Shown here in pieces: positions 1 to 64,000 of a stretch of 64,000 nucleotides of DNA. The notes beneath the pieces were generated by a model. It saw only the letters and a program-made list of their open reading frames with translations, did no database searches and was not told where the DNA came from. The stretch comes from Pseudomonas quebecensis. Lineage in GTDB: Bacteria > Pseudomonadota > Gammaproteobacteria > Pseudomonadales > Pseudomonadaceae. Positions within the stretch are counted from its first letter, which is position 1. Each line of letters starts with the position of its first letter. The translations under genes and the position numbers were made by a program. Location: NCBI RefSeq assembly GCF_026410085.1, contig NZ_CP112866.1, forward strand, positions 4,525,001 to 4,589,000, read 5' to 3'.

Positions 1-1146
1 GGAATGATCTGCCTGCAAGGCACCAGTTTTGCGTTTCTCGGCGCGGTGCTGTCAGCCGGTTTTCTGGTCAAACAACGCGGCGGCAGCCCGGAAGACATCA
101 TGGCGATGATCTTCGGTGTGTGTTTTTTCGGCGCAGCCGTGCAGATCGTCCTCAGCCGTTTCATTGGCCAGTTGCACCGCGTAATCACACCGCTGGTCAC
201 CGGCATCGTGATAACGCTGATCGGCATCAGCCTGATCAAAGTCGGCATTACCGACCTGGGCGGCGGCTTCAATGCCGCCGATTTCGGCGCTCCCACCAAT
301 CTGGCGCTGGGGCTGTTCGTGGTGCTGACGATCATTTTGCTCAATCGCTCGGACACGCCGTGGGTGCGCCTTTCGGCGATCATCATCGGCCTGGCCCTGG
401 GGAGTCTGGCGGCCTGGTTTAGTGGCAAGCTGGTGCCTCAGTCCCTGCCGAATTTGCCTCTGGTCAGTTTGCCGATACCGTTTCGGTTTGGTTTCAACTT
501 CGACTGGAGCGCTTTCCTACCGATTGCACTGATCTATCTGATCAGCAGCATCGAAACCGTCGGCGACCTGACCGCCAATTGCATGATCGCCCGCCAGCCC
601 ATCAGCGGCCCCTCCTATATAAGCCGACTCAAAGGCGGCGTGCTGGGCGACGGTGTGAGCTGCATGATCGCCGCGACCTTCAGCGCATTTCCCAACACCA
701 CCTTCGCGCAGAACAACGGCGTGATCCAACTCACCGGCGTCGCCAGCCGTTACGTCGGCTTATATATCGGTGGAGTGCTGTTTTGCCTCGGTCTGTTTCC
801 GCTGATCGGGGCGGTGCTGCAGCAAATCCCCAAGCCGGTATTGGGCGGCGCGACCCTGGTGATGTTCGGCAGTGTCGCCGCCGCCGGCGTGCGTATCCTT
901 GCGCAGGCGCCATTGGACAGACGCAGCATGCTGATCATCGCCACGTCATTCGGCGTCGGCCTGGGAATCGCCGCTCAACCGAACCTGCTGCACCTGATGC
1001 CCGCACTGATACAGAACCTGTTCGACTCCGCCATCACCAGCGGCGGCCTGACTGCGATTGTGCTGTGCCTGCTGCTGCCGGAAGCCAAACCCCCCGGTGC
1101 TGCCGCAAACCACGCAGTGGAAAGCGACACGCTGGAATCACTTTGA
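1..1146 (+). CDS. NCS2-family nucleobase (xanthine/uracil type) permease, 5' end missing
   Basis: The open frame runs in from before the window, so the first transmembrane helices are missing; 380+ residues remain. It is highly hydrophobic with about ten membrane segments. It carries the NCS2 signature region around residues 180-200 (SSIETVGDLTANC, with the Glu typical of nucleobase-binding helix 8) and a second conserved block near residues 228-238 (FPNTTFAQNNG). The family moves uracil, xanthine or urate with protons or sodium across the inner membrane. The 8-oxoguanine deaminase downstream and adenine deaminase beyond the island suggest purine salvage. The exact substrate cannot be read from sequence. 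Confidence 0.9.
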   Translation, partial: GMICLQGTSFAFLGAVLSAGFLVKQRGGSPEDIMAMIFGVCFFGAAVQIVLSRFIGQLHRVITPLVTGIVITLIGISLIKVGITDLGGGFNAADFGAPTNLALGLFVVLTIILLNRSDTPWVRLSAIIIGLALGSLAAWFSGKLVPQSLPNLPLVSLPIPFRFGFNFDWSAFLPIALIYLISSIETVGDLTANCMIARQPISGPSYISRLKGGVLGDGVSCMIAATFSAFPNTTFAQNNGVIQLTGVASRYVGLYIGGVLFCLGLFPLIGAVLQQIPKPVLGGATLVMFGSVAAAGVRILAQAPLDRRSMLIIATSFGVGLGIAAQPNLLHLMPALIQNLFDSAITSGGLTAIVLCLLLPEAKPPGAAANHAVESDTLESL

Positions 1147-1233
1147 CGGTTTTATTGCATCGGGACTTGTCTGGGGCTTGAGGGTGGGTTATCTGTGCAC
1201 ACGTCGTCTCTATCGATCAGCACGGTAATCTCC

Positions 1234-1893
1234 ATGAGCCTCGAAGTTCCTGCCCACAGCAACCACGCCGGTAAGCCCGCCAGCCGCATTCGGCAAAAGA
1301 ACGAACAAGCGATTCTGCAGGCTGCTGAAGATGAGTTCGCGCGTCATGGTTACAAGGGCACCAGCATGAATACCATTGCTGCCAGCGCCGGGCTGCCCAA
1401 GGCTAACTTGCATTACTACTTCACCAATAAGCTGGGCCTGTATATCGCGGTGCTCAGCAATATCCTCGAGCTGTGGGACAGTACCTTCAACGCCCTGACC
1501 GCCGAGGACGATCCCGCCGAAGCACTGACCCGCTATATCCGCACCAAAATGGAGTTTTCACGCCGCCAGCCCCAGGCCTCGCGGATCTTCGCCATGGAAA
1601 TCATCAGCGGCGGCGAATGCCTCACCGAATATTTCAGCCAGGACTACCGCGCCTGGTTCAGCGGGCGCGCGGCGGTGTTCCAGGCGTGGATCGACGCCGG
1701 CAAAATGGACCCTGTCGACCCCGTCCACCTGATCTTCCTGCTGTGGGGCAGCACCCAGCACTACGCCGACTTCGCCACCCAGATCTGCCGTGTCACCGGG
1801 CGCACTCGCCTGACCAAACAAGACATGGACGACGCCGGCACCAACCTGATCCATATCATTCTCAAAGGCTGCGGCATCAAGCCGGCCCTCTAG
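1234..1893 (+). CDS. TetR-family transcriptional regulator, RutR-like
   Basis: A 219-residue protein with an N-terminal TetR helix-turn-helix (ILQAAEDEFARHGYKGTSMN followed by LPKANLHYYF) and a long helical C-terminal ligand domain of the RutR/YcdC type. Relatives control pyrimidine or purine catabolism, and the neighbouring nucleobase permease and 8-oxoguanine deaminase fit that role; this is inference. I start at ATG 1234. A GTG at 1195 would add 13 residues with no clear ribosome site. It is on the same strand as the permease, 87 bp downstream. Confidence 0.85.
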   Translation: MSLEVPAHSNHAGKPASRIRQKNEQAILQAAEDEFARHGYKGTSMNTIAASAGLPKANLHYYFTNKLGLYIAVLSNILELWDSTFNALTAEDDPAEALTRYIRTKMEFSRRQPQASRIFAMEIISGGECLTEYFSQDYRAWFSGRAAVFQAWIDAGKMDPVDPVHLIFLLWGSTQHYADFATQICRVTGRTRLTKQDMDDAGTNLIHIILKGCGIKPAL

Positions 1894-1905
1894 ACGAAGC
1901 AACCT

Positions 1906-2487
1906 ATGCCTTTCACGCTCACCGGCCTTTGCGAGTTTCGTGAAGAGATACGCAAAAGCCGCTTTATAACCCTCGCCGCACCGATTACCAGCCCCCAGGA
2001 CGCCCAGGCGTTTTTCGAGCAGCACAGTGTCCAAGACGCCACGCACAACTGCTGGGCCTGGAAACTGGGCGATCAGTACCGCAGCAACGACGATGGCGAA
2101 CCTGGCGGCACGGCCGGCCGACCGATCCTGGCCGCCATCGAGGCGCAAGGCTTCGACCAGGTCGCGGTGCTGGTTATCCGTTGGTACGGCGGCATTCAAC
2201 TGGGCACCGGAGGGCTCGCCCGTGCCTATGGCGGTGGCGCGAATAAATGCTTGCAAAACGCCGAGCGCATCGAGCTGATCAGCCGCGTGCCGTTGACCTG
2301 TGCCTGCGGTTTCTCCGAATTGAATCTGGTCAAACTGCGTGTGGCCGAACTGGGCGGGCTGGTGGTGGAAGAAACCTTCACCGCCAATGGCGTCGAACTG
2401 CAACTGGCCCTGGGCGAGGCGCAGATCGAAACCCTGCAGACCCAACTCGCCGACTTGAGCCGTGGCCGCATCCTCCTGCAACGCTGA
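1906..2487 (+). CDS. yigZ: YigZ/IMPACT-family protein (UPF0029)
   Basis: 193 residues, the normal length for the family. The N-terminal IMPACT domain shows the EIRKSRFITLAAPI block, the HNCWAW motif and the DGEPGGTAGRPIL and RWYGGIQLGTGGLARAY blocks. The C-terminal half is the DUF1949 ferredoxin-like domain. It is a soluble protein whose exact role is unclear; the eukaryotic IMPACT relative acts in translation control. It starts 12 bp after the TetR gene and is probably co-transcribed with it. Confidence 0.92.
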   Translation: MPFTLTGLCEFREEIRKSRFITLAAPITSPQDAQAFFEQHSVQDATHNCWAWKLGDQYRSNDDGEPGGTAGRPILAAIEAQGFDQVAVLVIRWYGGIQLGTGGLARAYGGGANKCLQNAERIELISRVPLTCACGFSELNLVKLRVAELGGLVVEETFTANGVELQLALGEAQIETLQTQLADLSRGRILLQR

Positions 2488-2544
2488 AACTGCTACTGTT
2501 GTGCGCTGAAACTCCCTGAACCGCGATTTCATAGGAAGCCTTTC

Positions 2545-3231
2545 ATGTCTACGTCAAAAACCGCATTGATCATCGGCGCCTCCCGTGGGCTGGGCCTCGG
2601 CCTGGTCAAGCAACTGCTCCAGGACGGTTGGGACGTGACCGCCACCGTGCGCGATCCGAACAAGGCCGATGCGCTGAAAGCCGTTGGTCCGGTGCAGATC
2701 GAGACACTCGACATGGACGATCAGCAAGCCGTAATCGCCCTGAATCAGCGGCTCAAGGACCGCACCTTCGATCTGCTGTTCGTCAATGCCGGCGTCAAAG
2801 GCCCGGATAACCAGGAACCCGGCCACGCCACCCTCGCCGAAGTCGGCAAGTTGTTCTTCACCAACGCCGTAGCGCCGATCAACCTGGCCCAGCGTTTTGT
2901 CGGGCAAATCCGCAAAGACAGTGGCGTGTTGGCGTTCATGAGTTCGGTGCTGGGCAGCGTCACCATTGCCGACGGCTCCGACATGGCGCTGTACAAGGCC
3001 AGCAAGGCCGCGCTCAACTCCATGACCAACAGCTTCATCACCCAACTGGGCGACCATCGGCTCACCGTGCTGTCAATGCACCCGGGCTGGGTGAAAACCG
3101 ACATGGGCGGCGAAAACGCACACATCGATGTCGACACCAGCGTGCGCGGCCTGGTGGATCAAGTGAACGCCTTCAGCGGCAAGGGTGGCCATCACTTTGT
3201 GGACTACAAAGGCGACACCATTGCCTGGTGA
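2545..3231 (+). CDS. Short-chain dehydrogenase/reductase
   Basis: 228 residues of classical SDR fold. The nucleotide-binding glycine motif is GASRGLGLGL at residues 12-21, the NAG motif is near residue 77 (FVNAGVKG), and the catalytic Tyr-x-x-x-Lys is YKASK. It resembles the C-factor-like SDRs common in Pseudomonas. The substrate is unknown. AGGAAG lies a few bases before the ATG. Confidence 0.9.
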   Translation: MSTSKTALIIGASRGLGLGLVKQLLQDGWDVTATVRDPNKADALKAVGPVQIETLDMDDQQAVIALNQRLKDRTFDLLFVNAGVKGPDNQEPGHATLAEVGKLFFTNAVAPINLAQRFVGQIRKDSGVLAFMSSVLGSVTIADGSDMALYKASKAALNSMTNSFITQLGDHRLTVLSMHPGWVKTDMGGENAHIDVDTSVRGLVDQVNAFSGKGGHHFVDYKGDTIAW

Positions 3232-3247
3232 GCATTAAGGAAGTACA

Positions 3248-3273
3248 TGTGGGAGGGGGTTGTCCTTCCCACA
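3248..3273. repeat. Short intergenic hairpin of the GTGGGAGGGGG type
   Basis: TGTGGGAGGG and CCTTCCCACA form a 10-bp stem with one mismatch, just after the SDR stop codon. Similar GTGGGAGGGGG-type palindromes are scattered between genes in many fluorescent pseudomonads. It may also help end transcription, but there is no T-tract. Confidence 0.6.
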
Positions 3274-3404
3274 CGAATCAATCCACTTTCCTACAAACCG
3301 AACTCCACGTAATCTAGCGCCTCGCCCCACCGGCGACCCTGGATCAGCAGACAGGGCAACACTGAGCTGGCAAACCTGAACCCATCATTCAGAGGAGCCG
3401 GCCA

Positions 3405-4763
3405 ATGCCTGCGACCCGTATCTGGTTAAAAAACCCCCTCGCGATTTTCACCGCCAATGGTCTCGATGCCCGTGGCGGCCTGGTGGTGCAAGACGGCGTA
3501 ATCGTCCAAGTGCTGGCACTCGGCCAAGTACCTGCGCAGCCTTGTTCACCGGTATTCGACGCCCATGAGCATGTGGTCCTGCCCGGTCTGATCAACACCC
3601 ATCATCACTTCTACCAGACCCTCACCCGCGCCTGGGCGCCCGTGGTCAATCAGCCCTTGTTTCCGTGGCTGAAAACCCTCTACCCGGTCTGGGCGCGGCT
3701 GACCCCGGCAAGGCTCGCCCTGGCCACGAAAGTGGCGTTGGCCGAACTGTTGCTCTCCGGCTGCACCACGGCGGCCGACCACCACTACCTGTTCCCCGAC
3801 GGCCTGGAACATGCTATCGACGTGCAAGTGGACAGCGTGCGCGAACTGGGCATGCGCGCGATGCTCACGCGCGGTTCCATGAGCCTGGGCGAGGCCGATG
3901 GCGGCCTGCCACCGCAGCAGACCGTGCAACAAGGCCAGGTGATCCTGGACGACAGCCAGCGCCTGATCCGCGCCTACCATCAACGCGGCGACGGCGCACA
4001 GATCCAGATTGCCCTGGCACCTTGCTCGCCGTTTTCAGTCACGCCGCACATCATGCGCGCCAGCGCCGACCTGGCCACTCAACTGGATGTGCGCCTGCAC
4101 ACTCACCTGGCCGAAACCCTCGACGAAGAAGATTTTTGCCTGCAACGTTTCGGCCTGCGCACGGTGGATTACCTCGACAGCGTCGGCTGGCTCGGCCCAC
4201 GCACCTGGCTGGCCCACGGCATTCATTTCAACCCGGATGAAATTGCACGCCTGGGGCAGGCCGGCACCGGGATCTGTCATTGCCCAAGTTCCAATATGCG
4301 CCTGGCCTCGGGCATCTGCCCGACCCTGGACCTGATCGCCGCCGGTGCGCCGATCGGCCTGGGCGTGGACGGCTCGGCCTCCAACGATGCGTCGAACATG
4401 ATCCTCGAGGCGCGCCAAGCCCTGTATATCCAGCGCCTGCGTTATGGCGCGCAGCACATCACCCCCGAAGGCGTGCTCGGCTGGGCCACCAAAGGCTCGG
4501 CACAGTTGTTGGGCCGTACGGATATCGGCGAATTGGCCGTCGGCAAACAGGCCGACCTGGCGCTGTTCAAGCTCGACGAGCTGCGCTTTTCCGGCAGCCA
4601 TGACCCGATTTCGGCGCTGCTGCTGTGCGGCGCCGACCGAGCGGACCGGGTGATGATCGGCGGAAAATGGCGAGTCATCGACGGACAGGTGGAAGGCCTG
4701 GATTTGAAAGGCCTGATCGCCGATCACACCCAGGCGGCGCGAGCGTTGATCGCCGGAACCTGA
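3405..4763 (+). CDS. 8-oxoguanine deaminase
   Basis: 452 residues of the amidohydrolase superfamily (cog0402/TRZ-ATZ group). Metal ligands are visible as HHH in the NTHHHFYQTL block, the HTHLAET motif, the LAHGIHF histidine, and the catalytic Asp in GLGVDGSASND. That GVDGSASND block and overall identity match the Pseudomonas enzyme characterised as 8-oxoguanine deaminase (PA0142 type), which makes urate from 8-oxoguanine. A strong ribosome site (AGAGGAG) precedes the ATG. It lies 33 bp from the convergent chaA remnant. Confidence 0.9.
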   Translation: MPATRIWLKNPLAIFTANGLDARGGLVVQDGVIVQVLALGQVPAQPCSPVFDAHEHVVLPGLINTHHHFYQTLTRAWAPVVNQPLFPWLKTLYPVWARLTPARLALATKVALAELLLSGCTTAADHHYLFPDGLEHAIDVQVDSVRELGMRAMLTRGSMSLGEADGGLPPQQTVQQGQVILDDSQRLIRAYHQRGDGAQIQIALAPCSPFSVTPHIMRASADLATQLDVRLHTHLAETLDEEDFCLQRFGLRTVDYLDSVGWLGPRTWLAHGIHFNPDEIARLGQAGTGICHCPSSNMRLASGICPTLDLIAAGAPIGLGVDGSASNDASNMILEARQALYIQRLRYGAQHITPEGVLGWATKGSAQLLGRTDIGELAVGKQADLALFKLDELRFSGSHDPISALLLCGADRADRVMIGGKWRVIDGQVEGLDLKGLIADHTQAARALIAGT

Positions 4764-4796
4764 TCCAGCCCCCTCGCCTGCGGGGTTCGGCGCAGC

Positions 4797-5570
4797 TTAC
4801 AGGCCCAGCAGCGACAACATGATAAAGGTCGCAAACAGCACAAAGTGGGTCATCCCTTCGATGGCATTCGTCTCGCCATCGTTGAGGTTGATCGCACTGA
4901 CGATCAACGTGATAAACACCATCACGGTTTGCACGGGGGTCATTGCCATCTGGAACGGTTGGCCGGTGTAGAGCGCCATGGCCTCCATCACCGGCACAGT
5001 CAGGATCACCGTCGACAACGAGGCGCCCAACGCGATGTTAACCACCGACTGCATTCGGTTGGCCAAGGCGGCGCGCAAGGCCGTCAGGATTTCCGGCGCT
5101 GCCGAAATGGCCGCCACCACAATCGCCGTCACCACCGGCGGCGCGCCGGTGCCTTCAAGGCCAAGGTCGAGGGTCTTGGACATCACCTCCGCCAACGCAC
5201 CGATCACCACCACGCCAAACACCAAAGTACCAATGGAAAACGCCAGGCTGACCGGCGCCGCTTCCTCTTGCGTCGGCAACTTCTTACGGCGTTTTTCCGG
5301 GTAGCTGTAGCTGAAGAAATAACTGTGCGGCCCCACCTGCATCCTCAGGAACAAGGTGTACAGCACGACCATCGCGCCGATGGTGAACGCTGAGTAAATT
5401 TTCCAGTCGCCCTCGGGGATAAATTCCGGCACGACCATCGATACACCCATGGCAGTGAGGATCATCACACTGTAGGTGCGCGCCGAATCGTCGTTGTAGG
5501 ACTGTTCGCCATGTTTGATCCCGCCCATCAGCGCGGCCAGACCCAGGATGCCGTTGATGTCGAGCAAAAT
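4797..5570 (-). pseudogene. chaA: chaA C-terminal part: Ca2+/H+ antiporter cut by the island
   Basis: This is the distal part of a ChaA-type calcium (or sodium)/proton antiporter: 256 codons beginning LDINGILGLAALMGG and including the second conserved exchanger repeat with the acidic APEILTAL block. It has no start codon of its own beyond a TTG and no promoter, because the island begins immediately upstream (in gene direction). The missing N-terminal 108 codons are at 58969-59292. Joining the two across AAAAT restores a continuous reading frame of 364 codons, close to the usual ChaA length. Confidence 0.93.
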
Positions 5571-5600
5571 TCTTTTCTAGACACATGAATTCATCTAGAA
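5566..5600. other. Left island end and attachment site
   Basis: AAAAT at 5566-5570 is repeated in direct orientation at 58967-58971, where the island stops. Just inside, TTTTCTAGACACA (5573-5585) is matched in inverted orientation at the right end. TTCTAGA (5575-5581) and TCTAGAA (5594-5600) are a 7-bp inverted pair around a 12-bp spacer, a shape typical of tyrosine-recombinase core sites. The TAG inside the end sequence also stops the chaA frame. Confidence 0.8.
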
Positions 5601-6579
5601 GGTGTAACCCTATACGAATCAGCAGCTTAGAAAACGATTTTGACACCTAAAACTTGACACCCATTTCCATGTGCTTCGGATACCCCAGACGGAAAAAACG
5701 CTGAATTCATCGACACTCCACCACCTCCCATAGGCTGAGAACGGAAGAGAGATCTCACAATGATCGATATGAGTTCATCGGGGCCAGGTTGCCCATCACC
5801 TCGAATTGACGGGTGGGAAGCCCTAGCGCACCATCCATCGCCTTTGCCCCCTCCCCCCCACAAATCACCAATCTCAAGGGTGGACAGCAGGCGCATATCG
5901 CAGTGTTGTCTGCGGCGAGGCGCGGGATGTCCAGTCACACCTGAAAAAAATCACGGTTGCGCTGGACGTGATTCAAGCCGATTCGGAGCCTAACATTAGA
6001 CTCGATACCACAAGCTAGGGGCCGAACACCAACCGAACTAAATATATGCGGAGGTAGTGCTTGTACTCCGTAGAACACGGCGACGAGATAAATCGATAAT
6101 TGATTCAAACGCTAAGTCAATATTGCTTTAATTAATGCCCCGCCAGCAGTCCCGGCAAAGAGCTATTAGAGACCACCTGGTTGAGGATGACCAAGCAATC
6201 GCTCAGTGAAATACTCTCTAGGAACTGAGTACACGGGGAAGGAGCAACCGCCGTCCTTGCGCTCAACCACGCTTAGGCATGCCGATAACCACGAACCCTC
6301 TCGTCCAGCCTAATCCCTACCCCCCGGCGTATTGGCTGATCAGCGTCCAGGCGGCAATTCCTTATCAGCGAAACACAGACAAAACAGATATACAAAACAA
6401 CATATCAATTGTCGGCCAACCTTTCACTGCGACATGAGGTTAAAGCAAAATTCCGTCCAGAAATACATGTAAGAGTATGCTTTTAATACACTATTTAAAA
6501 CTTTAGAAGCACGCACGAAAGTGCTTGACCAGAGCAGCAAGATCACTACGCTATGCCGTTTTTGGCGTAGGATCTAATT
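5571..6579. other. Non-coding left end of the island
   Basis: About 1 kb with no convincing gene. It holds the terminal repeats, two direct copies of TTGACACC (5640-5647 and 5654-5661) that recur at the right end (58941-58948), and AT-rich stretches before the recombinase operon that probably hold its promoter. A small inverted repeat (CTACGC ... GCGTAG) lies 20-40 bp before the first recombinase start. Confidence 0.6.
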
Positions 6580-8688
6580 ATGCTTACCTACCAAGTGCAG
6601 GATGATCGCATCACATTCAAGTGGGATGATGATGAATGTATTCGCGGCTACCGGATTGCTACTATCCACACTCCATCGTGGGTCGACAAAGAAGTGCTCG
6701 ACAAAGTAGCCGAAGCGGTTAGGGCATTATGCATCACAGGAGCTGAAACTAGCTATTCAGGGCGCTTCCGGGCAAGCAAATATATCTTCAAGCACATTAC
6801 CAAGCTTCGGTTAAAGTTCCCACCTGCGGAAGATGACTGGAACAACTTCATACTCACACATTACTCCCATCACCTCTACAACAAAGATCTCATACCCACG
6901 ACCCGCTTTGACCATTGGAGTGCGGTAGCGTTTGTTTATAAAAAACTGAGGCGAGATGGATTCATACCGGAAGACACATTCATCCCAGATTCAACAGCGA
7001 AGTCCGTCAGTCAACCGGAGAATATGTCTCAACCGGCTGGATACGGGACTATGCACACGCCCATTCCCAAAAGCCCACAATTTCTGCTCCCCAAAAAATA
7101 CCTTGTGGAAGAAGGCTTGAGTCTTGAAGATGACGTGTACCTACTTAATCTTAAGAACACTCTCGCGACAAGGGCCGATGCCATTGTTGAATGCTCGGTA
7201 GACTACTGGAATCGAATGCTAAGATGCCATGCCCGAGGTGATGAACTATGCAAGAACATTTCGAACGACGAAATCGAGGCAGTGCTTGAGAGCGGAAAAT
7301 TCAGCAGAAATGGGATGCATCTTGCGCATCCAGATTCGCCTACAGGTATTAACTGGTTTCTAGCCGTCGCTAGATATTATGCCGAACAGACCGACGAGCT
7401 TAAATCGATGACATTCGACGACCTGCAAGAGCTACCTTTCTTCAGGCCCGTCATCTACAACTCCCATAGCAAGCCAAAACTTAGGGCTCGACTATGGGAG
7501 GCTGCCGGCGACGACTGCATCGATAACAATACAGTTAACGAAACTTTCAATCGACTACTGGGCTACTTATCACCCAGAGACTGCGCAGTTGCAAGTGCGA
7601 TCATTGCATCAGAAAACCCTTCGTTCAATCCATCATCACTGACCAACATAAGGTTATACCGGCGAGATGGAAAATTCTATCTACGCGGCAATAGTGACAC
7701 CAAGCGAATAACAGTCAGCGTTAGCAAACCTCGCGCGCAGTCACGCAAGGTCTCTGTACTTCCCCCATTGAGCACACGGATCGTTATGGATGTGATTCGG
7801 TGTACGAGCATGCCAAGACGACGCCTGCTATCGGAGGGTAAGAGCGGGTGGAGGAAGCTGTTCCTTGTCTCGAGCAGAAACCAAATTGGCTCCAGTCCTA
7901 ACTTTGCAAAAACTTTGACTACGAATGCTGGACTCTCTCTGCACGATCTATATAAAAACGAGCTAGAAAAAGTAGGCGTGACGCCCGCCATGATCAATCT
8001 CTACACGATCCGATGCACTCAAGGGATTTTGGAGTTTTTGCGTACTGGTAGTCTCCAGGCCGTAGCGGACATGCTGGGCAACTCTTTGCAGGTGGTCAGA
8101 GATAAATATATTCCGGTCTGGATGGTTCATCGATGGGCGACGAGGTTTTTCAGGGTGCTACATCAAAAGGTCATCTTAGTAGCAACAGAAGGCGAGCCTT
8201 GGCAGTTAGCTGCATCTGACTTTAGCACTCGAGAAGAGCTACAGGCTTTTGTCCGACGGATACTATTAGGCCTTAAGAAGGGAGACCCTTTAAGCGAAGC
8301 CTTACGCTCGAAGCTTGGTCATTACTCGCCTGACCCCAGCTCTCTAATTGAAATGTTTGTAGAGCGCGAGCTGCTGTTTGATCGGAGTGCGGATAGCCTT
8401 GCCGCGATCTACGCATACGCAGATGCCGTCGATAAGCTTGCACTAGAAGAACGCTCGGTGATCGATGAGCGAACCAGTGTGCCCCTATGGATCTTCCCGG
8501 TGCTCAGGGATTTAGTAGCGAAAACAGTTTCCCTCGATTTCCATAGCGCATCTAACGCTGAGATGGCTATCGCGGGCAGGGTCTCGGGCGATTCCATGAG
8601 TGAACTCCGGAAATCGCATGCTCGTGCGACCATCCTGAAACACGACCTTCGTCCCCTAGTCTCGCTTTCTGTTTGGAAGGCCGTCTAA
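6580..8688 (+). CDS. Large tyrosine-recombinase-like protein with a degenerate active site (first gene of recombinase operon)
   Basis: 702 residues. The middle-to-C-terminal part is recognisable as a tyrosine recombinase fold, but the active site is eroded. I see no box-I Arg in the expected block near NPSSLTNIRL. Box II keeps Arg but has Tyr in place of His (YTIRCTQG). The usual GH of box III is GN (MLGNSLQ), and a Tyr follows (RDKYIP). It may bind DNA or partner recombinases rather than cut DNA. It overlaps the next start as TAATG, so translation is coupled. Base composition is AT-richer than the flanks. It fits one of the three recombinases of a GInt operon. Confidence 0.75.
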   Translation: MLTYQVQDDRITFKWDDDECIRGYRIATIHTPSWVDKEVLDKVAEAVRALCITGAETSYSGRFRASKYIFKHITKLRLKFPPAEDDWNNFILTHYSHHLYNKDLIPTTRFDHWSAVAFVYKKLRRDGFIPEDTFIPDSTAKSVSQPENMSQPAGYGTMHTPIPKSPQFLLPKKYLVEEGLSLEDDVYLLNLKNTLATRADAIVECSVDYWNRMLRCHARGDELCKNISNDEIEAVLESGKFSRNGMHLAHPDSPTGINWFLAVARYYAEQTDELKSMTFDDLQELPFFRPVIYNSHSKPKLRARLWEAAGDDCIDNNTVNETFNRLLGYLSPRDCAVASAIIASENPSFNPSSLTNIRLYRRDGKFYLRGNSDTKRITVSVSKPRAQSRKVSVLPPLSTRIVMDVIRCTSMPRRRLLSEGKSGWRKLFLVSSRNQIGSSPNFAKTLTTNAGLSLHDLYKNELEKVGVTPAMINLYTIRCTQGILEFLRTGSLQAVADMLGNSLQVVRDKYIPVWMVHRWATRFFRVLHQKVILVATEGEPWQLAASDFSTREELQAFVRRILLGLKKGDPLSEALRSKLGHYSPDPSSLIEMFVERELLFDRSADSLAAIYAYADAVDKLALEERSVIDERTSVPLWIFPVLRDLVAKTVSLDFHSASNAEMAIAGRVSGDSMSELRKSHARATILKHDLRPLVSLSVWKAV

Positions 8689-10862
8689 TGGAAGACTTTT
8701 CATTCGACGAGCGTCGTATCAAAGCGATGATCGAACAAGCGGAACGGCAAAGCAAAATCTATAAAAGAAGCCACAGCTATCAAGCAGATTGGCTGGTAAG
8801 GGGCGGGATTGGAAGTCAGGAATGGTTGGTCAGTTTTCCAGGTGGGTCAAAGCTTCAGTGCATGAGCTTTGATCGCTTGATGGCGGACGGCACCAACCTC
8901 ACCGACGACTCTAATAAACTGCTGCTAGAAACGGTGCAGAAATGGTTATTTCACTGTCGCATGGGCACCATTACAGGTAAACCAGTCGCGGAAGGTCGAT
9001 GGATTACATACTTTAGCTTCGCTATGAATTTGGCAGCACGCGCCAATCTTTATAAAGACACTTATGAAACCTGTACGCATGGCTTCCGGCTCTTTGACGA
9101 GGACGCGTGCAAAGCTATCGCCGAAACTTTCAGTCAGGGTGGATGGACTGCTGCTTTGTTGTTGAAGGAGCGTTTCATTTCACACCTGCTTGATATCTTA
9201 CCTGTCTCCTTCTCATTAGAGGAACTCATATCAGCCCCGGACGCCCTACCAGTTGAGCTCACAAGAGAAGCCATTTCCTACTTCACTCGAAACGATCTCT
9301 ATGTCTCCAGCGCCCAAAGCAGCACCTATGATAAAGGATTGCTTTCAAGAGACTATATTGGCTCCATTCTCGGTCGACCTTCAACGTCTCTGCATAATGC
9401 AAATTTCCGCCTGTTCATTAGGCAGTTTGAGCCAACCTTGGCCCATGACGACTTGCTACAAAGAGGTGTGCGCACAAATCTTCACAGCACTCAAAACACT
9501 AAGACATTAGATGAAGCAGCTGACGGGGCAATCGGCATCAGCTCTTTCCTAGATACTATGTCATGCCTAAAATTGTTTTTCCAAGGCCATGATATCCTGC
9601 CCGAAGACATCCCCGACATTAAACTGAACATCGACCAACTTTCTCTTAATTACAAGCAACACTTGAAGCTAGGTGGCCACACCAAATTGCTACCTCTTGA
9701 TATTGGCTTCAAATGCCTGAACCAAGCCTGCAAGTGGATAACCGTCTACGGGAATGCCATCGTTGAATCTCTGATTTTTTATATCGAGCAATTCGTCTCT
9801 ATTGACGAAGATAATTCATTGTCGAAACAGTCCGTAAAAAAGAACGAGCTCTTCCAGAAAACGAAACACCTATGGATGACGACAGGTATGGAAAACCTAC
9901 CTGCGCAGCCGCTATACCAAGCGCTCGCCATAAGCAGGCTCCAAACCAAAGAGAAGAAAAACTTCCCTGTAGACAAAACCAACTTCAAAATGGTGATGGA
10001 ATCTTTTTATGGTGCTTGCGCCATAATTATCGGCATCATAAAACCTATTCGGAACATTGAGCTTAGCACCCTGGAGCGCAACTGCCTTTCTACCGACCGG
10101 GGCAACAATGGCGCTTTTATGGGCCACATGGTCGGGAAAACTGGGGAGTTGGGTGCAAACGACTTCATTGAACGCCCTATCCCCTACGTTGCGGCTCATG
10201 CCATCCAGCTACTCCAAGTGCTCGGCGAAAAGCTGGCAGGTATCTATGGGGATGAATCGGAGTATGCACGGAGGCTGTTCTATATTCCTGGCAGGGGATT
10301 CAAATGCCCTAGTGGAGGAATTCCCGAATGGAAAGTAAACTTGTGCATTAATACTTTCTGTGATGCTGTCCACCTGCCCGTCGATAAATTGGGTCGGCGA
10401 TGGTATGTGCGCATTCACGAGATGAGAAAATTCTTCCTCCTGCTCGTACACAGGCACGTAGGAGATTCAGGGAAGGAATTGCTGAGATATATGGCAGGTC
10501 ACTCCAATAGAAAGCATATTGACGATTACACAGATTATGAGCCATCAGATTCGGAAGCCGTCCGATATGAATCCGAATGCATCGATGACAAGCTCATTGC
10601 TCTTGAAAACGGCTTACTGTCCAAAGATACAAACCAAGGGCTTCTAGCACTGTACACAGAAGCCTTGAAGAACTTTAAAGCCACTAGCATCGCTTCGATT
10701 AGCAACAAGGAATTACTCAAATACCTAGACAAAATGGTGCAACAACCTGAGTTCGATATGACCACATATAAAGTCAGGCTTGAAACTTACGATGAAGAAA
10801 TCTACACCATCGATTTCGCTATTTGTCTAGGAGGCCAAAAAGATGAGAGATACGACAAATAA
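8688..10862 (+). CDS. Large tyrosine recombinase with complete catalytic set (second gene of operon)
   Basis: 724 residues from ATG 8688, which overlaps the upstream stop; GGAAGG lies about 8 bp before it. The catalytic domain is in the C-terminal third: box-I Arg in IKPIRNIELSTL (about residue 454), HEMR for His-x-x-Arg (about 577-580), GH in MAGHSNRKH (about 604), and Tyr in DDYTDY. These are the residues needed to cut and rejoin DNA. The roughly 400-residue N-terminal extension is much longer than in phage integrases, as in the large GInt recombinases. Expected role: integration and excision of the island together with its operon partners. Confidence 0.85.
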   Translation: MEDFSFDERRIKAMIEQAERQSKIYKRSHSYQADWLVRGGIGSQEWLVSFPGGSKLQCMSFDRLMADGTNLTDDSNKLLLETVQKWLFHCRMGTITGKPVAEGRWITYFSFAMNLAARANLYKDTYETCTHGFRLFDEDACKAIAETFSQGGWTAALLLKERFISHLLDILPVSFSLEELISAPDALPVELTREAISYFTRNDLYVSSAQSSTYDKGLLSRDYIGSILGRPSTSLHNANFRLFIRQFEPTLAHDDLLQRGVRTNLHSTQNTKTLDEAADGAIGISSFLDTMSCLKLFFQGHDILPEDIPDIKLNIDQLSLNYKQHLKLGGHTKLLPLDIGFKCLNQACKWITVYGNAIVESLIFYIEQFVSIDEDNSLSKQSVKKNELFQKTKHLWMTTGMENLPAQPLYQALAISRLQTKEKKNFPVDKTNFKMVMESFYGACAIIIGIIKPIRNIELSTLERNCLSTDRGNNGAFMGHMVGKTGELGANDFIERPIPYVAAHAIQLLQVLGEKLAGIYGDESEYARRLFYIPGRGFKCPSGGIPEWKVNLCINTFCDAVHLPVDKLGRRWYVRIHEMRKFFLLLVHRHVGDSGKELLRYMAGHSNRKHIDDYTDYEPSDSEAVRYESECIDDKLIALENGLLSKDTNQGLLALYTEALKNFKATSIASISNKELLKYLDKMVQQPEFDMTTYKVRLETYDEEIYTIDFAICLGGQKDERYDK

Positions 10863-11391
10863 AAACCTCCACTCTCGTCACACTTGGCTTTCACAGGTGC
10901 TATCTAAAGAAATTACACCGTCGAAAGACCAGCTTCGAGCTCTATCCTCGATGCGAGGCTTCTGCAAACTGGAGGTCGCTGGCTGCTTCACATCGATTTC
11001 GCTCAACTCCCTGAAGCAAGCGGCTAAGGTTGCACAGTTTGGCATCTCTGGGTCAAGCCTGTGGGACAAGATGCTACAGATGAGAACCATGGCATTCGCC
11101 CTGTTGACCCCCAAGGTTAACCCGGCGCCGGCGCCTAACCTTCCTTCAGACAAGGATCAGGCACGCATCGCGCTGCTGGAGGCTCACATCGCCTCGATGG
11201 CGTACTTTGACATCCTGACTTTCCTAGAGCGTATTGATCCTCAGAACACCCGTAGCGCTGATGAAATCCGTGCAGCCATCGCACTTAAAGTCAAAACGTC
11301 CAAGGCCAAATATCACTCTTTCCTGATAAGCGACCAGATATTTTCTTCAGAGAAAATGAAGGTTATCGACGGCGGCAAAAAGGATGGGTAA
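10843..11391 (+). CDS. Small protein of the recombinase operon
   Basis: 182 residues, mostly helical in appearance, with no enzyme motif. AGGAGG lies 9 bp before its ATG, and the gene overlaps both neighbours (20 bp upstream, 8 bp downstream), so it is made together with the recombinases. GInt islands encode one small putative helix-loop-helix protein needed for recombination, and this is the natural candidate. Its place as third rather than last gene should be compared with known gin operons. Function is inferred from context only. Confidence 0.65.
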   Translation: MRDTTNKNLHSRHTWLSQVLSKEITPSKDQLRALSSMRGFCKLEVAGCFTSISLNSLKQAAKVAQFGISGSSLWDKMLQMRTMAFALLTPKVNPAPAPNLPSDKDQARIALLEAHIASMAYFDILTFLERIDPQNTRSADEIRAAIALKVKTSKAKYHSFLISDQIFSSEKMKVIDGGKKDG

Positions 11392-12850
11392 GCAACTCTA
11401 CACGGAATATGAGTCCGTAAGCGTACCAGACAAAGCTATGCCGGTTCGGAAGACTGGGGCGTTCATTGGAAAGCCACGCATTATCAGAAATTTCGTACTT
11501 ATTCGTTGGCCCAACGGGAGGCCATGTAACCTTGCCAATCTATGGATGGATGAGATCTGCGCGTCCACAGGCGCCAGGGATTCTGCGCGGGTAGACGCGG
11601 CGCTCATCACGCACTTCGTTCGCTTCTGCTCTGTCAAGAACATTCAATTCAGTAATTTCAACGAAACTAATTTTCAGGATTTTACTAAACAGCTAGTTGA
11701 AGAAACCAAATCCACCCTTCGTGGTATCGAACCAGCAAGGAACAACAACCGCACCCGGCTAATTCAGCATACCATGCTTAACTTTCTGCACTGGCTAACC
11801 GAAAATTACCCAAATCTATCTAAAACACCATTGATAGGCTTAAAGAATAGTGGTGCAAACATCACGATATCTTACGAGACAAATCCCAAAACCAAGCGAT
11901 GCTACATGGTTCATCCACTGCTCGTAGCTCCCGTGCCGTACAACGATGACAAGGTGGCAATAGACGAACATATCATCCAAAAAATCCAGGATGAGATTTT
12001 CCGGAAGCGAGACTGGGAGGATCTGCCTGCTAGCTCCAGACTTAAATCAATCAGTGACCTCGAACTTTACGATGCTACCAGTGTGTATCTATACGAACGG
12101 CGGATGTTCACGTTAAGAATGATGAAGCTCACAGGACTACGTCCTGAGGAGCTGTTTGACCTCGACCTTGAGCTCAATCAAAACATTTCGAACACACTGG
12201 AGATTGTGATCCCCACTAAAAAGCGCGGAACTCCGGCACCGTTACGCCGTTTTAAAATCAATGCTGCAGATGCAAGGCGGTTTGCAATTTACGTGGAGGC
12301 TAGGAAGGCTTACATTGACTTCCTAGCAGATCGTAATATTTTGTTCGACCAGCCCAACAATATATTCCTAGGTGAAAACGGTAGTCGACTGAAAAAAGAA
12401 TCAATCACTAAGGAGTTTGACCGACTGTGTTTAGGTGCTGGTTTGTCAGGTACCCGTGTTTGCCTGTCCATGTTTAGACATCGTTTTGTCACGCGTCAAA
12501 TCAATATCAGACTGGAGGAAAGATTCGCCCAAACCCCCGCTCTAAAGAAAGGGTGGACGCCGGCGCTGCGAGACGATGTTTGCGCAGAGGTGGCCCAACT
12601 CACCGGCCACTCTGACCCTGCTTCTCTCCATCATTATTTTCACGCTGAATACAAGGCGCTCACCTCGAGTTCTACCTACAGTTCGATGCTTGAGGCCCAA
12701 GACGAACTGGACTCTGTTAAAGACACGCTCACGGCTCTGGAGCATAAATCTAAGCTGCAAAAAATTGATCTGTCGGTTGAGATCCGAAACGTCAAAGCTC
12801 TGGTCGAAAAGCTGGAAATGCGGCTAAGCAGCCGCGAGAGTGCTGAGTAG
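11384..12850 (+). CDS. Tyrosine recombinase (fourth gene of operon)
   Basis: 488 residues. An N-terminal SAM-like, core-binding domain (about 60-150) is followed by the catalytic domain: box-I Arg253 (LTGLRPEEL), box-II Arg365 (MFRHRF), His409 in LTGHSD and nucleophile Tyr418 in HHYF. The usual box-II His is Ser362, a tolerated change. The last 60 residues look coiled-coil (repeated Leu/Glu/Lys), possibly for contact with the other recombinases. It ends the operon; cargo begins directly after. Confidence 0.87.
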   Translation: MGKQLYTEYESVSVPDKAMPVRKTGAFIGKPRIIRNFVLIRWPNGRPCNLANLWMDEICASTGARDSARVDAALITHFVRFCSVKNIQFSNFNETNFQDFTKQLVEETKSTLRGIEPARNNNRTRLIQHTMLNFLHWLTENYPNLSKTPLIGLKNSGANITISYETNPKTKRCYMVHPLLVAPVPYNDDKVAIDEHIIQKIQDEIFRKRDWEDLPASSRLKSISDLELYDATSVYLYERRMFTLRMMKLTGLRPEELFDLDLELNQNISNTLEIVIPTKKRGTPAPLRRFKINAADARRFAIYVEARKAYIDFLADRNILFDQPNNIFLGENGSRLKKESITKEFDRLCLGAGLSGTRVCLSMFRHRFVTRQINIRLEERFAQTPALKKGWTPALRDDVCAEVAQLTGHSDPASLHHYFHAEYKALTSSSTYSSMLEAQDELDSVKDTLTALEHKSKLQKIDLSVEIRNVKALVEKLEMRLSSRESAE

Positions 12851-12881
12851 TGCTGCCACACCACCCGAACGGCCTGGGAAC

Positions 12882-13163
12882 CTAAGTCATCACGGTGCCA
12901 TGCCCTACCGGTGTATCACCTCGCTTACGCAACTGATCCTGACAGAGACCATGCATATCTTGCGCATCAAAAGACCAGTGCGTGATCAGCGAGCTGAAGG
13001 AGATCTCACGCGACACGACAGCAACTTCAATCGGATAGCTGTCAGGAGCTATTCCAGAGGCTTCAAAATCAATAAAAAAAGAAGGCCGTTCCACCTTGCT
13101 GCTCCTGGTTGAAGGTTGCGACTGTCCCCGCACAGCCTTAGGAAAGACGGTCTTGATAAGCAT
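12882..13163 (-). pseudogene. DnaQ-like 3'-5' exonuclease remnant
   Basis: The frame contains FFIDFEASGIAPDSYPIEVA, the exonuclease-I block of DEDD nucleases with its Asp and Glu, followed too soon by THWSFDAQDMHG, which normally lies further along. The frame then stops after about 90 codons, so the ExoII and ExoIII blocks are missing. It looks like an internally deleted and truncated copy of a Pseudomonas exonuclease gene left beside the recombinase operon. Confidence 0.65.
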
Positions 13164-13317
13164 GAAGTCGCCCCTAACAAAAGGTGGTCACGTCGTAAGG
13201 GTATGCTCGCAAGATACTGATTTCTTGTCGGAAAACAAAAAAACATATCCTTCATAACCTTGACCAACTGCACCCCATGGTCTTCATTTCTCGCAATCAC
13301 CCAAGAGAGATGCCGGC

Positions 13318-13425
13318 ATGACCTTTTCATCCTTGTTTCGCCCCGATAGCGCCCCTGTAACACTCGATAACACCTTCAACTACCTCATGTTGAGCTCTCT
13401 CCATTGGAAAGACGCCGACCTTTAG
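13318..13425 (+). CDS. Possible small ORF (35 aa)
   Basis: ATG at 13318 opens a 35-codon frame ending in HWKDADL with TAG at 13423-13425, just where repeat copy A begins. A weak purine-rich stretch precedes it. It may be a complete small gene or the worn end of a larger one. I could not recognise it; it is kept because other genes here also end next to the same repeat. Confidence 0.3.
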   Translation: MTFSSLFRPDSAPVTLDNTFNYLMLSSLHWKDADL

Positions 13426-13510
13426 GTGATGACAAAGGCAGCCAAGCAGCGCTTCGCCGTCCTCGCCCTTCGGGCTTCCATCCCACACGCCTGCGCGCTC
13501 CGCTTGTCCA
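13425..13510 (+). repeat. Gene-end repeat, copy A (partial)
   Basis: Shares the blocks CCCTTCGGGCTTCCATCC and CGCCTGCGCGCTCCGCTTG with copies B-F. The GCCCTTCGGGC part folds as a hairpin. The 5' part of the repeat is less well kept here. Confidence 0.7.
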
Positions 13511-13573
13511 GTTGCATAACAAATCAGAAGTCCCCCAAAACAGGGCCGGCCATAGCTCAGCGAGGAGTCTCTG

Positions 13574-13996
13574 ATGCACCAGTCACCATACGTAATTCAT
13601 CGCGACATCCTTCTGAACGGCATGTATGGAACAGCCTATCGATTGCAAGAGTTCGTCCTCTATCAGCTTGATCCTGGTAGGTACACATTCGACATCGATG
13701 AGCATCGCGGAGGGTTCGACAGCGTCCATCTTCAGATCTATCAGGATATGAAGCAGTGGTACTGGGACAACGGCCCATCAAGCGCTGGCTTCAAAGACGT
13801 CGCCGAGGCACTTCAAGATAGGTACACCAGGCGAGCCCAAGAGAATCTAGAGGAGCTGTATCTCCTCCAAGCGATGCAGCCAAGCGATTTTCCTGCTGAG
13901 CCTGGCGAGATACCTGCAGACTTTCATAGGCATGCAGTTGAGCGAGCTGAGCTGCTTCACAGGGAGTATGTCGGCAAAGGGTTCATCAACGAGTAG
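13574..13996 (+). CDS. Uncharacterised 140-aa protein
   Basis: Soluble, rich in Tyr, Arg and acidic residues, with no signal peptide or membrane segment and no motif I can name. AGCGAGGAG lies about 8 bp before the ATG. It is the first clear cargo gene after the recombinase operon and is followed 48 bp later by another small gene on the same strand. Confidence 0.6.
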   Translation: MHQSPYVIHRDILLNGMYGTAYRLQEFVLYQLDPGRYTFDIDEHRGGFDSVHLQIYQDMKQWYWDNGPSSAGFKDVAEALQDRYTRRAQENLEELYLLQAMQPSDFPAEPGEIPADFHRHAVERAELLHREYVGKGFINE

Positions 13997-14044
13997 ACGT
14001 AGTCTACCGTTCCCCTCCATCCAACCAGACATGAGGCAAAACCG

Positions 14045-14236
14045 ATGGCATGGCTATTTTGGAAAGACAAACGCCCTGCCTGGGTGCAGGCAGAAGAACG
14101 AGAGTTCATCAAAGCGGTGAATAGCCTGCAAACGCTGCAGACAACACCTCGTGGCGGGATGAGGATTGATCCTGAAGAGCTCAGGGATCAGATCCTTGAG
14201 TCACGAGAACGATACAAAGATCTGGTGAAGAGGTAG
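14045..14236 (+). CDS. Uncharacterised small protein (63 aa)
   Basis: A 63-residue basic, soluble protein beginning MAWLFWKDKRPAWVQ; the C-terminal half reads as one charged helix. The ribosome site is weak (GAGGC, 10 bp upstream). It is probably co-transcribed with the gene ending at 13996. Repeat copy B begins about 45 bp after its stop. Confidence 0.5.
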   Translation: MAWLFWKDKRPAWVQAEEREFIKAVNSLQTLQTTPRGGMRIDPEELRDQILESRERYKDLVKR

Positions 14237-14279
14237 CGATGCGAAGTGTCATCTGGTTGGGTGCCTGACTCAGTTGTTC

Positions 14280-14400
14280 ACGCAGGGGCGGATTGGTGTG
14301 TGCCCCTGCGGGGAATGGTTGTCGTGAGCCGAGCCTTGGAAAAGCCCACGTCTCGGCCTTTGGGCTTCCATCTTGCACGCCGCGCACCGCTTACCATGCC
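14280..14400 (+). repeat. Gene-end repeat, copy B
   Basis: Begins with a perfect 9-bp hairpin (CGCAGGGGC / GCCCCTGCG). Then come GTCGTGAGCCGAGCCTTGG, CGTCTCGGCC and GGGCTTCCATC, and a CACGCCGCGCACCGCTT end. It matches copy D closely in order and spacing. Confidence 0.75.
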
Positions 14401-14476
14401 CACGCACTTGAGCAATTTACTCACGCAGGACTCATGTGATCATTGTTTGATCCGCACGCGCAGTTAGCTCTCGTAA

Positions 14477-14974
14477 TCAATCCCACCTCAATTTGATGCC
14501 CATCTCATGCCACGTGCTGACCTCGTCGGAAGTCATCGCTTGGATATATCGATACCCCTGCTCCCGAAAAAAGTCGACGTACTGATCCCTGCAACGCAGA
14601 TGGACTGACTTCTTGTTGAGGTCTTCTGGAATAGACTCAAAATTAGCGATCAGCGCTTGTACGAAATGATCCCGTTGAAACAACGGATCGACAGCAATGG
14701 ATCTGACGTGGATATAGGGGGCAGATGCATCCTCATTGCACTGTTCTTTGAAACCTTCTTCCGTGATGAAGTCGTCATTCGAGTGGCCAAAATGAGCAAA
14801 GCCTACGAAATTGCCTTCATGCTCATAGATGAGGAAGTTCTCGGGGGTGCGTTGAATCCAATCCTGAAAATCTTCTAGGGTAGCGTTCGCGTCGCCTGCG
14901 CAGGCTGAGCCTTCAGCGCGGAAGCAATTCAGTGCATCGCCTGGGGTGGCTGAGCGGTATACGGATGCCCACAT
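14477..14974 (-). CDS. GNAT-like N-acetyltransferase
   Basis: 165 residues from ATG 14974, which has GAGGT 7 bp upstream. It follows GNAT order: a beta strand with VGFAHFG, then IHVRSIAVDPLFQRDHFVQAL, corresponding to the acetyl-CoA pyrophosphate loop region, and a C-terminal FFREQGYRYI strand-helix. The Q/R-x-x-G-x-G/A loop is poorly kept (FQRDHF), so activity is uncertain. The substrate is unknown. Confidence 0.6.
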   Translation of the reverse strand: MWASVYRSATPGDALNCFRAEGSACAGDANATLEDFQDWIQRTPENFLIYEHEGNFVGFAHFGHSNDDFITEEGFKEQCNEDASAPYIHVRSIAVDPLFQRDHFVQALIANFESIPEDLNKKSVHLRCRDQYVDFFREQGYRYIQAMTSDEVSTWHEMGIKLRWD

Positions 14975-15179
14975 ATCAGTACCTCGGTGATCCCAAAGGC
15001 CTGCATGGTAATCGGTGTGCGGATTCTTCGCATTACATCTAGTTGGCCGCAATGCCCGCCGTAGAGCCTCCTTAGCTGTATGAGCAGCTGGATTTAGCTG
15101 GCAACAGATTGCCTTCGAGGCGTCTCAAGACAAGGTCAGGTAGGGTAATGGCTAGCCTGGATGGAGCGTGGTGCCAGTG

Positions 15180-15395
15180 CTAAGTGGTGCGTCGGCCCCA
15201 AGGGCCCCAGGTCGGTGGTTTTTCGACGATATCAATAGATGTGCTGAGCTCGTCTTGCATGTGTTCAAAAACTCTGTCGAGACTTGGATGAGCTTTCGAC
15301 TCTCGCAGTGCAGTCACTAAATCCAGTAGCTCCCGGCCTTGGGCCACAGGCATTTGGATATCGCAATACACGGTGTCATCGCTGTCTCGTTCCAC
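15180..15395 (-). CDS. Uncharacterised small protein (71 aa)
   Basis: GTG start at 15395 with CGGAG about 8 bp upstream. The protein is acidic and soluble, with a helical middle (RELLDLVTALRESKAH). It lies 18 bp after the gene ending at 15414 and is probably in the same transcript. No family recognised. Confidence 0.5.
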   Translation of the reverse strand: MERDSDDTVYCDIQMPVAQGRELLDLVTALRESKAHPSLDRVFEHMQDELSTSIDIVEKPPTWGPWGRRTT

Positions 15396-15413
15396 GTCTT
15401 TTCTCCGTCTGCA

Positions 15414-15821
15414 TCAATCCAGCTTGGGCTTACTGCTGGCAGCTCTGTGTGCCTCGAGGTGCTGCATCTCTGATTCCCAACAAGCCAGGAATTTATACCA
15501 GTCCGCAGCGTAAGGCCCATCTAACAATCTGGTCGACCCGATACTCGCCTGATTGAAGCGCTCCCTCCAGGGCTGGGGGATAGTCTGCTCCAAAATGATG
15601 TCGATTCCGGAGTGGTGATACTGCACGGTGACACAATCCCGAAGCTGGTTGAGCTCAAGTGGCTTGTCAGCATGAGGGGAGTCTTTTCGCTCTTGAAGTT
15701 CAAGGTCATCAAGAATGGATAAGGGATCGAACGCCTTCGAATCGCCTGGAGATATGTTCGCAAGTACCCACAAAGCCTTTCGTCTCTTGGCCTCCAGTTC
15801 GCGGAGTTCATCGTCGGGCAT
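15414..15821 (-). CDS. Uncharacterised 135-aa protein
   Basis: Start at ATG 15821, supported by AGAGGTAAC 6 bp upstream; longer versions would run into repeat C. Soluble and charged, with a helical N-terminus (ELRELEAKRRKALWVLANI) and a Trp-rich C-terminal half. First gene of a two-gene minus-strand unit with the 71-aa gene. Function not recognised. Confidence 0.6.
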   Translation of the reverse strand: MPDDELRELEAKRRKALWVLANISPGDSKAFDPLSILDDLELQERKDSPHADKPLELNQLRDCVTVQYHHSGIDIILEQTIPQPWRERFNQASIGSTRLLDGPYAADWYKFLACWESEMQHLEAHRAASSKPKLD

Positions 15822-15851
15822 TTGAGTTACCTCTTGTTGGCGTTGATGGCG

Positions 15852-15950
15852 TGCCGCCTGCGGCGTCAGGCTGCCGTGAATCGAGCCCCGCCAAGGCGGG
15901 TCTCGCCCCTGCGGGCTCGCATCCCTCACGCCTGCGCGCTCCGCTTGCTT
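15852..15950 (+). repeat. Gene-end repeat, copy C
   Basis: Contains GCCGCCTGCGGC (hairpin), GGCTGCCGTGAATCGAG, CCCGCC/GGCGGG, CCCTGCGGGCTCGCATCC and CGCCTGCGCGCTCCGCTTGC. Unlike the other copies it sits between two divergent genes, so the gene it once followed may be lost. Confidence 0.75.
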
Positions 15951-16093
15951 GGTGTCTGAGCCTCTGTGAAGCATAGATCGCAACGCATCCTACCCTCATG
16001 ATTCGGAGCTCGGCATCGCTATTCGAAGCGTTCTGTTATCGTTCTAAAAGTAATTTAGTCGCTCTTAGTCATCAGCCTTCTGGGGAGCCGGGA

Positions 16094-16609
16094 ATGGACA
16101 CAACTCGACGTGTACCAGGCAGAGCCTACCAAAAGGTTCGCGATCCCGAACGGCTGCTCATTGAAGAGCGCGCCGAAGCTCTATCCGCTGCCGGCTACCC
16201 GCTGCCAGCTGATGACCCGGCCATGTACGCCGAGCGAAGGCTGAAGGAGGCCAGAGCGGCAGCGCGTTCATCCCAGGTAGGTAGCATTAGCGAAAGCACT
16301 GCGGCTGAGCTCTCCGCAAGAGAGGTATGCCAGGTTCTAAGGGAGGCGATTTTCGGTCGAAGCGTTATGGGTAGGGTGGGTCATGAATCGTGGGACGAAA
16401 TTTATGCCGGCCACTTCCAGATCAATGTAGATGGTTGGGAGATATCGATTTACAACGACTGCGATCAGCTCGACTACTGCGAACAATGCGTCAGTCCAGA
16501 TGGGCGACACTGGTCGTTTGACTCCGGGGATCGCTTTGGCACTGATCCAGTTGCACTGCTCAGCACATGGGAACATCAGACACTTGAGCGGATGTTGAAG
16601 GAGTTGTAA
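16094..16609 (+). CDS. Conserved Pseudomonas protein of unknown function (DUF7693-like)
   Basis: 171 residues from ATG 16094 (GGGGAGCCGGGA upstream). A variable charged N-terminal part is followed by a compact conserved domain (about 85-171) with WEISIYNDCDQLDYCEQC, SPDGR and LLSTWEHQTLERML. I recall this domain as widespread in pseudomonads, possibly DUF7693, but no function is known. Repeat D follows its stop codon in the same direction. Confidence 0.6.
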   Translation: MDTTRRVPGRAYQKVRDPERLLIEERAEALSAAGYPLPADDPAMYAERRLKEARAAARSSQVGSISESTAAELSAREVCQVLREAIFGRSVMGRVGHESWDEIYAGHFQINVDGWEISIYNDCDQLDYCEQCVSPDGRHWSFDSGDRFGTDPVALLSTWEHQTLERMLKEL

Positions 16610-16640
16610 GTCCGAATTGCCGTATCGTTGCGTGTCCCTG

Positions 16641-16746
16641 GAGGAACGGCTGTCGTGAACCAAGCCTTGTCGTAAACGCCAGCGTCTTGGCCCTGCGGGC
16701 TTCCATCCTCACGCCTTCGGCTGTCGCCTGCGCGCTCCGCTTGCTT
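16641..16746 (+). repeat. Gene-end repeat, copy D
   Basis: Contains GGCTGTCGTGAACCAAGCC, CGTCTTGGCCCTGCGGGC, TTCCATCCTCACGCC and CGCCTGCGCGCTCCGCTTGC in the same order as copies B, C, E and F. GCCCTGCGGGC and CGCCTTCGGCTGTCG can form hairpins. Confidence 0.8.
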
Positions 16747-16820
16747 TGATCATTCTTGAGTGGATAACGCGATGCTTTTGCTCCTGCTATTCTGCCGACT
16801 CTGACCATGGAGGTGATCAA

Positions 16821-17030
16821 GTGCAGAGTGAATATTCGCTATCAGATGTGCTGGAAAGGATGTACGAAAACCAGCTCGCCCTAGAGGCAGCCCTGATGGA
16901 GTTGACCCTCCACGTCGAGGCTCACGGTCATGCAGATGTTGGGAATAATGTCCGAGGTGCCCTCGAGACAATCGGCGAGAACTCGGGCCACATAAAACAG
17001 GGCTTGGCGCGTCTCAGCAAGCTCCCATGA
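16821..17030 (+). CDS. Small conserved helical protein (69 aa)
   Basis: GTG start at 16821 is fixed by a near-perfect ribosome site (GGAGGTGAT) 5 bp upstream. The protein is almost entirely amphipathic helix (LERMYENQLALEAALMELTL and NVRGALETIGENSGHIKQGL). The family looks common in pseudomonads but has no known role. Its TGA overlaps the next gene's ATG by 4 bp, so the two are coupled. Confidence 0.6.
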   Translation: MQSEYSLSDVLERMYENQLALEAALMELTLHVEAHGHADVGNNVRGALETIGENSGHIKQGLARLSKLP

Positions 17031-17503
17031 GGCAGCCGCTCTTTGATTTTGATCTCAAACGCGTCTCACGCGAGCACTATATAACCGGCAAAGCTGCGAT
17101 CAATTTTCCGCACGCTGGGAGCACTACTGGTGGGTGGCATTTTCTGTCGTACTTCGACCGCGAGACCGAGGTGTTGAAGGTGTCGCTGGCAGGTATCCAC
17201 TATCCTGACACCACCAGTTTTTTTGGCGACGAAGGCATCGTTGATGTCACTGAGCAAATGGCGAAGCGTGGCTGGTCTGTAGAAAGTCGAAAGTTTTACA
17301 TGGCGGATCACTACAGAGCTGCTGCAGATATGGTTGTCAGGTGGGCTCTTAGTGACTCAGATCACTGCAATGTCGAGATTGATGAGTGGTTTCCATCCCC
17401 TACCGATAAGCAAAGATTGCTCGATCTCCTGGATACCGGGGAGCCGCAGCTTCTTGAGATGGGCAGACTCAAAAAGGTAGAAGCCTGGCTTCACTCGCAG
17501 TAA
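17027..17503 (+). CDS. Uncharacterised 158-aa protein coupled to the small upstream gene
   Basis: Soluble alpha/beta-looking protein. The central part (TGGWHFLSYFDRETEVLKVS, then AGIHYPDT) suggests a beta-rich domain; the C-terminus is helical. No catalytic motif recognised. The ATGA overlap with the previous gene implies a functional pair. A toxin-immunity or antitoxin-like pair is possible but not shown. Confidence 0.6.
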   Translation: MRQPLFDFDLKRVSREHYITGKAAINFPHAGSTTGGWHFLSYFDRETEVLKVSLAGIHYPDTTSFFGDEGIVDVTEQMAKRGWSVESRKFYMADHYRAAADMVVRWALSDSDHCNVEIDEWFPSPTDKQRLLDLLDTGEPQLLEMGRLKKVEAWLHSQ

Positions 17504-17680
17504 CGCTACCTCAGCATCTGCGGCATCAAGGCCACCCTAGCCAATCGAGGGAATGTGCTGTCGAACTTAAATTAGGTTTGCCCAACGAACGCGCTGGAGT
17601 TTTTCGCGTCATGGTTGCTTACTAGGAGCCAAAAACTGTTGTCATTGCGAAAAGCACATCCCTCCTCGTTGCTTTTACTC

Positions 17681-19063
17681 TTAGTCTGCAGGCCACGCAG
17701 CTAAGCGGATCACAAAGGTCGTATGGCCTTCTCTGGAGACGCATCCGACGGTGCCGTCATGGGCGTCTACCAATGATTTGACGATTGCCAAACCTAGCCC
17801 GGCATTGTTTGTAGCACCATCTCTACGTGCGGGATCAGCTCTGTAAAAGCGGTCAAACAGGCGGGGCAGATGCTCTGCTGCTATCTCCTCTCCGGGGTTC
17901 GTCACTGACACGCTGATCATGCTACCCAACGACTCGATTTTTACGGAGACAGTGCAGTCAGGAGGGGTATACCTAAGCGCATTAGAAAGTAAATTCGAGA
18001 TCATCCTATCCAACATCGTACCGTCACCATAGACCGCGCCGTGTCCGGAGACTTGTAGCTTTACTCCGGTGTCCTCTGCCAGCAACTGGTAATACTCGAA
18101 GAGTTTTTCGACCACCGAACGCAACTCGACTTTCTCTTTGGCAGGTAGAACCAGACCGTTGTCCGATTTTGCCAAGAAAAGCATGCCGTCAATAATGCTG
18201 GAGAGCCGGTTGAGATCCTCCAGGTTGGAATAGAGATTCTCTTCATAAGTGTCCGGCGCACGCTTCTTTGAGAGGATGACTTCGGTGTGCGTGCGCAGAT
18301 TGCTGATAGGGGTTCGTAGCTCGTGCGCAATATCGGCTGAAAAGTTGGACAGCCGAACAAAAGACTCTTCAAGGCGAGCAAGCATGGCGTTGAACGAAGA
18401 GACAAGGCTCTCAAGCTCACGAGGCACCGAGTCCATCGGGATGCGCTCTTTCAGCGAACCGGCTGACATTGAGGCCGCGACTTGCGTCACTTGTGCGACC
18501 GGCTTCAACCCGCTCCGCGCCACCAGCCACCCTAAGGCTGCGCTGACTAGAGCGCTGATAGCCAGCCCAATGACCAGCCACCAACGCAAAGTTTCAACGA
18601 AGTGCATGTGACTGGTGATATCCATACTCAACCAGGCAGTTAGTGGCTCAGTTTCATTCACTAAATGAACTTGTGCCCTCATGCCTCTGTACATATGGCC
18701 GCCAGCAGTCCACTCCGACATGTCCTCCACTGCCTCATGAGCGGCAGCAGGAGGTTGTGCAGCGCCGTTGGGGGTAGCGAAGATCGTCCTTCCACCTTTG
18801 GTGACAATCGATGCTGAAAGCTCCTGATGGGCACCTAGCAGGGCTTGCAGTTGCAACACCACCTCTGAAGAGTCTACGGAGCCAGCTTCGCCATCCATGA
18901 TTTGCCGAATGGATTCGAGCTTTTCCATCATGAGTTGACGGTCGAGGCCTTTGAAGTGGTGACGACTGAACGCATCGAAGGTAAAGCCAGCTACAACCAG
19001 CACGGCAACGACTGCACAGACGAACATCATGCTCAAACGAAGGGTAAGAGATGCTCGCTTCAT
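17681..19063 (-). CDS. copS: Copper-sensing histidine kinase CopS
   Basis: 460 residues: N-terminal membrane segment (about 10-30), periplasmic sensor domain (about 31-160), second membrane segment (162-182), HAMP linker, phosphoacceptor His247 in the block [11 protein letters not shown], then an ATPase domain with N box ([13 protein letters not shown]) and GLGLAIV. The order is that of heavy-metal sensor kinases (CusS/CopS). Periplasmic Cu would trigger phosphorylation of CopR. It overlaps copR by 4 bp and faces the same way. Confidence 0.92.
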
Positions 19064-19743
19064 TCTGTGTCAGGAGCGTCTAGCATGTAGCCCATTCCCC
19101 TCGTCGTCTGAATCAGCTTGGTGTCGAAATCATCATCGATTTTGGCCCGGAGCCGGCGAATTGCTACTTCGATCACGTTGGTATCACTGTCGAAGTTCAT
19201 ATCCCAAACCTGCGATGCGATCAGTGATTTTGGCAGGACTTCCCCTCTACGGCGCATAAGGAGTTCTAAGAGGGAGAATTCCTTTGCGGTGAGGTCAATA
19301 CGTCGACCTGAGCGTGAGGCACGGCGCTTTAGTAGGTCGACCTCCAAATCCCCGATCTTGATAGATGTCTGGTTGGGCACGGCGGATCCACGTCGAAGCA
19401 AGCTTCTGACGCGAGCTAGTAACTCGGAAAATGCGAAGGGTTTAACGAGATAGTCGTCCGCGCCCAACTCCAAACCTTTGACCCGATCATCGACTCCATC
19501 CCTGGCCGTTAGAAAAAGCACAGGGACTGAGCTCCCGGATGCACGTACACCCCGGATGACTTCCCAGCCATCAACGCCCGGCATCATCACGTCCAGAATC
19601 AGGAGATCGTAGGTCTCGCTCAGCGCTTGATGTAGCGCCTCCGTTCCCGTCACAACCCGGTCGACAGTGAAGCCAGCCTCCACCAGACCCTGCTGTAGGT
19701 ATATTCCGATTTTGGGTTCGTCTTCTGCGACCAAGAGTTTCAT
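19060..19743 (-). CDS. copR: Copper response regulator CopR
   Basis: 227 residues of the OmpR/PhoB class. Acidic pocket E7-D8, phosphorylation site Asp51 ([10 protein letters not shown]), switch Thr (LFLTARD) and Lys (LVKPF), then a winged-helix DNA-binding domain with TTRGMGYML. It matches CopR/CusR of copper operons. It probably binds the repeated CTTACNNAAATGTAAT boxes nearby, two of which lie in its own upstream region, so self-activation is likely. Confidence 0.93.
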
Positions 19744-19802
19744 GAGCGGGCTCCGGTTTTGCGGTGTTCTAGTGTGCTACCAATCTGACAACTGTGCGCA
19801 AG

Positions 19803-19818
19803 CTTACGTAAATGTAAT
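19803..19818 (+). promoter_or_regulatory. CopR-type box 1
   Basis: CTTACGTAAATGTAAT, 60 bp upstream of copR in the divergent region with the DUF411 gene. It shares 14 of 16 bases with the box at 19889. Confidence 0.75.
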
Positions 19819-19888
19819 TGCCTCAACAGCCAACGGTTAACTCCCAGTTACGACAGGCCGGCTTCCGATGACACCAGCTAGCGGGCGG

Positions 19889-19904
19889 CTTACAGAAATG
19901 TAAT
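19889..19904 (+). promoter_or_regulatory. CopR-type box 2
   Basis: CTTACAGAAATGTAAT, about 97 bp upstream of the DUF411 start. Same orientation as box 1, 86 bp away; each is placed to serve one of the two divergent promoters. Confidence 0.78.
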
Positions 19905-20000
19905 CGCGATCTGATTTTTTGCGCTTAACCTACGTGGCAGAGGGTGCGGATGCCAAAGGCATAAAGAGTGACCGCACTAAAACGTGATGAGGTGCATCGA

Positions 20001-20447
20001 ATGTCCAAACGAAAGCTTTTGGTCGCTATGGGGTTGGTGATGTGTGGCATCGCGCAGGCCGCTGAGCCGCTCACAATTGACGTGCATCGTGACGCGAATT
20101 GCGGTTGCTGCAAGGAATGGGTCAAGCACCTTGAATCGAATGGATTCAAGGTAGTCGACCACGTAGAAAGCAATATGAGCGCTATTAAGCAAAGCTTAGG
20201 GGTGCCGCAGGAACTCGCGTCATGCCATACGGCTGTTATCGACGGCAAGTTTGTTGAGGGGCATGTCCCAGCTGATGAAATCAAGAAGCTGAGTGGTCGC
20301 TCCGAACTCGCGGGAATCGCAGTGCCAGGTATGCCCGCAGGTTCTCCCGGCATGGACTACGACCAGAACCATCAACCCTATCAAGTCCTGGGGGTTACCA
20401 AGGCGGGAGCGCAAGAAGTGGTTGCTGATTACCCCGTCAGCCGATAA
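20001..20447 (+). CDS. DUF411 periplasmic metal-binding protein
   Basis: 148 residues from ATG 20001, chosen because GAGGTG lies 7 bp upstream and a signal peptide follows directly (MSKRKLLVAMGLVMCGIAQA). The mature part is the DUF411 domain with a thioredoxin-like metal-binding NCGCCKEW motif, conserved CHTAVIDGK and VEGHVPADEI blocks. DUF411 genes are common in copper and silver loci, and the protein is thought to bind Cu in the periplasm. It is divergent from copRS, with two CopR-type boxes between. Confidence 0.88.
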   Translation: MSKRKLLVAMGLVMCGIAQAAEPLTIDVHRDANCGCCKEWVKHLESNGFKVVDHVESNMSAIKQSLGVPQELASCHTAVIDGKFVEGHVPADEIKKLSGRSELAGIAVPGMPAGSPGMDYDQNHQPYQVLGVTKAGAQEVVADYPVSR

Positions 20448-20497
20448 TCAGGCTCGGATCTGGGCGGCTTCGGGGTTGCTCAGATCTAGCTGCTAGC

Positions 20498-21433
20498 TCA
20501 CCCTTGAGCCATATCGATTGAAGGGCTCAATGTTCCTAGCCACGCCACCAAGCAGACGATAACCACAGCACAGGTTGACTCAATAAGTACGCTTTTTCTC
20601 AAAGCAGTCGCTGCCAGGGAATACTCACCGGCCTCCACAGAGCGCTCGAGTGAAGGACTCAGGTAAAAACGATTGAGGGTAGCCAGCCCGATCATGCACC
20701 CAAAAAGCAGGATTTTTAAAAGCAGAAGGACGCCATAGGTGCTGGTTAAAACTTCTAGCAACGTCGGCCCGACAATGAAGAGATAGTTAGCGATGCCCGT
20801 GACTATGATCGTACCGACAATGAACGCGCCTGCTGTTTCGAAGCCCTTGAGCGCTCGTGACAGCACTCGTACGAGTTGCTCCGAATTAGACCTCCTAATG
20901 CTCAACATCAAGCCAAACGCCGCGAGAGCTCCGATCCAGCCGCCAGCGGCGAGAAGGTGCAGAATATCAGCCGTAAAGTGCCAGAATCGCTGAGTACCTT
21001 CGTCCATCGCCCCATGACCTGTCCACGCGAGCGTAGACAAAGCGATGCCGCCTGCCAAGGTCGCAACCCCGAGGCTCCATGTTGGCCATCGCGCGCTCTG
21101 ACTTGCGACAAAAATCACCGCTGCCAGCGAGATCATGCGCGTCACCCAGCTATATCCAATCTCAGTCTCGTACAACATCATTTCCAGATGAGGTCGCAGC
21201 TCCACCCAGTCGGATGCGCCGCTCATATTTTTTGCCATGACGATGAAGGTGGCTATCGACAAAAACACACCAACAGCAGCGATGCCAGGTAGTAGCGACC
21301 CAAAATGCAACACCGCGCCTGATACGCGCTCTTTTCCCCGAAAGCTGTAAAGCCCGAAGACTGCTAGGCCGAACAGGAGCATCAGGTCTAAGTAGAGCGC
21401 GAATCGCAGTACCACATTTAATGAGTCGCTCAT
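20498..21433 (-). CDS. copD: Copper resistance membrane protein CopD
   Basis: 311 residues from ATG 21433 (MSDSLNVVLRFALYL); an earlier in-frame ATG lies inside copC and is not needed. About eight transmembrane helices with conserved His in the TGHGAMDEGTQRFWHFTADILHLLAAGGW block. CopD works with CopC in taking copper from periplasm to cytoplasm. It starts 2 bp after the copC stop, so translation is coupled. Confidence 0.92.
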   Translation of the reverse strand: MSDSLNVVLRFALYLDLMLLFGLAVFGLYSFRGKERVSGAVLHFGSLLPGIAAVGVFLSIATFIVMAKNMSGASDWVELRPHLEMMLYETEIGYSWVTRMISLAAVIFVASQSARWPTWSLGVATLAGGIALSTLAWTGHGAMDEGTQRFWHFTADILHLLAAGGWIGALAAFGLMLSIRRSNSEQLVRVLSRALKGFETAGAFIVGTIIVTGIANYLFIVGPTLLEVLTSTYGVLLLLKILLFGCMIGLATLNRFYLSPSLERSVEAGEYSLAATALRKSVLIESTCAVVIVCLVAWLGTLSPSIDMAQG

Positions 21434-21435
21434 GC

Positions 21436-21819
21436 TTATTTCACTTTGAAAGTTACGGCGCCGGTGATCGGGTGGGTGTCGGATGAGACTGCTCGCCATT
21501 CCACTTTATAGGTGCCAGTTGTGAGAGGGGAGGCAGGAGTTACGACCATCGTTTTGGGATCACCGCCACCGGCCACGCTGGCTTTCACACCCATAGGTGA
21601 ATTGGGCATGCCAGGCATGTCGGTCATGATCAACTTGGCTCCGGAAAACTGAGTGACCAGGTTTTCAGAAAAGTGCAGCTCAATCTTTGCCGGGGCTTGG
21701 CCGTTCTCACCTTCAGCAGGAGTTGAAGACAGCAGCTTCGGGTGGGCTTGGGCAACTGCACTGAGCAGTAAGCTGGATGAAAGAGCAACGGCCACAACAC
21801 AGGATTTGAAAACAGACAT
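21436..21819 (-). CDS. copC: Periplasmic copper-binding protein CopC
   Basis: 127 residues: signal peptide ending ...AVAQA, mature protein starting HPKLL with the N-terminal His used as a Cu(II) ligand. Further features are the LHFSEN block, a Met motif (MTDMPGMPNSPMG) for Cu(I), and SSDTHPITGAVTFKV at the C-terminus. This is the full CopC beta-barrel. It lies between copB and copD in the copABCD order. Confidence 0.94.
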   Translation of the reverse strand: MSVFKSCVVAVALSSSLLLSAVAQAHPKLLSSTPAEGENGQAPAKIELHFSENLVTQFSGAKLIMTDMPGMPNSPMGVKASVAGGGDPKTMVVTPASPLTTGTYKVEWRAVSSDTHPITGAVTFKVK

Positions 21820-21888
21820 GCAAGGCTCCTCACAGCGCTTAGCTGTTGTAATGAGGTTAGGTAATTATTTGGTGCCGCTAACTTCGAT

Positions 21889-22836
21889 TTAGAACCACAC
21901 TCGGACGCCGAGCACTAGGCGTGCTTCGTTATTATCTTCGCCTTCATCGCGGGCATAGTCTGCGGTTTTGCCGTAAGCCCGATTCCAAGTTACACCGACG
22001 TAAGGTGCGAATTGCGGACGGAATTCGTACCGGAGCCGCAAACCAATCTCACTTTCAGACAGCCCTGATCCAACTCCACGTTGGGGATCGTTTTTGCCAT
22101 AGAAATTGAATTCTGCCGTCGGTTGCAGAATCAGCTTATTGGTAAGGAGAATGTCGTAGTCACCCTCCAACCGAGCAGCGGTCTGGCCACCTTCACCCAG
22201 ATAAGCAGTAGCCTGGGCCTCGAAATTGTAGAGCGCAAGGCCCTGAATACCGAAAGCAGCCCACGTTTGTGGGTCGCCTGGTTTGAAGTCTTGACGAACC
22301 CCACCGACTAAATCCCACCAAGGGCTAATGGCGTGTCCCCATAAAGCGTGAACCTCAGCTTCTTCAGTCTTTCCATTGGTGCGCTCACCTTCGGTGCGCA
22401 ACCAAAGGCGATCAACATCTCCCCCTATCCAACCTTGGGCTTCCCAGTTCAGCGCGCTTCCATCGTCAGCATCCTGCCATTCCAGCTTCTCAAATATAAA
22501 AAATGAGTTGAGAGCACTGTCATGGACTTCGTGACCACCAGGGGCGTTATAAACTGCGGCTCTGTCAGCATCGGTAAGTGGTGGTATCGGAGTCCGACTT
22601 TGAGTTTGTGGCTGCTTGGCGGGCTGCATACCCTCCATTTTGCTGTGATCCATGCCCTTCATCTGGCTGTGATCCATGCCCTGCATCTGGCCCTGATCCA
22701 TACCCTGCATTTGGCTGTGATCCATGCCCTGCATCTGCCCAGTAGACTCAGCAGCTGCCGGCAAGGCAACACCAGCAGTGAGAGCGACCGTGAGCACAGC
22801 TGAGTGCATGCGAGTCCCGCTTAAGAAATTACTCAT
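21889..22836 (-). CDS. copB: Outer-membrane copper resistance protein CopB
   Basis: 315 residues from ATG 22836, preferred over ATG 22842 because AAGGAG gives proper spacing only for the former. Signal peptide, then five 8-residue Met-rich repeats of the form M-x-GMD(H/Q)(S/G)x (about 37-76), a linker, and the CopB beta-barrel domain ending in VLGVRVWF, with a terminal aromatic as in outer-membrane proteins. It binds or sequesters copper at the outer membrane. It starts 10 bp after copA. Confidence 0.93.
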
Positions 22837-22846
22837 AGCCATCTCC

Positions 22847-24709
22847 TTATTCCTCCACGCGCACTTCACGGAACATGCCCATTTCCATGTGGTACAGGAG
22901 ATGGCAGTGATAGGCCCAGCGTCCCAACGCATCAGCAGTCACTCGGTAGCTACGCTTTGATCCTGGCGGCATATCGATGGTGTGTTTGCGGACAAGGAAT
23001 TGCCCGTTTTCATCTTCAAGGTCGCTCCACATCCCATGCAGGTGGATGGGGTGAGTCATCATGGTGTCGTTCACGAGAACGAACCGAACTCGCTCGCCGT
23101 ACTTCAGTTTTAACGGCTCGGCGTCCGAAAACTTCACGCCGTTGAAAGACCAGGAAAACTTTTCCATGTGACCAGTCAAGTGCAGTTCGATGGTTCGACT
23201 TGGCTCACGTCCATCTGGATCTTCAAACGTGCTCTTTAGGTCAGAGTACGTCAGTACCTTTCGGCCATTTTCGCGAAGGCCCATACCGGGATCATCAAGC
23301 TTCGGCGATGTCGACATTGCTTGCATGTCGACGAGAGGATTGTTGGACTCTGTGGCTGGGTGCGACTGCATTTCTCCCATACCACTCATGCCATCCATGG
23401 ACATATTGCTGTGATCCATTCCCTGCCTGCTGTCCATACCGGACATGCCTTGCACAGCGCCAGAGCTATCTTTCATGGCTCCACCGTCCATACCTGACAT
23501 ACCCTGCATCGAGTCGTCTCCCATACCGCCCATTTTGCTGTGATCCATTCCAGCCATATCGCCCATACCGGCCATCGCACCGTGATCCATACCGGCCATA
23601 CCCATGTCGGCCATGGTTACTAGAGGTCGAGGGTCTAGCGCAGGTACTGGAGCAGTCATGCCAGACCGGACGGCCAAGGTGCCTCGGGCGTAACCCGACC
23701 GATCCATCGACTGCGCAAACAGTGTGTAGGCCTCTTGGGTGGGTTCGACGATCACGTCAAACGTCTCGGCAGTAGCGATTCTGAACTCATCCACGATTAC
23801 AGGTTTGACGTACTGGCCATCAGCGGCCACAACAGTCATCTTCAAACCTGGGATACGTACATCGAAGTAGGACATGGCTGAACCATTGATGAACCTTAAC
23901 CTAAGCTTTTCGCCAGGTTTGAAGGTGCCAGTCCAGTTGGAGTCTGGAGCCTGTCCGTTCATCAAGTAGGTGTACGTCGCGCCACTGACGTCCGCAATGT
24001 CAGTAGGGTTCATCTTCATCTCGGCCCACATCTTGCGATCAGCGACGGTTGCTGACCAACCTTTGTCAGCCACGTCATTGATGAAGTCACCCACTGTTCG
24101 CTTATGGGTGTTGTAGTAGTCCGCCTGTTTCTTCAGTGTTTTCATCAGCGAAGCCGGATTTTCATCCGTCCAGTCGCTAAGCATCACCACGAGGTCACGG
24201 TCATACTCAAATGGCTCGGGCTCTTTCGCGTCGATTACCAATGGGCCGTATACACCTACCTGTTCTTGGAAGCCGGAGTGACTGTGATACCAGTACGTTC
24301 CGTTCTGCTTGACCTTGAACTGATAGACGTACGTGCCATCAGGCTCAATTCCATGGAAACTAAGGCCTGGCACACCGTCCATGTTTGCCGGAAGGATAAT
24401 TCCGTGCCAGTGGATAGAAGTCATATCCTTGAGGCGGTTCTTGACCCGCAAGGTCACGGTATCGCCCTCACGCCAGCGCAGCTGGGGCCCAGGAATCCCG
24501 CCATTTATGGTCATGGCCGTCCGGGAGTTCCCAGTGATATTTACCGGTGTTTCTCCGATGAAGAGGTCAAACTCTGTACCTGACAAGACATTGGCATCGC
24601 CCACTCTAGGGGCGGCCCAGATAGGGGTATGCCAGAGGCCTAAACCACCGAGAATCCCGCCTGCGGTGAGTCCTTTCACAAAGGTGCGCCGAGAGGTTTT
24701 GGCTTGCAT
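22847..24709 (-). CDS. copA: Multicopper oxidase CopA (periplasmic)
   Basis: 620 residues with a Tat signal (SRRTFVKGL). Cupredoxin domains carry the four copper-site blocks: HWHG (IHWHGIILP), HSHSG ([10 protein letters not shown]), HPIHLHGMW and [14 protein letters not shown] near the C-terminus with the type-1 Cys. Between them, about residues 365-450, is a long Met/His-rich segment with repeated MDHSxM and MAGM units for copper storage. It oxidises Cu(I) to less toxic Cu(II) in the periplasm. It is the first structural gene of copABCD, behind a CopR-type box at 24833. Confidence 0.95.
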
Positions 24710-24832
24710 ACCGATTCATGTCCCGTCAGTCGGATGTTAGATGTGCGCACTGGGCGTGCCCCTAAGGGCTAACGCTAGACGAGCTAGTGCGCTTGATGTA
24801 TCGGAAGATGCCATAAGCCAGCAAACGGGGTG

Positions 24833-24848
24833 ATTACATTTCAGTAAG
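24833..24848 (-). promoter_or_regulatory. CopR-type box 3, upstream of copA
   Basis: Reads CTTACTGAAATGTAAT on the minus strand, 124 bp before copA and just after the PtrA-like gene. It matches box 2 in 14 of 16 positions, so copABCD likely has its own CopR-driven promoter. Confidence 0.78.
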
Positions 24849-24857
24849 CTGGTTGGC

Positions 24858-25067
24858 TCAGCAATGGTGAGGCTGCTTTTCAGCCTTGAGCTTCTCTTGT
24901 GCAATATTTTCTTGCGCCTCAGCTCCGGGGGCAGACTTTCCGGTGGCCATTGCCGTCTGGCGAGCTTGTTCCATGCGCTCAACCGCACGGTCGCCGCCAC
25001 CTTCGGCAAGGGCCAGGGACGATATAGCCAAACTGAGTGTAAGAATCACAACGTTGGTTGCTTTCAT
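24858..25067 (-). CDS. PtrA-like small periplasmic protein
   Basis: 69 residues: a signal peptide (MKATNVVILTLSLAISSLALA) followed by a short charged helix and a HHC tail. AAGGAG lies 7 bp before the start. It resembles the small copper-induced PtrA proteins of Pseudomonas, which sit beside cop genes. It is upstream of copA on the same strand with a degenerate CopR-like box about 105 bp before it. Confidence 0.7.
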   Translation of the reverse strand: MKATNVVILTLSLAISSLALAEGGGDRAVERMEQARQTAMATGKSAPGAEAQENIAQEKLKAEKQPHHC

Positions 25068-25172
25068 AGTGCATCTCCTTCAAGGAATTGACTCTCGTTG
25101 AAACCAGAGAGTTTGAGCGTCAGCTCGATGAGGATGATGAAGGGACGCACCTGTCAGCACGCTTAGCCAGTG

Positions 25173-25188
25173 ATTACACTTTTGACAG
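25173..25188 (-). promoter_or_regulatory. Probable weaker CopR-type box 4
   Basis: Reads CTGTCAAAAGTGTAAT on the minus strand, sharing CT, C, AA and TGTAAT with the other boxes. It lies about 105 bp upstream of the PtrA-like gene and could also serve the divergent ATPase operon. Confidence 0.5.
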
Positions 25189-25272
25189 CATACGGAGAAA
25201 CTCAACATCTGAAAAATCGACTGGCGTCATGAAATTTGACCGCACCACAGAACCGACAGCCGGCTGCATAAA

Positions 25273-25286
25273 TTGATATAGATCAA
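25273..25286. promoter_or_regulatory. ANR/FNR binding site
   Basis: TTGATATAGATCAA is a perfect TTGAT-N4-ATCAA site, 67-80 bp before the start at 25353. If transcription begins near 25321, the site is centred near -41, the position of an activating FNR/ANR dimer. No second copy in the region. Confidence 0.8.
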
Positions 25287-25352
25287 CCGTGGCACTTCAA
25301 TGTGGCGTATGTTGAAAAATCAAAATCCGCTAATCAGTACCGGAGATTCTCC

Positions 25353-25748
25353 ATGTTCTGGTTTCGCCATCGTCAACCAACGTTCATACGCCTCGCCGTC
25401 GTGCTGTGGGTGTTAGCGTTTGGTCTGGCAGCGACCCAGGGATGTCTGGTACAGCCCAGCCACAATCCGGCTACAACTCATGTCTCGCTGAACACCGCGC
25501 AAGATTACGATAGCCACGACGCCCATGCCCTCGGTTGCCTTAAGCACTGCGCCGATGCGGCAATAGCCGTAAGTCCTTCGCTCCATCTTCAAATATTTGA
25601 CCTGTTCAGTTGGACGTTTCTGCTCCTTATCCCAGCGTTGCTGATTTTGTATCCCGCCAATCCCTCCGCTTTTGCCTTTCATGCATTACGGCGCCCTCTA
25701 CCGGCCAGACCTCCTTCCCGCCTGATTTTCGTCCGTTTCAACGATTAA
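25353..25748 (+). CDS. Copper-locus hypothetical protein with two membrane segments
   Basis: 131 residues from ATG 25353, supported by CGGAG 7 bp upstream. There is an N-terminal signal or anchor (LAVVLWVLAFGLAATQGC) and a hydrophobic segment later (SWTFLLLIPALLILYPA), with His and Cys residues between (HDAHALGCLKHC) that could bind metal. First gene of the ANR-box operon that ends with the Cu ATPase and CopZ. Similar proteins appear in Pseudomonas copper loci without a known role. Confidence 0.65.
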   Translation: MFWFRHRQPTFIRLAVVLWVLAFGLAATQGCLVQPSHNPATTHVSLNTAQDYDSHDAHALGCLKHCADAAIAVSPSLHLQIFDLFSWTFLLLIPALLILYPANPSAFAFHALRRPLPARPPSRLIFVRFND

Positions 25749-25847
25749 TCCGATCTTCTGCGCGCCAATTCTCGGCGCCCTGTCTGACTGCGCCAACCTG
25801 GCGCGGCTTGGTATTACCTGAGTTGTCCTAACCCTTTGGAGATTGCC

Positions 25848-26261
25848 ATGCATACCACATTGAAATTTATCCTCGCCGCCCTGCTCGTGAGCAGCCCACT
25901 CATCGTCTCGGCAGTCGATGAGCATCACCCGGAGGGGCAGACCGCGCCCGCCAAGACAAGCGAAGCAGCTACGCCGATGCAAAACAATGTCATGACCGAG
26001 CAAATGCAAAAAATGCAGGCTGCACACGACAAGGCAGCCGCAGCCAAGACCCCAGCCGAGCGGCACGCCGCCATGCAGGAGAGCATGAAGACGATGAAGG
26101 ACAGCATGGCCGTGATGCATAACAACTGTCATGGCAAGGGCATGGGCATGGGCATGGGCATGGACGGCAACGAAGACGGCATGGACATGGGAATGATGAA
26201 CATGATGATGAAAATGATGGATCAGCAAACGAGCATGATGAACATGCCGATGAGCAAGTGA
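25848..26261 (+). CDS. Exported Met/His-rich copper-binding protein
   Basis: 137 residues from ATG 25848 (TTTGGAG upstream). Signal peptide to about residue 22, helical middle with many Met and His, then a tail almost made of Met-Gly and Met-Met (KGMGMGMGMDGNEDGMDMGM and MMNMMMKMMDQQ), ideal for Cu(I) or Ag(I). Probably a periplasmic copper sponge feeding the efflux or oxidase proteins. Second gene of the operon. Confidence 0.78.
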   Translation: MHTTLKFILAALLVSSPLIVSAVDEHHPEGQTAPAKTSEAATPMQNNVMTEQMQKMQAAHDKAAAAKTPAERHAAMQESMKTMKDSMAVMHNNCHGKGMGMGMGMDGNEDGMDMGMMNMMMKMMDQQTSMMNMPMSK

Positions 26262-26386
26262 CGCGCACAAGCCTGTAGGCAATGCAGCGACGGTTTTACT
26301 TTAGCCAATATGCCAAGGGTAAAACTGCCGCCCGTTGCACCTTTACGACGTATCACTAAACAGCACTCCCTCAGGAGTACAGAACC

Positions 26387-26638
26387 ATGATGAATTCACC
26401 ACATTCTGCTAACACCGCTCCAACATTTTGGAGGAGCAAACCCGGCATAGCGCTGGGCATGCTGCTGGTGATCGTGCTGTTCTATCTAGCAAGAGAACAC
26501 TACGGCCATATGCTGGGCTTACTGCCTTACATGATTTTGCTGTTGTGCCCGCTGATGCATTTTTTCGGGCACCACCACGGTGGTCACAGTCATCACGGCG
26601 AAACCTCAGTCTCAACCAAAGATGCGAACAGGAGTTAG
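26387..26638 (+). CDS. DUF2933 small membrane protein
   Basis: 83 residues: two close membrane segments (GIALGMLLVIVLFYLA and MLGLLPYMILLLCPLMHFF) followed by a His-rich tail (GHHHGGHSHHGE). This is the DUF2933 family found next to copper and silver P-type ATPases. It ends 3 bp before the ATPase start, so the two are coupled. Likely helps deliver or accept metal at the membrane. Confidence 0.85.
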   Translation: MMNSPHSANTAPTFWRSKPGIALGMLLVIVLFYLAREHYGHMLGLLPYMILLLCPLMHFFGHHHGGHSHHGETSVSTKDANRS

Positions 26639-26641
26639 GTC

Positions 26642-28999
26642 ATGCACACCCCTGAGGTTCGTCAAGAGCACGGCCCAATACAGAACTCAGAATCTCAACC
26701 CACCGGCTCCCATGACCCGGTATGTGGCATGACCGTCAGTAACGACAGCCAGTTCAGTACGGAATATGAGGGGCAAAACTACCGGTTCTGCAGCCAGAAA
26801 TGCCAAACGACATTCAGGGCAGCGCCCGAGCGTTATCGAATATCTCAACTGAAAATCGAACAAATCCCCCAGACAACAGCAGAACCCTTAACGGGTGCCG
26901 CTGAATACACATGTCCCATGCATCCGGAAATTCGCCAGATCGGCCCCGGCGTCTGCCCTAAGTGCGGTATGACCTTAGAGGCGGTGATTCCCGACTTAGA
27001 GGAGGATGAGAATCCCGAACTTAAGGACTTCACCCGGCGCTTCTGGTGGACATTGCCACTGACAGTGATCGTCACCGTGCTGGCTATGGGTGGCCATGCC
27101 CTGGTGCTGTTCCATGGCACCACGCAAAATTGGGTCGAGCTGGGATTGGCTACACCCGTCGTGCTGTGGGCTGGCTGGCCGTTTTATGTGCGTGGTGTGC
27201 GTTCGGTGATTCAGCGAAGTCCGAACATGTGGACGCTAATCGGCCTCGGCACGGCGGCGGCCTTCCTTTACAGCGTCGTGGCCACCCTGACCCCCGATGT
27301 ATTCCCCAGCAACTTCATGATGGAGGGCCGCATTGGTGTGTATTTCGAAGCGGCGGCTGTGATCATCTCACTGACCCTTCTCGGCCAGATGCTTGAACTC
27401 AAGGCTCGCTCGCAAACCTCGGCTGCCATCAAGTCGCTGCTTGGACTGGCACCCAAAACTGCCCGACGGATCAATGCCGATGGCACGGAAGAAGACATCC
27501 CTCTGACACACGTACACAGCGGCGACACGTTACGTGTGCGACCGGGCGAAAAAGTGCCTGTCGACGGTCAGGTGTTGCAAGGCGAAAGCGCTGTAGATGA
27601 GTCGATGCTCACCGGCGAACCGATACCGATCATGAAGAGAGCCGGCGACGCGCTGATTGGCGCCACTCTCAACATTCACGGCAGTCTGGTGATGCAGGCG
27701 CAGAAGATAGGGTCGGCGACCCTGCTCGCACAGATTGTGCAGATGGTTGTGCAGGCACAACGCTCAAAAGCGCCGATGCAACGGCTGGCAGATGTGATTG
27801 CCAGTTACTTCGTGATCGTTGTGATTGCTATCGCCGCGCTAACTCTACTCGGCTGGGGGCTGTGGGGGCCCGAGCCAAGTTGGGTGTTTGGACTGATCAA
27901 CGCTGTCGCGGTCATGATCATTGCCTGTCCCTGTGCCCTTGGCCTAGCGACACCGATGTCAGTCATGGTTGCCACCGGCAAGGCTGCTGGCAGCGGCGTA
28001 TTGTTTCGCGATGCCGCCGCCATCGAAAACCTGCGCAAGATAGACATCTTGATAGTCGACAAAACTGGCACCCTCACTGAAGGTCGACCAGCGTTCCATA
28101 GCGTCGAGGCCGTACCCGGATTTACTCAGGATGAAGTGTTGCGCCTGGCCGCAAGTCTCGATCAGGGCAGTGAGCATCCATTGGCCCACGCCATCGTCGA
28201 GCAGGCTCGTGCCGCAGGGCTAAAACTGGTGACACCTGAAACCTTCGAGTCAGCCTCAGGTATTGGTGTAAGCGGGCAGGTCGAGGGTCGCCGCCTGATG
28301 CTAGGCAATACCGCGTTGATGCAGGAGGCCGGCGTTTCCACAGAGAGCTTGCAAGAACATGCCGAGAAGCTACGCGGCGACGGTACGAGCATCATGTACC
28401 TGGCAGTCGATGGCGCCCTGGCGGGTTTGCTGGCTGTTGCCGACCCCATCAAACCCACCACGAAGCTGGCCGTCGAGCGTCTGCAGGCGGATGGCGTCAA
28501 GGTCATCATGGCCACTGGCGACGGCCTTACGACTGCTCGCTCGGTAGCTCGCCAGTTGGGCATCGAGGAGGTTCACGGCGAGGTCAAACCGCAAGATAAA
28601 GAGCGTCTGGTGGCATCTCTGCAACAAGCCGGACACCGGGTGGCGATGGCCGGCGACGGTATTAATGATGCCCCCGCACTGGCTCGCGCTGATGTAGGTA
28701 TCGCCATGGGCACTGGCACTGACGTGGCAATGAACAGCGCTCAGGTCACCCTGGTCAAGGGGGATCTGCTCGGTATCCTGCGTGCTCGCAGCCTGTCAGT
28801 CGCAACGGTGAGAAATATGCACCAGAACCTGACCTTCGCCTTCCTTTACAACGCCATGGGTATCCCACTGGCTGCCGGCTTGTTCTTTCCACTTACCGGT
28901 CACCTTCTGTCACCGCTCATTGCCGCACTGGCCATGAGCGTGAGCTCGGCGTCGGTAGTATTCAACGCCTTGCGTCTGCGCCAGGCTTCCATTGATTGA
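26642..28999 (+). CDS. Cu(+)/Ag(+)-exporting P1B-type ATPase with YHS and metal-binding N-terminal domains
   Basis: 785 residues. In order: YHS domain (about 25-66, HDPVCGM and RFCSQKC), heavy-metal-binding domain (89-112, YTCPMHPEI and CPKCGM), membrane helices from about 135, TGE actuator loop (323-325), CPC metal site 429-431 in helix 6, phosphorylation DKTGT 473-477, SEHPLA nucleotide-site motif, and the [10 protein letters not shown] hinge. It lacks the usual N-terminal HMA domains, as in SilP-like and related copper pumps. It exports Cu(I) from the cytoplasm. A CopZ-like chaperone gene follows. Confidence 0.93.
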
Positions 29000-29113
29000 G
29001 TGAAAACGACCGCTTGACCTTGCCATGGCAGCAAGGTTGAGGATAAGCCAACGCCGCAGAAAAGCCTCGTGCGTCAGTCTTTCCATGATCAATTTAGTTG
29101 TGAGGAGTCACCA

Positions 29114-29386
29114 ATGAAAACTGTTGAACTGCAAGTCCAAGGCATGAGCTGTGGTTCGTGTGTCAAACATGTCACCGAAGCGCTGCGCCCACTTGAAGGA
29201 GTCAGTGACGTAACAGTGGATCTACAAGCCGGACGGGTGGAGGTCAGCGGCGATTCGGACAGTCAAGCGCTGCTTGCGGCCCTGGAGAACGCGGGCTATC
29301 CAGCACAGCTGGCGACAGTGGAAAGCGTAGCGAGTAAGAAAACCTCGGGCTGTGGCGGGAACGGCGGCGGTTGCTGCTGCCGGTAA
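29114..29386 (+). CDS. copZ: CopZ-like copper chaperone with Cys-rich tail
   Basis: 90 residues from ATG 29114 (TGAGGAG upstream). One HMA fold with the metal-binding MSCGSC motif near residues 11-16. It ends with a tail GCGGNGGGCCCR, extra cysteines not typical of CopZ, which may add a second metal site. It should carry Cu(I) to the upstream ATPase. Confidence 0.88.
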   Translation: MKTVELQVQGMSCGSCVKHVTEALRPLEGVSDVTVDLQAGRVEVSGDSDSQALLAALENAGYPAQLATVESVASKKTSGCGGNGGGCCCR

Positions 29387-29401
29387 GCATTATTTATAAA
29401 C

Positions 29402-29565
29402 AGGAGAACTCCCATTAATGCCAGTCTGCGAATTGCTGCGTTCACGACACTACTCATGACCGGAGCGGCACAAGCCGCTGAAGTCATCGACGTTTACCGC
29501 GATCCTAACTGCGGCTGCTGCAAGGCAAACCATCTCCGCTCTATCGCTACCATCATGACGCTTTA
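29402..29565 (+). pseudogene. Truncated DUF411 gene remnant
   Basis: In the frame starting AAT GCC AGT there is a signal-peptide-like stretch (RIAAFTTLLMTGAAQA) followed by EVIDVYRDPNCGCCKA, the start of a DUF411 protein like the one at 20001. Then sequence identity is lost and TAG stops the frame at 29563. CAGGAG precedes it, but the ATG at 29418 is out of frame, so a small deletion removed the true start. Only about a quarter of the gene remains. Confidence 0.8.
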
Positions 29566-29588
29566 GTCAAATGCTTGAAACGTCGTCA

Positions 29589-29867
29589 TCAAAGGTCATC
29601 CTGCTCTTCCCGAATGTCGACTTCGCCCATCGCTCCTAGGTAAATCTTGCGACAAGGAAGCTTGGTGATGAGCCCGTTTTCGAAAAGCACCCTGGGAATA
29701 TCCCCGAACAAGCTCGACACTTCCCATTTCTCTGTGAGCGGCTTCATTGCCTCTGCTATGAATGAATCGAGGTCGAAGTCCTGTGTTGCAACAAAGGGCC
29801 CAGCGCGGTCGTAACTCTCAAAAATGCCCGAGGCAATGCAGATGACTTCGCCTGCCTTGACGATCAT
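29589..29867 (-). CDS. Uncharacterised 92-aa protein
   Basis: ATG 29867 with GAGGTGG 6 bp upstream. Soluble protein beginning MIVKAGEVICIASGIFESYD, mixed alpha/beta, acidic C-terminus (IREEQDDL). No family recognised. Last of four small genes on the minus strand (31277 down to 29589) that may form a transcript. Confidence 0.55.
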   Translation of the reverse strand: MIVKAGEVICIASGIFESYDRAGPFVATQDFDLDSFIAEAMKPLTEKWEVSSLFGDIPRVLFENGLITKLPCRKIYLGAMGEVDIREEQDDL

Positions 29868-29922
29868 GACGCCACCTCGAAGCCATTCAGGAGGCTTCGC
29901 CAGTTGAAGAAGACCACGACTA

Positions 29923-30306
29923 TTACTGCAACCCTCGCGGGGTGAAGTGGTGCATCCCCTGTGAAAGCCGCAGAAACTCACGCAGACTTGCACGTCCATT
30001 GCCCCTCTGGAACGTGGCGATGACGTACCTAGAGTTCACTGTGGTCAGCACCCAAAATCGGCCCTCGCGCTCCGCCTTAATGACGTCAGAAGTCCGGATC
30101 GCGTGACCGTCGCCGAACCGTCCATATTGGTCTTTACGGTTGTGACCAAACACGACGCCTAATCCAGCACGAGCCTTTATGGATACTCCGCAGAGATAGG
30201 CTGTTATAGGTTTGTCGAAGCCTTGCGCTTGTGCTTTTAGGATTCGTGCGAGATCGAAATCTGTATGTCGTTTTCCATGAAAATTTACATCCAAAGTATT
30301 CAGCAA
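29923..30306 (-). CDS. Uncharacterised 127-aa protein
   Basis: Soluble, basic protein with GHNRKDQYGRFGDGHAIRTSD followed by strands FWVLTTVNSRYVIATF, which suggests a small beta-rich nucleic-acid or ligand-binding fold. I cannot name it. No clear ribosome site before ATG 30306. Confidence 0.5.
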   Translation of the reverse strand: MLNTLDVNFHGKRHTDFDLARILKAQAQGFDKPITAYLCGVSIKARAGLGVVFGHNRKDQYGRFGDGHAIRTSDVIKAEREGRFWVLTTVNSRYVIATFQRGNGRASLREFLRLSQGMHHFTPRGLQ

Positions 30307-30396
30307 AATTGCACTCCTTTCGCAGCCCGTATGGCGTTACCAGGAAATCCACACGGAACCATCTGCGCTGATATCGTGCGGGATTTTTGGTAAATT

Positions 30397-30843
30397 TCAG
30401 GCTGTACGGATCATGTTCACGTGATAGACCGGACGGAGGTTGCTTAGCACATCACTGCTGAAGCCAGGTTGGTGAGAGCTGTGGTATTTGGAGCCGGTCT
30501 CCACCTCCAGCAGGCACACAGCACACTCGTTTTGGTCTTCACCAAGCGTCACTTTGGTCAGTTTCTCCATGCGCCAAACTCCCGTGCCATTCATGTGGGC
30601 AGGTGTGACTACTTGCACCTCTGTGATGACCGTCTCCGCGTCCTGGGCAATCAGCAGTTGCTGAAGCCGTGGTTCGCTGTCGATCATCAGAACCGCCTCT
30701 GAAATTCTGTCCTCGTACATGGCCTGGACAGTTACGTGATACCAGTGATTACGAAGCACTTTGGATACCTGATGCCATTGGTACTGACCCTCACCGAACA
30801 TGCCCGGTAGGCCTAGCATGTCGGCGTCGTGTGTTTTAAACAT
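30397..30843 (-). CDS. Uncharacterised 148-aa protein
   Basis: Soluble protein with a regular alpha/beta pattern and a segment NECAVCLLEVETG. No known catalytic motif. AAGGACAT lies before ATG 30843. Its neighbours are also small unknown genes; no function inferred. Confidence 0.5.
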   Translation of the reverse strand: MFKTHDADMLGLPGMFGEGQYQWHQVSKVLRNHWYHVTVQAMYEDRISEAVLMIDSEPRLQQLLIAQDAETVITEVQVVTPAHMNGTGVWRMEKLTKVTLGEDQNECAVCLLEVETGSKYHSSHQPGFSSDVLSNLRPVYHVNMIRTA

Positions 30844-30884
30844 CGTATGTCCTTAGCCTGAATGGGCTCCGATACAGAGCGCAG

Positions 30885-31277
30885 TTAGAAGAGGGAGAAA
30901 ACGTCTTTCAGGCTTGCGAGCTGTTCATGACCAGGGCCAATCAACACGTAAACAGAGTTCCTGGTTTCGAACGCAACACCGTCGTGGAATCCGGTACACA
31001 TGCTTGAACGAACCCAGTCGCCCCGTTCGAAACGGCCTTGGCTGTCCTCGGCCACGTTGTGAGCAAACAGGATCATCGGGAGCTGGCCAGCTGCATGGCA
31101 TTTGAAGAGTTCGTCGCGAGTGACTTCAATGCGAAATATTGTCCAGTCGCGAACTAGGCAGTAAGGCTTTTTAGGGAATCGTTCAACTGCTAAAGCTCGA
31201 GCTTCAGAAGTACCCTCCAGGCCTTCAAGGGGCGTTCTTGACCCTTTCATAAAGTCGGGCTCTTGGACGCTAGCCAT
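30885..31277 (-). CDS. Uncharacterised 130-aa protein
   Basis: Start at ATG 31277, with GAGGTG 6 bp upstream; an earlier ATG at 31313 lacks such a site. Soluble, with a conserved-looking middle (ITRDELF-type helix, then FAHNVAEDSQGRFERGDWVR) and a C-terminal strand-helix (SVYVLIGPGHEQ). Similar short proteins seem common on Pseudomonas accessory DNA. It is the first gene of the minus-strand group. Confidence 0.5.
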   Translation of the reverse strand: MASVQEPDFMKGSRTPLEGLEGTSEARALAVERFPKKPYCLVRDWTIFRIEVTRDELFKCHAAGQLPMILFAHNVAEDSQGRFERGDWVRSSMCTGFHDGVAFETRNSVYVLIGPGHEQLASLKDVFSLF

Positions 31278-31425
31278 AGGGTTCACCTCAATTAATAACC
31301 CGGAAATTGACAATTCAATCCCGCTTGTTTGCGCTCGCCCCTCGCAAAGAGTCTCTCCGCATGCCAGTTGCGTTGGCTTGGAGACGTCAATCGGATCACG
31401 GGAAGCCAGCCTGAAAGTGCTGCTA

Positions 31426-31461
31426 GCACCATAATACGGATGATAGTCCGTGTTATGGTGC
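31426..31461. promoter_or_regulatory. Palindromic operator before the XRE regulator
   Basis: GCACCATAATACGGA and TCCGTGTTATGGTGC are inverted repeats of 15 bp with one mismatch around TGATAG. The centre (ACGGA-N6-TCCGT) is the size expected for an HTH dimer. It lies 43 bp before the regulator start at 31504, so autoregulation is likely. Confidence 0.75.
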
Positions 31462-31503
31462 GACGCAATATGGCCTCATCCTCGATTTGCCTGGGGAAAT
31501 GTC

Positions 31504-31995
31504 ATGGAGGCCGCAGAAGCCCTTGCTGTAGTAGTACGAGCACTGCGTAGAAGAAAGGGTTTTGCGCAGGAAAACCTGATCACAATTGACCGTTCCTACT
31601 GGGGCCGGATAGAGCGTGGTGAAGTTAACATCACGATTGATGTGCTCATTCGTCTTGCAGCGCTAATGGAAGTTGAGCCGGCCTCACTCGTTCTCATGGC
31701 GACGTCGCTGCAATCTAATGAGCCGTTCGGGGAGGGCCTCAAACGCGTTTCCAAACAGATGAACAGAATTAGAAAAGAAAGTGTTGATCAGGAAATGGAG
31801 TCAATGGCACGAGCCGGAAAACTACCGCCTGGTCGACCCGTCCGATCCGATGCGGCGCGAAAGGCAGCGGAAGCTAATCGTTTGAGCAGCGCGGGCGTGT
31901 CTGTGTCAGAAATCGCAGAGAGACTGGAGCTGTCGAGATCGACTGTGCGCAGATATCTGAAAACAATCACGTCCAATCAAACTGATTCCGTATGA
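31504..31995 (+). CDS. XRE-type regulator with second C-terminal HTH
   Basis: 163 residues from ATG 31504 (GGGGAAATGTC upstream). An N-terminal XRE helix-turn-helix (about 5-60, with RSYWGRIERGEVNITIDVLIRLAALM) is joined by a charged linker containing GRPVRSD to a resolvase-like HTH at the C-terminus (LSSAGVSVSEIAERLELSRS). Two DNA-binding ends suggest either dual contact with a long palindrome or a recombinase-derived origin. The large inverted repeat just upstream is the obvious target. Confidence 0.8.
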   Translation: MEAAEALAVVVRALRRRKGFAQENLITIDRSYWGRIERGEVNITIDVLIRLAALMEVEPASLVLMATSLQSNEPFGEGLKRVSKQMNRIRKESVDQEMESMARAGKLPPGRPVRSDAARKAAEANRLSSAGVSVSEIAERLELSRSTVRRYLKTITSNQTDSV

Positions 31996-32002
31996 TTTTC
32001 CA

Positions 32003-32107
32003 ATGACCAGCTCCCGGCTAAAAATGTCACAGGAAGGACAGCTGTGGCGGGCTGCGGTAGCTACGTTACGCTGGGCTCGCCAAGAGCCTAGCGTCTCAGA
32101 GAATTAA
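32003..32107 (+). pseudogene. Truncated paralogue of the gene at 32884
   Basis: The 34-codon frame starts MTSSRLKMSQEGQLWRAA, clearly matching MTRARLNMAQEGQLWEMA of the gene at 32884, then diverges and stops. It is the broken 5' end of a duplicated copy. Confidence 0.7.
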
Positions 32108-32398
32108 CTGCCGTCTTGAAGCCGAATGCAACGGACGTCTCCGTAAGATGTGCAAGGCTAATGTCCCCAATACGGCACATTAACCGTCATATTTTGGCTC
32201 AATGGCCCTATCCGGGCACATTAAGCTGAGCGAATAATGACGATGGCCTCTACTGCATGCACGGATAAGGTAGCGGAGATAACCTTCCGTGTTGTCCCCA
32301 CAAATCAACTCGGAGACTTGCTCTGTCGTGCGCGCTGTTCATTTCATATTTCGCTCCACTCGATTGGCCCATCCAGACTACTGATTCACAGCCCCTTC
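32108..32398. other. Intergenic region without a gene
   Basis: No credible coding frame. It holds two direct copies of GGCACATTAA (32174-32183 and 32215-32224) 41 bp apart. These may be a worn operator or mobile-element trace. Nothing else seen. Confidence 0.4.
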
Positions 32399-32866
32399 TC
32401 AGGGTAACCCTTTCCCTGGATTGCTTTTGGTGAACATGCTAGCGATGATACGGGCATCAAGGAGAGCGTGATGCGGAAGCGGATCCCCGTCACTTGAGGC
32501 ATCTAAAGTGGTTGCGTCGGAGGGGTAATTCCGGACGTTCCTTGGCCATTTACCATCGTCATATGCGAGTTCGCAGAAAAGCTCCCAGTCGTACTGTGGA
32601 GCGTCTGTGACAATCTCCAGGACTTCGTCGAACGAGGCTAGGAAATCGAGCAATGCAGTTCTTGCCCCAGTAATGGGTTGCGCATTGCCGCCTCCCCACA
32701 GCTGCGGAAGCACGATTTCCTTTACGAAATCACTGCAGTCTTCTTCTTTCCAAGCATCGAGCAATTCCACGTAGAATTCGCGCCCATCCTCAGCCACCAA
32801 TGCGAGTGATATCAGCTTCGCAGCCGCTGAGAGCTTGGTAAACTCGCAATCAAGAAAGACCCTCAC
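32399..32866 (-). CDS. 3'-5' exoribonuclease-like protein (DEDDh type)
   Basis: 155 residues, GTG start at 32866. RNase-H-fold exonuclease: FLDCEFT supplies the first Asp and Glu, EIVTDAPQYDWELF the second Asp, and HHALLDARI the catalytic His and last Asp. It is short, about the size of the stand-alone Pseudomonas exoribonuclease family. Likely trims RNA or short DNA in the cytoplasm; possible defence or stress role is not shown. Confidence 0.78.
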   Translation of the reverse strand: MRVFLDCEFTKLSAAAKLISLALVAEDGREFYVELLDAWKEEDCSDFVKEIVLPQLWGGGNAQPITGARTALLDFLASFDEVLEIVTDAPQYDWELFCELAYDDGKWPRNVRNYPSDATTLDASSDGDPLPHHALLDARIIASMFTKSNPGKGLP

Positions 32867-32883
32867 CTTGTTAGAACTCCGTA

Positions 32884-33249
32884 ATGACTAGGGCTCGCTT
32901 GAATATGGCGCAGGAGGGGCAGCTATGGGAAATGGCCCTCGAGCATCTTGGCTCAGACGGACTCCTCCAAGCGGTCATAGAAATGTGGAGCCGCGCCGCC
33001 CCTCCACCCAGACCATTGGTTGAACACTTGTCCACCAATGAGGTGAGTCAGGACGTCTTGAGCATACTGAAAATTGCCCAGCAGCGGGTAGGTGCCATCG
33101 TGCCAGGTCGAACGCCTGATGCAGGCACAGTCACGCTGTACGCACGTCACGCTAGCAACTTAGTTGATGAGCTCATTACACTGCTGCCAAAGGTGAAGCT
33201 TTCGCAAGCCTTACGAGGCTCTTGTCTTGAAATCGAATTGGGGATTTGA
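32884..33249 (+). CDS. Uncharacterised 121-aa protein
   Basis: Soluble, mostly helical protein; its N-terminus is repeated as a broken copy at 32003. It is divergent from the exoribonuclease with only 17 bp between starts. No motif recognised. Confidence 0.5.
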   Translation: MTRARLNMAQEGQLWEMALEHLGSDGLLQAVIEMWSRAAPPPRPLVEHLSTNEVSQDVLSILKIAQQRVGAIVPGRTPDAGTVTLYARHASNLVDELITLLPKVKLSQALRGSCLEIELGI

Positions 33250-33325
33250 CGTCCGCGCTCGAACACCAGTCAGCAAAAATCTTATTAAAACTTGCCCAGC
33301 GAAATGCGTCCCTTTGAGATGTTTT

Positions 33326-33658
33326 ATGAACTCTGATTTAACTGAAGAAGAAATGCGTCGTGCCCTATTCGGTACGCCTCAGCCCGAAGAGCAGTTGCCT
33401 GCTCCTCAAGTACAGGTGCATGTGCCAGAAGTAGTGCCTACAAAGCCAGCAGCTCCTCTAGTTAAGAAGAAAGCGGCAAAAGCTTTTACGCCTAGACTGA
33501 AGGTCACTCTCAGGGTTGGAAACGAATTTGAGGGGAAAATGACCGAGTTGATTCACGAGGCTGATACGTTGAGCTCGTTGCTTGCTGAACAAGAGGCCGT
33601 GAAGGTCGCTAGGAAGAAGTACAAGTATGTGGATGTTGTCTCGGTCAAGTCTATGTAG
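33326..33658 (+). CDS. Uncharacterised 110-aa protein with Pro-rich linker
   Basis: ATG 33326 is chosen because upstream codons lack a good ribosome site. N-terminal acidic helix (LTEEEMRRALFGTPQPEEQ), then a Pro/Val/Lys linker with KKKAAKAF, and a compact C-terminal part (LKVTLRVGNEFEGKMTELIH). It looks like a small DNA- or protein-binding factor. No family recognised. Confidence 0.5.
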   Translation: MNSDLTEEEMRRALFGTPQPEEQLPAPQVQVHVPEVVPTKPAAPLVKKKAAKAFTPRLKVTLRVGNEFEGKMTELIHEADTLSSLLAEQEAVKVARKKYKYVDVVSVKSM

Positions 33659-33730
33659 AGGCGCCAAGGCTTTCTCCCGTCAAGACAGTCTCTTTAAGAC
33701 TTATGAGCAAACCTCATGAACCCTTGCTGA

Positions 33731-36393
<2,663 letters not shown>

Positions 36394-36404
36394 GTCTGCC
36401 CAAC

Positions 36405-36426
36405 GCGGCTCCGTGTATGGAGCCGC
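36405..36426 (+). terminator. Hairpin after the aldo/keto reductase
   Basis: GCGGCTCC and GGAGCCGC form a perfect 8-bp stem around GTGTAT, starting 12 bp after the stop codon. It is followed by TTCATT, a weak T-tract, so it may stop only part of the transcripts. Confidence 0.6.
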
Positions 36427-36452
36427 TTCATTGCCTGACCGGAGTTGATCCA

Positions 36453-36920
36453 ATGAACCGATTGATCGCACCACTTGTTGCTTTATCACTCATGACCGGA
36501 GAAGCCCAAGCCGCCAGCGAAATCCGCGTAACACCGAATGGCTCACAGCCCTCGATCCAGGGGGCGGCGCAAAACTTTACCGGCACGGTGCGCGTGGATG
36601 GTCTGTTCAAGGGAGAACTGCCAGCACGCATCGGCGGCGGCACGGTAACCTTCGAACCCGGCGCTCGAACTGCGTGGCACACCCATCCGCTGGGGCAAAC
36701 GCTGATCGTCACTGCCGGCGTCGGCTATGTGCAACAAGAGGGTGGCGCGCGTCAGGAGATCCGTCCGGGCGACAGTGTCTGGATTCCACCGAACACCCGT
36801 CACTGGCATGGCGCCACGGCCAGCAACGGCATGACCCACATCGCCATCGCTGAAGCCGAGGACGGCAAGACCGTCACCTGGGCGGAGCAGGTCTCTGAGG
36901 CGCAATACGCTGGTAAATGA
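36453..36920 (+). CDS. Periplasmic cupin protein
   Basis: 155 residues from ATG 36453 (CGGAG upstream). Signal peptide (to about residue 21, ...GEAQAA) and one cupin barrel with metal ligands in FEPGARTAWHTHPLGQ and the second motif GDSVWIPPNTRHWHG. It is of the type often paired with carboxymuconolactone decarboxylase-like proteins, as here. Substrate unknown. Confidence 0.88.
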   Translation: MNRLIAPLVALSLMTGEAQAASEIRVTPNGSQPSIQGAAQNFTGTVRVDGLFKGELPARIGGGTVTFEPGARTAWHTHPLGQTLIVTAGVGYVQQEGGARQEIRPGDSVWIPPNTRHWHGATASNGMTHIAIAEAEDGKTVTWAEQVSEAQYAGK

Positions 36921-37144
36921 AGTTACGGAATGTGTCGAAGCTGCTCGCCCGGCATCTATGACGCAAACAGTCATTCGTCCTCTAGGCCCCGCACCAGAGG
37001 GGTCGCGCCGGGATTTCGGCGATTATCGTCACGAGGACTCATGATTTCTGCTCAGGAGTCCTTGCGCAATATCGGGGTTAATCGCCCCAAACTTCCTCCG
37101 TACGATCCAGCAACACCGCAACGACTCGCCATGGATAGAGCCTC

Positions 37145-37921
37145 ATGATGACCAGTGACGCAAGCAAGACCAATGCCCTCTCCGCACTGTTGATGCTCTG
37201 TTTGAGCGCTGGTGCGATGTTCAGCGTGACCACTCAAGCCGCCGAGGCATCGCAAACCGTGACGATCTCATCCGCCAGCTCAGAATCACTGTCGACCCGA
37301 CAGCAAGCGATTCCCCTGATTGCCGCGTTTATGGCGATTAGCGACATGCCTAGCCTCAACGCAGCCCTCAACCAAGGACTCGATGCGGGCCTGAGCATCA
37401 GCGAAACTCGGGAAATTCTGGTGCAGCTCTACGCCTACGTCGGTTTCCCACGCAGCCTTAATGCCTTGAACGAATTGATGACGGTGGTGCAGGCACGCAA
37501 ACAACGCGGCATTGCAGATGCGCCGGGACGCGAACCAAGCCGGGCGATTCCGGTCGGGGCTGAGTTGTTGGCGGCGGGTACGGCGAATCAAACGAAGATC
37601 TCCGGCGCCCCGGTCAAAGGCCCGGTGTTCGAATTCGCGCCAGTGATCAACCAGTTCCTGCAAACCCACCTGTTCGGCGACATCTTCGAGCGCGACAACC
37701 TCGACTGGCAAAGCCGCGAACTGGCGACTGTCGGAGCGCTGGCGGCAACACCGGGAGTGGAATCGCAACTCCGCTCGCACATGCTGGCGAGCCTTCGTGT
37801 CGGACTCAGCGAGGCGCAGTTGCGTCAAGTGACCGATTTATTGAAAAAGCATGGTGATGCCCAGACCGCCGAGCGTGCGGGTACAGCGCTGGCTCAAGCC
37901 CTCGCAGCTTCGAGGAAATGA
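37145..37921 (+). CDS. Exported carboxymuconolactone decarboxylase (CMD)-family protein
   Basis: 258 residues with an N-terminal signal segment (LSALLMLCLSAGAMFSVTTQA) and two CMD-like helical units (about 65-120 and 180-240, with ETREILVQLYAYVGFPRSLN and RELATVGALAATPG). The redox Cys pair of AhpD is absent, so it is unlikely to be a peroxidase. It follows the cupin and ends 1 bp before the next start. Confidence 0.85.
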   Translation: MMTSDASKTNALSALLMLCLSAGAMFSVTTQAAEASQTVTISSASSESLSTRQQAIPLIAAFMAISDMPSLNAALNQGLDAGLSISETREILVQLYAYVGFPRSLNALNELMTVVQARKQRGIADAPGREPSRAIPVGAELLAAGTANQTKISGAPVKGPVFEFAPVINQFLQTHLFGDIFERDNLDWQSRELATVGALAATPGVESQLRSHMLASLRVGLSEAQLRQVTDLLKKHGDAQTAERAGTALAQALAASRK

Positions 37922-37922
37922 A

Positions 37923-38990
37923 ATGACCGCTAAAAAATTGTTGGGTATCACACTCATTAGCCTTTTGGCAGCTTGCGCAAACCAACCCAATAGTTCCGGC
38001 CCACTGATAATTGAAAAACAAGGCAGCTTCGCCGCTGGCGGAACGATGACGACTGCACCAGGTACGTTCAACCCGCGCAAACCAATGACGCCCGACGGCC
38101 AGACCTATCACGGTGACCACGCCTACGCTTTCTACCAAATCCCGGTCGATGCGCGAAAACTGCCCATCGTCATGTGGCACGGCGCAGGTCAGTTCTCCAA
38201 AACCTGGGAAACAACCGCCGATGGCCGCGAGGGTTTTCAGAACATTTTTCTGCGGCGCCACTACGGCGTTTATCTGATCGATCAGCCACGGCGTGGTGAT
38301 GCCGGGCGCAGCATGGTCGAGACCACAATCAAGCCGACGCCGGACGAACAACTGTGGTTCAACCAGTTCCGCATTGGCCTCTGGCCCAACTACTTCAACG
38401 GCGTGCAAGTGGCACAGGATGCCCAGACCCGCGAGCAGTTTTTCCGGGCAATGACGCCGAACACCGGGCCGTTCGACATGGGCGTCGTCTCTGATGGCGT
38501 CTCGGCGCTGTTCGACAAAATCGGCCCGGGGATTTTGTTCACCCATTCGCAAGGTGGCGGGCCGGGCTGGTTGACGGCGATCAAGAACGAAAAGGTCAAA
38601 GCCATTGTGGCGTTCGAGCCTGGAAGCAGCTTCGTGTTTGCTGAAGGTGAAGTGCCGGAAGCGATTCCCAGCGCATTTGACACGGTGCAAGGCGCTGCTG
38701 TGCCGATGGAGCAATTCATGGCACTGACGCGCATTCCGATTCTGATCCTTTACGGCGACAACATCCCCGAGCGGGCCGTTGATCTACCTGCTCAGGACAG
38801 TTGGCGCGCTCGCCTGAAGATGGCCAGGCTATGGCGCGACGCGGTCAATCGGCACGGTGGCGATGTACGACTGATCCACTTGCCTGAGATAGGCATCAAA
38901 GGCAATACCCACTTCCCCATGTCGGATCTGAACAACGTGCAAATCGCTGATCTGGTGTCGCAATTCCTCAAAGAAAAACAGCTGGACTGA
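37923..38990 (+). CDS. Lipoprotein alpha/beta hydrolase
   Basis: 355 residues from ATG 37923. The leader ends in a lipobox (SLLAAC), so it is predicted as a lipoprotein. The hydrolase core shows WHGAGQ (oxyanion region), a Ser nucleophile in FTHSQGGGPG, and a late His in GNTHFPMS. Esterase-like; substrate unknown. It is translationally close to the CMD gene. Confidence 0.85.
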   Translation: MTAKKLLGITLISLLAACANQPNSSGPLIIEKQGSFAAGGTMTTAPGTFNPRKPMTPDGQTYHGDHAYAFYQIPVDARKLPIVMWHGAGQFSKTWETTADGREGFQNIFLRRHYGVYLIDQPRRGDAGRSMVETTIKPTPDEQLWFNQFRIGLWPNYFNGVQVAQDAQTREQFFRAMTPNTGPFDMGVVSDGVSALFDKIGPGILFTHSQGGGPGWLTAIKNEKVKAIVAFEPGSSFVFAEGEVPEAIPSAFDTVQGAAVPMEQFMALTRIPILILYGDNIPERAVDLPAQDSWRARLKMARLWRDAVNRHGGDVRLIHLPEIGIKGNTHFPMSDLNNVQIADLVSQFLKEKQLD

Positions 38991-39038
38991 TCCGCCGCTC
39001 CTTTCGACTGCCTCCCTTTGATTGCTCAGGAGTTTCAT

Positions 39039-40091
39039 GTGAAAAACACTCTCAAAGCCACGCTCATGTCGGCATTGGTCGGTCTATCTGCCGGTGAAGC
39101 CTTGGCCGCCGACTACAAAAAGAACCCGTTCACGCTGGCCTACGACGGCGCGATCACCAAGAACGAGCCGGGCAAGGTCAACATCCACCCAGTCAGCTAC
39201 AAGCTCAATGGTTTAGCCATCGCCGCCAACGTTTACACCCCGGCCAATTACGATGCGAAGAAGACCTACCCGACCGTGGTCGTCGCGCACCCCAATGGCG
39301 GTGTGAAAGAACAAGTCGCAGGTCTGTACGCCCAGCGTCTGGCCGAACAGGGCTACATCACCATAACCGCCGACGCGGCGTACCAGGGCGCCAGCGGTGG
39401 TCAACCGCGTAGCATCGATAAACCCTCGTATCGCATTGAAGACATCCACGGCATGGCCGATTTCATCAGCCAGTTTGCCGGCGTTGATGACAACCGCCTG
39501 GGCCTGCTTGGTATTTGTGGTGGGGGCGGTTACTCATTAGCTGCGGCGCAAACCGACAAACGTTTCAAATCGCTAGCGACAGTGAGCATGTTCAACTCGG
39601 GCCTGGTGCGTCGCAACGGCTATAACGACTCGCAAAAAGATAGCATTCAACAACGTCTGCAGCAGGCGTCGGCGGCACGTGCGCAAGAAGCAGCCGGCGG
39701 TGCGGTTCTGTATTCCGGTGATGCCAACCTTACTGATGAACAGATTGCCAAGCTGCCCTTCGAGCTGTATCGCCAAGGCTACGAATACTACTGGAAGACC
39801 CATGCACACCCGAACTCGACCTTCAAATACACCACCAGCAGTCTGCTGGATCTGATGCGTTTCGACGCCACCGACCGTATCGAACTGATCAACCAACCGT
39901 TGCTGATGATCGCCGGCAGCAAAGCCGACAGCCTGTACATGACCCAGGATGCGTTCCCCAAAGCCACTGGCACCAAGGACAAGGAAATGTTCATCCTCGA
40001 CGGCGCCACGCATATTGAAACCTATTGGGTGCCACGCTATGTCGACGCCGCAATTGGGAAACTGACGGCGTTTTACGCTCGCACCCTGTAA
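39039..40091 (+). CDS. Exported alpha/beta hydrolase with Cys nucleophile position
   Basis: 350 residues from GTG 39039, fixed by CAGGAG 6 bp upstream; an ATG two bases earlier is out of frame. Signal peptide ends ...GEALAA. The nucleophile elbow reads GICGGGG, so Cys replaces Ser as in dienelactone hydrolases, with Asp in the late strand (IAGSKADS) and His in DGATHIETY. It likely acts on a lactone or ester in the periplasm. Last structural gene before the LysR regulator. Confidence 0.85.
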   Translation: MKNTLKATLMSALVGLSAGEALAADYKKNPFTLAYDGAITKNEPGKVNIHPVSYKLNGLAIAANVYTPANYDAKKTYPTVVVAHPNGGVKEQVAGLYAQRLAEQGYITITADAAYQGASGGQPRSIDKPSYRIEDIHGMADFISQFAGVDDNRLGLLGICGGGGYSLAAAQTDKRFKSLATVSMFNSGLVRRNGYNDSQKDSIQQRLQQASAARAQEAAGGAVLYSGDANLTDEQIAKLPFELYRQGYEYYWKTHAHPNSTFKYTTSSLLDLMRFDATDRIELINQPLLMIAGSKADSLYMTQDAFPKATGTKDKEMFILDGATHIETYWVPRYVDAAIGKLTAFYARTL

Positions 40092-40172
40092 TGAGTTCTC
40101 TGAGGGTCGCGCATCCGTGCGCAACCTGCTTTCATGGAATGATCACGCGTCCCTCATGAGAGGCTCTCATCA

Positions 40173-41066
40173 ATGTCCCGCGCTAATCTCAATGATCTGC
40201 AAGCCTTCGTGGCCATCACCCGCGAGGGCAGTTTCACCCGTGCCGCTGCACAGTTGGGCGTCTCGCAGTCGGCGTTAAGTCACACCATGCGTGCACTTGA
40301 AAGCCGGCTCGGGGTACGCCTTTTGACGCGCACCACCCGCAGCGTTTCACCAACCGAGGCAGGTCAGCGGCTTTATCAATCGATGGCGCCGCGCTTTGAC
40401 GAAATCGAACTGGAACTGGCCGCCGTCAGCGAGTTTCGCGTCACTCCTGCCGGCAATGTTCGCATCCAGGCGTCCGAGCATGCAGCGAACAATATTCTCT
40501 GGCCAAAGCTGTTGAAAGTGCTGCCCGACTACCCGGACATCAAGGTCGAAATCACCGTCGATTACGCTCTATCCGACATCGTCGCGCAGCGGTATGACGC
40601 GGGTGTGCGTCTGGGCGAACAGGTAGCCAAGGATATGATTGCCGTACCAATTGGGCCATCGTTGCGAATCGCAGTGGTGGGCTCGCCTGAATATTTTAAA
40701 GGGCGGCAAATTCCCAAGGAACCAGCGGATCTGTCCGCGCACAACTGCATTAATCTGCGTCTCCCGACTCATGGGAGTCTCATGCAGTGGGATTTCGAAA
40801 AGGACGGGCACGAACTCAAGGCCCGCGTAGAGGGGCAGTGGACATTCAACAGCAGCGTGCCAATTTTGCGTGCGGCTGTGGCGGGATGTGGTTTGGCGTT
40901 TCTTCCAGAAGACATGGTCGCCAACGAACTAGCGGGGGGCAGTCTCGTGCGGGTTCTGGAAGATTGGTGCCAGCCTTTCGCGGGCTACCATCTTTACTAT
41001 CCGAATAGACGTGAGCATTCATCCGCATTTGGCGTTGTGGTTGACGCATTAGTTTATAAACAATGA
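40173..41066 (+). CDS. LysR-family regulator of the redox/hydrolase cluster
   Basis: 297 residues: N-terminal winged HTH (LNDLQAFVAITREGSFTRAA, then LGVSQSALSHTMRALE) and a C-terminal LysR effector domain of the type seen in CrgA-like regulators. Just before the start, ATGAGAG-G-CTCTCAT (40156-40170) is a perfect inverted repeat that covers the ribosome site and may control translation or bind the protein. Same strand as the cluster it probably controls. Confidence 0.9.
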   Translation: MSRANLNDLQAFVAITREGSFTRAAAQLGVSQSALSHTMRALESRLGVRLLTRTTRSVSPTEAGQRLYQSMAPRFDEIELELAAVSEFRVTPAGNVRIQASEHAANNILWPKLLKVLPDYPDIKVEITVDYALSDIVAQRYDAGVRLGEQVAKDMIAVPIGPSLRIAVVGSPEYFKGRQIPKEPADLSAHNCINLRLPTHGSLMQWDFEKDGHELKARVEGQWTFNSSVPILRAAVAGCGLAFLPEDMVANELAGGSLVRVLEDWCQPFAGYHLYYPNRREHSSAFGVVVDALVYKQ

Positions 41067-41108
41067 GCCAGGGGTAGGGATTGCCTAATTATGGTGGTGT
41101 CCCTAAAG

Positions 41109-41258
41109 CGCAAGCGGAGCGCGCCGGCCCACGATGGGCCAAAGGCTTGAGGATGAAAGCCCGTAGGGCCAAAACTTGACGCAGTCAGGGTTTGGTTCAA
41201 GCCAGCCGCACTCCGAAGGGGGCAAGCCCAAAGCAGAAGCAATGTGAATCGCCCTCGA
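41109..41258 (-). repeat. Gene-end repeat, copy E
   Basis: On the minus strand it reads GGCTTGAACCAAACC, TTTTGGCCCTACGGGC, TTTCATCCTCAAGCC and GGCGCGCTCCGCTTGCG, in the same order as copy F. It follows the minus-strand sirtuin tail at 41263-41346, as copy F follows the full sirtuin gene. Confidence 0.8.
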
Positions 41259-41262
41259 ACTA

Positions 41263-41346
41263 CTAGGCAGGTAGGTCGCCGAAGCTCTCGCGAAGTAAGC
41301 TCTGCATCATTACCGAGGCAGCGCCTTCGAGAAAATGTTCCTGACT
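41263..41346 (-). pseudogene. 3' tail of a second sirtuin gene
   Basis: The minus strand encodes SQEHFLEGAASVMMQSLLRE, SFGDLPA and a stop. This is nearly the same as the C-terminus of the intact sirtuin at 49046-49810 (SQEHFLEGPASVMMQSLLRE, AFGNHPDS). Upstream the match is lost. Only the last 27 codons remain. Confidence 0.85.
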
Positions 41347-41609
41347 AGCAAGTGTGCATGCTGCGCCTGGTTGGGCGATGCATCGAGACTTGATGAGTCA
41401 GAGCTACACTACCATGAGGGTTCAGCTGTGGACGGTCAAGGCTAGGTAGCGGGCCGGCATAAGCGGACGCTACTTTACAATGTCAGGTTATCTCGACGGA
41501 CTGATAGCGGCCAAAGCGCTCATCCGCGATCCATGAAAGTGGACATTAAAGAGGGAATCACTAGCAGGCTTTTCGGTGATTGCACCAGAAGGCTACTAAT
41601 CCCGTAATG
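41347..41609. other. Intergenic region without a gene
   Basis: No convincing coding frame or strong repeat. It probably contains worn sequence from the deleted sirtuin copy. Confidence 0.4.
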
Positions 41610-41843
41610 TTAGGTGTCGCCACGGGCTGATTTTTGTGGCGTTCGGGGAGAGAAACCCGGCTTCCGCCAGGTGAGATGAAGCATTAAGGCTGCACAAAGC
41701 GCGAAGGGCAATCCCACCCACAGCGACACTTTGTAGGCCAGTAATACTCCCGCAGCGCCACCAACGAAAGCGGCTAGAACGAAAAAGCCGGCGTCTGCCA
41801 TTTCCGTTCCCGGTCGAATAATAAATTTTAGTAAGCCATGCAT
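41610..41843 (-). CDS. Small membrane protein (77 aa)
   Basis: Two hydrophobic segments (FFVLAAFVGGAAGVLLAYKV and LPFALCAALMLHLTW) with a basic tail. The ribosome site is weak, and an alternative start at ATG 41801 would give 63 residues. It precedes no obvious operon partner. Function unknown. Confidence 0.5.
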   Translation of the reverse strand: MHGLLKFIIRPGTEMADAGFFVLAAFVGGAAGVLLAYKVSLWVGLPFALCAALMLHLTWRKPGFSPRTPQKSARGDT

Positions 41844-41888
41844 CTGTAATTTCTCTACAAAAGGTGTGGTTGCATCGCCTTGATAGGA

Positions 41889-42344
41889 CTAGGTCTCATC
41901 AATTGTCATTGATGCGAGTAGTTTTCTCTCGGCGTCATTGGGAAGGAGCCCTGTCGTTTCCGCGAGCAAGACAGCCTGACCGTTGCTGTTGTTCACGATC
42001 ACCTCGGCTTGCGCTCGATTACCGGAATCGATCCCTATAATTTTCCACACGCAGGTCAACTCATCCCCAACATAAACCGGGCGCTTGAAACGCAAACTCA
42101 TGGAGGAGGCCAACCACCCCAATTGCCCTCCGATCTCCGTAATCAATGTCGCAGTCAGCAAGCCATGAGCGACGACGCCATCAAAGCCTTTCGCTTCTGC
42201 GTACACAGCATCGGAATGCACTGGGTTGTGATCGCGCGATAGCGCTTCAAACTGGACGATGTCTGCGTCCGAAAAAGTGCGTTTGATTTCAAAAGTGTCG
42301 CCTTCCTTGAGGCCTTCTATCGCCTTTTGGCGCAGTGTGCTCAT
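41889..42344 (-). CDS. MaoC-like hot-dog dehydratase
   Basis: 151 residues from ATG 42344 (CGGAG 7 bp upstream). Contains the MaoC hydratase motif with catalytic Asp and His (FEALSRDHNPVHSD) and GVVAHGLLTATL. It hydrates trans-2-enoyl thioesters of the PhaJ type. It follows the panB paralogue by 16 bp on the same strand. Confidence 0.87.
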   Translation of the reverse strand: MSTLRQKAIEGLKEGDTFEIKRTFSDADIVQFEALSRDHNPVHSDAVYAEAKGFDGVVAHGLLTATLITEIGGQLGWLASSMSLRFKRPVYVGDELTCVWKIIGIDSGNRAQAEVIVNNSNGQAVLLAETTGLLPNDAERKLLASMTIDET

Positions 42345-42360
42345 TGCGATCTCCGAAGCT

Positions 42361-43194
42361 CTAAAAAGTATGTTCTGGCCCAGGGAATGAGCCCGACTCG
42401 ACATCTTTAGCAAAGGCTTGAGCAGCGTCACTCATCACCTTTCTCATATCCGCATACTGCTTGACGAATCGCGGTAACTGACTATCCCTTAGCCCCGCCA
42501 TGTCCTGCCAGACAAGCACCTGTGCATCGCAGCCATTACCAGCACCAATTCCTACGGTAGGGATGGAGACTGTCTCGGTGATCTTCGTTGCTACATCGCC
42601 TGGCACCATCTCTATCAGCAGACCAAACGCCCCAGCACGCTCGAAGGCAACACTCAAATCAATCAACCGCTGTGCATCCTCGCCTTTGCCTTGGATACGG
42701 TATCCGCCTAGCTGGTGTTCTGCCTGCGGGGTAAAGCCGATATGGGCCATAACCGGTATGCCAGCGGCTACCAACATCTCTACCTGCGCAAGCATCTCGA
42801 TCCCACCTTCGAGCTTTACGGCATGAGCACCGCCTTCTTTCATAAAACGCACTGCTGTATGGAAGCATTGCTCAGGCGATCCCTGGTAGGAACCAAAAGG
42901 CAAATCCGCAATGACTAACGCCCGCTCGGTAGCACTCGAAACCGCCCTGACAAGAGGAAGCATCTCGTCAACTGTTACTGCCAACGTCGAGTTATGTCCA
43001 AACACGTTGTTGGCTGCGGAGTCGCCTACGAGCAGCACCGGAATCCCTGCCGCCTCAAACACCGACGCGGCGTACATGTCATAAGCAGTTAACATGGCCC
43101 ATTTCTGACCCCGTACCTTCATATCCCGTAAATGTGGAATTCGTACCCTGCCGCGACGAGGGCTGTTATAGGGGGCGTTAATTTGATCAGACAT
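42361..43194 (-). CDS. panB: 3-methyl-2-oxobutanoate hydroxymethyltransferase (PanB) paralogue
   Basis: 277 residues, near the usual 265. PanB blocks are present: LTAYDMYAA, LLVGDSAANNV with the metal Asp, AVKLEGG, MAHIGFTPQ, VPTVGIGAG-type VSIPTVGIGAGNGCD, and the catalytic Glu in LLIEMVP. It makes ketopantoate for pantothenate and CoA from 2-ketoisovalerate. The Leu-Val-Gly-Asp-Ser context with AAN is unusual, so substrate use may differ. No panC follows; the core copy is presumably elsewhere. GAGGAAG precedes its ATG. Confidence 0.88.
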   Translation of the reverse strand: MSDQINAPYNSPRRGRVRIPHLRDMKVRGQKWAMLTAYDMYAASVFEAAGIPVLLVGDSAANNVFGHNSTLAVTVDEMLPLVRAVSSATERALVIADLPFGSYQGSPEQCFHTAVRFMKEGGAHAVKLEGGIEMLAQVEMLVAAGIPVMAHIGFTPQAEHQLGGYRIQGKGEDAQRLIDLSVAFERAGAFGLLIEMVPGDVATKITETVSIPTVGIGAGNGCDAQVLVWQDMAGLRDSQLPRFVKQYADMRKVMSDAAQAFAKDVESGSFPGPEHTF

Positions 43195-43208
43195 ATCGCT
43201 TCCTCAAT

Positions 43209-43832
43209 TCAAATGGCCAGCCGCTCGGCAGCTAGAACCACAGCGATTACGATCATCGCGGCTCCCGATATCCGGCTCACATTGATAGCCGCTGCTGGTC
43301 GTGAAGCAAGCACCGCACCAGCGCCGTAGCCGACCGCGAGATAGACAACGCCGCAACTGAAACCGTGGATCAGACCTAACGCGACAATCTGAGCCCCTAC
43401 TGGCCATGCGGCGGAAGCATCAGTGAACTGAGGTAGCAGCGCCAGGAACAACAACAGAACTTTGGGGTTGAGACCGCTGACGCACAGTCCTTTTATCGCC
43501 CAGGCCATCCAGGCACCTTCATCGCTGGATGCCCCTTGAGCAGGCAGCGAAGGCTTGAACAACATGTTGAGGCCGAGCCATAAGAGATAGGCTGCCCCCG
43601 TCAGCGTTAACGTCAGCAATGCGTAGGGTATTTTGACCAGCACTCCGCCCACACCTGCGGCGACGATCAGCGTGGCTACAAGATGGCCGGAAAGCATGCC
43701 GACTACGGCGGGTAGGACGCGGCCTCGCAGACCCGCCGAGATTGCGTAGGCCCAGTCAACCCCAGGCGTGATAACAAACAGAAATGATACGGCCCAGAAA
43801 GCCATCATTAGAGAGACGGTCACGATCAACAC
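43209..43832 (-). CDS. LysE/RhtB-family amino-acid exporter
   Basis: 207 residues with about six membrane helices and the family features VTPGVDWAYAISAGLRGR, SGLNPKVLLLFLALLPQF. The GTG at 43832 may be too close to AAGGAAG; GTG 43823 or ATG 43808 are possible starts. It is divergent from the Lrp-type regulator at 43963, a common regulator-exporter pair. Exports an amino acid or similar compound. Confidence 0.85.
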   Translation of the reverse strand: MLIVTVSLMMAFWAVSFLFVITPGVDWAYAISAGLRGRVLPAVVGMLSGHLVATLIVAAGVGGVLVKIPYALLTLTLTGAAYLLWLGLNMLFKPSLPAQGASSDEGAWMAWAIKGLCVSGLNPKVLLLFLALLPQFTDASAAWPVGAQIVALGLIHGFSCGVVYLAVGYGAGAVLASRPAAAINVSRISGAAMIVIAVVLAAERLAI

Positions 43833-43962
43833 CTTCCTTTTTCATCAATCCAGTGCGTTGCTTCACGCCCTGAAAAACTGTGATAGAAGGATAAAGAAAG
43901 CCAAGTGGTATTATCTTTCGAAGATTCCCGCCTAGGCGGATTGAATTAGAAGGTTTTCTTGA

Positions 43963-44418
43963 ATGGATCGTGTTGATAAGAAAATTCTTGCGGAGCTGCA
44001 GCAGGATGGTCGCCAGTCGCTGACGGAATTGGCCGACCGAGTAGGTCTCAGCTTGTCTCCATGCCATCGACGTGTTCGGGCGATGGAGGATGCAGGAGTT
44101 ATTAAAGGGTATAGGGCTCAACTATCCGCGAGTGAGATAGGGCTCAATTTCTCGTCCCTGGTATTCGTGACGCTTCGAGAGGGACACCAAAAGGCGGTAG
44201 CGGATTTTGAAGATGCTTTACCGCGTGTTCCCTACATCGTCCAAGCGCAAAGACTGTTTGGCGATCCTGATTACCTGCTGATGGTGGTGACAGCAGATCT
44301 TCCTGCATTTCAAAAACTGTACGATGACGAACTGTCGAGGTTACCCAACGTACAGCGTCTGACATCGACGTTGGTGATGAAGCACGTGATCATTGATCGT
44401 CCGCTGCCGTTGGAATGA
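43963..44418 (+). CDS. Lrp/AsnC-family regulator
   Basis: 151 residues: N-terminal HTH (LDKKILAELQQDGRQ-type opening VDKKILAELQQDGRQSLTEL, then VGLSLSPCHRRVRAME) and C-terminal RAM ligand domain (GDPDYLLMVVT). Divergent from the LysE exporter with 130 bp between, so it most likely controls that gene in response to an amino acid. Confidence 0.9.
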   Translation: MDRVDKKILAELQQDGRQSLTELADRVGLSLSPCHRRVRAMEDAGVIKGYRAQLSASEIGLNFSSLVFVTLREGHQKAVADFEDALPRVPYIVQAQRLFGDPDYLLMVVTADLPAFQKLYDDELSRLPNVQRLTSTLVMKHVIIDRPLPLE

Positions 44419-44563
44419 AGTTCAAATATTGCGGATAACGTAGGGAAGCCGTCAGGCTTTTGTCGAATCACCCCAAAGCTGAGATACGGATGCCTTGGGG
44501 CCGCACTTGGAATGCCTAATCTGACCGCATCTGAAGCCCACGGCTAAAGACTAAATTCAGAGG

Positions 44564-45076
44564 TTACATGCCGGGAGACAAGCGTGCTGCACCCACCAAG
44601 CCGTCTAGCCAGTCCTGGTGACCGTTGATCATCGGATTGGGTTTGGCCTTGGCGAGATCCTCCGCCGGTTTCCCCTTCTGTGTTTCCTGAGTCAGGATGC
44701 GCACTCGTCCACCAGAGAGGTCTTCAATCAGCCAGGCATGGTGAACATCCAGCCGAGAATCACCCTCACCCGACCATCCATGCCACGCAATTCGTCCTGG
44801 GGAGGTTAGGGTTGGCGGCACGTACTCATTGCATAAAGCCTCGACCGGAAAGCCGAACGTTTCAAAGTAGAAAGATACCCCGTCTTGCAGATCCGGCCCG
44901 ATGTGATCATGAAACTGGATGTTTGCCGAGTTGGCGTAGTACGAGGGCCATCTCTGCGCCTGGCTGAGCAGAGGCCATACCTGTGCGGCACTCAATCCCG
45001 CGATGATGACCTCGTTAGAGACAAAGTTTTCGGTAAAACCTGGCAGGTAGTCTTGGGGCCAAATGATCTCGTTCAT
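44564..45076 (-). CDS. SRPBCC-family (START-like) protein
   Basis: 170 residues from ATG 45076. Helix-grip fold with AQVWPLLSQAQRWPSYYANS at the start, a central strand GVSFYFETFGFPVEA and closing helix. The family binds hydrophobic ligands or acts as cyclases. Divergent from a LysR gene with 87 bp between, which is the usual regulator-target layout. Confidence 0.8.
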   Translation of the reverse strand: MNEIIWPQDYLPGFTENFVSNEVIIAGLSAAQVWPLLSQAQRWPSYYANSANIQFHDHIGPDLQDGVSFYFETFGFPVEALCNEYVPPTLTSPGRIAWHGWSGEGDSRLDVHHAWLIEDLSGGRVRILTQETQKGKPAEDLAKAKPNPMINGHQDWLDGLVGAARLSPGM

Positions 45077-45163
45077 GGTTATGCGGCGCTCAGTGGATGA
45101 ATTGAGGCCATGATGGGTGTACGCTAAAAATAAGACCAATCGCTATATTTTATTCTGCGCATC

Positions 45164-46072
45164 ATGAATCCTGATATCAGAACTCTCGATCTCAACCTAC
45201 TCAAAGCACTCGATGCGTTGCTTGACGAACGTAGTGTTACGCGAGCTGCAAATCGACTATCGCTCACCCAGCCTGCTGTGAGCGGCATGCTCAACAGACT
45301 CCGAGAAAGCTTCGGCGATCCGCTGTTCGTTCGGGCACAGCGCGGCATTGTTCCGACGTTGCGCGCAGAGCAGCTTGCAGCTCCAGTTAAGAAATTGCTG
45401 GCAGATATCGAAGGTATGCTTCAGCCGCAAAGCTTTGAGCCGTTGACGGCGAGCATGACGATACGGATTGCTTCGACTGACTATGCATTGCGTGCAGTGG
45501 TCGTTCCGTTTCTCAGTGCGTTAAGGGTACAAGCGCCAAACATCCGCGTTAGTGTCCAGCCCGTTGACCATCAAGAACTTCAAAATCAGCTGGATCGAGG
45601 TGAGATTGATCTCGTATTGGTTACCCCTGAAGCGGTAACACCAGGATTGCATGCGATGGCTCTCTTTGATGAAAGCTATGTATGCGTGCTGCGCGCTGAT
45701 CACCCAGATGCGCTGAATGGCAGGCTTTCACTAGATCGATTCTGCGCATTGGATCATGCCTTGGTTTCCCCGGCAGGGGGCGGTTTTCACGGAGTGACGG
45801 ATGATGCTCTGGAAAAACTTGGAAGATCACGTCGAGTGACAGTGTCGGTGACCAGCTTTCTGGTACTCCCAGAGATTCTAATGTACAGCGACATGATCGC
45901 CGTCGTCCCGCGTCGATTGGTAGAACACAACATAGGGCTCAGCTCATTAAAGCCGCCAATCGAAATCCCAGGCTTCACAAAAATCCTGGCTTGGCATGAG
46001 CGAACTCAGCGTGACGCAGGTCATCGCTGGGTGCGTTCGCTAATTGTTGAAACTCTTAGGACACTCAACTGA
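45164..46072 (+). CDS. LysR-family regulator (NodD/LinR subgroup)
   Basis: 302 residues: HTH (LDLNLLKALDALLDERSVTR, then LSLTQPAVSGMLNRLRE) and an effector domain with the DHALVSPAGGGFHG block typical of this subgroup. Its probable target is the divergent SRPBCC gene. Confidence 0.88.
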   Translation: MNPDIRTLDLNLLKALDALLDERSVTRAANRLSLTQPAVSGMLNRLRESFGDPLFVRAQRGIVPTLRAEQLAAPVKKLLADIEGMLQPQSFEPLTASMTIRIASTDYALRAVVVPFLSALRVQAPNIRVSVQPVDHQELQNQLDRGEIDLVLVTPEAVTPGLHAMALFDESYVCVLRADHPDALNGRLSLDRFCALDHALVSPAGGGFHGVTDDALEKLGRSRRVTVSVTSFLVLPEILMYSDMIAVVPRRLVEHNIGLSSLKPPIEIPGFTKILAWHERTQRDAGHRWVRSLIVETLRTLN

Positions 46073-46223
46073 AGCGAACATGTTGGACGAAGGCAGCCCA
46101 CCTGGGAACGGTCACAGCTCCGTTGCGGGTATAAAATCCAAAGCTCCCAGGCGCTTCGAGATGCTGATGGCTTTTGGCCTCGAGGCCAGCTAGATTTGGA
46201 GCTTTCTACGATCAAGGAAGGAT

Positions 46224-46592
46224 ATGAAAAAGCTCATCGCAGTCATGGGGATCTGTGTTGCACTTGGCGGTTGCGCTACGTCCCACTACACCGCAGGACG
46301 AGACTTTCCGTCGGCCAGTGTAGCGAGCATCACCAAAGGCAAAACGACGACTACTGAGTTGAAGTCCCTGTTTGGTGAGCCCTACGCCAAGAGTGCTGTC
46401 AGCGAGACTGACGAAAAGTGGATCTACACCTACACCAATGGCTCAGCCCATGCCCAAAGCTACGTGGTCACCATGAAGGTGACGACTACTGGCACACAGA
46501 AAACGCTTGATGTCCTGATCCGCAATGACGTGGTCATCAACTACACGTTCAGCGACGGCCCCGCTCCAGGTACTACCACTGCGACGAACTGA
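46224..46592 (+). CDS. SmpA/BamE-like lipoprotein
   Basis: 122 residues. Lipoprotein leader with lipobox LGGC (MKKLIAVMGICVALGGC), then ITKGKTTTTELKSLFGEPY, the fold-start block of SmpA/OmlA (BamE-like) proteins. AAGGAAGG precedes the ATG. It is a stand-alone relative, not the core BamE. Likely an outer-membrane lipoprotein of unknown job. Confidence 0.75.
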   Translation: MKKLIAVMGICVALGGCATSHYTAGRDFPSASVASITKGKTTTTELKSLFGEPYAKSAVSETDEKWIYTYTNGSAHAQSYVVTMKVTTTGTQKTLDVLIRNDVVINYTFSDGPAPGTTTATN

Positions 46593-46653
46593 GTTCGCCA
46601 CCTTGCCATTGGGCGACCCACCGCGCTCAGTACGTTGTTGATGGAGCAAGCTC

Positions 46654-47886
46654 ATGGACAGAACATATGCTTTCGTGGATGAGTCCGGGAACTCCGACCT
46701 TGATACGTCAAAGGGAGGAAGCTCGGGCTTTTTCATCGTGTGCTCCATTCTCGTGGCAGAGAAAGACTTGGATGCTGCCTATGCCCAAGCAGATGAACTC
46801 CGAAAGCGTCATTTTCAAACAGGCGAGATCAAATCCAGCAATCTGAAGCCGAAGGATTCAGATCGCCGTGCCCGAATCCTCAACGAGCTGGCTGAGCTGC
46901 CATTCAGGCTCTACTTCACCGTCGTTGATAAGTCCCAAATTCGCAAAGACGGTGGCCTTCGTTTCAAGACCTCATTCATAAAATACGTGAACGGGTTGCT
47001 CTATGAACGTTTGTTCCACGCATACCCTGACCTCCAGATGATCGTAGACGAGCATGGTGGCCAGGAATTTCAGGAGAGCCTCAAAAGCTACGTTGCAGAA
47101 CGATTCGTGGACGACCTATTTGGCGATAAGGATGCGTTCCAGACGATGGCCAGTAAGGACAACGTTTTGGTTCAGGTTGCAGATTTCTTCGCTGGATCAG
47201 TCGCTCAGATCTACGAAGAGAAAGCATCGGAAGAAGCAGTTCTTGCCTACAAAAAGATTCTACGAAGCCTGACCCTTGGAATGCTTGAGTGGCCATCCAA
47301 GTACCAGTCTCTTCTGCCGCCGCCGACGGATGAATTTGAGTACGCTGACTACCAGGTACACCAAGAAGCTCTACGGCAGGCTGACCTTTTTAGCGAACGC
47401 GTTGGTAAGCACCCCGATGAAGATGAGCGACTACAGCTAAGCATCTTGAGGTTCTTGAGATTCCAGAGCGAATTCGTCACCAAGGATTACGTGCTGACTA
47501 CGGAGATCATGGCCCATCTAAAAGATAGCGGACTGGGAGAGGTCAACGGCCAGAGAATCCGCTCCAGTGGCATTGCCAAACTCCGCGATGCGGACGTCAT
47601 CATCACAAGTGCGTCGAAGGGCTACAAAATTCCCCAGACACGTGCGGACATCAACGACTTCCTAGAGCGGGCATCCGGCATCGTCGTCCCTCTTCTCGAA
47701 CGCGTTAAAAAAGCGCGCGATGTGTATCGGCTGAGCAGTCGAGGAGAATATGACATCGTCACTGCCAACCTTGCTGAGCTAGCCAGGCTGCTCGCCGCAC
47801 TTGAGGCATTTGCCGATGATTTAGACATGCCACCCACTCAAGTAACACTTGAGCAGCAAATGAACGCAAAATCACCATTAATGTAA
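46654..47886 (+). CDS. DUF3800 protein with C-terminal extension
   Basis: 410 residues. The N-terminal half is a DUF3800 domain with an RNase-H-like look: AFVDESGNSD (first acidic pair), a conserved acidic block (MIVDEHGGQEF), and VLVQVADFFAG (late Asp). The C-terminal 180 residues add a helical part with IRSSGIAKLRDADVIITSASKGYK resembling a small wHTH. DUF3800 proteins often sit in defence and mobile DNA, and nuclease activity is likely but not shown. Paired with the next gene, 27 bp downstream. Confidence 0.75.
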   Translation: MDRTYAFVDESGNSDLDTSKGGSSGFFIVCSILVAEKDLDAAYAQADELRKRHFQTGEIKSSNLKPKDSDRRARILNELAELPFRLYFTVVDKSQIRKDGGLRFKTSFIKYVNGLLYERLFHAYPDLQMIVDEHGGQEFQESLKSYVAERFVDDLFGDKDAFQTMASKDNVLVQVADFFAGSVAQIYEEKASEEAVLAYKKILRSLTLGMLEWPSKYQSLLPPPTDEFEYADYQVHQEALRQADLFSERVGKHPDEDERLQLSILRFLRFQSEFVTKDYVLTTEIMAHLKDSGLGEVNGQRIRSSGIAKLRDADVIITSASKGYKIPQTRADINDFLERASGIVVPLLERVKKARDVYRLSSRGEYDIVTANLAELARLLAALEAFADDLDMPPTQVTLEQQMNAKSPLM

Positions 47887-47913
47887 AGAACCTATCTTCA
47901 AGGACTTCTGCAT

Positions 47914-48783
47914 ATGACCAAGCATTACGTCAAGACACAGCCGCTAACCGATTCACAGATTAATATCCTTACTCAAGGTGCTTCTACTTCCTATTACGGT
48001 GAAGAACTCCAGTACATGGTAAAAGCCGGATTGATGGAGATAACACTGTATGGCCAGGCAAAATTTGAAGAGCCCTTCAAAGGCCCGGGCATCAGTAGGC
48101 GGTTTCGCCCCAGTGCACGCGGTCTCGCCAGCCTTTCACTGGTGGCACCCGAGCGATTTCCTGATGCTGGTTTTCCAACTCGAGTACAAACGCCGCCTCC
48201 GAAGCAGGAGATTTCCTGCTTGGCCCTTGGGTTATTGCTGTACAGCCTAGAATCGGACTGCATGCGCTTTTCAATGACCAGTGCATGCCCAGATGGCATG
48301 TATTCTGCGAAGCATGACCTCATTCGGATGGGTTACCTCCATGACCACATCTCTAACGACCTTTCCTATGGATCTGACGTAGTTAAGTACACGCCAGAAG
48401 GCGCCGCAGTGATTACCGGTATTTTGGAGGCTGCGTCTCGCAATTACGGGGCCGATCTGGCCGAGACACGTGAAACGCTTTCGGTGCTCTTCCTTGCAAC
48501 TGGCGGCTATCACCCAGACCCAGATGCCACCTTTGATACCACACGCGAGCAATGGGCAATCCTGGAAAAGTACAATTTTGCCTCCGTTTCCCGCTCAGAC
48601 TCAGGGCATGACCAGAGCCTAAAAGTTCATGCTCCTTTTGTGATCACTTGGTTTGAGGGCATCAGCAAACCGTACCCCTACTCGACCTTGGGACAATTTA
48701 ATCTGAAGATCACAGAGGTTCAAAAAATCTATCCAGAAGTGGTTGCCCAGTTCACAGCTAATCAGGCCTTGGGCGAACTTTGA
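47914..48783 (+). CDS. Uncharacterised 289-aa protein paired with DUF3800
   Basis: Soluble protein without signal or membrane segments. The N-terminal 80 residues look like a small winged-helix unit (LTDSQINILTQG, then LQYMVKAGLMEITLYGQ), with a similar unit later (HDLIRMGYLHDH with VVKYTPEGAAVI). This suggests a regulator or DNA-binding partner. AAGGA lies before its start. No family recognised. Repeat F follows, though in the opposite orientation. Confidence 0.55.
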   Translation: MTKHYVKTQPLTDSQINILTQGASTSYYGEELQYMVKAGLMEITLYGQAKFEEPFKGPGISRRFRPSARGLASLSLVAPERFPDAGFPTRVQTPPPKQEISCLALGLLLYSLESDCMRFSMTSACPDGMYSAKHDLIRMGYLHDHISNDLSYGSDVVKYTPEGAAVITGILEAASRNYGADLAETRETLSVLFLATGGYHPDPDATFDTTREQWAILEKYNFASVSRSDSGHDQSLKVHAPFVITWFEGISKPYPYSTLGQFNLKITEVQKIYPEVVAQFTANQALGEL

Positions 48784-48900
48784 GCACCAGATGACGGCCA
48801 CTATGGTCGACTTCTGCCTGCGCTGACCAAACGCAATCAGTCGAAAGTAGCCATTGTAGGCACGCAGTGGCTCCTCCCAAGTAGTAGCATAAGCATCGAG

Positions 48901-49040
48901 CGCAAGCGGAGCGCGCTGGCCCTCTGGGCCCAAGACTTGAGGATGTTAGCCCGCAGGGCCGAAACCTGGCGCAGCCAGGGTTTGGTTCACGTCAGGCGTG
49001 CCCAGAGGGCCAAGCCCAAGCAAAAACGATGTGGATCGCC
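48901..49040 (-). repeat. Gene-end repeat, copy F
   Basis: On the minus strand it follows the sirtuin stop codon and reads GACGTGAACCAAACC, GGTTTCGGCCCTGCGGGC, TAACATCCTCAAG, then GGGCCCAGAGGGCC (hairpin) and AGCGCGCTCCGCTTGCG. It is the best partner of copy E. Confidence 0.82.
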
Positions 49041-49045
49041 GGCGA

Positions 49046-49810
49046 CTACGAATCAGGATGGTTGCCGAACGCCTCGCGAAGAAGGCTCTGCATCATCACA
49101 GAGGCAGGGCCTTCGAGAAAGTGCTCTTGGCTGCTGACATCGAAGCGCACAGGATTGATGTGTGCGACAGTCGCCCCCTGTCCCAAAGCGCGTAACGGAA
49201 GCTCTGCTGCCGGATAGACAACCCCGGACGTTCCAATCGACAGGAACACATCGCACTCCTGCGCAACTGCGAGCCCTGCGCCCCATGCATCCTCTGGCAG
49301 CATCTCACCAAACCAAACGACGCCAGGTCGAACATACCCATCACACGCACTGCATCGCGGCGGCTCAATCCGACTTCCATCTTCAGGCTGGGCGTCAGAC
49401 GTAAGAGGCAAGGTATGCGCCAGGCCACAATCGATGCACCGAGGCGAATGCAGGCTGCCGTGCAGATGAATCACATCCTGGCTACCAGCGCGCTCATGGA
49501 GGTCATCAACGTTCTGGGTCACCACGGTCAGTTTGGGCACATGCATAGCTAGTTCGGCGATAGCGAGATGAGCACCGTTTGGCTGCGCCTGCAGAACTTT
49601 ATGCCGGCGCCATTCGTACCATCCCCAACACAGTGATGGATCAGCTCGGAATGCTTCGCTGGTGGCGAGCTGCGCTGGATCGAAGCGCTCCGATAGTCCC
49701 GTCAATGCGTCTCTGAAAGTCGGGATGCCACTCTCAGCTGATGCACCAGCGCCTGTGAAGACAACAACGTGCTGAGCTTTCCTCAATTGCAGAGCTGGCG
49801 TACTGGTCAT
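49046..49810 (-). CDS. Sir2-family NAD-dependent deacylase
   Basis: 254 residues from ATG 49810 (AAGG 9 bp upstream). NAD-binding GAGASAESGIPTFRD, catalytic TQNVDDLHERAG with HLHGS, four zinc Cys (CIDC and CSAC pairs), and SIGTSGVVYPAAEL. Tyr and Arg in WGWYEWRR match the class III (SIRT5/CobB) pocket that prefers succinyl- or acyl-lysine. It could be a metabolic deacylase or an NAD-related defence factor; no toxin or sensor partner is fused. Its own C-terminal tail is duplicated at 41263. Confidence 0.9.
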   Translation of the reverse strand: MTSTPALQLRKAQHVVVFTGAGASAESGIPTFRDALTGLSERFDPAQLATSEAFRADPSLCWGWYEWRRHKVLQAQPNGAHLAIAELAMHVPKLTVVTQNVDDLHERAGSQDVIHLHGSLHSPRCIDCGLAHTLPLTSDAQPEDGSRIEPPRCSACDGYVRPGVVWFGEMLPEDAWGAGLAVAQECDVFLSIGTSGVVYPAAELPLRALGQGATVAHINPVRFDVSSQEHFLEGPASVMMQSLLREAFGNHPDS

Positions 49811-49893
49811 AATGAGCATCCTTGGAGCCGGACTTAAGTTGATCTTTGCTAACACAAGCTTCGATCTGCAGCATTGTCCGGATGAGATACGAG

Positions 49894-50715
49894 CTAACGA
49901 GGTTTTCGAGCTTCCCACATCTGCTGGAATGCATCACTGGTTACCCGGATGCCTCCAGGAGTGACAGCTCGATCTATGATGCCAGCATCCCGAGACCACT
50001 TAGACAGCAGTCTAGCGAGCTCAGATGAAGACATGGGATGCTCTGGGCTTCTAGCAGAAGGGAAAAGCCAGTCACCTTCTGAGAGTTTTTCGGCCTGTAG
50101 ATACCGAGCGACTGACCCGTGAATTGTTGCGGGCAGAGCTACATAGCTGAAGTTTCGGCCAGCACAGCGCCAGGTTTTGTAAACCCGGTAAGCGCCGCCT
50201 CCGTTGTGACAAATCGCGCTTAGATACTCTATTGGGCGCACGCCCGCCCGCATGCATGAAAACAGCGCCTGGTCTCGCAAGCTTACGGAGGCGTTGATAG
50301 CACGCTCCAACGCCTGCAAATCCTCGCTCGTTGGAACGCCTCTAGTTGGCAGTGGCAGGCGGCCCCTCCGGTTCCGTTTGAACGCCATCAGATAGGAGAA
50401 AGCAGACGAGCCCACAAAATTTCTGAGTTGTTGTTCGTCGGTGGTCACCTCACTTGCCTCAAGCGCAGCTTGAATACTTGAGAGGATCGCGAGTTTTGCA
50501 GTATCTGGCGTAGCCATCAGCGACTCGGGCGAGCCGGACTTCGCACACTGTTCGAGATCGTGATAGTCCTGATAACCCAAGCCCCTAGCCAGAAGGCTTT
50601 GAGCGAACGCGAGTTGTACTCTCGATGGGCCGTGCAACAAATTGCGTAGCTGTTTGGCTAAGCTTTTGAAGCCTCGGTTGCTGATTAGATCGTCTGGATA
50701 AACAGGAATGCGCAT
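49894..50715 (-). CDS. Tyrosine-recombinase-like protein lacking the catalytic Tyr
   Basis: 273 residues. The N-terminal part (about 1-60, AKQLRNLLHGP then QSLLARGLGYQDYHDLEQ) is the small domain found at the front of some Pseudomonas integrase-like proteins. The rest follows recombinase order: box-I Arg in MRAGVRPIEYLSAI and a box-II-like Arg in TPGGIRVTSDAFQ. It then ends before any GH or Tyr. It is either a C-terminally truncated recombinase or a non-catalytic recombination factor. CGGAG precedes the start. Confidence 0.65.
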   Translation of the reverse strand: MRIPVYPDDLISNRGFKSLAKQLRNLLHGPSRVQLAFAQSLLARGLGYQDYHDLEQCAKSGSPESLMATPDTAKLAILSSIQAALEASEVTTDEQQLRNFVGSSAFSYLMAFKRNRRGRLPLPTRGVPTSEDLQALERAINASVSLRDQALFSCMRAGVRPIEYLSAICHNGGGAYRVYKTWRCAGRNFSYVALPATIHGSVARYLQAEKLSEGDWLFPSARSPEHPMSSSELARLLSKWSRDAGIIDRAVTPGGIRVTSDAFQQMWEARKPR

Positions 50716-51082
50716 GCGAATCTCCGAGCGCCAGGGTGTCGGCTGCCCGCTGACTATCGTCGAAATGCGTGCGATAAAGAGGTGTTACAACCTGTGGCAC
50801 TTGAGCCTTCACGAGCCGACCGTTTGATCCAGGTTGATCAGGAGCAATAACCTACCATGGTCATGTAAGTGCTGTCCATAAACGGAGGCTAACAACTAGG
50901 GCACTCAAAGTTCCTCCCTCCTAACCTAGGCTACAAGATAGATAGTTGTATCACGACACTCGAACTGCCGCCCGAAAACGCCCTGAAGACTCCTAAGTGT
51001 GATGATCAAAACAGACCTGGTACTTTTAACGTAGCAGGTCTGTCTAAGATGGCTAGCTTAAAGCACGCATGAATCACGAGCT
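50716..51082. other. Intergenic region without a gene
   Basis: 367 bp with no convincing coding frame or repeat. The part nearest 51000 is AT-richer and may hold the end of the minus-strand ATPase transcript. Confidence 0.4.
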
Positions 51083-53158
51083 TCACGAACGAGATTCGAT
51101 CTCCTTTTGTAATGCAAGCAGCAGTCGATCAAGCACCCGCTGCTGCAGAACAAAATACGGCTCGGTAATCTGCGAGAACTGTCGCCCCTCAAAATCAGAT
51201 TGCAAACACTCAAAATAAGCGTCGGTAGTGACTTGATTTAAGTGCAGATGATCAACATCATTTCTATAGACTTTAATTCTATGGAGCACAGGCCATAAAA
51301 AGGGATAGCTATTTTTAACCTCATTCCAAAAGTACGAAGACCGTTGACTTTGGCTTCCATGACGCTCAATAGATTCTACAAAGCAGCGGTTAAGAGTATT
51401 TATAAAATTTGAAAACTCCGCTCTGTCGGCCACTGGCCGAGACTCGCTTAGCCTGACTCCCTCTGGGAAGGAGTTGGCTCCAAACAACTTGTTGGCATTG
51501 GCGACTTGGCTGACAAGCCGTTCCAAAACGCCAAAGTCAGTAGATACTTCTTCGATTCTTCGCTTTAGCCAACTAGCCCGCAATTCTATATTGACAATCG
51601 GGTATAGAAGTTCTCTCCCATCCTTTTGCTGAGCGTCCAGCGCCACCCGCTGAGCAATTACCGGTATGTTTATTTCAAATCCGGTTGATGAGGGGCGGAT
51701 CAACTGGTAGTTACATAGATGCAGAATTGAAGTGTTATTTTTAGAGCGCTCCCTAAAGGGTAGTTCTTGCCCTGTAGCAAGAAGCTCGAAGGCTTCATAC
51801 TCTTTAGGGTAGAAGTCCCGAATTTCGGATATCGCATGATTGCTATAAAACGTCAATTCCTGATCAATCCGACTTTTCTGAGCTTCAAACGCTGCGATAT
51901 CAATCTTGAATGGGTGATCATTGTGTTCAGATAGAAAAGAATTCAAGGTGCTGCAGGCTTGTCTTATTAAGAGCGGATGGCCACCATACCAGTCACGAAT
52001 CCTGTCACTGGCGTCATAATCAAATGCCATTCCCATACGTTTGCCAAGTTTTCTTAGCATCATTCGACACTCGTCCCTACTAAAACCAGTAAGGTATCGG
52101 TGAGGAACGATTCCAAACAATGGATTTTGCACGCCGCTTACCAGGTCAGTTTCAACAACGCTGGGGTTGACTCCGGCGATTATGAAGCTCAAACATTTAA
52201 ACTGACTTTGGCATGACCACAAGGTCTGCCACAGCTCTAAATAATCATCATGCCAGTGAGGATCTTTCGAAGAGATAAAAGATATAAACTCAATCTCGTC
52301 AAGCATGAAGCAGACACGATGTTGATTTTGAAAACACTCTTTTATGAGTTTGACAAAGCTTTTAGACGCCTTCCTTTCCGTATATTGTTCGGCGTGTGGA
52401 ATTCCGAGCCGCTCCGAAACTTCGCCTGCAATGTCTTCTAAAAGCTCATACCATCGAGACTTACGAATATGTGGCTGCTTACAGTCTATATAAAAAACAG
52501 CAGCAGACTTTTCAGACTCACAAAGCCTTTTTAGCTTGAAGAGAAAGGATGTTTTACCAGTCTTCCGGAGGCCAAATATTGCTTTATTCTCGCATGTCCT
52601 GATAGAGTCATAATATTCCATGATCGCACTCTGACGACCAAAAAAATAAGTATCTTCGACCAAAGGCAATGAATAGTTGAACAAGTCTCTACCAAAAAAA
52701 TACTTATTCAATGTATTCCTAACAAACCATTCATCCCCCTTGGCTGCTTTGAGCTCCTTAGTTGAGAAGGCAACAATGATTCTAGCCTCTTGCCGTGACG
52801 ATAGATATCCATCCAACCATTCGCCGACTCCTTCATCATCCGATACTAAGAAATAGTTCAGCGTTTCCACGCGCCCTTTTGCGGGCGAAGCTGAAAATAT
52901 CTGCTCTACCGCTTGTAGCGTTCTCGGCTCCATGGTGGCAAATGGGGAATAAACAAGTAGCAACTCATTCTCGAAGCCAAATGTCTCTTTGAAATGATCA
53001 AGCGGAGACAAAAAATATATTGACACCTCAGTATTGAAGGCTCTAGTTCTCTTGGCCCAATTAATATCGAAACCATTTAGGAACGGGTTTAGAAAATCGT
53101 TCTCGTTAGGGTGTTTCGAAAGATGTTGAGCAGTAACGTCCGATTTAATCGTTCCCAT
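51083..53158 (-). CDS. AAA/STAND-type ATPase with C-terminal HEPN motif, candidate defence protein
   Basis: 691 residues. N-terminal part (1-165) of unknown fold. Then a P-loop ATPase like the archaeal/STAND group: Walker A GLRKTGKT 196-203, Walker B CFMLDEIEF, sensor-like FIIAGVNPS, and GGHPLLIRQAC, the winged-helix entry typical of STAND ATPases. The last 130 residues are helical and carry RNDVDH at 632-637, the R-N-x3-H active-site motif of HEPN RNases. This order (sensor/ATPase then RNase) suggests RNA cleavage upon infection. AT-rich compared with its neighbours. No partner gene nearby. Confidence 0.75.
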   Translation of the reverse strand: MGTIKSDVTAQHLSKHPNENDFLNPFLNGFDINWAKRTRAFNTEVSIYFLSPLDHFKETFGFENELLLVYSPFATMEPRTLQAVEQIFSASPAKGRVETLNYFLVSDDEGVGEWLDGYLSSRQEARIIVAFSTKELKAAKGDEWFVRNTLNKYFFGRDLFNYSLPLVEDTYFFGRQSAIMEYYDSIRTCENKAIFGLRKTGKTSFLFKLKRLCESEKSAAVFYIDCKQPHIRKSRWYELLEDIAGEVSERLGIPHAEQYTERKASKSFVKLIKECFQNQHRVCFMLDEIEFISFISSKDPHWHDDYLELWQTLWSCQSQFKCLSFIIAGVNPSVVETDLVSGVQNPLFGIVPHRYLTGFSRDECRMMLRKLGKRMGMAFDYDASDRIRDWYGGHPLLIRQACSTLNSFLSEHNDHPFKIDIAAFEAQKSRIDQELTFYSNHAISEIRDFYPKEYEAFELLATGQELPFRERSKNNTSILHLCNYQLIRPSSTGFEINIPVIAQRVALDAQQKDGRELLYPIVNIELRASWLKRRIEEVSTDFGVLERLVSQVANANKLFGANSFPEGVRLSESRPVADRAEFSNFINTLNRCFVESIERHGSQSQRSSYFWNEVKNSYPFLWPVLHRIKVYRNDVDHLHLNQVTTDAYFECLQSDFEGRQFSQITEPYFVLQQRVLDRLLLALQKEIESRS

Positions 53159-53839
53159 TTTTCATCCATAAATGGTTTAGAGGCATATTGCCACGCCTGG
53201 ACGATACCGCTTTTTCCGCCCTCCAGTAAAGCTTGCAAGCTGTGTAAGCTAACCACCTTTGGTCTGGAGTTTTGCTATGGCCGGTGACCATGAAAGCGTT
53301 GCTGTAGATTGCATAGATAGCAACCGGCAAAGCCCACTCTGGCATGATCCATGCCCAAACAGGAGGCCGGGCAGAAACGCAGCGGCTTCAGTGATAAGCT
53401 AATCACCATGCCCAGCCATCACCCGATCTCCGGAAGTTTCTACCAAACCCTCAGTATTCCTAGCAGCTGCAGTGCACCGACTGTAGCTCCAGCACCTTCT
53501 ACTCTCCTATATTCCGAATCAGCGGCTAGCGGCTCACGTCTTGCTTGCCGGCATATGGGTTCTTCAAAAGCAGCACGCGGCTCCTAGCCCATGCCTCTAA
53601 TGTGTTTGGAATCTATGGCGTATCCGTAACGAAGACTTGTTGGCGCAATGGCAAAATGCCTAGGGTGTGCCGTCTTCCGATCAGTCAGGATTGTTCGTTG
53701 CCCTGACTGTCTCGTAAGTCAGCAGCTTTTCTCTCACGAGTCATCGGCGCTTCTGCGTGTCCATTGACCGTCTGAAGCAGCAGCTCGGATTTCTGCCGAA
53801 AATGACGCCGGAGCGAGTGTATAGGCCAACTCAAGTGGC
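53159..53839. other. Long intergenic region without a clear gene
   Basis: 681 bp. Short open frames here (for example 53351-53587) have unlikely composition and no ribosome site. Probably remnants of lost cargo genes. No strong repeat recognised. Confidence 0.4.
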
Positions 53840-54760
53840 TTACGTTGATGCTTTACCAGAGATGGTGGTGATGCCTTTGACGATAAGCACAGCAACCATG
53901 CCTACGAGCGCGCCTACTAGGCAATGAATGCCTAAAGTTGCGAAGGTTTCCCACGCCCCTGCACCTTCGACCAGTCTCTCAGCAAAGTGCTGCATCGGCC
54001 CGATGCCTTCTGTAATGAACGCCCCCCCGACCAGGAACATTGCCACAGTTCCGATCCAGGATAATGCTTTCATAAGCTTCGGAGCAGCCGACAGCAGCCA
54101 TCCCCCGACAGCTCGCACCACAGAACCCCATGTACCGGTAGCTTTAGACTTCTGGAGAATAAGGCCAGCATCATCCAAGCGGACGATCCCCGCAACCAAT
54201 CCGTAAACGCCCACTGTCATGACCACCGCGATCAGCGCTAACGTCAAAATCTGTTGGAGCATCGGGGCATCAGTAACGATATTTAGGGTGATGACGATGA
54301 TCTCGGCGCTCAGAATGAAGTCCGTTCGAACAGCCCCTGCAATCTTCCGCTTTTCATAAGCTGCAAGCTCTTCAGGCGTCTTAGGCTTCGTTTTCTTTGG
54401 CTGCCCTGTGTCATCGTCTCGACCAGCCGTGACCTTGTCCTTGATAGCCTCAAAGCCCTCATAACAGAGATATGCCCCCCCAATCATGAGCAGCCAGTGA
54501 ACCGCCGTAGGCAAAAGTGCGTTCAACACCAAAGCACAAGGCACAAGGATGGCTTTGTTTCTCAACGAGCCCTTGAATACAGCCCATACCACCGGTAGCT
54601 CTCGGTCGGCTTTCATGCCGGTAACCTGCTCAGCATTCACAGCAAGGTCGTCGCTCAGGACACTAGCTGATTTCTTTGCAGCGACTTTACTCATGAGTGA
54701 GATGTCGTCTAGCAGTGTGGCAATGTCATCCAATAGTGCGAACAAGCTACTGCCGGCCAT
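53840..54760 (-). CDS. yedI: DUF808 (YedI-type) inner-membrane protein
   Basis: 306 residues, the usual length. It shows the DUF808 opening SSLFALLDDIATLLDDISLM, KVAAKKSASVLSDDLAVNAEQ and about six to seven membrane helices, with VRTDFILSAEIIVITL in the middle. AAGGAG precedes the ATG. Function in cells is unknown. The family is normally core, so this is probably an extra copy carried as cargo. Confidence 0.9.
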   Translation of the reverse strand: MAGSSLFALLDDIATLLDDISLMSKVAAKKSASVLSDDLAVNAEQVTGMKADRELPVVWAVFKGSLRNKAILVPCALVLNALLPTAVHWLLMIGGAYLCYEGFEAIKDKVTAGRDDDTGQPKKTKPKTPEELAAYEKRKIAGAVRTDFILSAEIIVITLNIVTDAPMLQQILTLALIAVVMTVGVYGLVAGIVRLDDAGLILQKSKATGTWGSVVRAVGGWLLSAAPKLMKALSWIGTVAMFLVGGAFITEGIGPMQHFAERLVEGAGAWETFATLGIHCLVGALVGMVAVLIVKGITTISGKAST

Positions 54761-55111
54761 CTAAGGCTCCTTGCGTTGATTTATTCTGTTCCCCCACCAA
54801 CCAATGCATACCGATGCTAATGCCCCGCATACGCTCCCTCCGTAGGCTCAGGATTACCCTGTCGTCACCGGGTTACGGAGAGCACCTTTCTAGACAATGG
54901 GCACGCCATGCCGTTCATCAATAGCTAGGCGATCTGCAACAGAGCCTTCAAGATCGCACCAAATAATCTTTACTGAATGCTGGCCTACTAACATCTTTTA
55001 AATCAAACCGCCTATTCTAAGTCAGCGATATCCGACCCGTTCGGCTGTCGGCGACGCGAACCGAGTCAGCAGACGCAGTACGTACACATCCTGGACGATG
55101 GGCGGTGAGCA
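54761..55111. other. Intergenic region before the Gabija pair
   Basis: 351 bp without a gene, between divergent starts. It should contain promoters for the DUF808 gene and the defence operon. No clear operator found. Confidence 0.4.
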
Positions 55112-57031
55112 ATGAAGCTGCAGAGTATTCGGCTATGTAATTTTCAATCCTTCGGCAATGAACCTACGGTAATCACATTCGAGGATGTCACCTACCTTAT
55201 CGGCCCCAATGGCTCTGGAAAGACAGCAGTCCTGCAGGCGCTCTGCAGGTTGTTTGCCTTTGATCCAAGCCTGCGTCGGATCAAGCGATCTGACTTCCAT
55301 GTGCCTGCTGATGAGGATTTGGTACCTGAGGAGCGCAGCCTATGGCTGGAAGCGGATTTCGAATTCCCAGAGCTTCTGGAGGATGAAGACAACTCGACCG
55401 TGGCCCCGCATTTCGCTCATATGCGATTGGATACAGCCGACGGCATCCCGCGTGTTAGATATCGATTGAGCGCGACCATCGGGATTGATGGAGACATTGA
55501 AGAGAACCTAGTTTATGTCCTTGATGTTGATAGAAACGCCAACCCACTATCGACCGCAGTCGTCACTCGGGCGCATCGCAATACCATTCAAATGCATTAC
55601 CTCCCCGCCAGACGAGACCCTGCCGACCACATAACCTATGGAGCTAACGCCCTGCTCGGACGCTTGCTACGAGCAGTCAATTGGGAAGATGACCGCGCAA
55701 GAATTAAAGGACTCACTGACGAAATCAGCGAATGTTTGTCAGGAAACCAGTCGGTAAGTGCATTCAGTGAAAGCCTGAATGGGATGTGGAAGCGACTTCA
55801 CAGAGGCACCTTTTTCACCGATCCCAAGCTCACTTTCGTCACATCCGAAATTGAGTCGCTTCTAAGACACATGTCAGTGTCGTTCTCCCCAGGGCACGAC
55901 GAGAATCTAGTCGACTTCTCTCGCCTCAGCGATGGACAGAAGTCGATGCTTTACCTATCACTGGTGTTGTCCTCTCACGCCATCGGGCGTGCAGTCCTAA
56001 CCGGTAAGGACGTTTCTTTCGACGCTGACAAACTGAAGCCACCGTCATTCACACTGATCGCAGTGGAGGAGCCAGAAAACAGCCTCTCTCCTCATTACCT
56101 CGGGCGCATCGTGAACGCCCTCAATAGCTCAATTGGAGGGGCTGACTCTCAGGCAATCATTGCGACCCATGCCCCGTCCATGCTCCGCCGCGTGGATCCC
56201 GAGAACATCCGCTATCTACGCTTGGCTGCGAGCCGTGCAACTAAGGTCACCTGCATAGCACTACCCGACAAAGAGGATGAGGCTCATAAGTTTGTCCGAG
56301 AGGCTGTGCAGGCTTTTCCTGAAGTTTATTTCTCTAGGCTGGTTGTACTAGGCGAAGGTGACAGTGAGGAAATTGTCCTTCCAAGAATACTTCAAGCGAA
56401 AGGCGCACCTGTTGATGAGTCAGCGGTGACAATAGCTCCACTGGGGGGACGCCACGTCAATCATTTCTGGCGCTTGCTGGCTGCATTAGAAACGCCTTTT
56501 GTGACCCTCTTGGATCTCGATGTCGCACGACATCAAGGTGGGTGGGGGCGGATTAGCAACGTCAATAATCAGTTGGCAAAGTTCTCTCCAGATAAAAAAC
56601 TACCTAACTGGGAAATAGCTAAGTGGAACGAAGATCTTCCAGTTCGAACCGACCACTGGTTTAAGGAAGGAACAATAAGCATTTTTTCCGAGCTTGAAAA
56701 ACGGGGCGTTTATTTTTCGGATCCTATGGATCTAGATTTCTCCATGCTTCTAGCCTACCCAAAAGCGTACGGTGTTTCCCGAAGCCCTCCTGACGAATCA
56801 ACTCTTAAGGCAGTGCTCGGAAAGAGTCACTATAACGCCGGTCAATATGATGCAAATGAGCAGGAACTGTTTGGAACCTATCACTCAAAATTCAAATTAG
56901 GTAGCAAGCCCGCAGCACACATCTCCGCCCTTGCGAAGCTGACTGACGAAGATCTGCTAAAAAGCCTTCCTCCATCGCTAGATCGTTTAGCCAACGCAAT
57001 CATCGCGGCGCTGGAGGACATCCCAGAATGA
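55112..57031 (+). CDS. gajA: Gabija-type GajA: OLD-family ATPase/TOPRIM nuclease
   Basis: 639 residues. ABC-type ATPase with Walker A GPNGSGKT (31-38), signature LSDGQKSMLYLSL, Walker B LIAVEEPENS (about 315) and H-loop IIATHAPSM. Then a TOPRIM nuclease with the catalytic Glu in LVVLGEGDSEE (about 410) and acidic DLDVA. Class-2 OLD nucleases like this pair with UvrD helicases as the Gabija anti-phage system: GajA nicks DNA when nucleotides run low. It overlaps gajB by 4 bp. Slightly longer than the reference GajA. Confidence 0.87.
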   Translation: MKLQSIRLCNFQSFGNEPTVITFEDVTYLIGPNGSGKTAVLQALCRLFAFDPSLRRIKRSDFHVPADEDLVPEERSLWLEADFEFPELLEDEDNSTVAPHFAHMRLDTADGIPRVRYRLSATIGIDGDIEENLVYVLDVDRNANPLSTAVVTRAHRNTIQMHYLPARRDPADHITYGANALLGRLLRAVNWEDDRARIKGLTDEISECLSGNQSVSAFSESLNGMWKRLHRGTFFTDPKLTFVTSEIESLLRHMSVSFSPGHDENLVDFSRLSDGQKSMLYLSLVLSSHAIGRAVLTGKDVSFDADKLKPPSFTLIAVEEPENSLSPHYLGRIVNALNSSIGGADSQAIIATHAPSMLRRVDPENIRYLRLAASRATKVTCIALPDKEDEAHKFVREAVQAFPEVYFSRLVVLGEGDSEEIVLPRILQAKGAPVDESAVTIAPLGGRHVNHFWRLLAALETPFVTLLDLDVARHQGGWGRISNVNNQLAKFSPDKKLPNWEIAKWNEDLPVRTDHWFKEGTISIFSELEKRGVYFSDPMDLDFSMLLAYPKAYGVSRSPPDESTLKAVLGKSHYNAGQYDANEQELFGTYHSKFKLGSKPAAHISALAKLTDEDLLKSLPPSLDRLANAIIAALEDIPE

Positions 57032-58704
57032 TCAGCGCGGATGTATGGAAAGTCGCCGATGGCTTGACCTTGGAAACAAACGCCCTTCTCGCTGTGAGGG
57101 AGCTTGGAAAGTCGCTCGCGCTCACCGCAGGCCCAGGCGCAGGCAAAACGGAGGTTCTGGCGCAGCGTGCAGACTTTTTGCTACGCACCGGAAACTGCCG
57201 ATACCCAAAGCGAATACTGGCGATCTCCTTCAAGGTCGATGCGAGCATAAACCTCAAGGAACGGATTCGTCGCAGATGCGGACTTGATCTGGCTGCACGC
57301 TTCGACAGCTACACCTTTCACGGCTTCGCCAAGCGCATCATTGATAGGTTTAGACCCGTGCTCACGGGCGGGGACTCTCTTGAGCCAAACTACTCCATAG
57401 GCGACGAACCAATTCAAGGCAAGCAAATTAAGTTCGCGCAGCTCATACCTCTCGCAACGAAGATCTTGAGCAATTCAGTGGTTGCAAGAAATGCAATTTG
57501 TCAGACCTACGCTGATGTATTCCTTGATGAGTTTCAAGACTGCACTACTGAGCAGTACGCACTGCTGAAGCTTGTCTTCATGAATAAGCCAATTCGATTG
57601 ACCGCCGTCGGTGACACCAAACAGAAAATTATGGGCTGGGCGGGAGCACTGGATGGCATATTTATAGACTACGCAAAGGACTTCGACGCCCGACCACTCA
57701 ATCTATATCGAAACTTCCGATCTAAGCCTCGGCTTTTGCGGATGCAGAACGAGATCATTCGAACACTTGATCCTGCTGCGGTGATGGCAGATGACCTGAT
57801 CATTGGAAACGACGGCGAACTCCTCGCTCGAAACTACGACAACAGTCACAGCGAAGCAGCCGCGTTGGCCAACATCATCCAGAAGTGGATAGATGTAGAG
57901 AAAATACCCCTACCAGAAATAGCGATTCTTTTTCCCAGGCAGATAGACCTCTACGGCACCCTCCTCATGGAGCAACTGGCAGCCAGAGGAATTCCCTTTC
58001 GCAACGAGCATGAGTCTCAAGATCTAGTTAATGAGCCCGCCGCTCGCCTAATTATTGACTACCTATCATGCCTGTATCGGGAGCGAGAACCGAAGGCGTG
58101 GATCAATTTGATGGAGCAACTGGTTTCATTTAATGACGAGGACGGTGAATCTGAGATCCAGAGAAACTTCGAGCGCCTCTATCTTGCCCAGCGCAAGGAA
58201 GTGAAAAAATTGGCCCGATCTGACGCGCCTTATTCAGGATGGTGGGAGCTAACTATGAAGTTCCTAAAGAACATCGGCCTACCCGTGCTGACCACCCTTT
58301 CTTCTGACTACGAAGCAAAAGCCAGATTGAACGAGGTTATCAAGAACACGAGACAGCAAATTGAGAAACTGCTCGAGCAAGAACCGGATTTGCTCAAAGC
58401 ACTTGATCTGTTCTCCAACGATCAAGCAGTCCGTTTTCTGACGATTCATAAAAGTAAAGGATTGGAATTCCACTCTGTAATTATGATCGGTGTAGAAACA
58501 CAGACATTTTGGGGCAAAGTCCAAGAGGAGCGTTGCGGCTTCTTTGTGGGTGTTTCACGTGCCAAGGAGCGGTTGATGATCACGACATGCGACTTACGCT
58601 ATCGACCGGCCTCAAACCCTCCAAGGTGGAATGAGCATCGCACTCCTCATGCTGAGTTCGTCACATACGTAACGCCATTTCTCTCCGCCCAGCCAAATGC
58701 CTGA
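57028..58704 (+). CDS. gajB: Gabija-type GajB: UvrD-like helicase
   Basis: 558 residues of helicase superfamily 1. Walker A AGPGAGKTE (about 33-41), motif II DEFQD (about 168-172), VGDTKQKIMGW (motif III), LTIHKSKGLEF (motif V) and FVGVSRAKERL (motif VI). Its start overlaps the gajA stop (ATGA), so the two are made together. In Gabija, GajB joins a GajA core and senses or processes DNA ends. The last protein-coding gene of the island. Confidence 0.87.
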   Translation: MISADVWKVADGLTLETNALLAVRELGKSLALTAGPGAGKTEVLAQRADFLLRTGNCRYPKRILAISFKVDASINLKERIRRRCGLDLAARFDSYTFHGFAKRIIDRFRPVLTGGDSLEPNYSIGDEPIQGKQIKFAQLIPLATKILSNSVVARNAICQTYADVFLDEFQDCTTEQYALLKLVFMNKPIRLTAVGDTKQKIMGWAGALDGIFIDYAKDFDARPLNLYRNFRSKPRLLRMQNEIIRTLDPAAVMADDLIIGNDGELLARNYDNSHSEAAALANIIQKWIDVEKIPLPEIAILFPRQIDLYGTLLMEQLAARGIPFRNEHESQDLVNEPAARLIIDYLSCLYREREPKAWINLMEQLVSFNDEDGESEIQRNFERLYLAQRKEVKKLARSDAPYSGWWELTMKFLKNIGLPVLTTLSSDYEAKARLNEVIKNTRQQIEKLLEQEPDLLKALDLFSNDQAVRFLTIHKSKGLEFHSVIMIGVETQTFWGKVQEERCGFFVGVSRAKERLMITTCDLRYRPASNPPRWNEHRTPHAEFVTYVTPFLSAQPNA

Positions 58705-58971
58705 CAGATAGCCGCGTGTCGCTAATCTTGTATGAACTCGCGGCAAGGATGCTCCCCACACAGCAAGTCATCCTTAGACCTCAAGCAGAGTCACAAACAC
58801 GGGCTGAGGAAAATCTCCGGGCTTCCGGGGTATGCCATAGATAGAGGTGTGTCAGGAAGGACAAGGCAAGAGCACTCCCAATCAAATACACATCTTAATC
58901 TTCCCCATTAAGAGCAAGAGCAGGTCAAAGCCTAAGGGCTTTGACACCAAAGCGGAGTGTGTCTAGAAAAT
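58705..58971. other. Right island end
   Basis: Non-coding. Close to the border lies a perfect 9-bp hairpin (GTCAAAGCC / GGCTTTGAC, 58924-58945), overlapping TTGACACC (58941-58948), which also occurs twice at the left end. The terminal CTAGACACA on the minus strand (58957-58966) is the inverted partner of the left end, followed by AAAAT (58967-58971) and then chaA. The hairpin may end the gajAB transcript or bind recombinase. Confidence 0.75.
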
Positions 58972-59292
58972 CACCGCCGAGTAAATGGTGTCGCGCACCA
59001 GGGTCGGTGACGGTTCGTTACTCATCATGATCGCCAGGATCACCACCTCCACCAGCACGGCAGCGAGTGTCAGGATCATGGTGCCGTAGGGGTCGCCGAC
59101 TTTTTCCGCCAGTTGCTCGGCATGGTGCGCCACGCGCATCGACGCCATCACGATAAACGCAATCAACGCCAACCCCGCGAGCAACGCCACCATTTGCCCG
59201 CTGTGCAGCATCCAATGCTCCAGCGGATAGGCGGCGATGGCGGCAATCAGCGCCAGCAGCATGAATTTTTCTTGCTTGAGGGATGTGAGCAT
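58966..59292 (-). pseudogene. chaA: chaA N-terminal part: Ca2+/H+ antiporter cut by the island
   Basis: From ATG 59292, 108 chaA codons with three hydrophobic segments and the conserved VGDPYGTMILTLAAVLVEV block (first exchanger repeat, acidic Glu). The true frame ends at ...TIYSAVI; the island then adds Phe and TAG. It keeps the native promoter, so a short membrane fragment could still be made. The remaining 256 codons are at 4797-5567. Confidence 0.93.
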
Positions 59293-59452
59293 TCCGGGCC
59301 TTTTAGTGCGGCAAATCAGTCATTGATGGGGTACAGACTGCGCCACGCCGCTAACGTTTCGTTACACCTTAGTTCACGTCGCCCTTGCGCGAGTTAAACC
59401 AATACTCTCCTGCTGGTCAGGTTTTGCCGATTATTTCAGCCATGGCCTGTAG

Positions 59453-60439
<987 letters not shown>

Positions 60440-60444
60440 CGAAA

Positions 60445-60477
60445 AAGGGAGGGCGCCTGCACCCTCCCTTCTTTTTT
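60445..60477. terminator. Rho-independent terminator, probably two-way
   Basis: AAGGGAGGG and CCCTCCCTT form a perfect 9-bp stem around an 8-base loop, followed by CTTTTTT. It lies between the convergent deaminase and MFS genes; the A-run on the other side suits the minus strand. Confidence 0.9.
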
Positions 60478-60488
60478 GGCCACGGTTT

Positions 60489-61859
60489 TCAGGCTTCGGC
60501 CAATTCTTCGAGGGTCTTGCCCTTCGTCTCCATCCCGAACACCCACACCACCAGCGCCGCCACCGCAAAACACAACGCGCCCAGGGCAAACACCCCACCC
60601 TGCCCGGTCACCGGAAATACCAGTCCGGTCACCAGCGGCCCGAGCAATGAGCCGACCCGACCGATCGCCGAGGCGAACCCGGACCCGGTCGCTCGCGCCG
60701 AGGTGGGGTACAACTCCGGCGTGTAGGTATAGAGCACCGCCCACATGCCAAACAAAAAGAACTGCATCAACAGTCCGGTGGTGATCAGCAAACCGACATT
60801 GCCGCCAAACACCGCACTCTGCCCATACAGAAACGCCATCACACCGCCGCCCAGCAGCGTCACCACGCACACCGGCTTACGCCCCCAGCGCTCGACCAAC
60901 CAGGCCGCCATCAAAAAGCCGGGAATCCCGCCCAGGGAAATGATCACCGTGTAATACACCGATTGGGTCACCGCAAAACCGGACTGCTGCAACAGCGCGC
61001 TCAGCCATGAGGTCAGCCCGTAGAAACCGAGCAAGGCAAAGAACCAGACGCTCCAGATCATCAGCGTGCGCCGGCGATACTGCGCCGACCACAATTGCTG
61101 GAATGCCGAAAAGAAATTCCCCGGCACGCTCTGCACCCGTGGCAGGCCAATCGGTTCCGGCAAGTCGGCGCGGCCCAGGGAGGTGCGCACTTTGTGCTCG
61201 ATCCCCAGCAACACTTTGTCCGCCGCGTCATGGCGTCCAGCCTGTTCCAACCAGCGCGGCGACTCAGGGATGAAAAAGCGAATCGCCAGCACAAACACCG
61301 CCGGTACCGCCAGCACCAGGAAGATGTCGCGCCAGCCGATCACCGGCAGCAGGAAATACGAGAGCACCCCCGCCGCGACAAAGCCCAACGGCCAGAAACC
61401 GTCCATCAACGCGATATAACGCCCGCGTGCCTTGGCCGGGATCAGCTCGGACAGCATCGACTGCGCAATCGGAAACTCCATGCCCATGCCGATCCCCAGC
61501 AGGATACGAAACAGCGTCAACATCTCCACGGATTGCGCCGTCGAACACAGGTAGCTGGCAATCCCCCACAACACAATGCTCCACTGGAACACCGGCTTAC
61601 GCCCGAAACGATCGGCAAGCATCCCGGACAAAGACGCGCCCACCACCATGCCGAAAAAACTCGAACTGGCGAGCAGACCTGCCTGGGCGGTGCTCAAGCC
61701 GAATTCGGCTTTGATCGAACCCAGCAGGAACGTCATCATCGCCAGGTCCATGGAGTCGAAGAAAAACGCCAAGGCGATGATGATAAAAATCACCCGGTGA
61801 TAACCGCTGATGGGTAACCGTTCGAGCCGTTCCGCCGCACTGAAACCTTGCATACCCAT
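60489..61859 (-). CDS. MFS transporter, sugar-porter-like
   Basis: 456 residues from ATG 61859, preceded by AGGGGGTG; longer forms read through an intergenic region. Twelve membrane segments, with GMLADRFGRKPVF after helix 2, its repeat LVERWGRKPV in the second half, FFIPESPRWL and the closing FGMETKGKTLEEL. These are metabolite/H+ symporter features. Substrate not certain; a sugar or aromatic acid is possible. Confidence 0.9.
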   Translation of the reverse strand: MGMQGFSAAERLERLPISGYHRVIFIIIALAFFFDSMDLAMMTFLLGSIKAEFGLSTAQAGLLASSSFFGMVVGASLSGMLADRFGRKPVFQWSIVLWGIASYLCSTAQSVEMLTLFRILLGIGMGMEFPIAQSMLSELIPAKARGRYIALMDGFWPLGFVAAGVLSYFLLPVIGWRDIFLVLAVPAVFVLAIRFFIPESPRWLEQAGRHDAADKVLLGIEHKVRTSLGRADLPEPIGLPRVQSVPGNFFSAFQQLWSAQYRRRTLMIWSVWFFALLGFYGLTSWLSALLQQSGFAVTQSVYYTVIISLGGIPGFLMAAWLVERWGRKPVCVVTLLGGGVMAFLYGQSAVFGGNVGLLITTGLLMQFFLFGMWAVLYTYTPELYPTSARATGSGFASAIGRVGSLLGPLVTGLVFPVTGQGGVFALGALCFAVAALVVWVFGMETKGKTLEELAEA

Positions 61860-61969
61860 GCCGCACCCCCTGTTGAAAAAAACCCTCGGCGAGTGTGCGG
61901 CATGCTTTTTCCGGGTTATTGCTGGATGCGACCTGATTGAAACTCTAAGCGACGACCGTGCGGCCAGCC

Positions 61970-62659
61970 TTACTCGTTCGCGGCCAGGCGAGCGATCTCC
62001 GCGTGCCCCACGGCATTGATCTGCAGGGCCTGGGACTCGTTGACCAGGCTGACCCAATTGGACTGCAGGAACAGCTGCAACAACCCCGCACCCAATGTAC
62101 CGCCCAGATGCGGATGCTGTTGGCTCCAGTCAAAACAATCGCACGCCAGGGGCGAGGCCAGCGCCTGGGTAAAAATACCCAGGCTCGCCAACCGATGCGC
62201 GCCTTTGACGGTGATATCCAGGCGCTGTTCATAACGCTCGATCCACCCCGCCGCCCTCATGCGCGCGTACAACCCCGCCGCCAGCTCGCCCCCCAGGTGG
62301 CCATGGCACAGCCGCGCTTGGCGCAATGCCGGCGGTGCCGCCAGGACCGGCAACGGAGCATCCGGCGAGGCGCGGGCCGCACTGGCCAGGGTAGTGCTGG
62401 CCAAGGCATCGATGGCATGGCTGACATCGGCGGCCGCCACACGGAACAGGCGCCGGCCACGTCGAGCCTCGGCGCGCAGCAGCCCACTGCCGATGAGCCG
62501 CGCCAAATGCGCATTGGCCGACGCCGGCGTCAGCCCGGCCAGCCTCGCCAACTCCTCCGACGACTTGGCGGAACCGTCCATCAAGGCCCAGAGCATGGCA
62601 ATGCGTTTTGGCTCGGCCAGCAAGCCAGCGATCTGGCTGATACAAGGTGCTGCTTCCAT
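61970..62659 (-). CDS. ArsR-family regulator
   Basis: 229 residues. N-terminal winged HTH (SQIAGLLAEPKRIAMLWALM, then LTPASANAHLARL) followed by a longer C-terminal domain than simple metal sensors have, with His and Cys residues (ACDCFDWSQQHPHLGGTLGA). The type is common upstream of transporters. It lies just before the MFS gene on the same strand and may control it. Confidence 0.85.
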   Translation of the reverse strand: MEAAPCISQIAGLLAEPKRIAMLWALMDGSAKSSEELARLAGLTPASANAHLARLIGSGLLRAEARRGRRLFRVAAADVSHAIDALASTTLASAARASPDAPLPVLAAPPALRQARLCHGHLGGELAAGLYARMRAAGWIERYEQRLDITVKGAHRLASLGIFTQALASPLACDCFDWSQQHPHLGGTLGAGLLQLFLQSNWVSLVNESQALQINAVGHAEIARLAANE

Positions 62660-62793
62660 CTGTTCACTCCCTGTCGAATCACGTTTCTGCTGCGGTTGGC
62701 GGCAAAGTATAGGTGCGCCAACCGCCGGTTCCGCGCGGTCTTACAGCGTGGATAGGGACGGAACCTGAGTGAAATTTCCTGCTGTGATGGAGT

Positions 62794-63723
62794 CTATTGG
62801 TCGGTGCCTGCCGGCTCCGGCATCTGCGCGGTCAGGATCGCACAGCGGGACACAAGCATTTCCCGCAACAGGTTGATCGGTTTGCTCAAGTGCGTCCGGT
62901 GCGCACACAACAGATTGAGCGGCGTTGCCTGGCCGCGCAGTTGCGGCAGGACCAGGCGCAGACGCCCGGCGAGCACGTCGGTGCTTACATCCAGCCAGGA
63001 TTTATAGGCGATGCCCACACCGGCCACGGCCCAGCGCCGCACCACATCGGCGTCATCGCTGAAACGGTTGCCGCTGACCGTCAGACTGATATCGCGCTTG
63101 CCGTCGTGAAAAACCCAATGGTCATGCACGCGGCCGCCGAGCCTATACAACAGGCAATTGTGCTGGGCCAGTTGCTCCAGGTGCCGGGGTTCGCCGTGAC
63201 GCGCCAGGTAGCTGGGGGCGGCACACAGCACGCGAACATTGTTCGGCGCCACCGGCAACGCCACCAGGCTGGAGTCCTCGGGTTCGCCGTAGCGCAGGGC
63301 GATATCCACCGGCTGGCGAAACAGGTCGGCGATCCGATCGCCCAGCAACAGGCGCACATTGAGTTGCGGGTGTTCACGCTGGAAGTCATCCAGCCACGGC
63401 AATAACTGGTTACGGCCGAAGTCCGACGGTGCCGACAGTTGCAGGACTCCGCTGACATGGTCCTGCCCGCTGGCCAACAAGCGCCGCCCCTCATCCAGGG
63501 AACCCAGCGCCGCGCGGGCATACTCAAGAAACCCCTCGCCTTCGGCGGTCAAGCGCAGGCTACGGGTGGAGCGCGCCAGCAAACGCGCGCCCAGCTGCTG
63601 CTCGATGCGCTTGAGCGCCGCACTGGCCACGGCCGGCGACAAGTCCATCACCCGCGCCGCCGCCGACAGGCTGCCCAAATCCGCCGCACGTACAAACAGT
63701 TGCAAATCGTCAAAGCGCAGCAT
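62794..63723 (-). CDS. LysR-family regulator
   Basis: 309 residues from ATG 63723 (MLRFDDLQLFVRAADLGSLS); an earlier in-frame start would add 29 non-typical residues. HTH with VASAALKRIEQQLGARLL and a LysR effector domain of the CrgA-like subgroup. Divergent from the monooxygenase gene at 63828, its probable target. Confidence 0.9.
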   Translation of the reverse strand: MLRFDDLQLFVRAADLGSLSAAARVMDLSPAVASAALKRIEQQLGARLLARSTRSLRLTAEGEGFLEYARAALGSLDEGRRLLASGQDHVSGVLQLSAPSDFGRNQLLPWLDDFQREHPQLNVRLLLGDRIADLFRQPVDIALRYGEPEDSSLVALPVAPNNVRVLCAAPSYLARHGEPRHLEQLAQHNCLLYRLGGRVHDHWVFHDGKRDISLTVSGNRFSDDADVVRRWAVAGVGIAYKSWLDVSTDVLAGRLRLVLPQLRGQATPLNLLCAHRTHLSKPINLLREMLVSRCAILTAQMPEPAGTDQ

Positions 63724-63827
63724 TATCAAAATTCCATTGAAACAGCCCGCTGTTTTAGCCGCTTTTATGTTGCCTGGAAATAGCCAATCATCTGCCCATC
63801 CCATTGCCAACGTGCCAGGAGTCGCTT

Positions 63828-64000
63828 ATGTCCGCTGCCTTTAACGTTATCGCCACACTGATCGCCAAACCCGGCCAACAGGCCACCCTGGAAACCCTGC
63901 TGCGCGGCCTGCTGGCACCCACGCGCCATGAAGCCGGCTGCGAGCAATACGACCTGCACCAGGACCAGCAGCACCCCGAAACCTTCTACATGCTCGAACG
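63828..64000 (+). CDS. Antibiotic biosynthesis monooxygenase (ABM)-type protein, 3' end outside window
   Basis: The first 57 codons show the ABM ferredoxin-like fold: VIATLIAKPGQQATLETLLR, then EAGCEQYDLHQDQQHPETFY. The window ends before the stop. Such small proteins act as quinol or aromatic monooxygenases or as stress proteins. Divergent from the LysR gene. Confidence 0.85.
   Translation, partial: MSAAFNVIATLIAKPGQQATLETLLRGLLAPTRHEAGCEQYDLHQDQQHPETFYMLE

Follow-up and report, generated by a model that had tools for sequence, protein, structure and literature searches.

A 53,404-bp island that splits the antiporter gene chaA of Pseudomonas quebecensis is likely a site-specific integrative element that is moved by its own four-gene operon, with the host's hexamer on the operon-distal side and the element's own on the operon-proximal side. 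Coordinates below refer to the window, the whole 64,000-nucleotide stretch of DNA that we analysed (contig NZ_CP112866.1, positions 4,525,001 to 4,589,000).

A split chaA gene and its empty site

As an earlier note on this DNA had recognized, the two parts of chaA lie on one strand, parted by the island. Relatives without the island have a continuous antiporter gene. The features at the two junctions are:

4797..5567, minus strand: chaA C-terminal fragment, 256 aa in an open frame whose TTG start is assigned from the frame alone (PF01699, 52.6 bits)
5567..5572: AAATTC, a foreign hexamer where host DNA meets the operon-proximal end, missing from the empty sites of G061 and other relatives and variable in other islands
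5573..5585, plus strand: operon-proximal terminal repeat TTTTCTAGACACA, a perfect inverted copy of 58958-58970; the ends of relatives are similar
58958..58970, minus strand: operon-distal terminal repeat, which contains the TAG that closes the chaA N-terminal fragment
58963..59292, minus strand: chaA N-terminal fragment, 109 aa, with its last residues and stop supplied by the island end
58971..58976: TCACCG, the host's own hexamer, the same as in the G061 empty site

The C-terminal part scores above the PF01699 cut-off and the N-terminal part just below it (24.5 vs 24.9 bits). GC content between the parts is approximately 0.44-0.59 in 2-kb steps, compared to 0.60-0.64 outside, and no tRNA gene was found in the window.

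Alignment to chaA of relatives without the island gave a whole gene throughout: in the same-species genome G061 the two flanks directly follow one another, at 99% identity, and the gene is intact, as it is at the insertion point in 22/22 matching loci of other relatives. Measured against the G061 empty site, which reads GTCGAGCA joined directly to TCACCG on the plus strand, the insert spans 5567-58970. The earlier note had instead removed 5571-58971 (53,401 bp), joining ATT to TTG CTC; this joint is off by 3 nt, part of the foreign AAATTC having been read as host sequence, and it fails the check that the note itself had set, a match of the empty site to the predicted join. We also rejected the 364-codon antiporter that the predicted join would produce, as it is contradicted by both the G061 empty site and the intact ChaA of G061, which has 363 aa counted from ATG. 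Of the 150 matches listed, 130 are chaA empty sites; every one of these encodes IY(S/A)AVMLDIN and has a native-type hexamer, with no excision scars.

The split gene is flanked by an 8-oxoguanine deaminase-like gene and an adenosine deaminase gene. The earlier note took the deaminase-chaA-deaminase order to agree with core Pseudomonas, but a core status of chaA is not supported: 22 of 35 same-genus relatives have a strong chaA match and 13 have none. The gene is broken for as long as the island is present. That Ca2+(Na+)/H+ antiport has been lost altogether, as suggested, does not follow, since the genome retains a TIGR00367 calcium/sodium antiporter above cut-off and six PF00999 antiporter loci, all of them at most candidates for replacing ChaA. 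The related proposal, that excision is a physiological means of switching ion tolerance, is very improbable. It would fit with chaA being whole in relatives that lack the island, but it is opposed by the 13 relatives without a strong chaA match and by the other antiporters in this genome. In addition, the site is common to islands with largely different cargo, which points to choice of an attachment site rather than to regulation. The excision reported for the best studied elements of similar kind, GInts and SEs (below), does not favour a switch either.

The recombinase operon and cargo

At the proximal end lies an operon of four genes:

6580..8688, plus strand: ORF1, 702 aa, predicted recombinase-fold protein without the conserved first catalytic Arg (R478 and Y510 invariant in 35 rows; AlphaFold model)
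8673..10862, plus strand: ORF2, 729 aa, large tyrosine recombinase (R460, K489, H582, R585 and Y619 in all 35 rows; H610 in 94%)
10843..11391, plus strand: ORF3, 182 aa, small protein, all-helical in its AlphaFold model (mean pLDDT 78.5, pTM 0.47)
11384..12850, plus strand: ORF4, 488 aa, ordinary tyrosine recombinase (PF00589, 34.4 bits; R253, K280, R365 and Y418 invariant in 35 rows)

This order of recombinase-fold protein, large recombinase, small helical protein and ordinary recombinase is kept in 35 of 39 loci. The AlphaFold model of ORF1 has Cre and XerA as its best PDB hits (probability 0.99, but E 0.028), which weakly suggests a recombinase fold. ORF2 had no Pfam or NCBIfam hit, and a PDB sequence search with the ORF1 and ORF2 profiles returned nothing at E < 0.02. 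In profile comparisons with ORF4, ORF2 gave a weak 13.7% probability and ORF1 0.2%, the latter amounting to no detectable relationship.

The rest of the island is cargo:

17681..19743, minus strand: heavy-metal two-component sensor kinase and response regulator
20498..24709, minus strand: copper cluster of copD, copB and the multicopper oxidase copA
26642..28999, plus strand: copper-type P-type ATPase
33800..41066, plus strand: aldo-keto reductases, flavodoxin, cupin, CMD, hydrolases and a LysR regulator
55112..57031, plus strand: gajA (Gabija; PADLOC GajA, 1105 bits, full length)
57028..58704, plus strand: gajB (Gabija; PADLOC GajB, 899 bits)

The last two genes are adjacent, as expected of a Gabija system. 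The operon module is conserved in the islands of G240 and G272, with mostly different cargo. Relaxase and conjugation genes of ICEs or IMEs were absent from the island proteins searched, a subset of its open frames.

Recurrent targets and the two hexamers

chaA is occupied at one identical base, in the same relative orientation, in 12 of 398 Pseudomonas genomes, with 0 matches for a reversed-pattern control. The empty-site pattern also found a match in G181, one of the genomes with an occupied site, at an unrelated place with 3 mismatches; G242 and G396 have the end in chaA and no ORF2 match. On the recombinase tree, the 13 chaA rows require 4 label changes, compared to a shuffled mean of 10.7, and a second subfamily is inserted in a response-regulator gene unrelated to chaA. 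We conclude that, across the genomes compared, chaA is a recurrent target of related islands. Among the matches listed in the literature on genomic islands and tyrosine recombinases, chaA is not mentioned. Among 369 sampled gammaproteobacterial genomes there were 3 matches, our own included, under a first-look filter that may miss distant ones. ORF2 had no match in a phage collection (tblastn, E 1e-5), plasmids carry partial or distant ORF2 relatives, and DNA of the left end hit a single plasmid record, solely at the chaA flank.

The termini of the island form a 13-bp perfect inverted repeat, with a 6-bp hexamer outside the repeat. The operon-distal end adjoins the host's own hexamer in 10/10 chaA right ends read (from 12 occupied genomes), and the single right end available from the second target shows the same arrangement. 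The operon-proximal hexamer is non-native in 9 of the 12 chaA islands and chaA-type in the other 3, as if it were sometimes taken from the host. At the second target, it is non-native in the four left ends that could be aligned, out of six tried. For L083 and L115, the left end had no placement at that target.

Comparing islands two by two, we found six pairs, not all of them independent, that share at least 5 of the 6 bases of the proximal hexamer; identity in these pairs is 84-88% in the flanks but 94-100% in the elements. Hexamers nevertheless sometimes change wholesale, as the window's hexamer shares only 1/6 bases with those of G240 and MAFF 302030 despite elements that are 96-97% identical. 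Sequence identity rises at the junction in the pairs examined, most clearly for PS662/PS645, where a flank at 91% gives way to an element at 100%; the exceptions, two of the seven pairs compared, are window/G240 and G240/MAFF, which show no gain in similarity from the flank to the first block of the element. The proximal hexamer thus appears mostly to travel with the element between species. We considered and dropped the idea that it was left over from the most recent donor site, as the kept hexamers fit inheritance better, but hexamers could also be equal if the islands came from a common, unseen donor site.

These observations are best explained by a model in which a circle, carrying the two 13-bp inverted ends around a six-base spacer, would recombine with the fixed site in chaA. 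Following strand exchange, the host hexamer would stay operon-distal and the element hexamer would sit operon-proximal. We infer that the element keeps its own hexamer when leaving. With such polarity, full cut-out, if it occurs, would leave the host with its own hexamer and a whole, scarless chaA.

Both ends and the empty site are defined to the base, and natural insertions have accumulated at a single position, so that the polarity of multi-recombinase elements, a poorly understood class, becomes directly testable. The island family also indicates how genes for copper resistance and phage defence pass between species of Pseudomonas while costing the host a single antiporter gene that seems dispensable, and it corrects the notion of a regulatory switch in chaA.

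Alternative modes of spread and known systems

Related islands at the same base of chaA could in principle have spread among chaA-bearing strains through homologous recombination of chromosomal DNA, rather than by their recombinases. The hexamer would then move along with the rest, and the two pairs lacking a visible step in identity would be expected. We consider this quite unlikely given the step in PS662/PS645, the conservation of the four genes as an operon with catalytic residues, and the use by the same family of a second, unrelated target gene. Another unlikely reading is that the hexamer is the outermost part of the element end and not a crossover spacer. Its retention in several pairs would fit, but 5 of 6 bases differ between elements that are 96-97% identical, the hexamer is chaA-type in 3/12 islands, and it lies outside the perfect inverted repeat.

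A more serious contender, and a possible one, is copy-out as in SEs (PMC10214605), in which a circle is copied while the chromosomal copy stays, so that chaA is never restored; SE excision is reported to leave no empty site (PMC10214605). Like SEs, the island encodes a large recombinase alongside an ordinary one, together with a recombinase-fold protein and a small protein, and has inverted ends (13-19 bp in SEs) and a 6-bp spacer. The lack of excision scars in the 130 empty sites among the matches listed is what islands that leave rarely, or not at all, would produce, but does not decide between copy-out and cut-out, because scarless cut-out predicts identical empty sites. However, in SEs the host hexamer is operon-proximal after insertion and the spacer distal, the reverse of the arrangement here, and the gene order (intA-tfp-intB-srap in the pAQU1 SE) is permuted in the island. 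Unlike in SEs, the proximal hexamer of the island family seems mostly to travel with the element between species. The sequences do not match either: proteins of the pAQU1 SE scored at most 8.0 bits against the 35-row family profiles and at most 2.7 bits against 14-row core profiles, whereas six held-out family members scored at least 54 bits for ORF1, ORF2 and ORF4. The ORF3 profile is uninformative in this comparison, as distant family members score low too, and the best SE partners, Tfp for ORF1 and IntA for ORF4, are at noise level. With polarity, gene order and profile scores all different, we rejected membership in the SEs.

Returning to site-specific integration by the island's own operon, another close parallel is the GInt (ginABCD; Bardaji et al. 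2017, PMC5385486). GInts likewise carry an operon of four genes at one of their ends, and have several recombinases, one of them without the first Arg, a small helical protein, a short other end, a strict target and variable cargo of up to at least 70 kb that includes copper resistance. Their authors inferred six-base staggered cuts and reported excision in few cells (PMC5385486). The island follows the tripartite GInt plan, with the operon at 6580-12850, then cargo, and the end at 58970. In GInts, however, the recombinases ginA, ginB and ginC precede the small ginD, whereas here the small gene is third and the ordinary recombinase last. Published GInts have direct imperfect repeats of 10-17 nt at both ends; the repeat observed in the island is the 13-bp perfect inverted one. 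The comparison is with the published description of GInts.

Tn554 (TnpA, TnpB, TnpC) also combines several recombinases with a small protein, TnpC, and a 6-bp footprint (as described in PMC10214605). By description, it is set apart by having three genes and no extra recombinase-fold protein. The trio of Gamma-Mobile-Trio (GMT) islands is reportedly recombinase-like. As relayed in PMC12039261, the GMT islands of Mahata et al. 2024 are, like ours, mobile with phage-defence cargo. No NCBIfam model named for GMT matched the proteins tried, in a comparison by model name only.

Overall, the island would seem to resemble GInts and SEs in how it works, with a gene order that fits neither. We tentatively propose, as something that may prove right, a separate lineage of multi-recombinase elements, mainly in Pseudomonas, with its own operon order, a polarity opposite to that of SEs, a heritable six-base spacer carried from host to host, host bases left intact, and insertion in conserved-motif codons of dispensable genes (AVMLD in chaA, PDLV-LD in the response regulator).

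Structure of the split chaA gene

The window, a 64-kb piece of a genome assembled as one 5.6-Mb contig, carries an island that splits the ion antiporter gene chaA, as the earlier note had proposed:

58963-59292, - strand, chaA piece
4797-5567, - strand, chaA piece
6580-12850, operon of four overlapping genes (ORF1-ORF4), adjoining the left end of the island

The same-species genome G061 has the two flanks at 99% identity to the window and contiguous, with no insert, and its ChaA is a whole protein of 363 aa. The gene was also unbroken across the insertion point in all 22 loci of other relatives that had DNA matching its C-terminal part. The insert spans 5567-58970 (53,404 bp). The exact joint in the earlier note, a removal of 53,401 bp, needed correction: it leaves one codon too many, since bases 5567-5570, which it retains, are part of a foreign hexamer (AAATTC) that the empty site lacks. 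We found no support for its further suggestion that island excision acts as an ion-tolerance switch. A strong chaA match was present in 22 of 35 same-genus relatives and absent from 13, and the genome retains a TIGR00367 calcium/sodium antiporter and six PF00999 loci, at most candidate substitutes for ChaA.

Ends, operon and cargo

The island ends in a perfect 13-bp inverted repeat, TTTTCTAGACACA, and the right copy supplies the stop codon closing the N-terminal piece of chaA. ORF4 is an ordinary tyrosine recombinase and ORF2 a large one, with R460, K489, H582, R585 and Y619 in 35/35 aligned rows and H610 in 94%. In a 35-row alignment ORF1 kept an invariant Arg and an invariant Tyr, the first catalytic Arg not being conserved; its predicted structure resembled Cre and XerA (probability 0.99, E-value only 0.028), and ORF3 was predicted to be all-helical. 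The four-gene order was present in 35 of 39 loci, which were drawn from ORF2 search matches and so biased towards complete operons. The other four (L081, L112, L126 and L131) failed the length filter, with a broken frame in at least L081 and L112. The same order occurs on a Providencia plasmid (NZ_CP096356.1), where its neighbours are umuDC and a gene for a class A beta-lactamase.

Close relatives of the window recombinase on named contigs were all from Pseudomonas; two distant ones came from a Solemya symbiont and Pseudoalteromonas. Relatives of a distant member's large recombinase also lie on the Pseudomonas koreensis plasmids CP027478.1 and CP027479.1, where the distributed table has no gene.

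The cargo includes copper resistance, detoxification-like enzymes and a Gabija pair. Because G240 and G272 have the window's 7.35-kb end module at 94-96% identity, yet share in total no more than about 15-17 kb of the 53 kb, the module persists while cargo turns over. The Gabija pair (55112-58704) is full length; it lies in a segment (53489-58924) that the G149 island in chaA also carries, at 89% identity. Block 41107-41346 may be a remnant of another Sir2-gene copy, since a similar block (48899-49132, 80-96% identity) takes in the Sir2 gene's 3' end.

Recurrent insertion and the junction hexamers

A pattern of chaA flank, six free bases and element end matched 12 of 398 Pseudomonas genomes, and its reverse matched none. 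The large recombinase was also found in 10 of the 12, its identity to the one in the window ranging from 98% to about 28%; G242 and G396 had no ORF2 match despite an occupied chaA. G396 has different genes there, one of them Shedu SduA-like, near that end. The hexamer at both loci is TAATAA. On the 35-row tree the chaA label required 4 changes versus 10.7 in shuffles, which points to chaA use being old or regained. A second subfamily targets a LuxR-type response-regulator gene at PDLV-LD codons. Among further family insertion sites (L169, L172 in G361 and L086 in G143), one adjoins a glutamine-synthetase-like gene and one lies at an AI-2E-transporter-like gene.

With up to 3 mismatches, the empty-site pattern matched 243 of 398 genomes, chance matches included; a reversed control also matched in G009 and G015. 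Among 150 matches listed, 130 were chaA sites by filter, and 20 other loci (17 with 3 mismatches, 3 with 2) were dropped. None of these 130 listed chaA sites carried a scar: all had native-type hexamers, and all encoded IY(S/A)AVMLDIN. Either islands depart cleanly or they stay in place. G352 matched at two places on two contigs, with 1 mismatch each.

At the operon-distal end (58958-58970 in the window), the repeat was followed by the host's own hexamer at all 10 right ends read in the 12 occupied genomes, and at the sole right end read for the second target (G378). The operon-proximal hexamer, beside 5573-5585, was foreign in 9 of 12 chaA islands, chaA-type in 3 (G167, G181 and G273), and foreign at the second target in all four alignable left ends of six tried. 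We compared pairs from different species, whose flanks are 84-88% identical and whose elements, over their first 6.5 kb, reach 94-100%. This hexamer was identical in G240/MAFF 302030, window/G272 and G149/TH31, and alike at 5/6 positions in window/CHM02, G272/CHM02 and PS662/PS645; these six pairs are not all independent. The window's hexamer matched G240 and MAFF 302030 at only 1/6 positions, though the elements are 96-97% identical, and G079 at 0/6 (element identity 69%). We read the hexamer as a spacer usually kept by the element; a common unseen donor site could also explain the likeness within pairs.

We consider it probable that the island is a site-specific integrative element moved by its own four-gene recombinase operon. 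Spread by homologous recombination between strains with a common chaA, not by the island recombinases, seems improbable. Within a resolution of 150 columns, identity rose at the junction: from 91% to 100% in PS662/PS645, the clearest case, and by less in other pairs. Two of seven pairs lacked a step, with the first element block not above flank identity in window/G240 and G240/MAFF at that resolution, which slightly weakens the site-specific explanation and raises the still low likelihood of homologous recombination. In PS662 and PS645 the island end region in chaA is 99.3% identical over 15 kb with flanks about 86% identical, and this near-identity marks a recent transfer between species.

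Comparison with known multi-recombinase elements

The systems nearest in working are GInts, by their published description, and SEs. The gene order of each differs from that of the island operon (PMC5385486; PMC10214605). Four SE proteins of pAQU1 reached no more than 8 bits with the 35-row profiles and no more than 2.7 bits with core profiles built from 14 rows; the ORF1, ORF2 and ORF4 core profiles gave six held-out family members at least 54 bits. Some other islands are described at tmRNA, one being moved by a jumbo phage (PMC12595487). SE insertion places the target's hexamer at the operon-proximal end and the circle's at the distal end, so that the spacer turns over at each hop (PMC10214605). 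The integration polarity of the island is the reverse.
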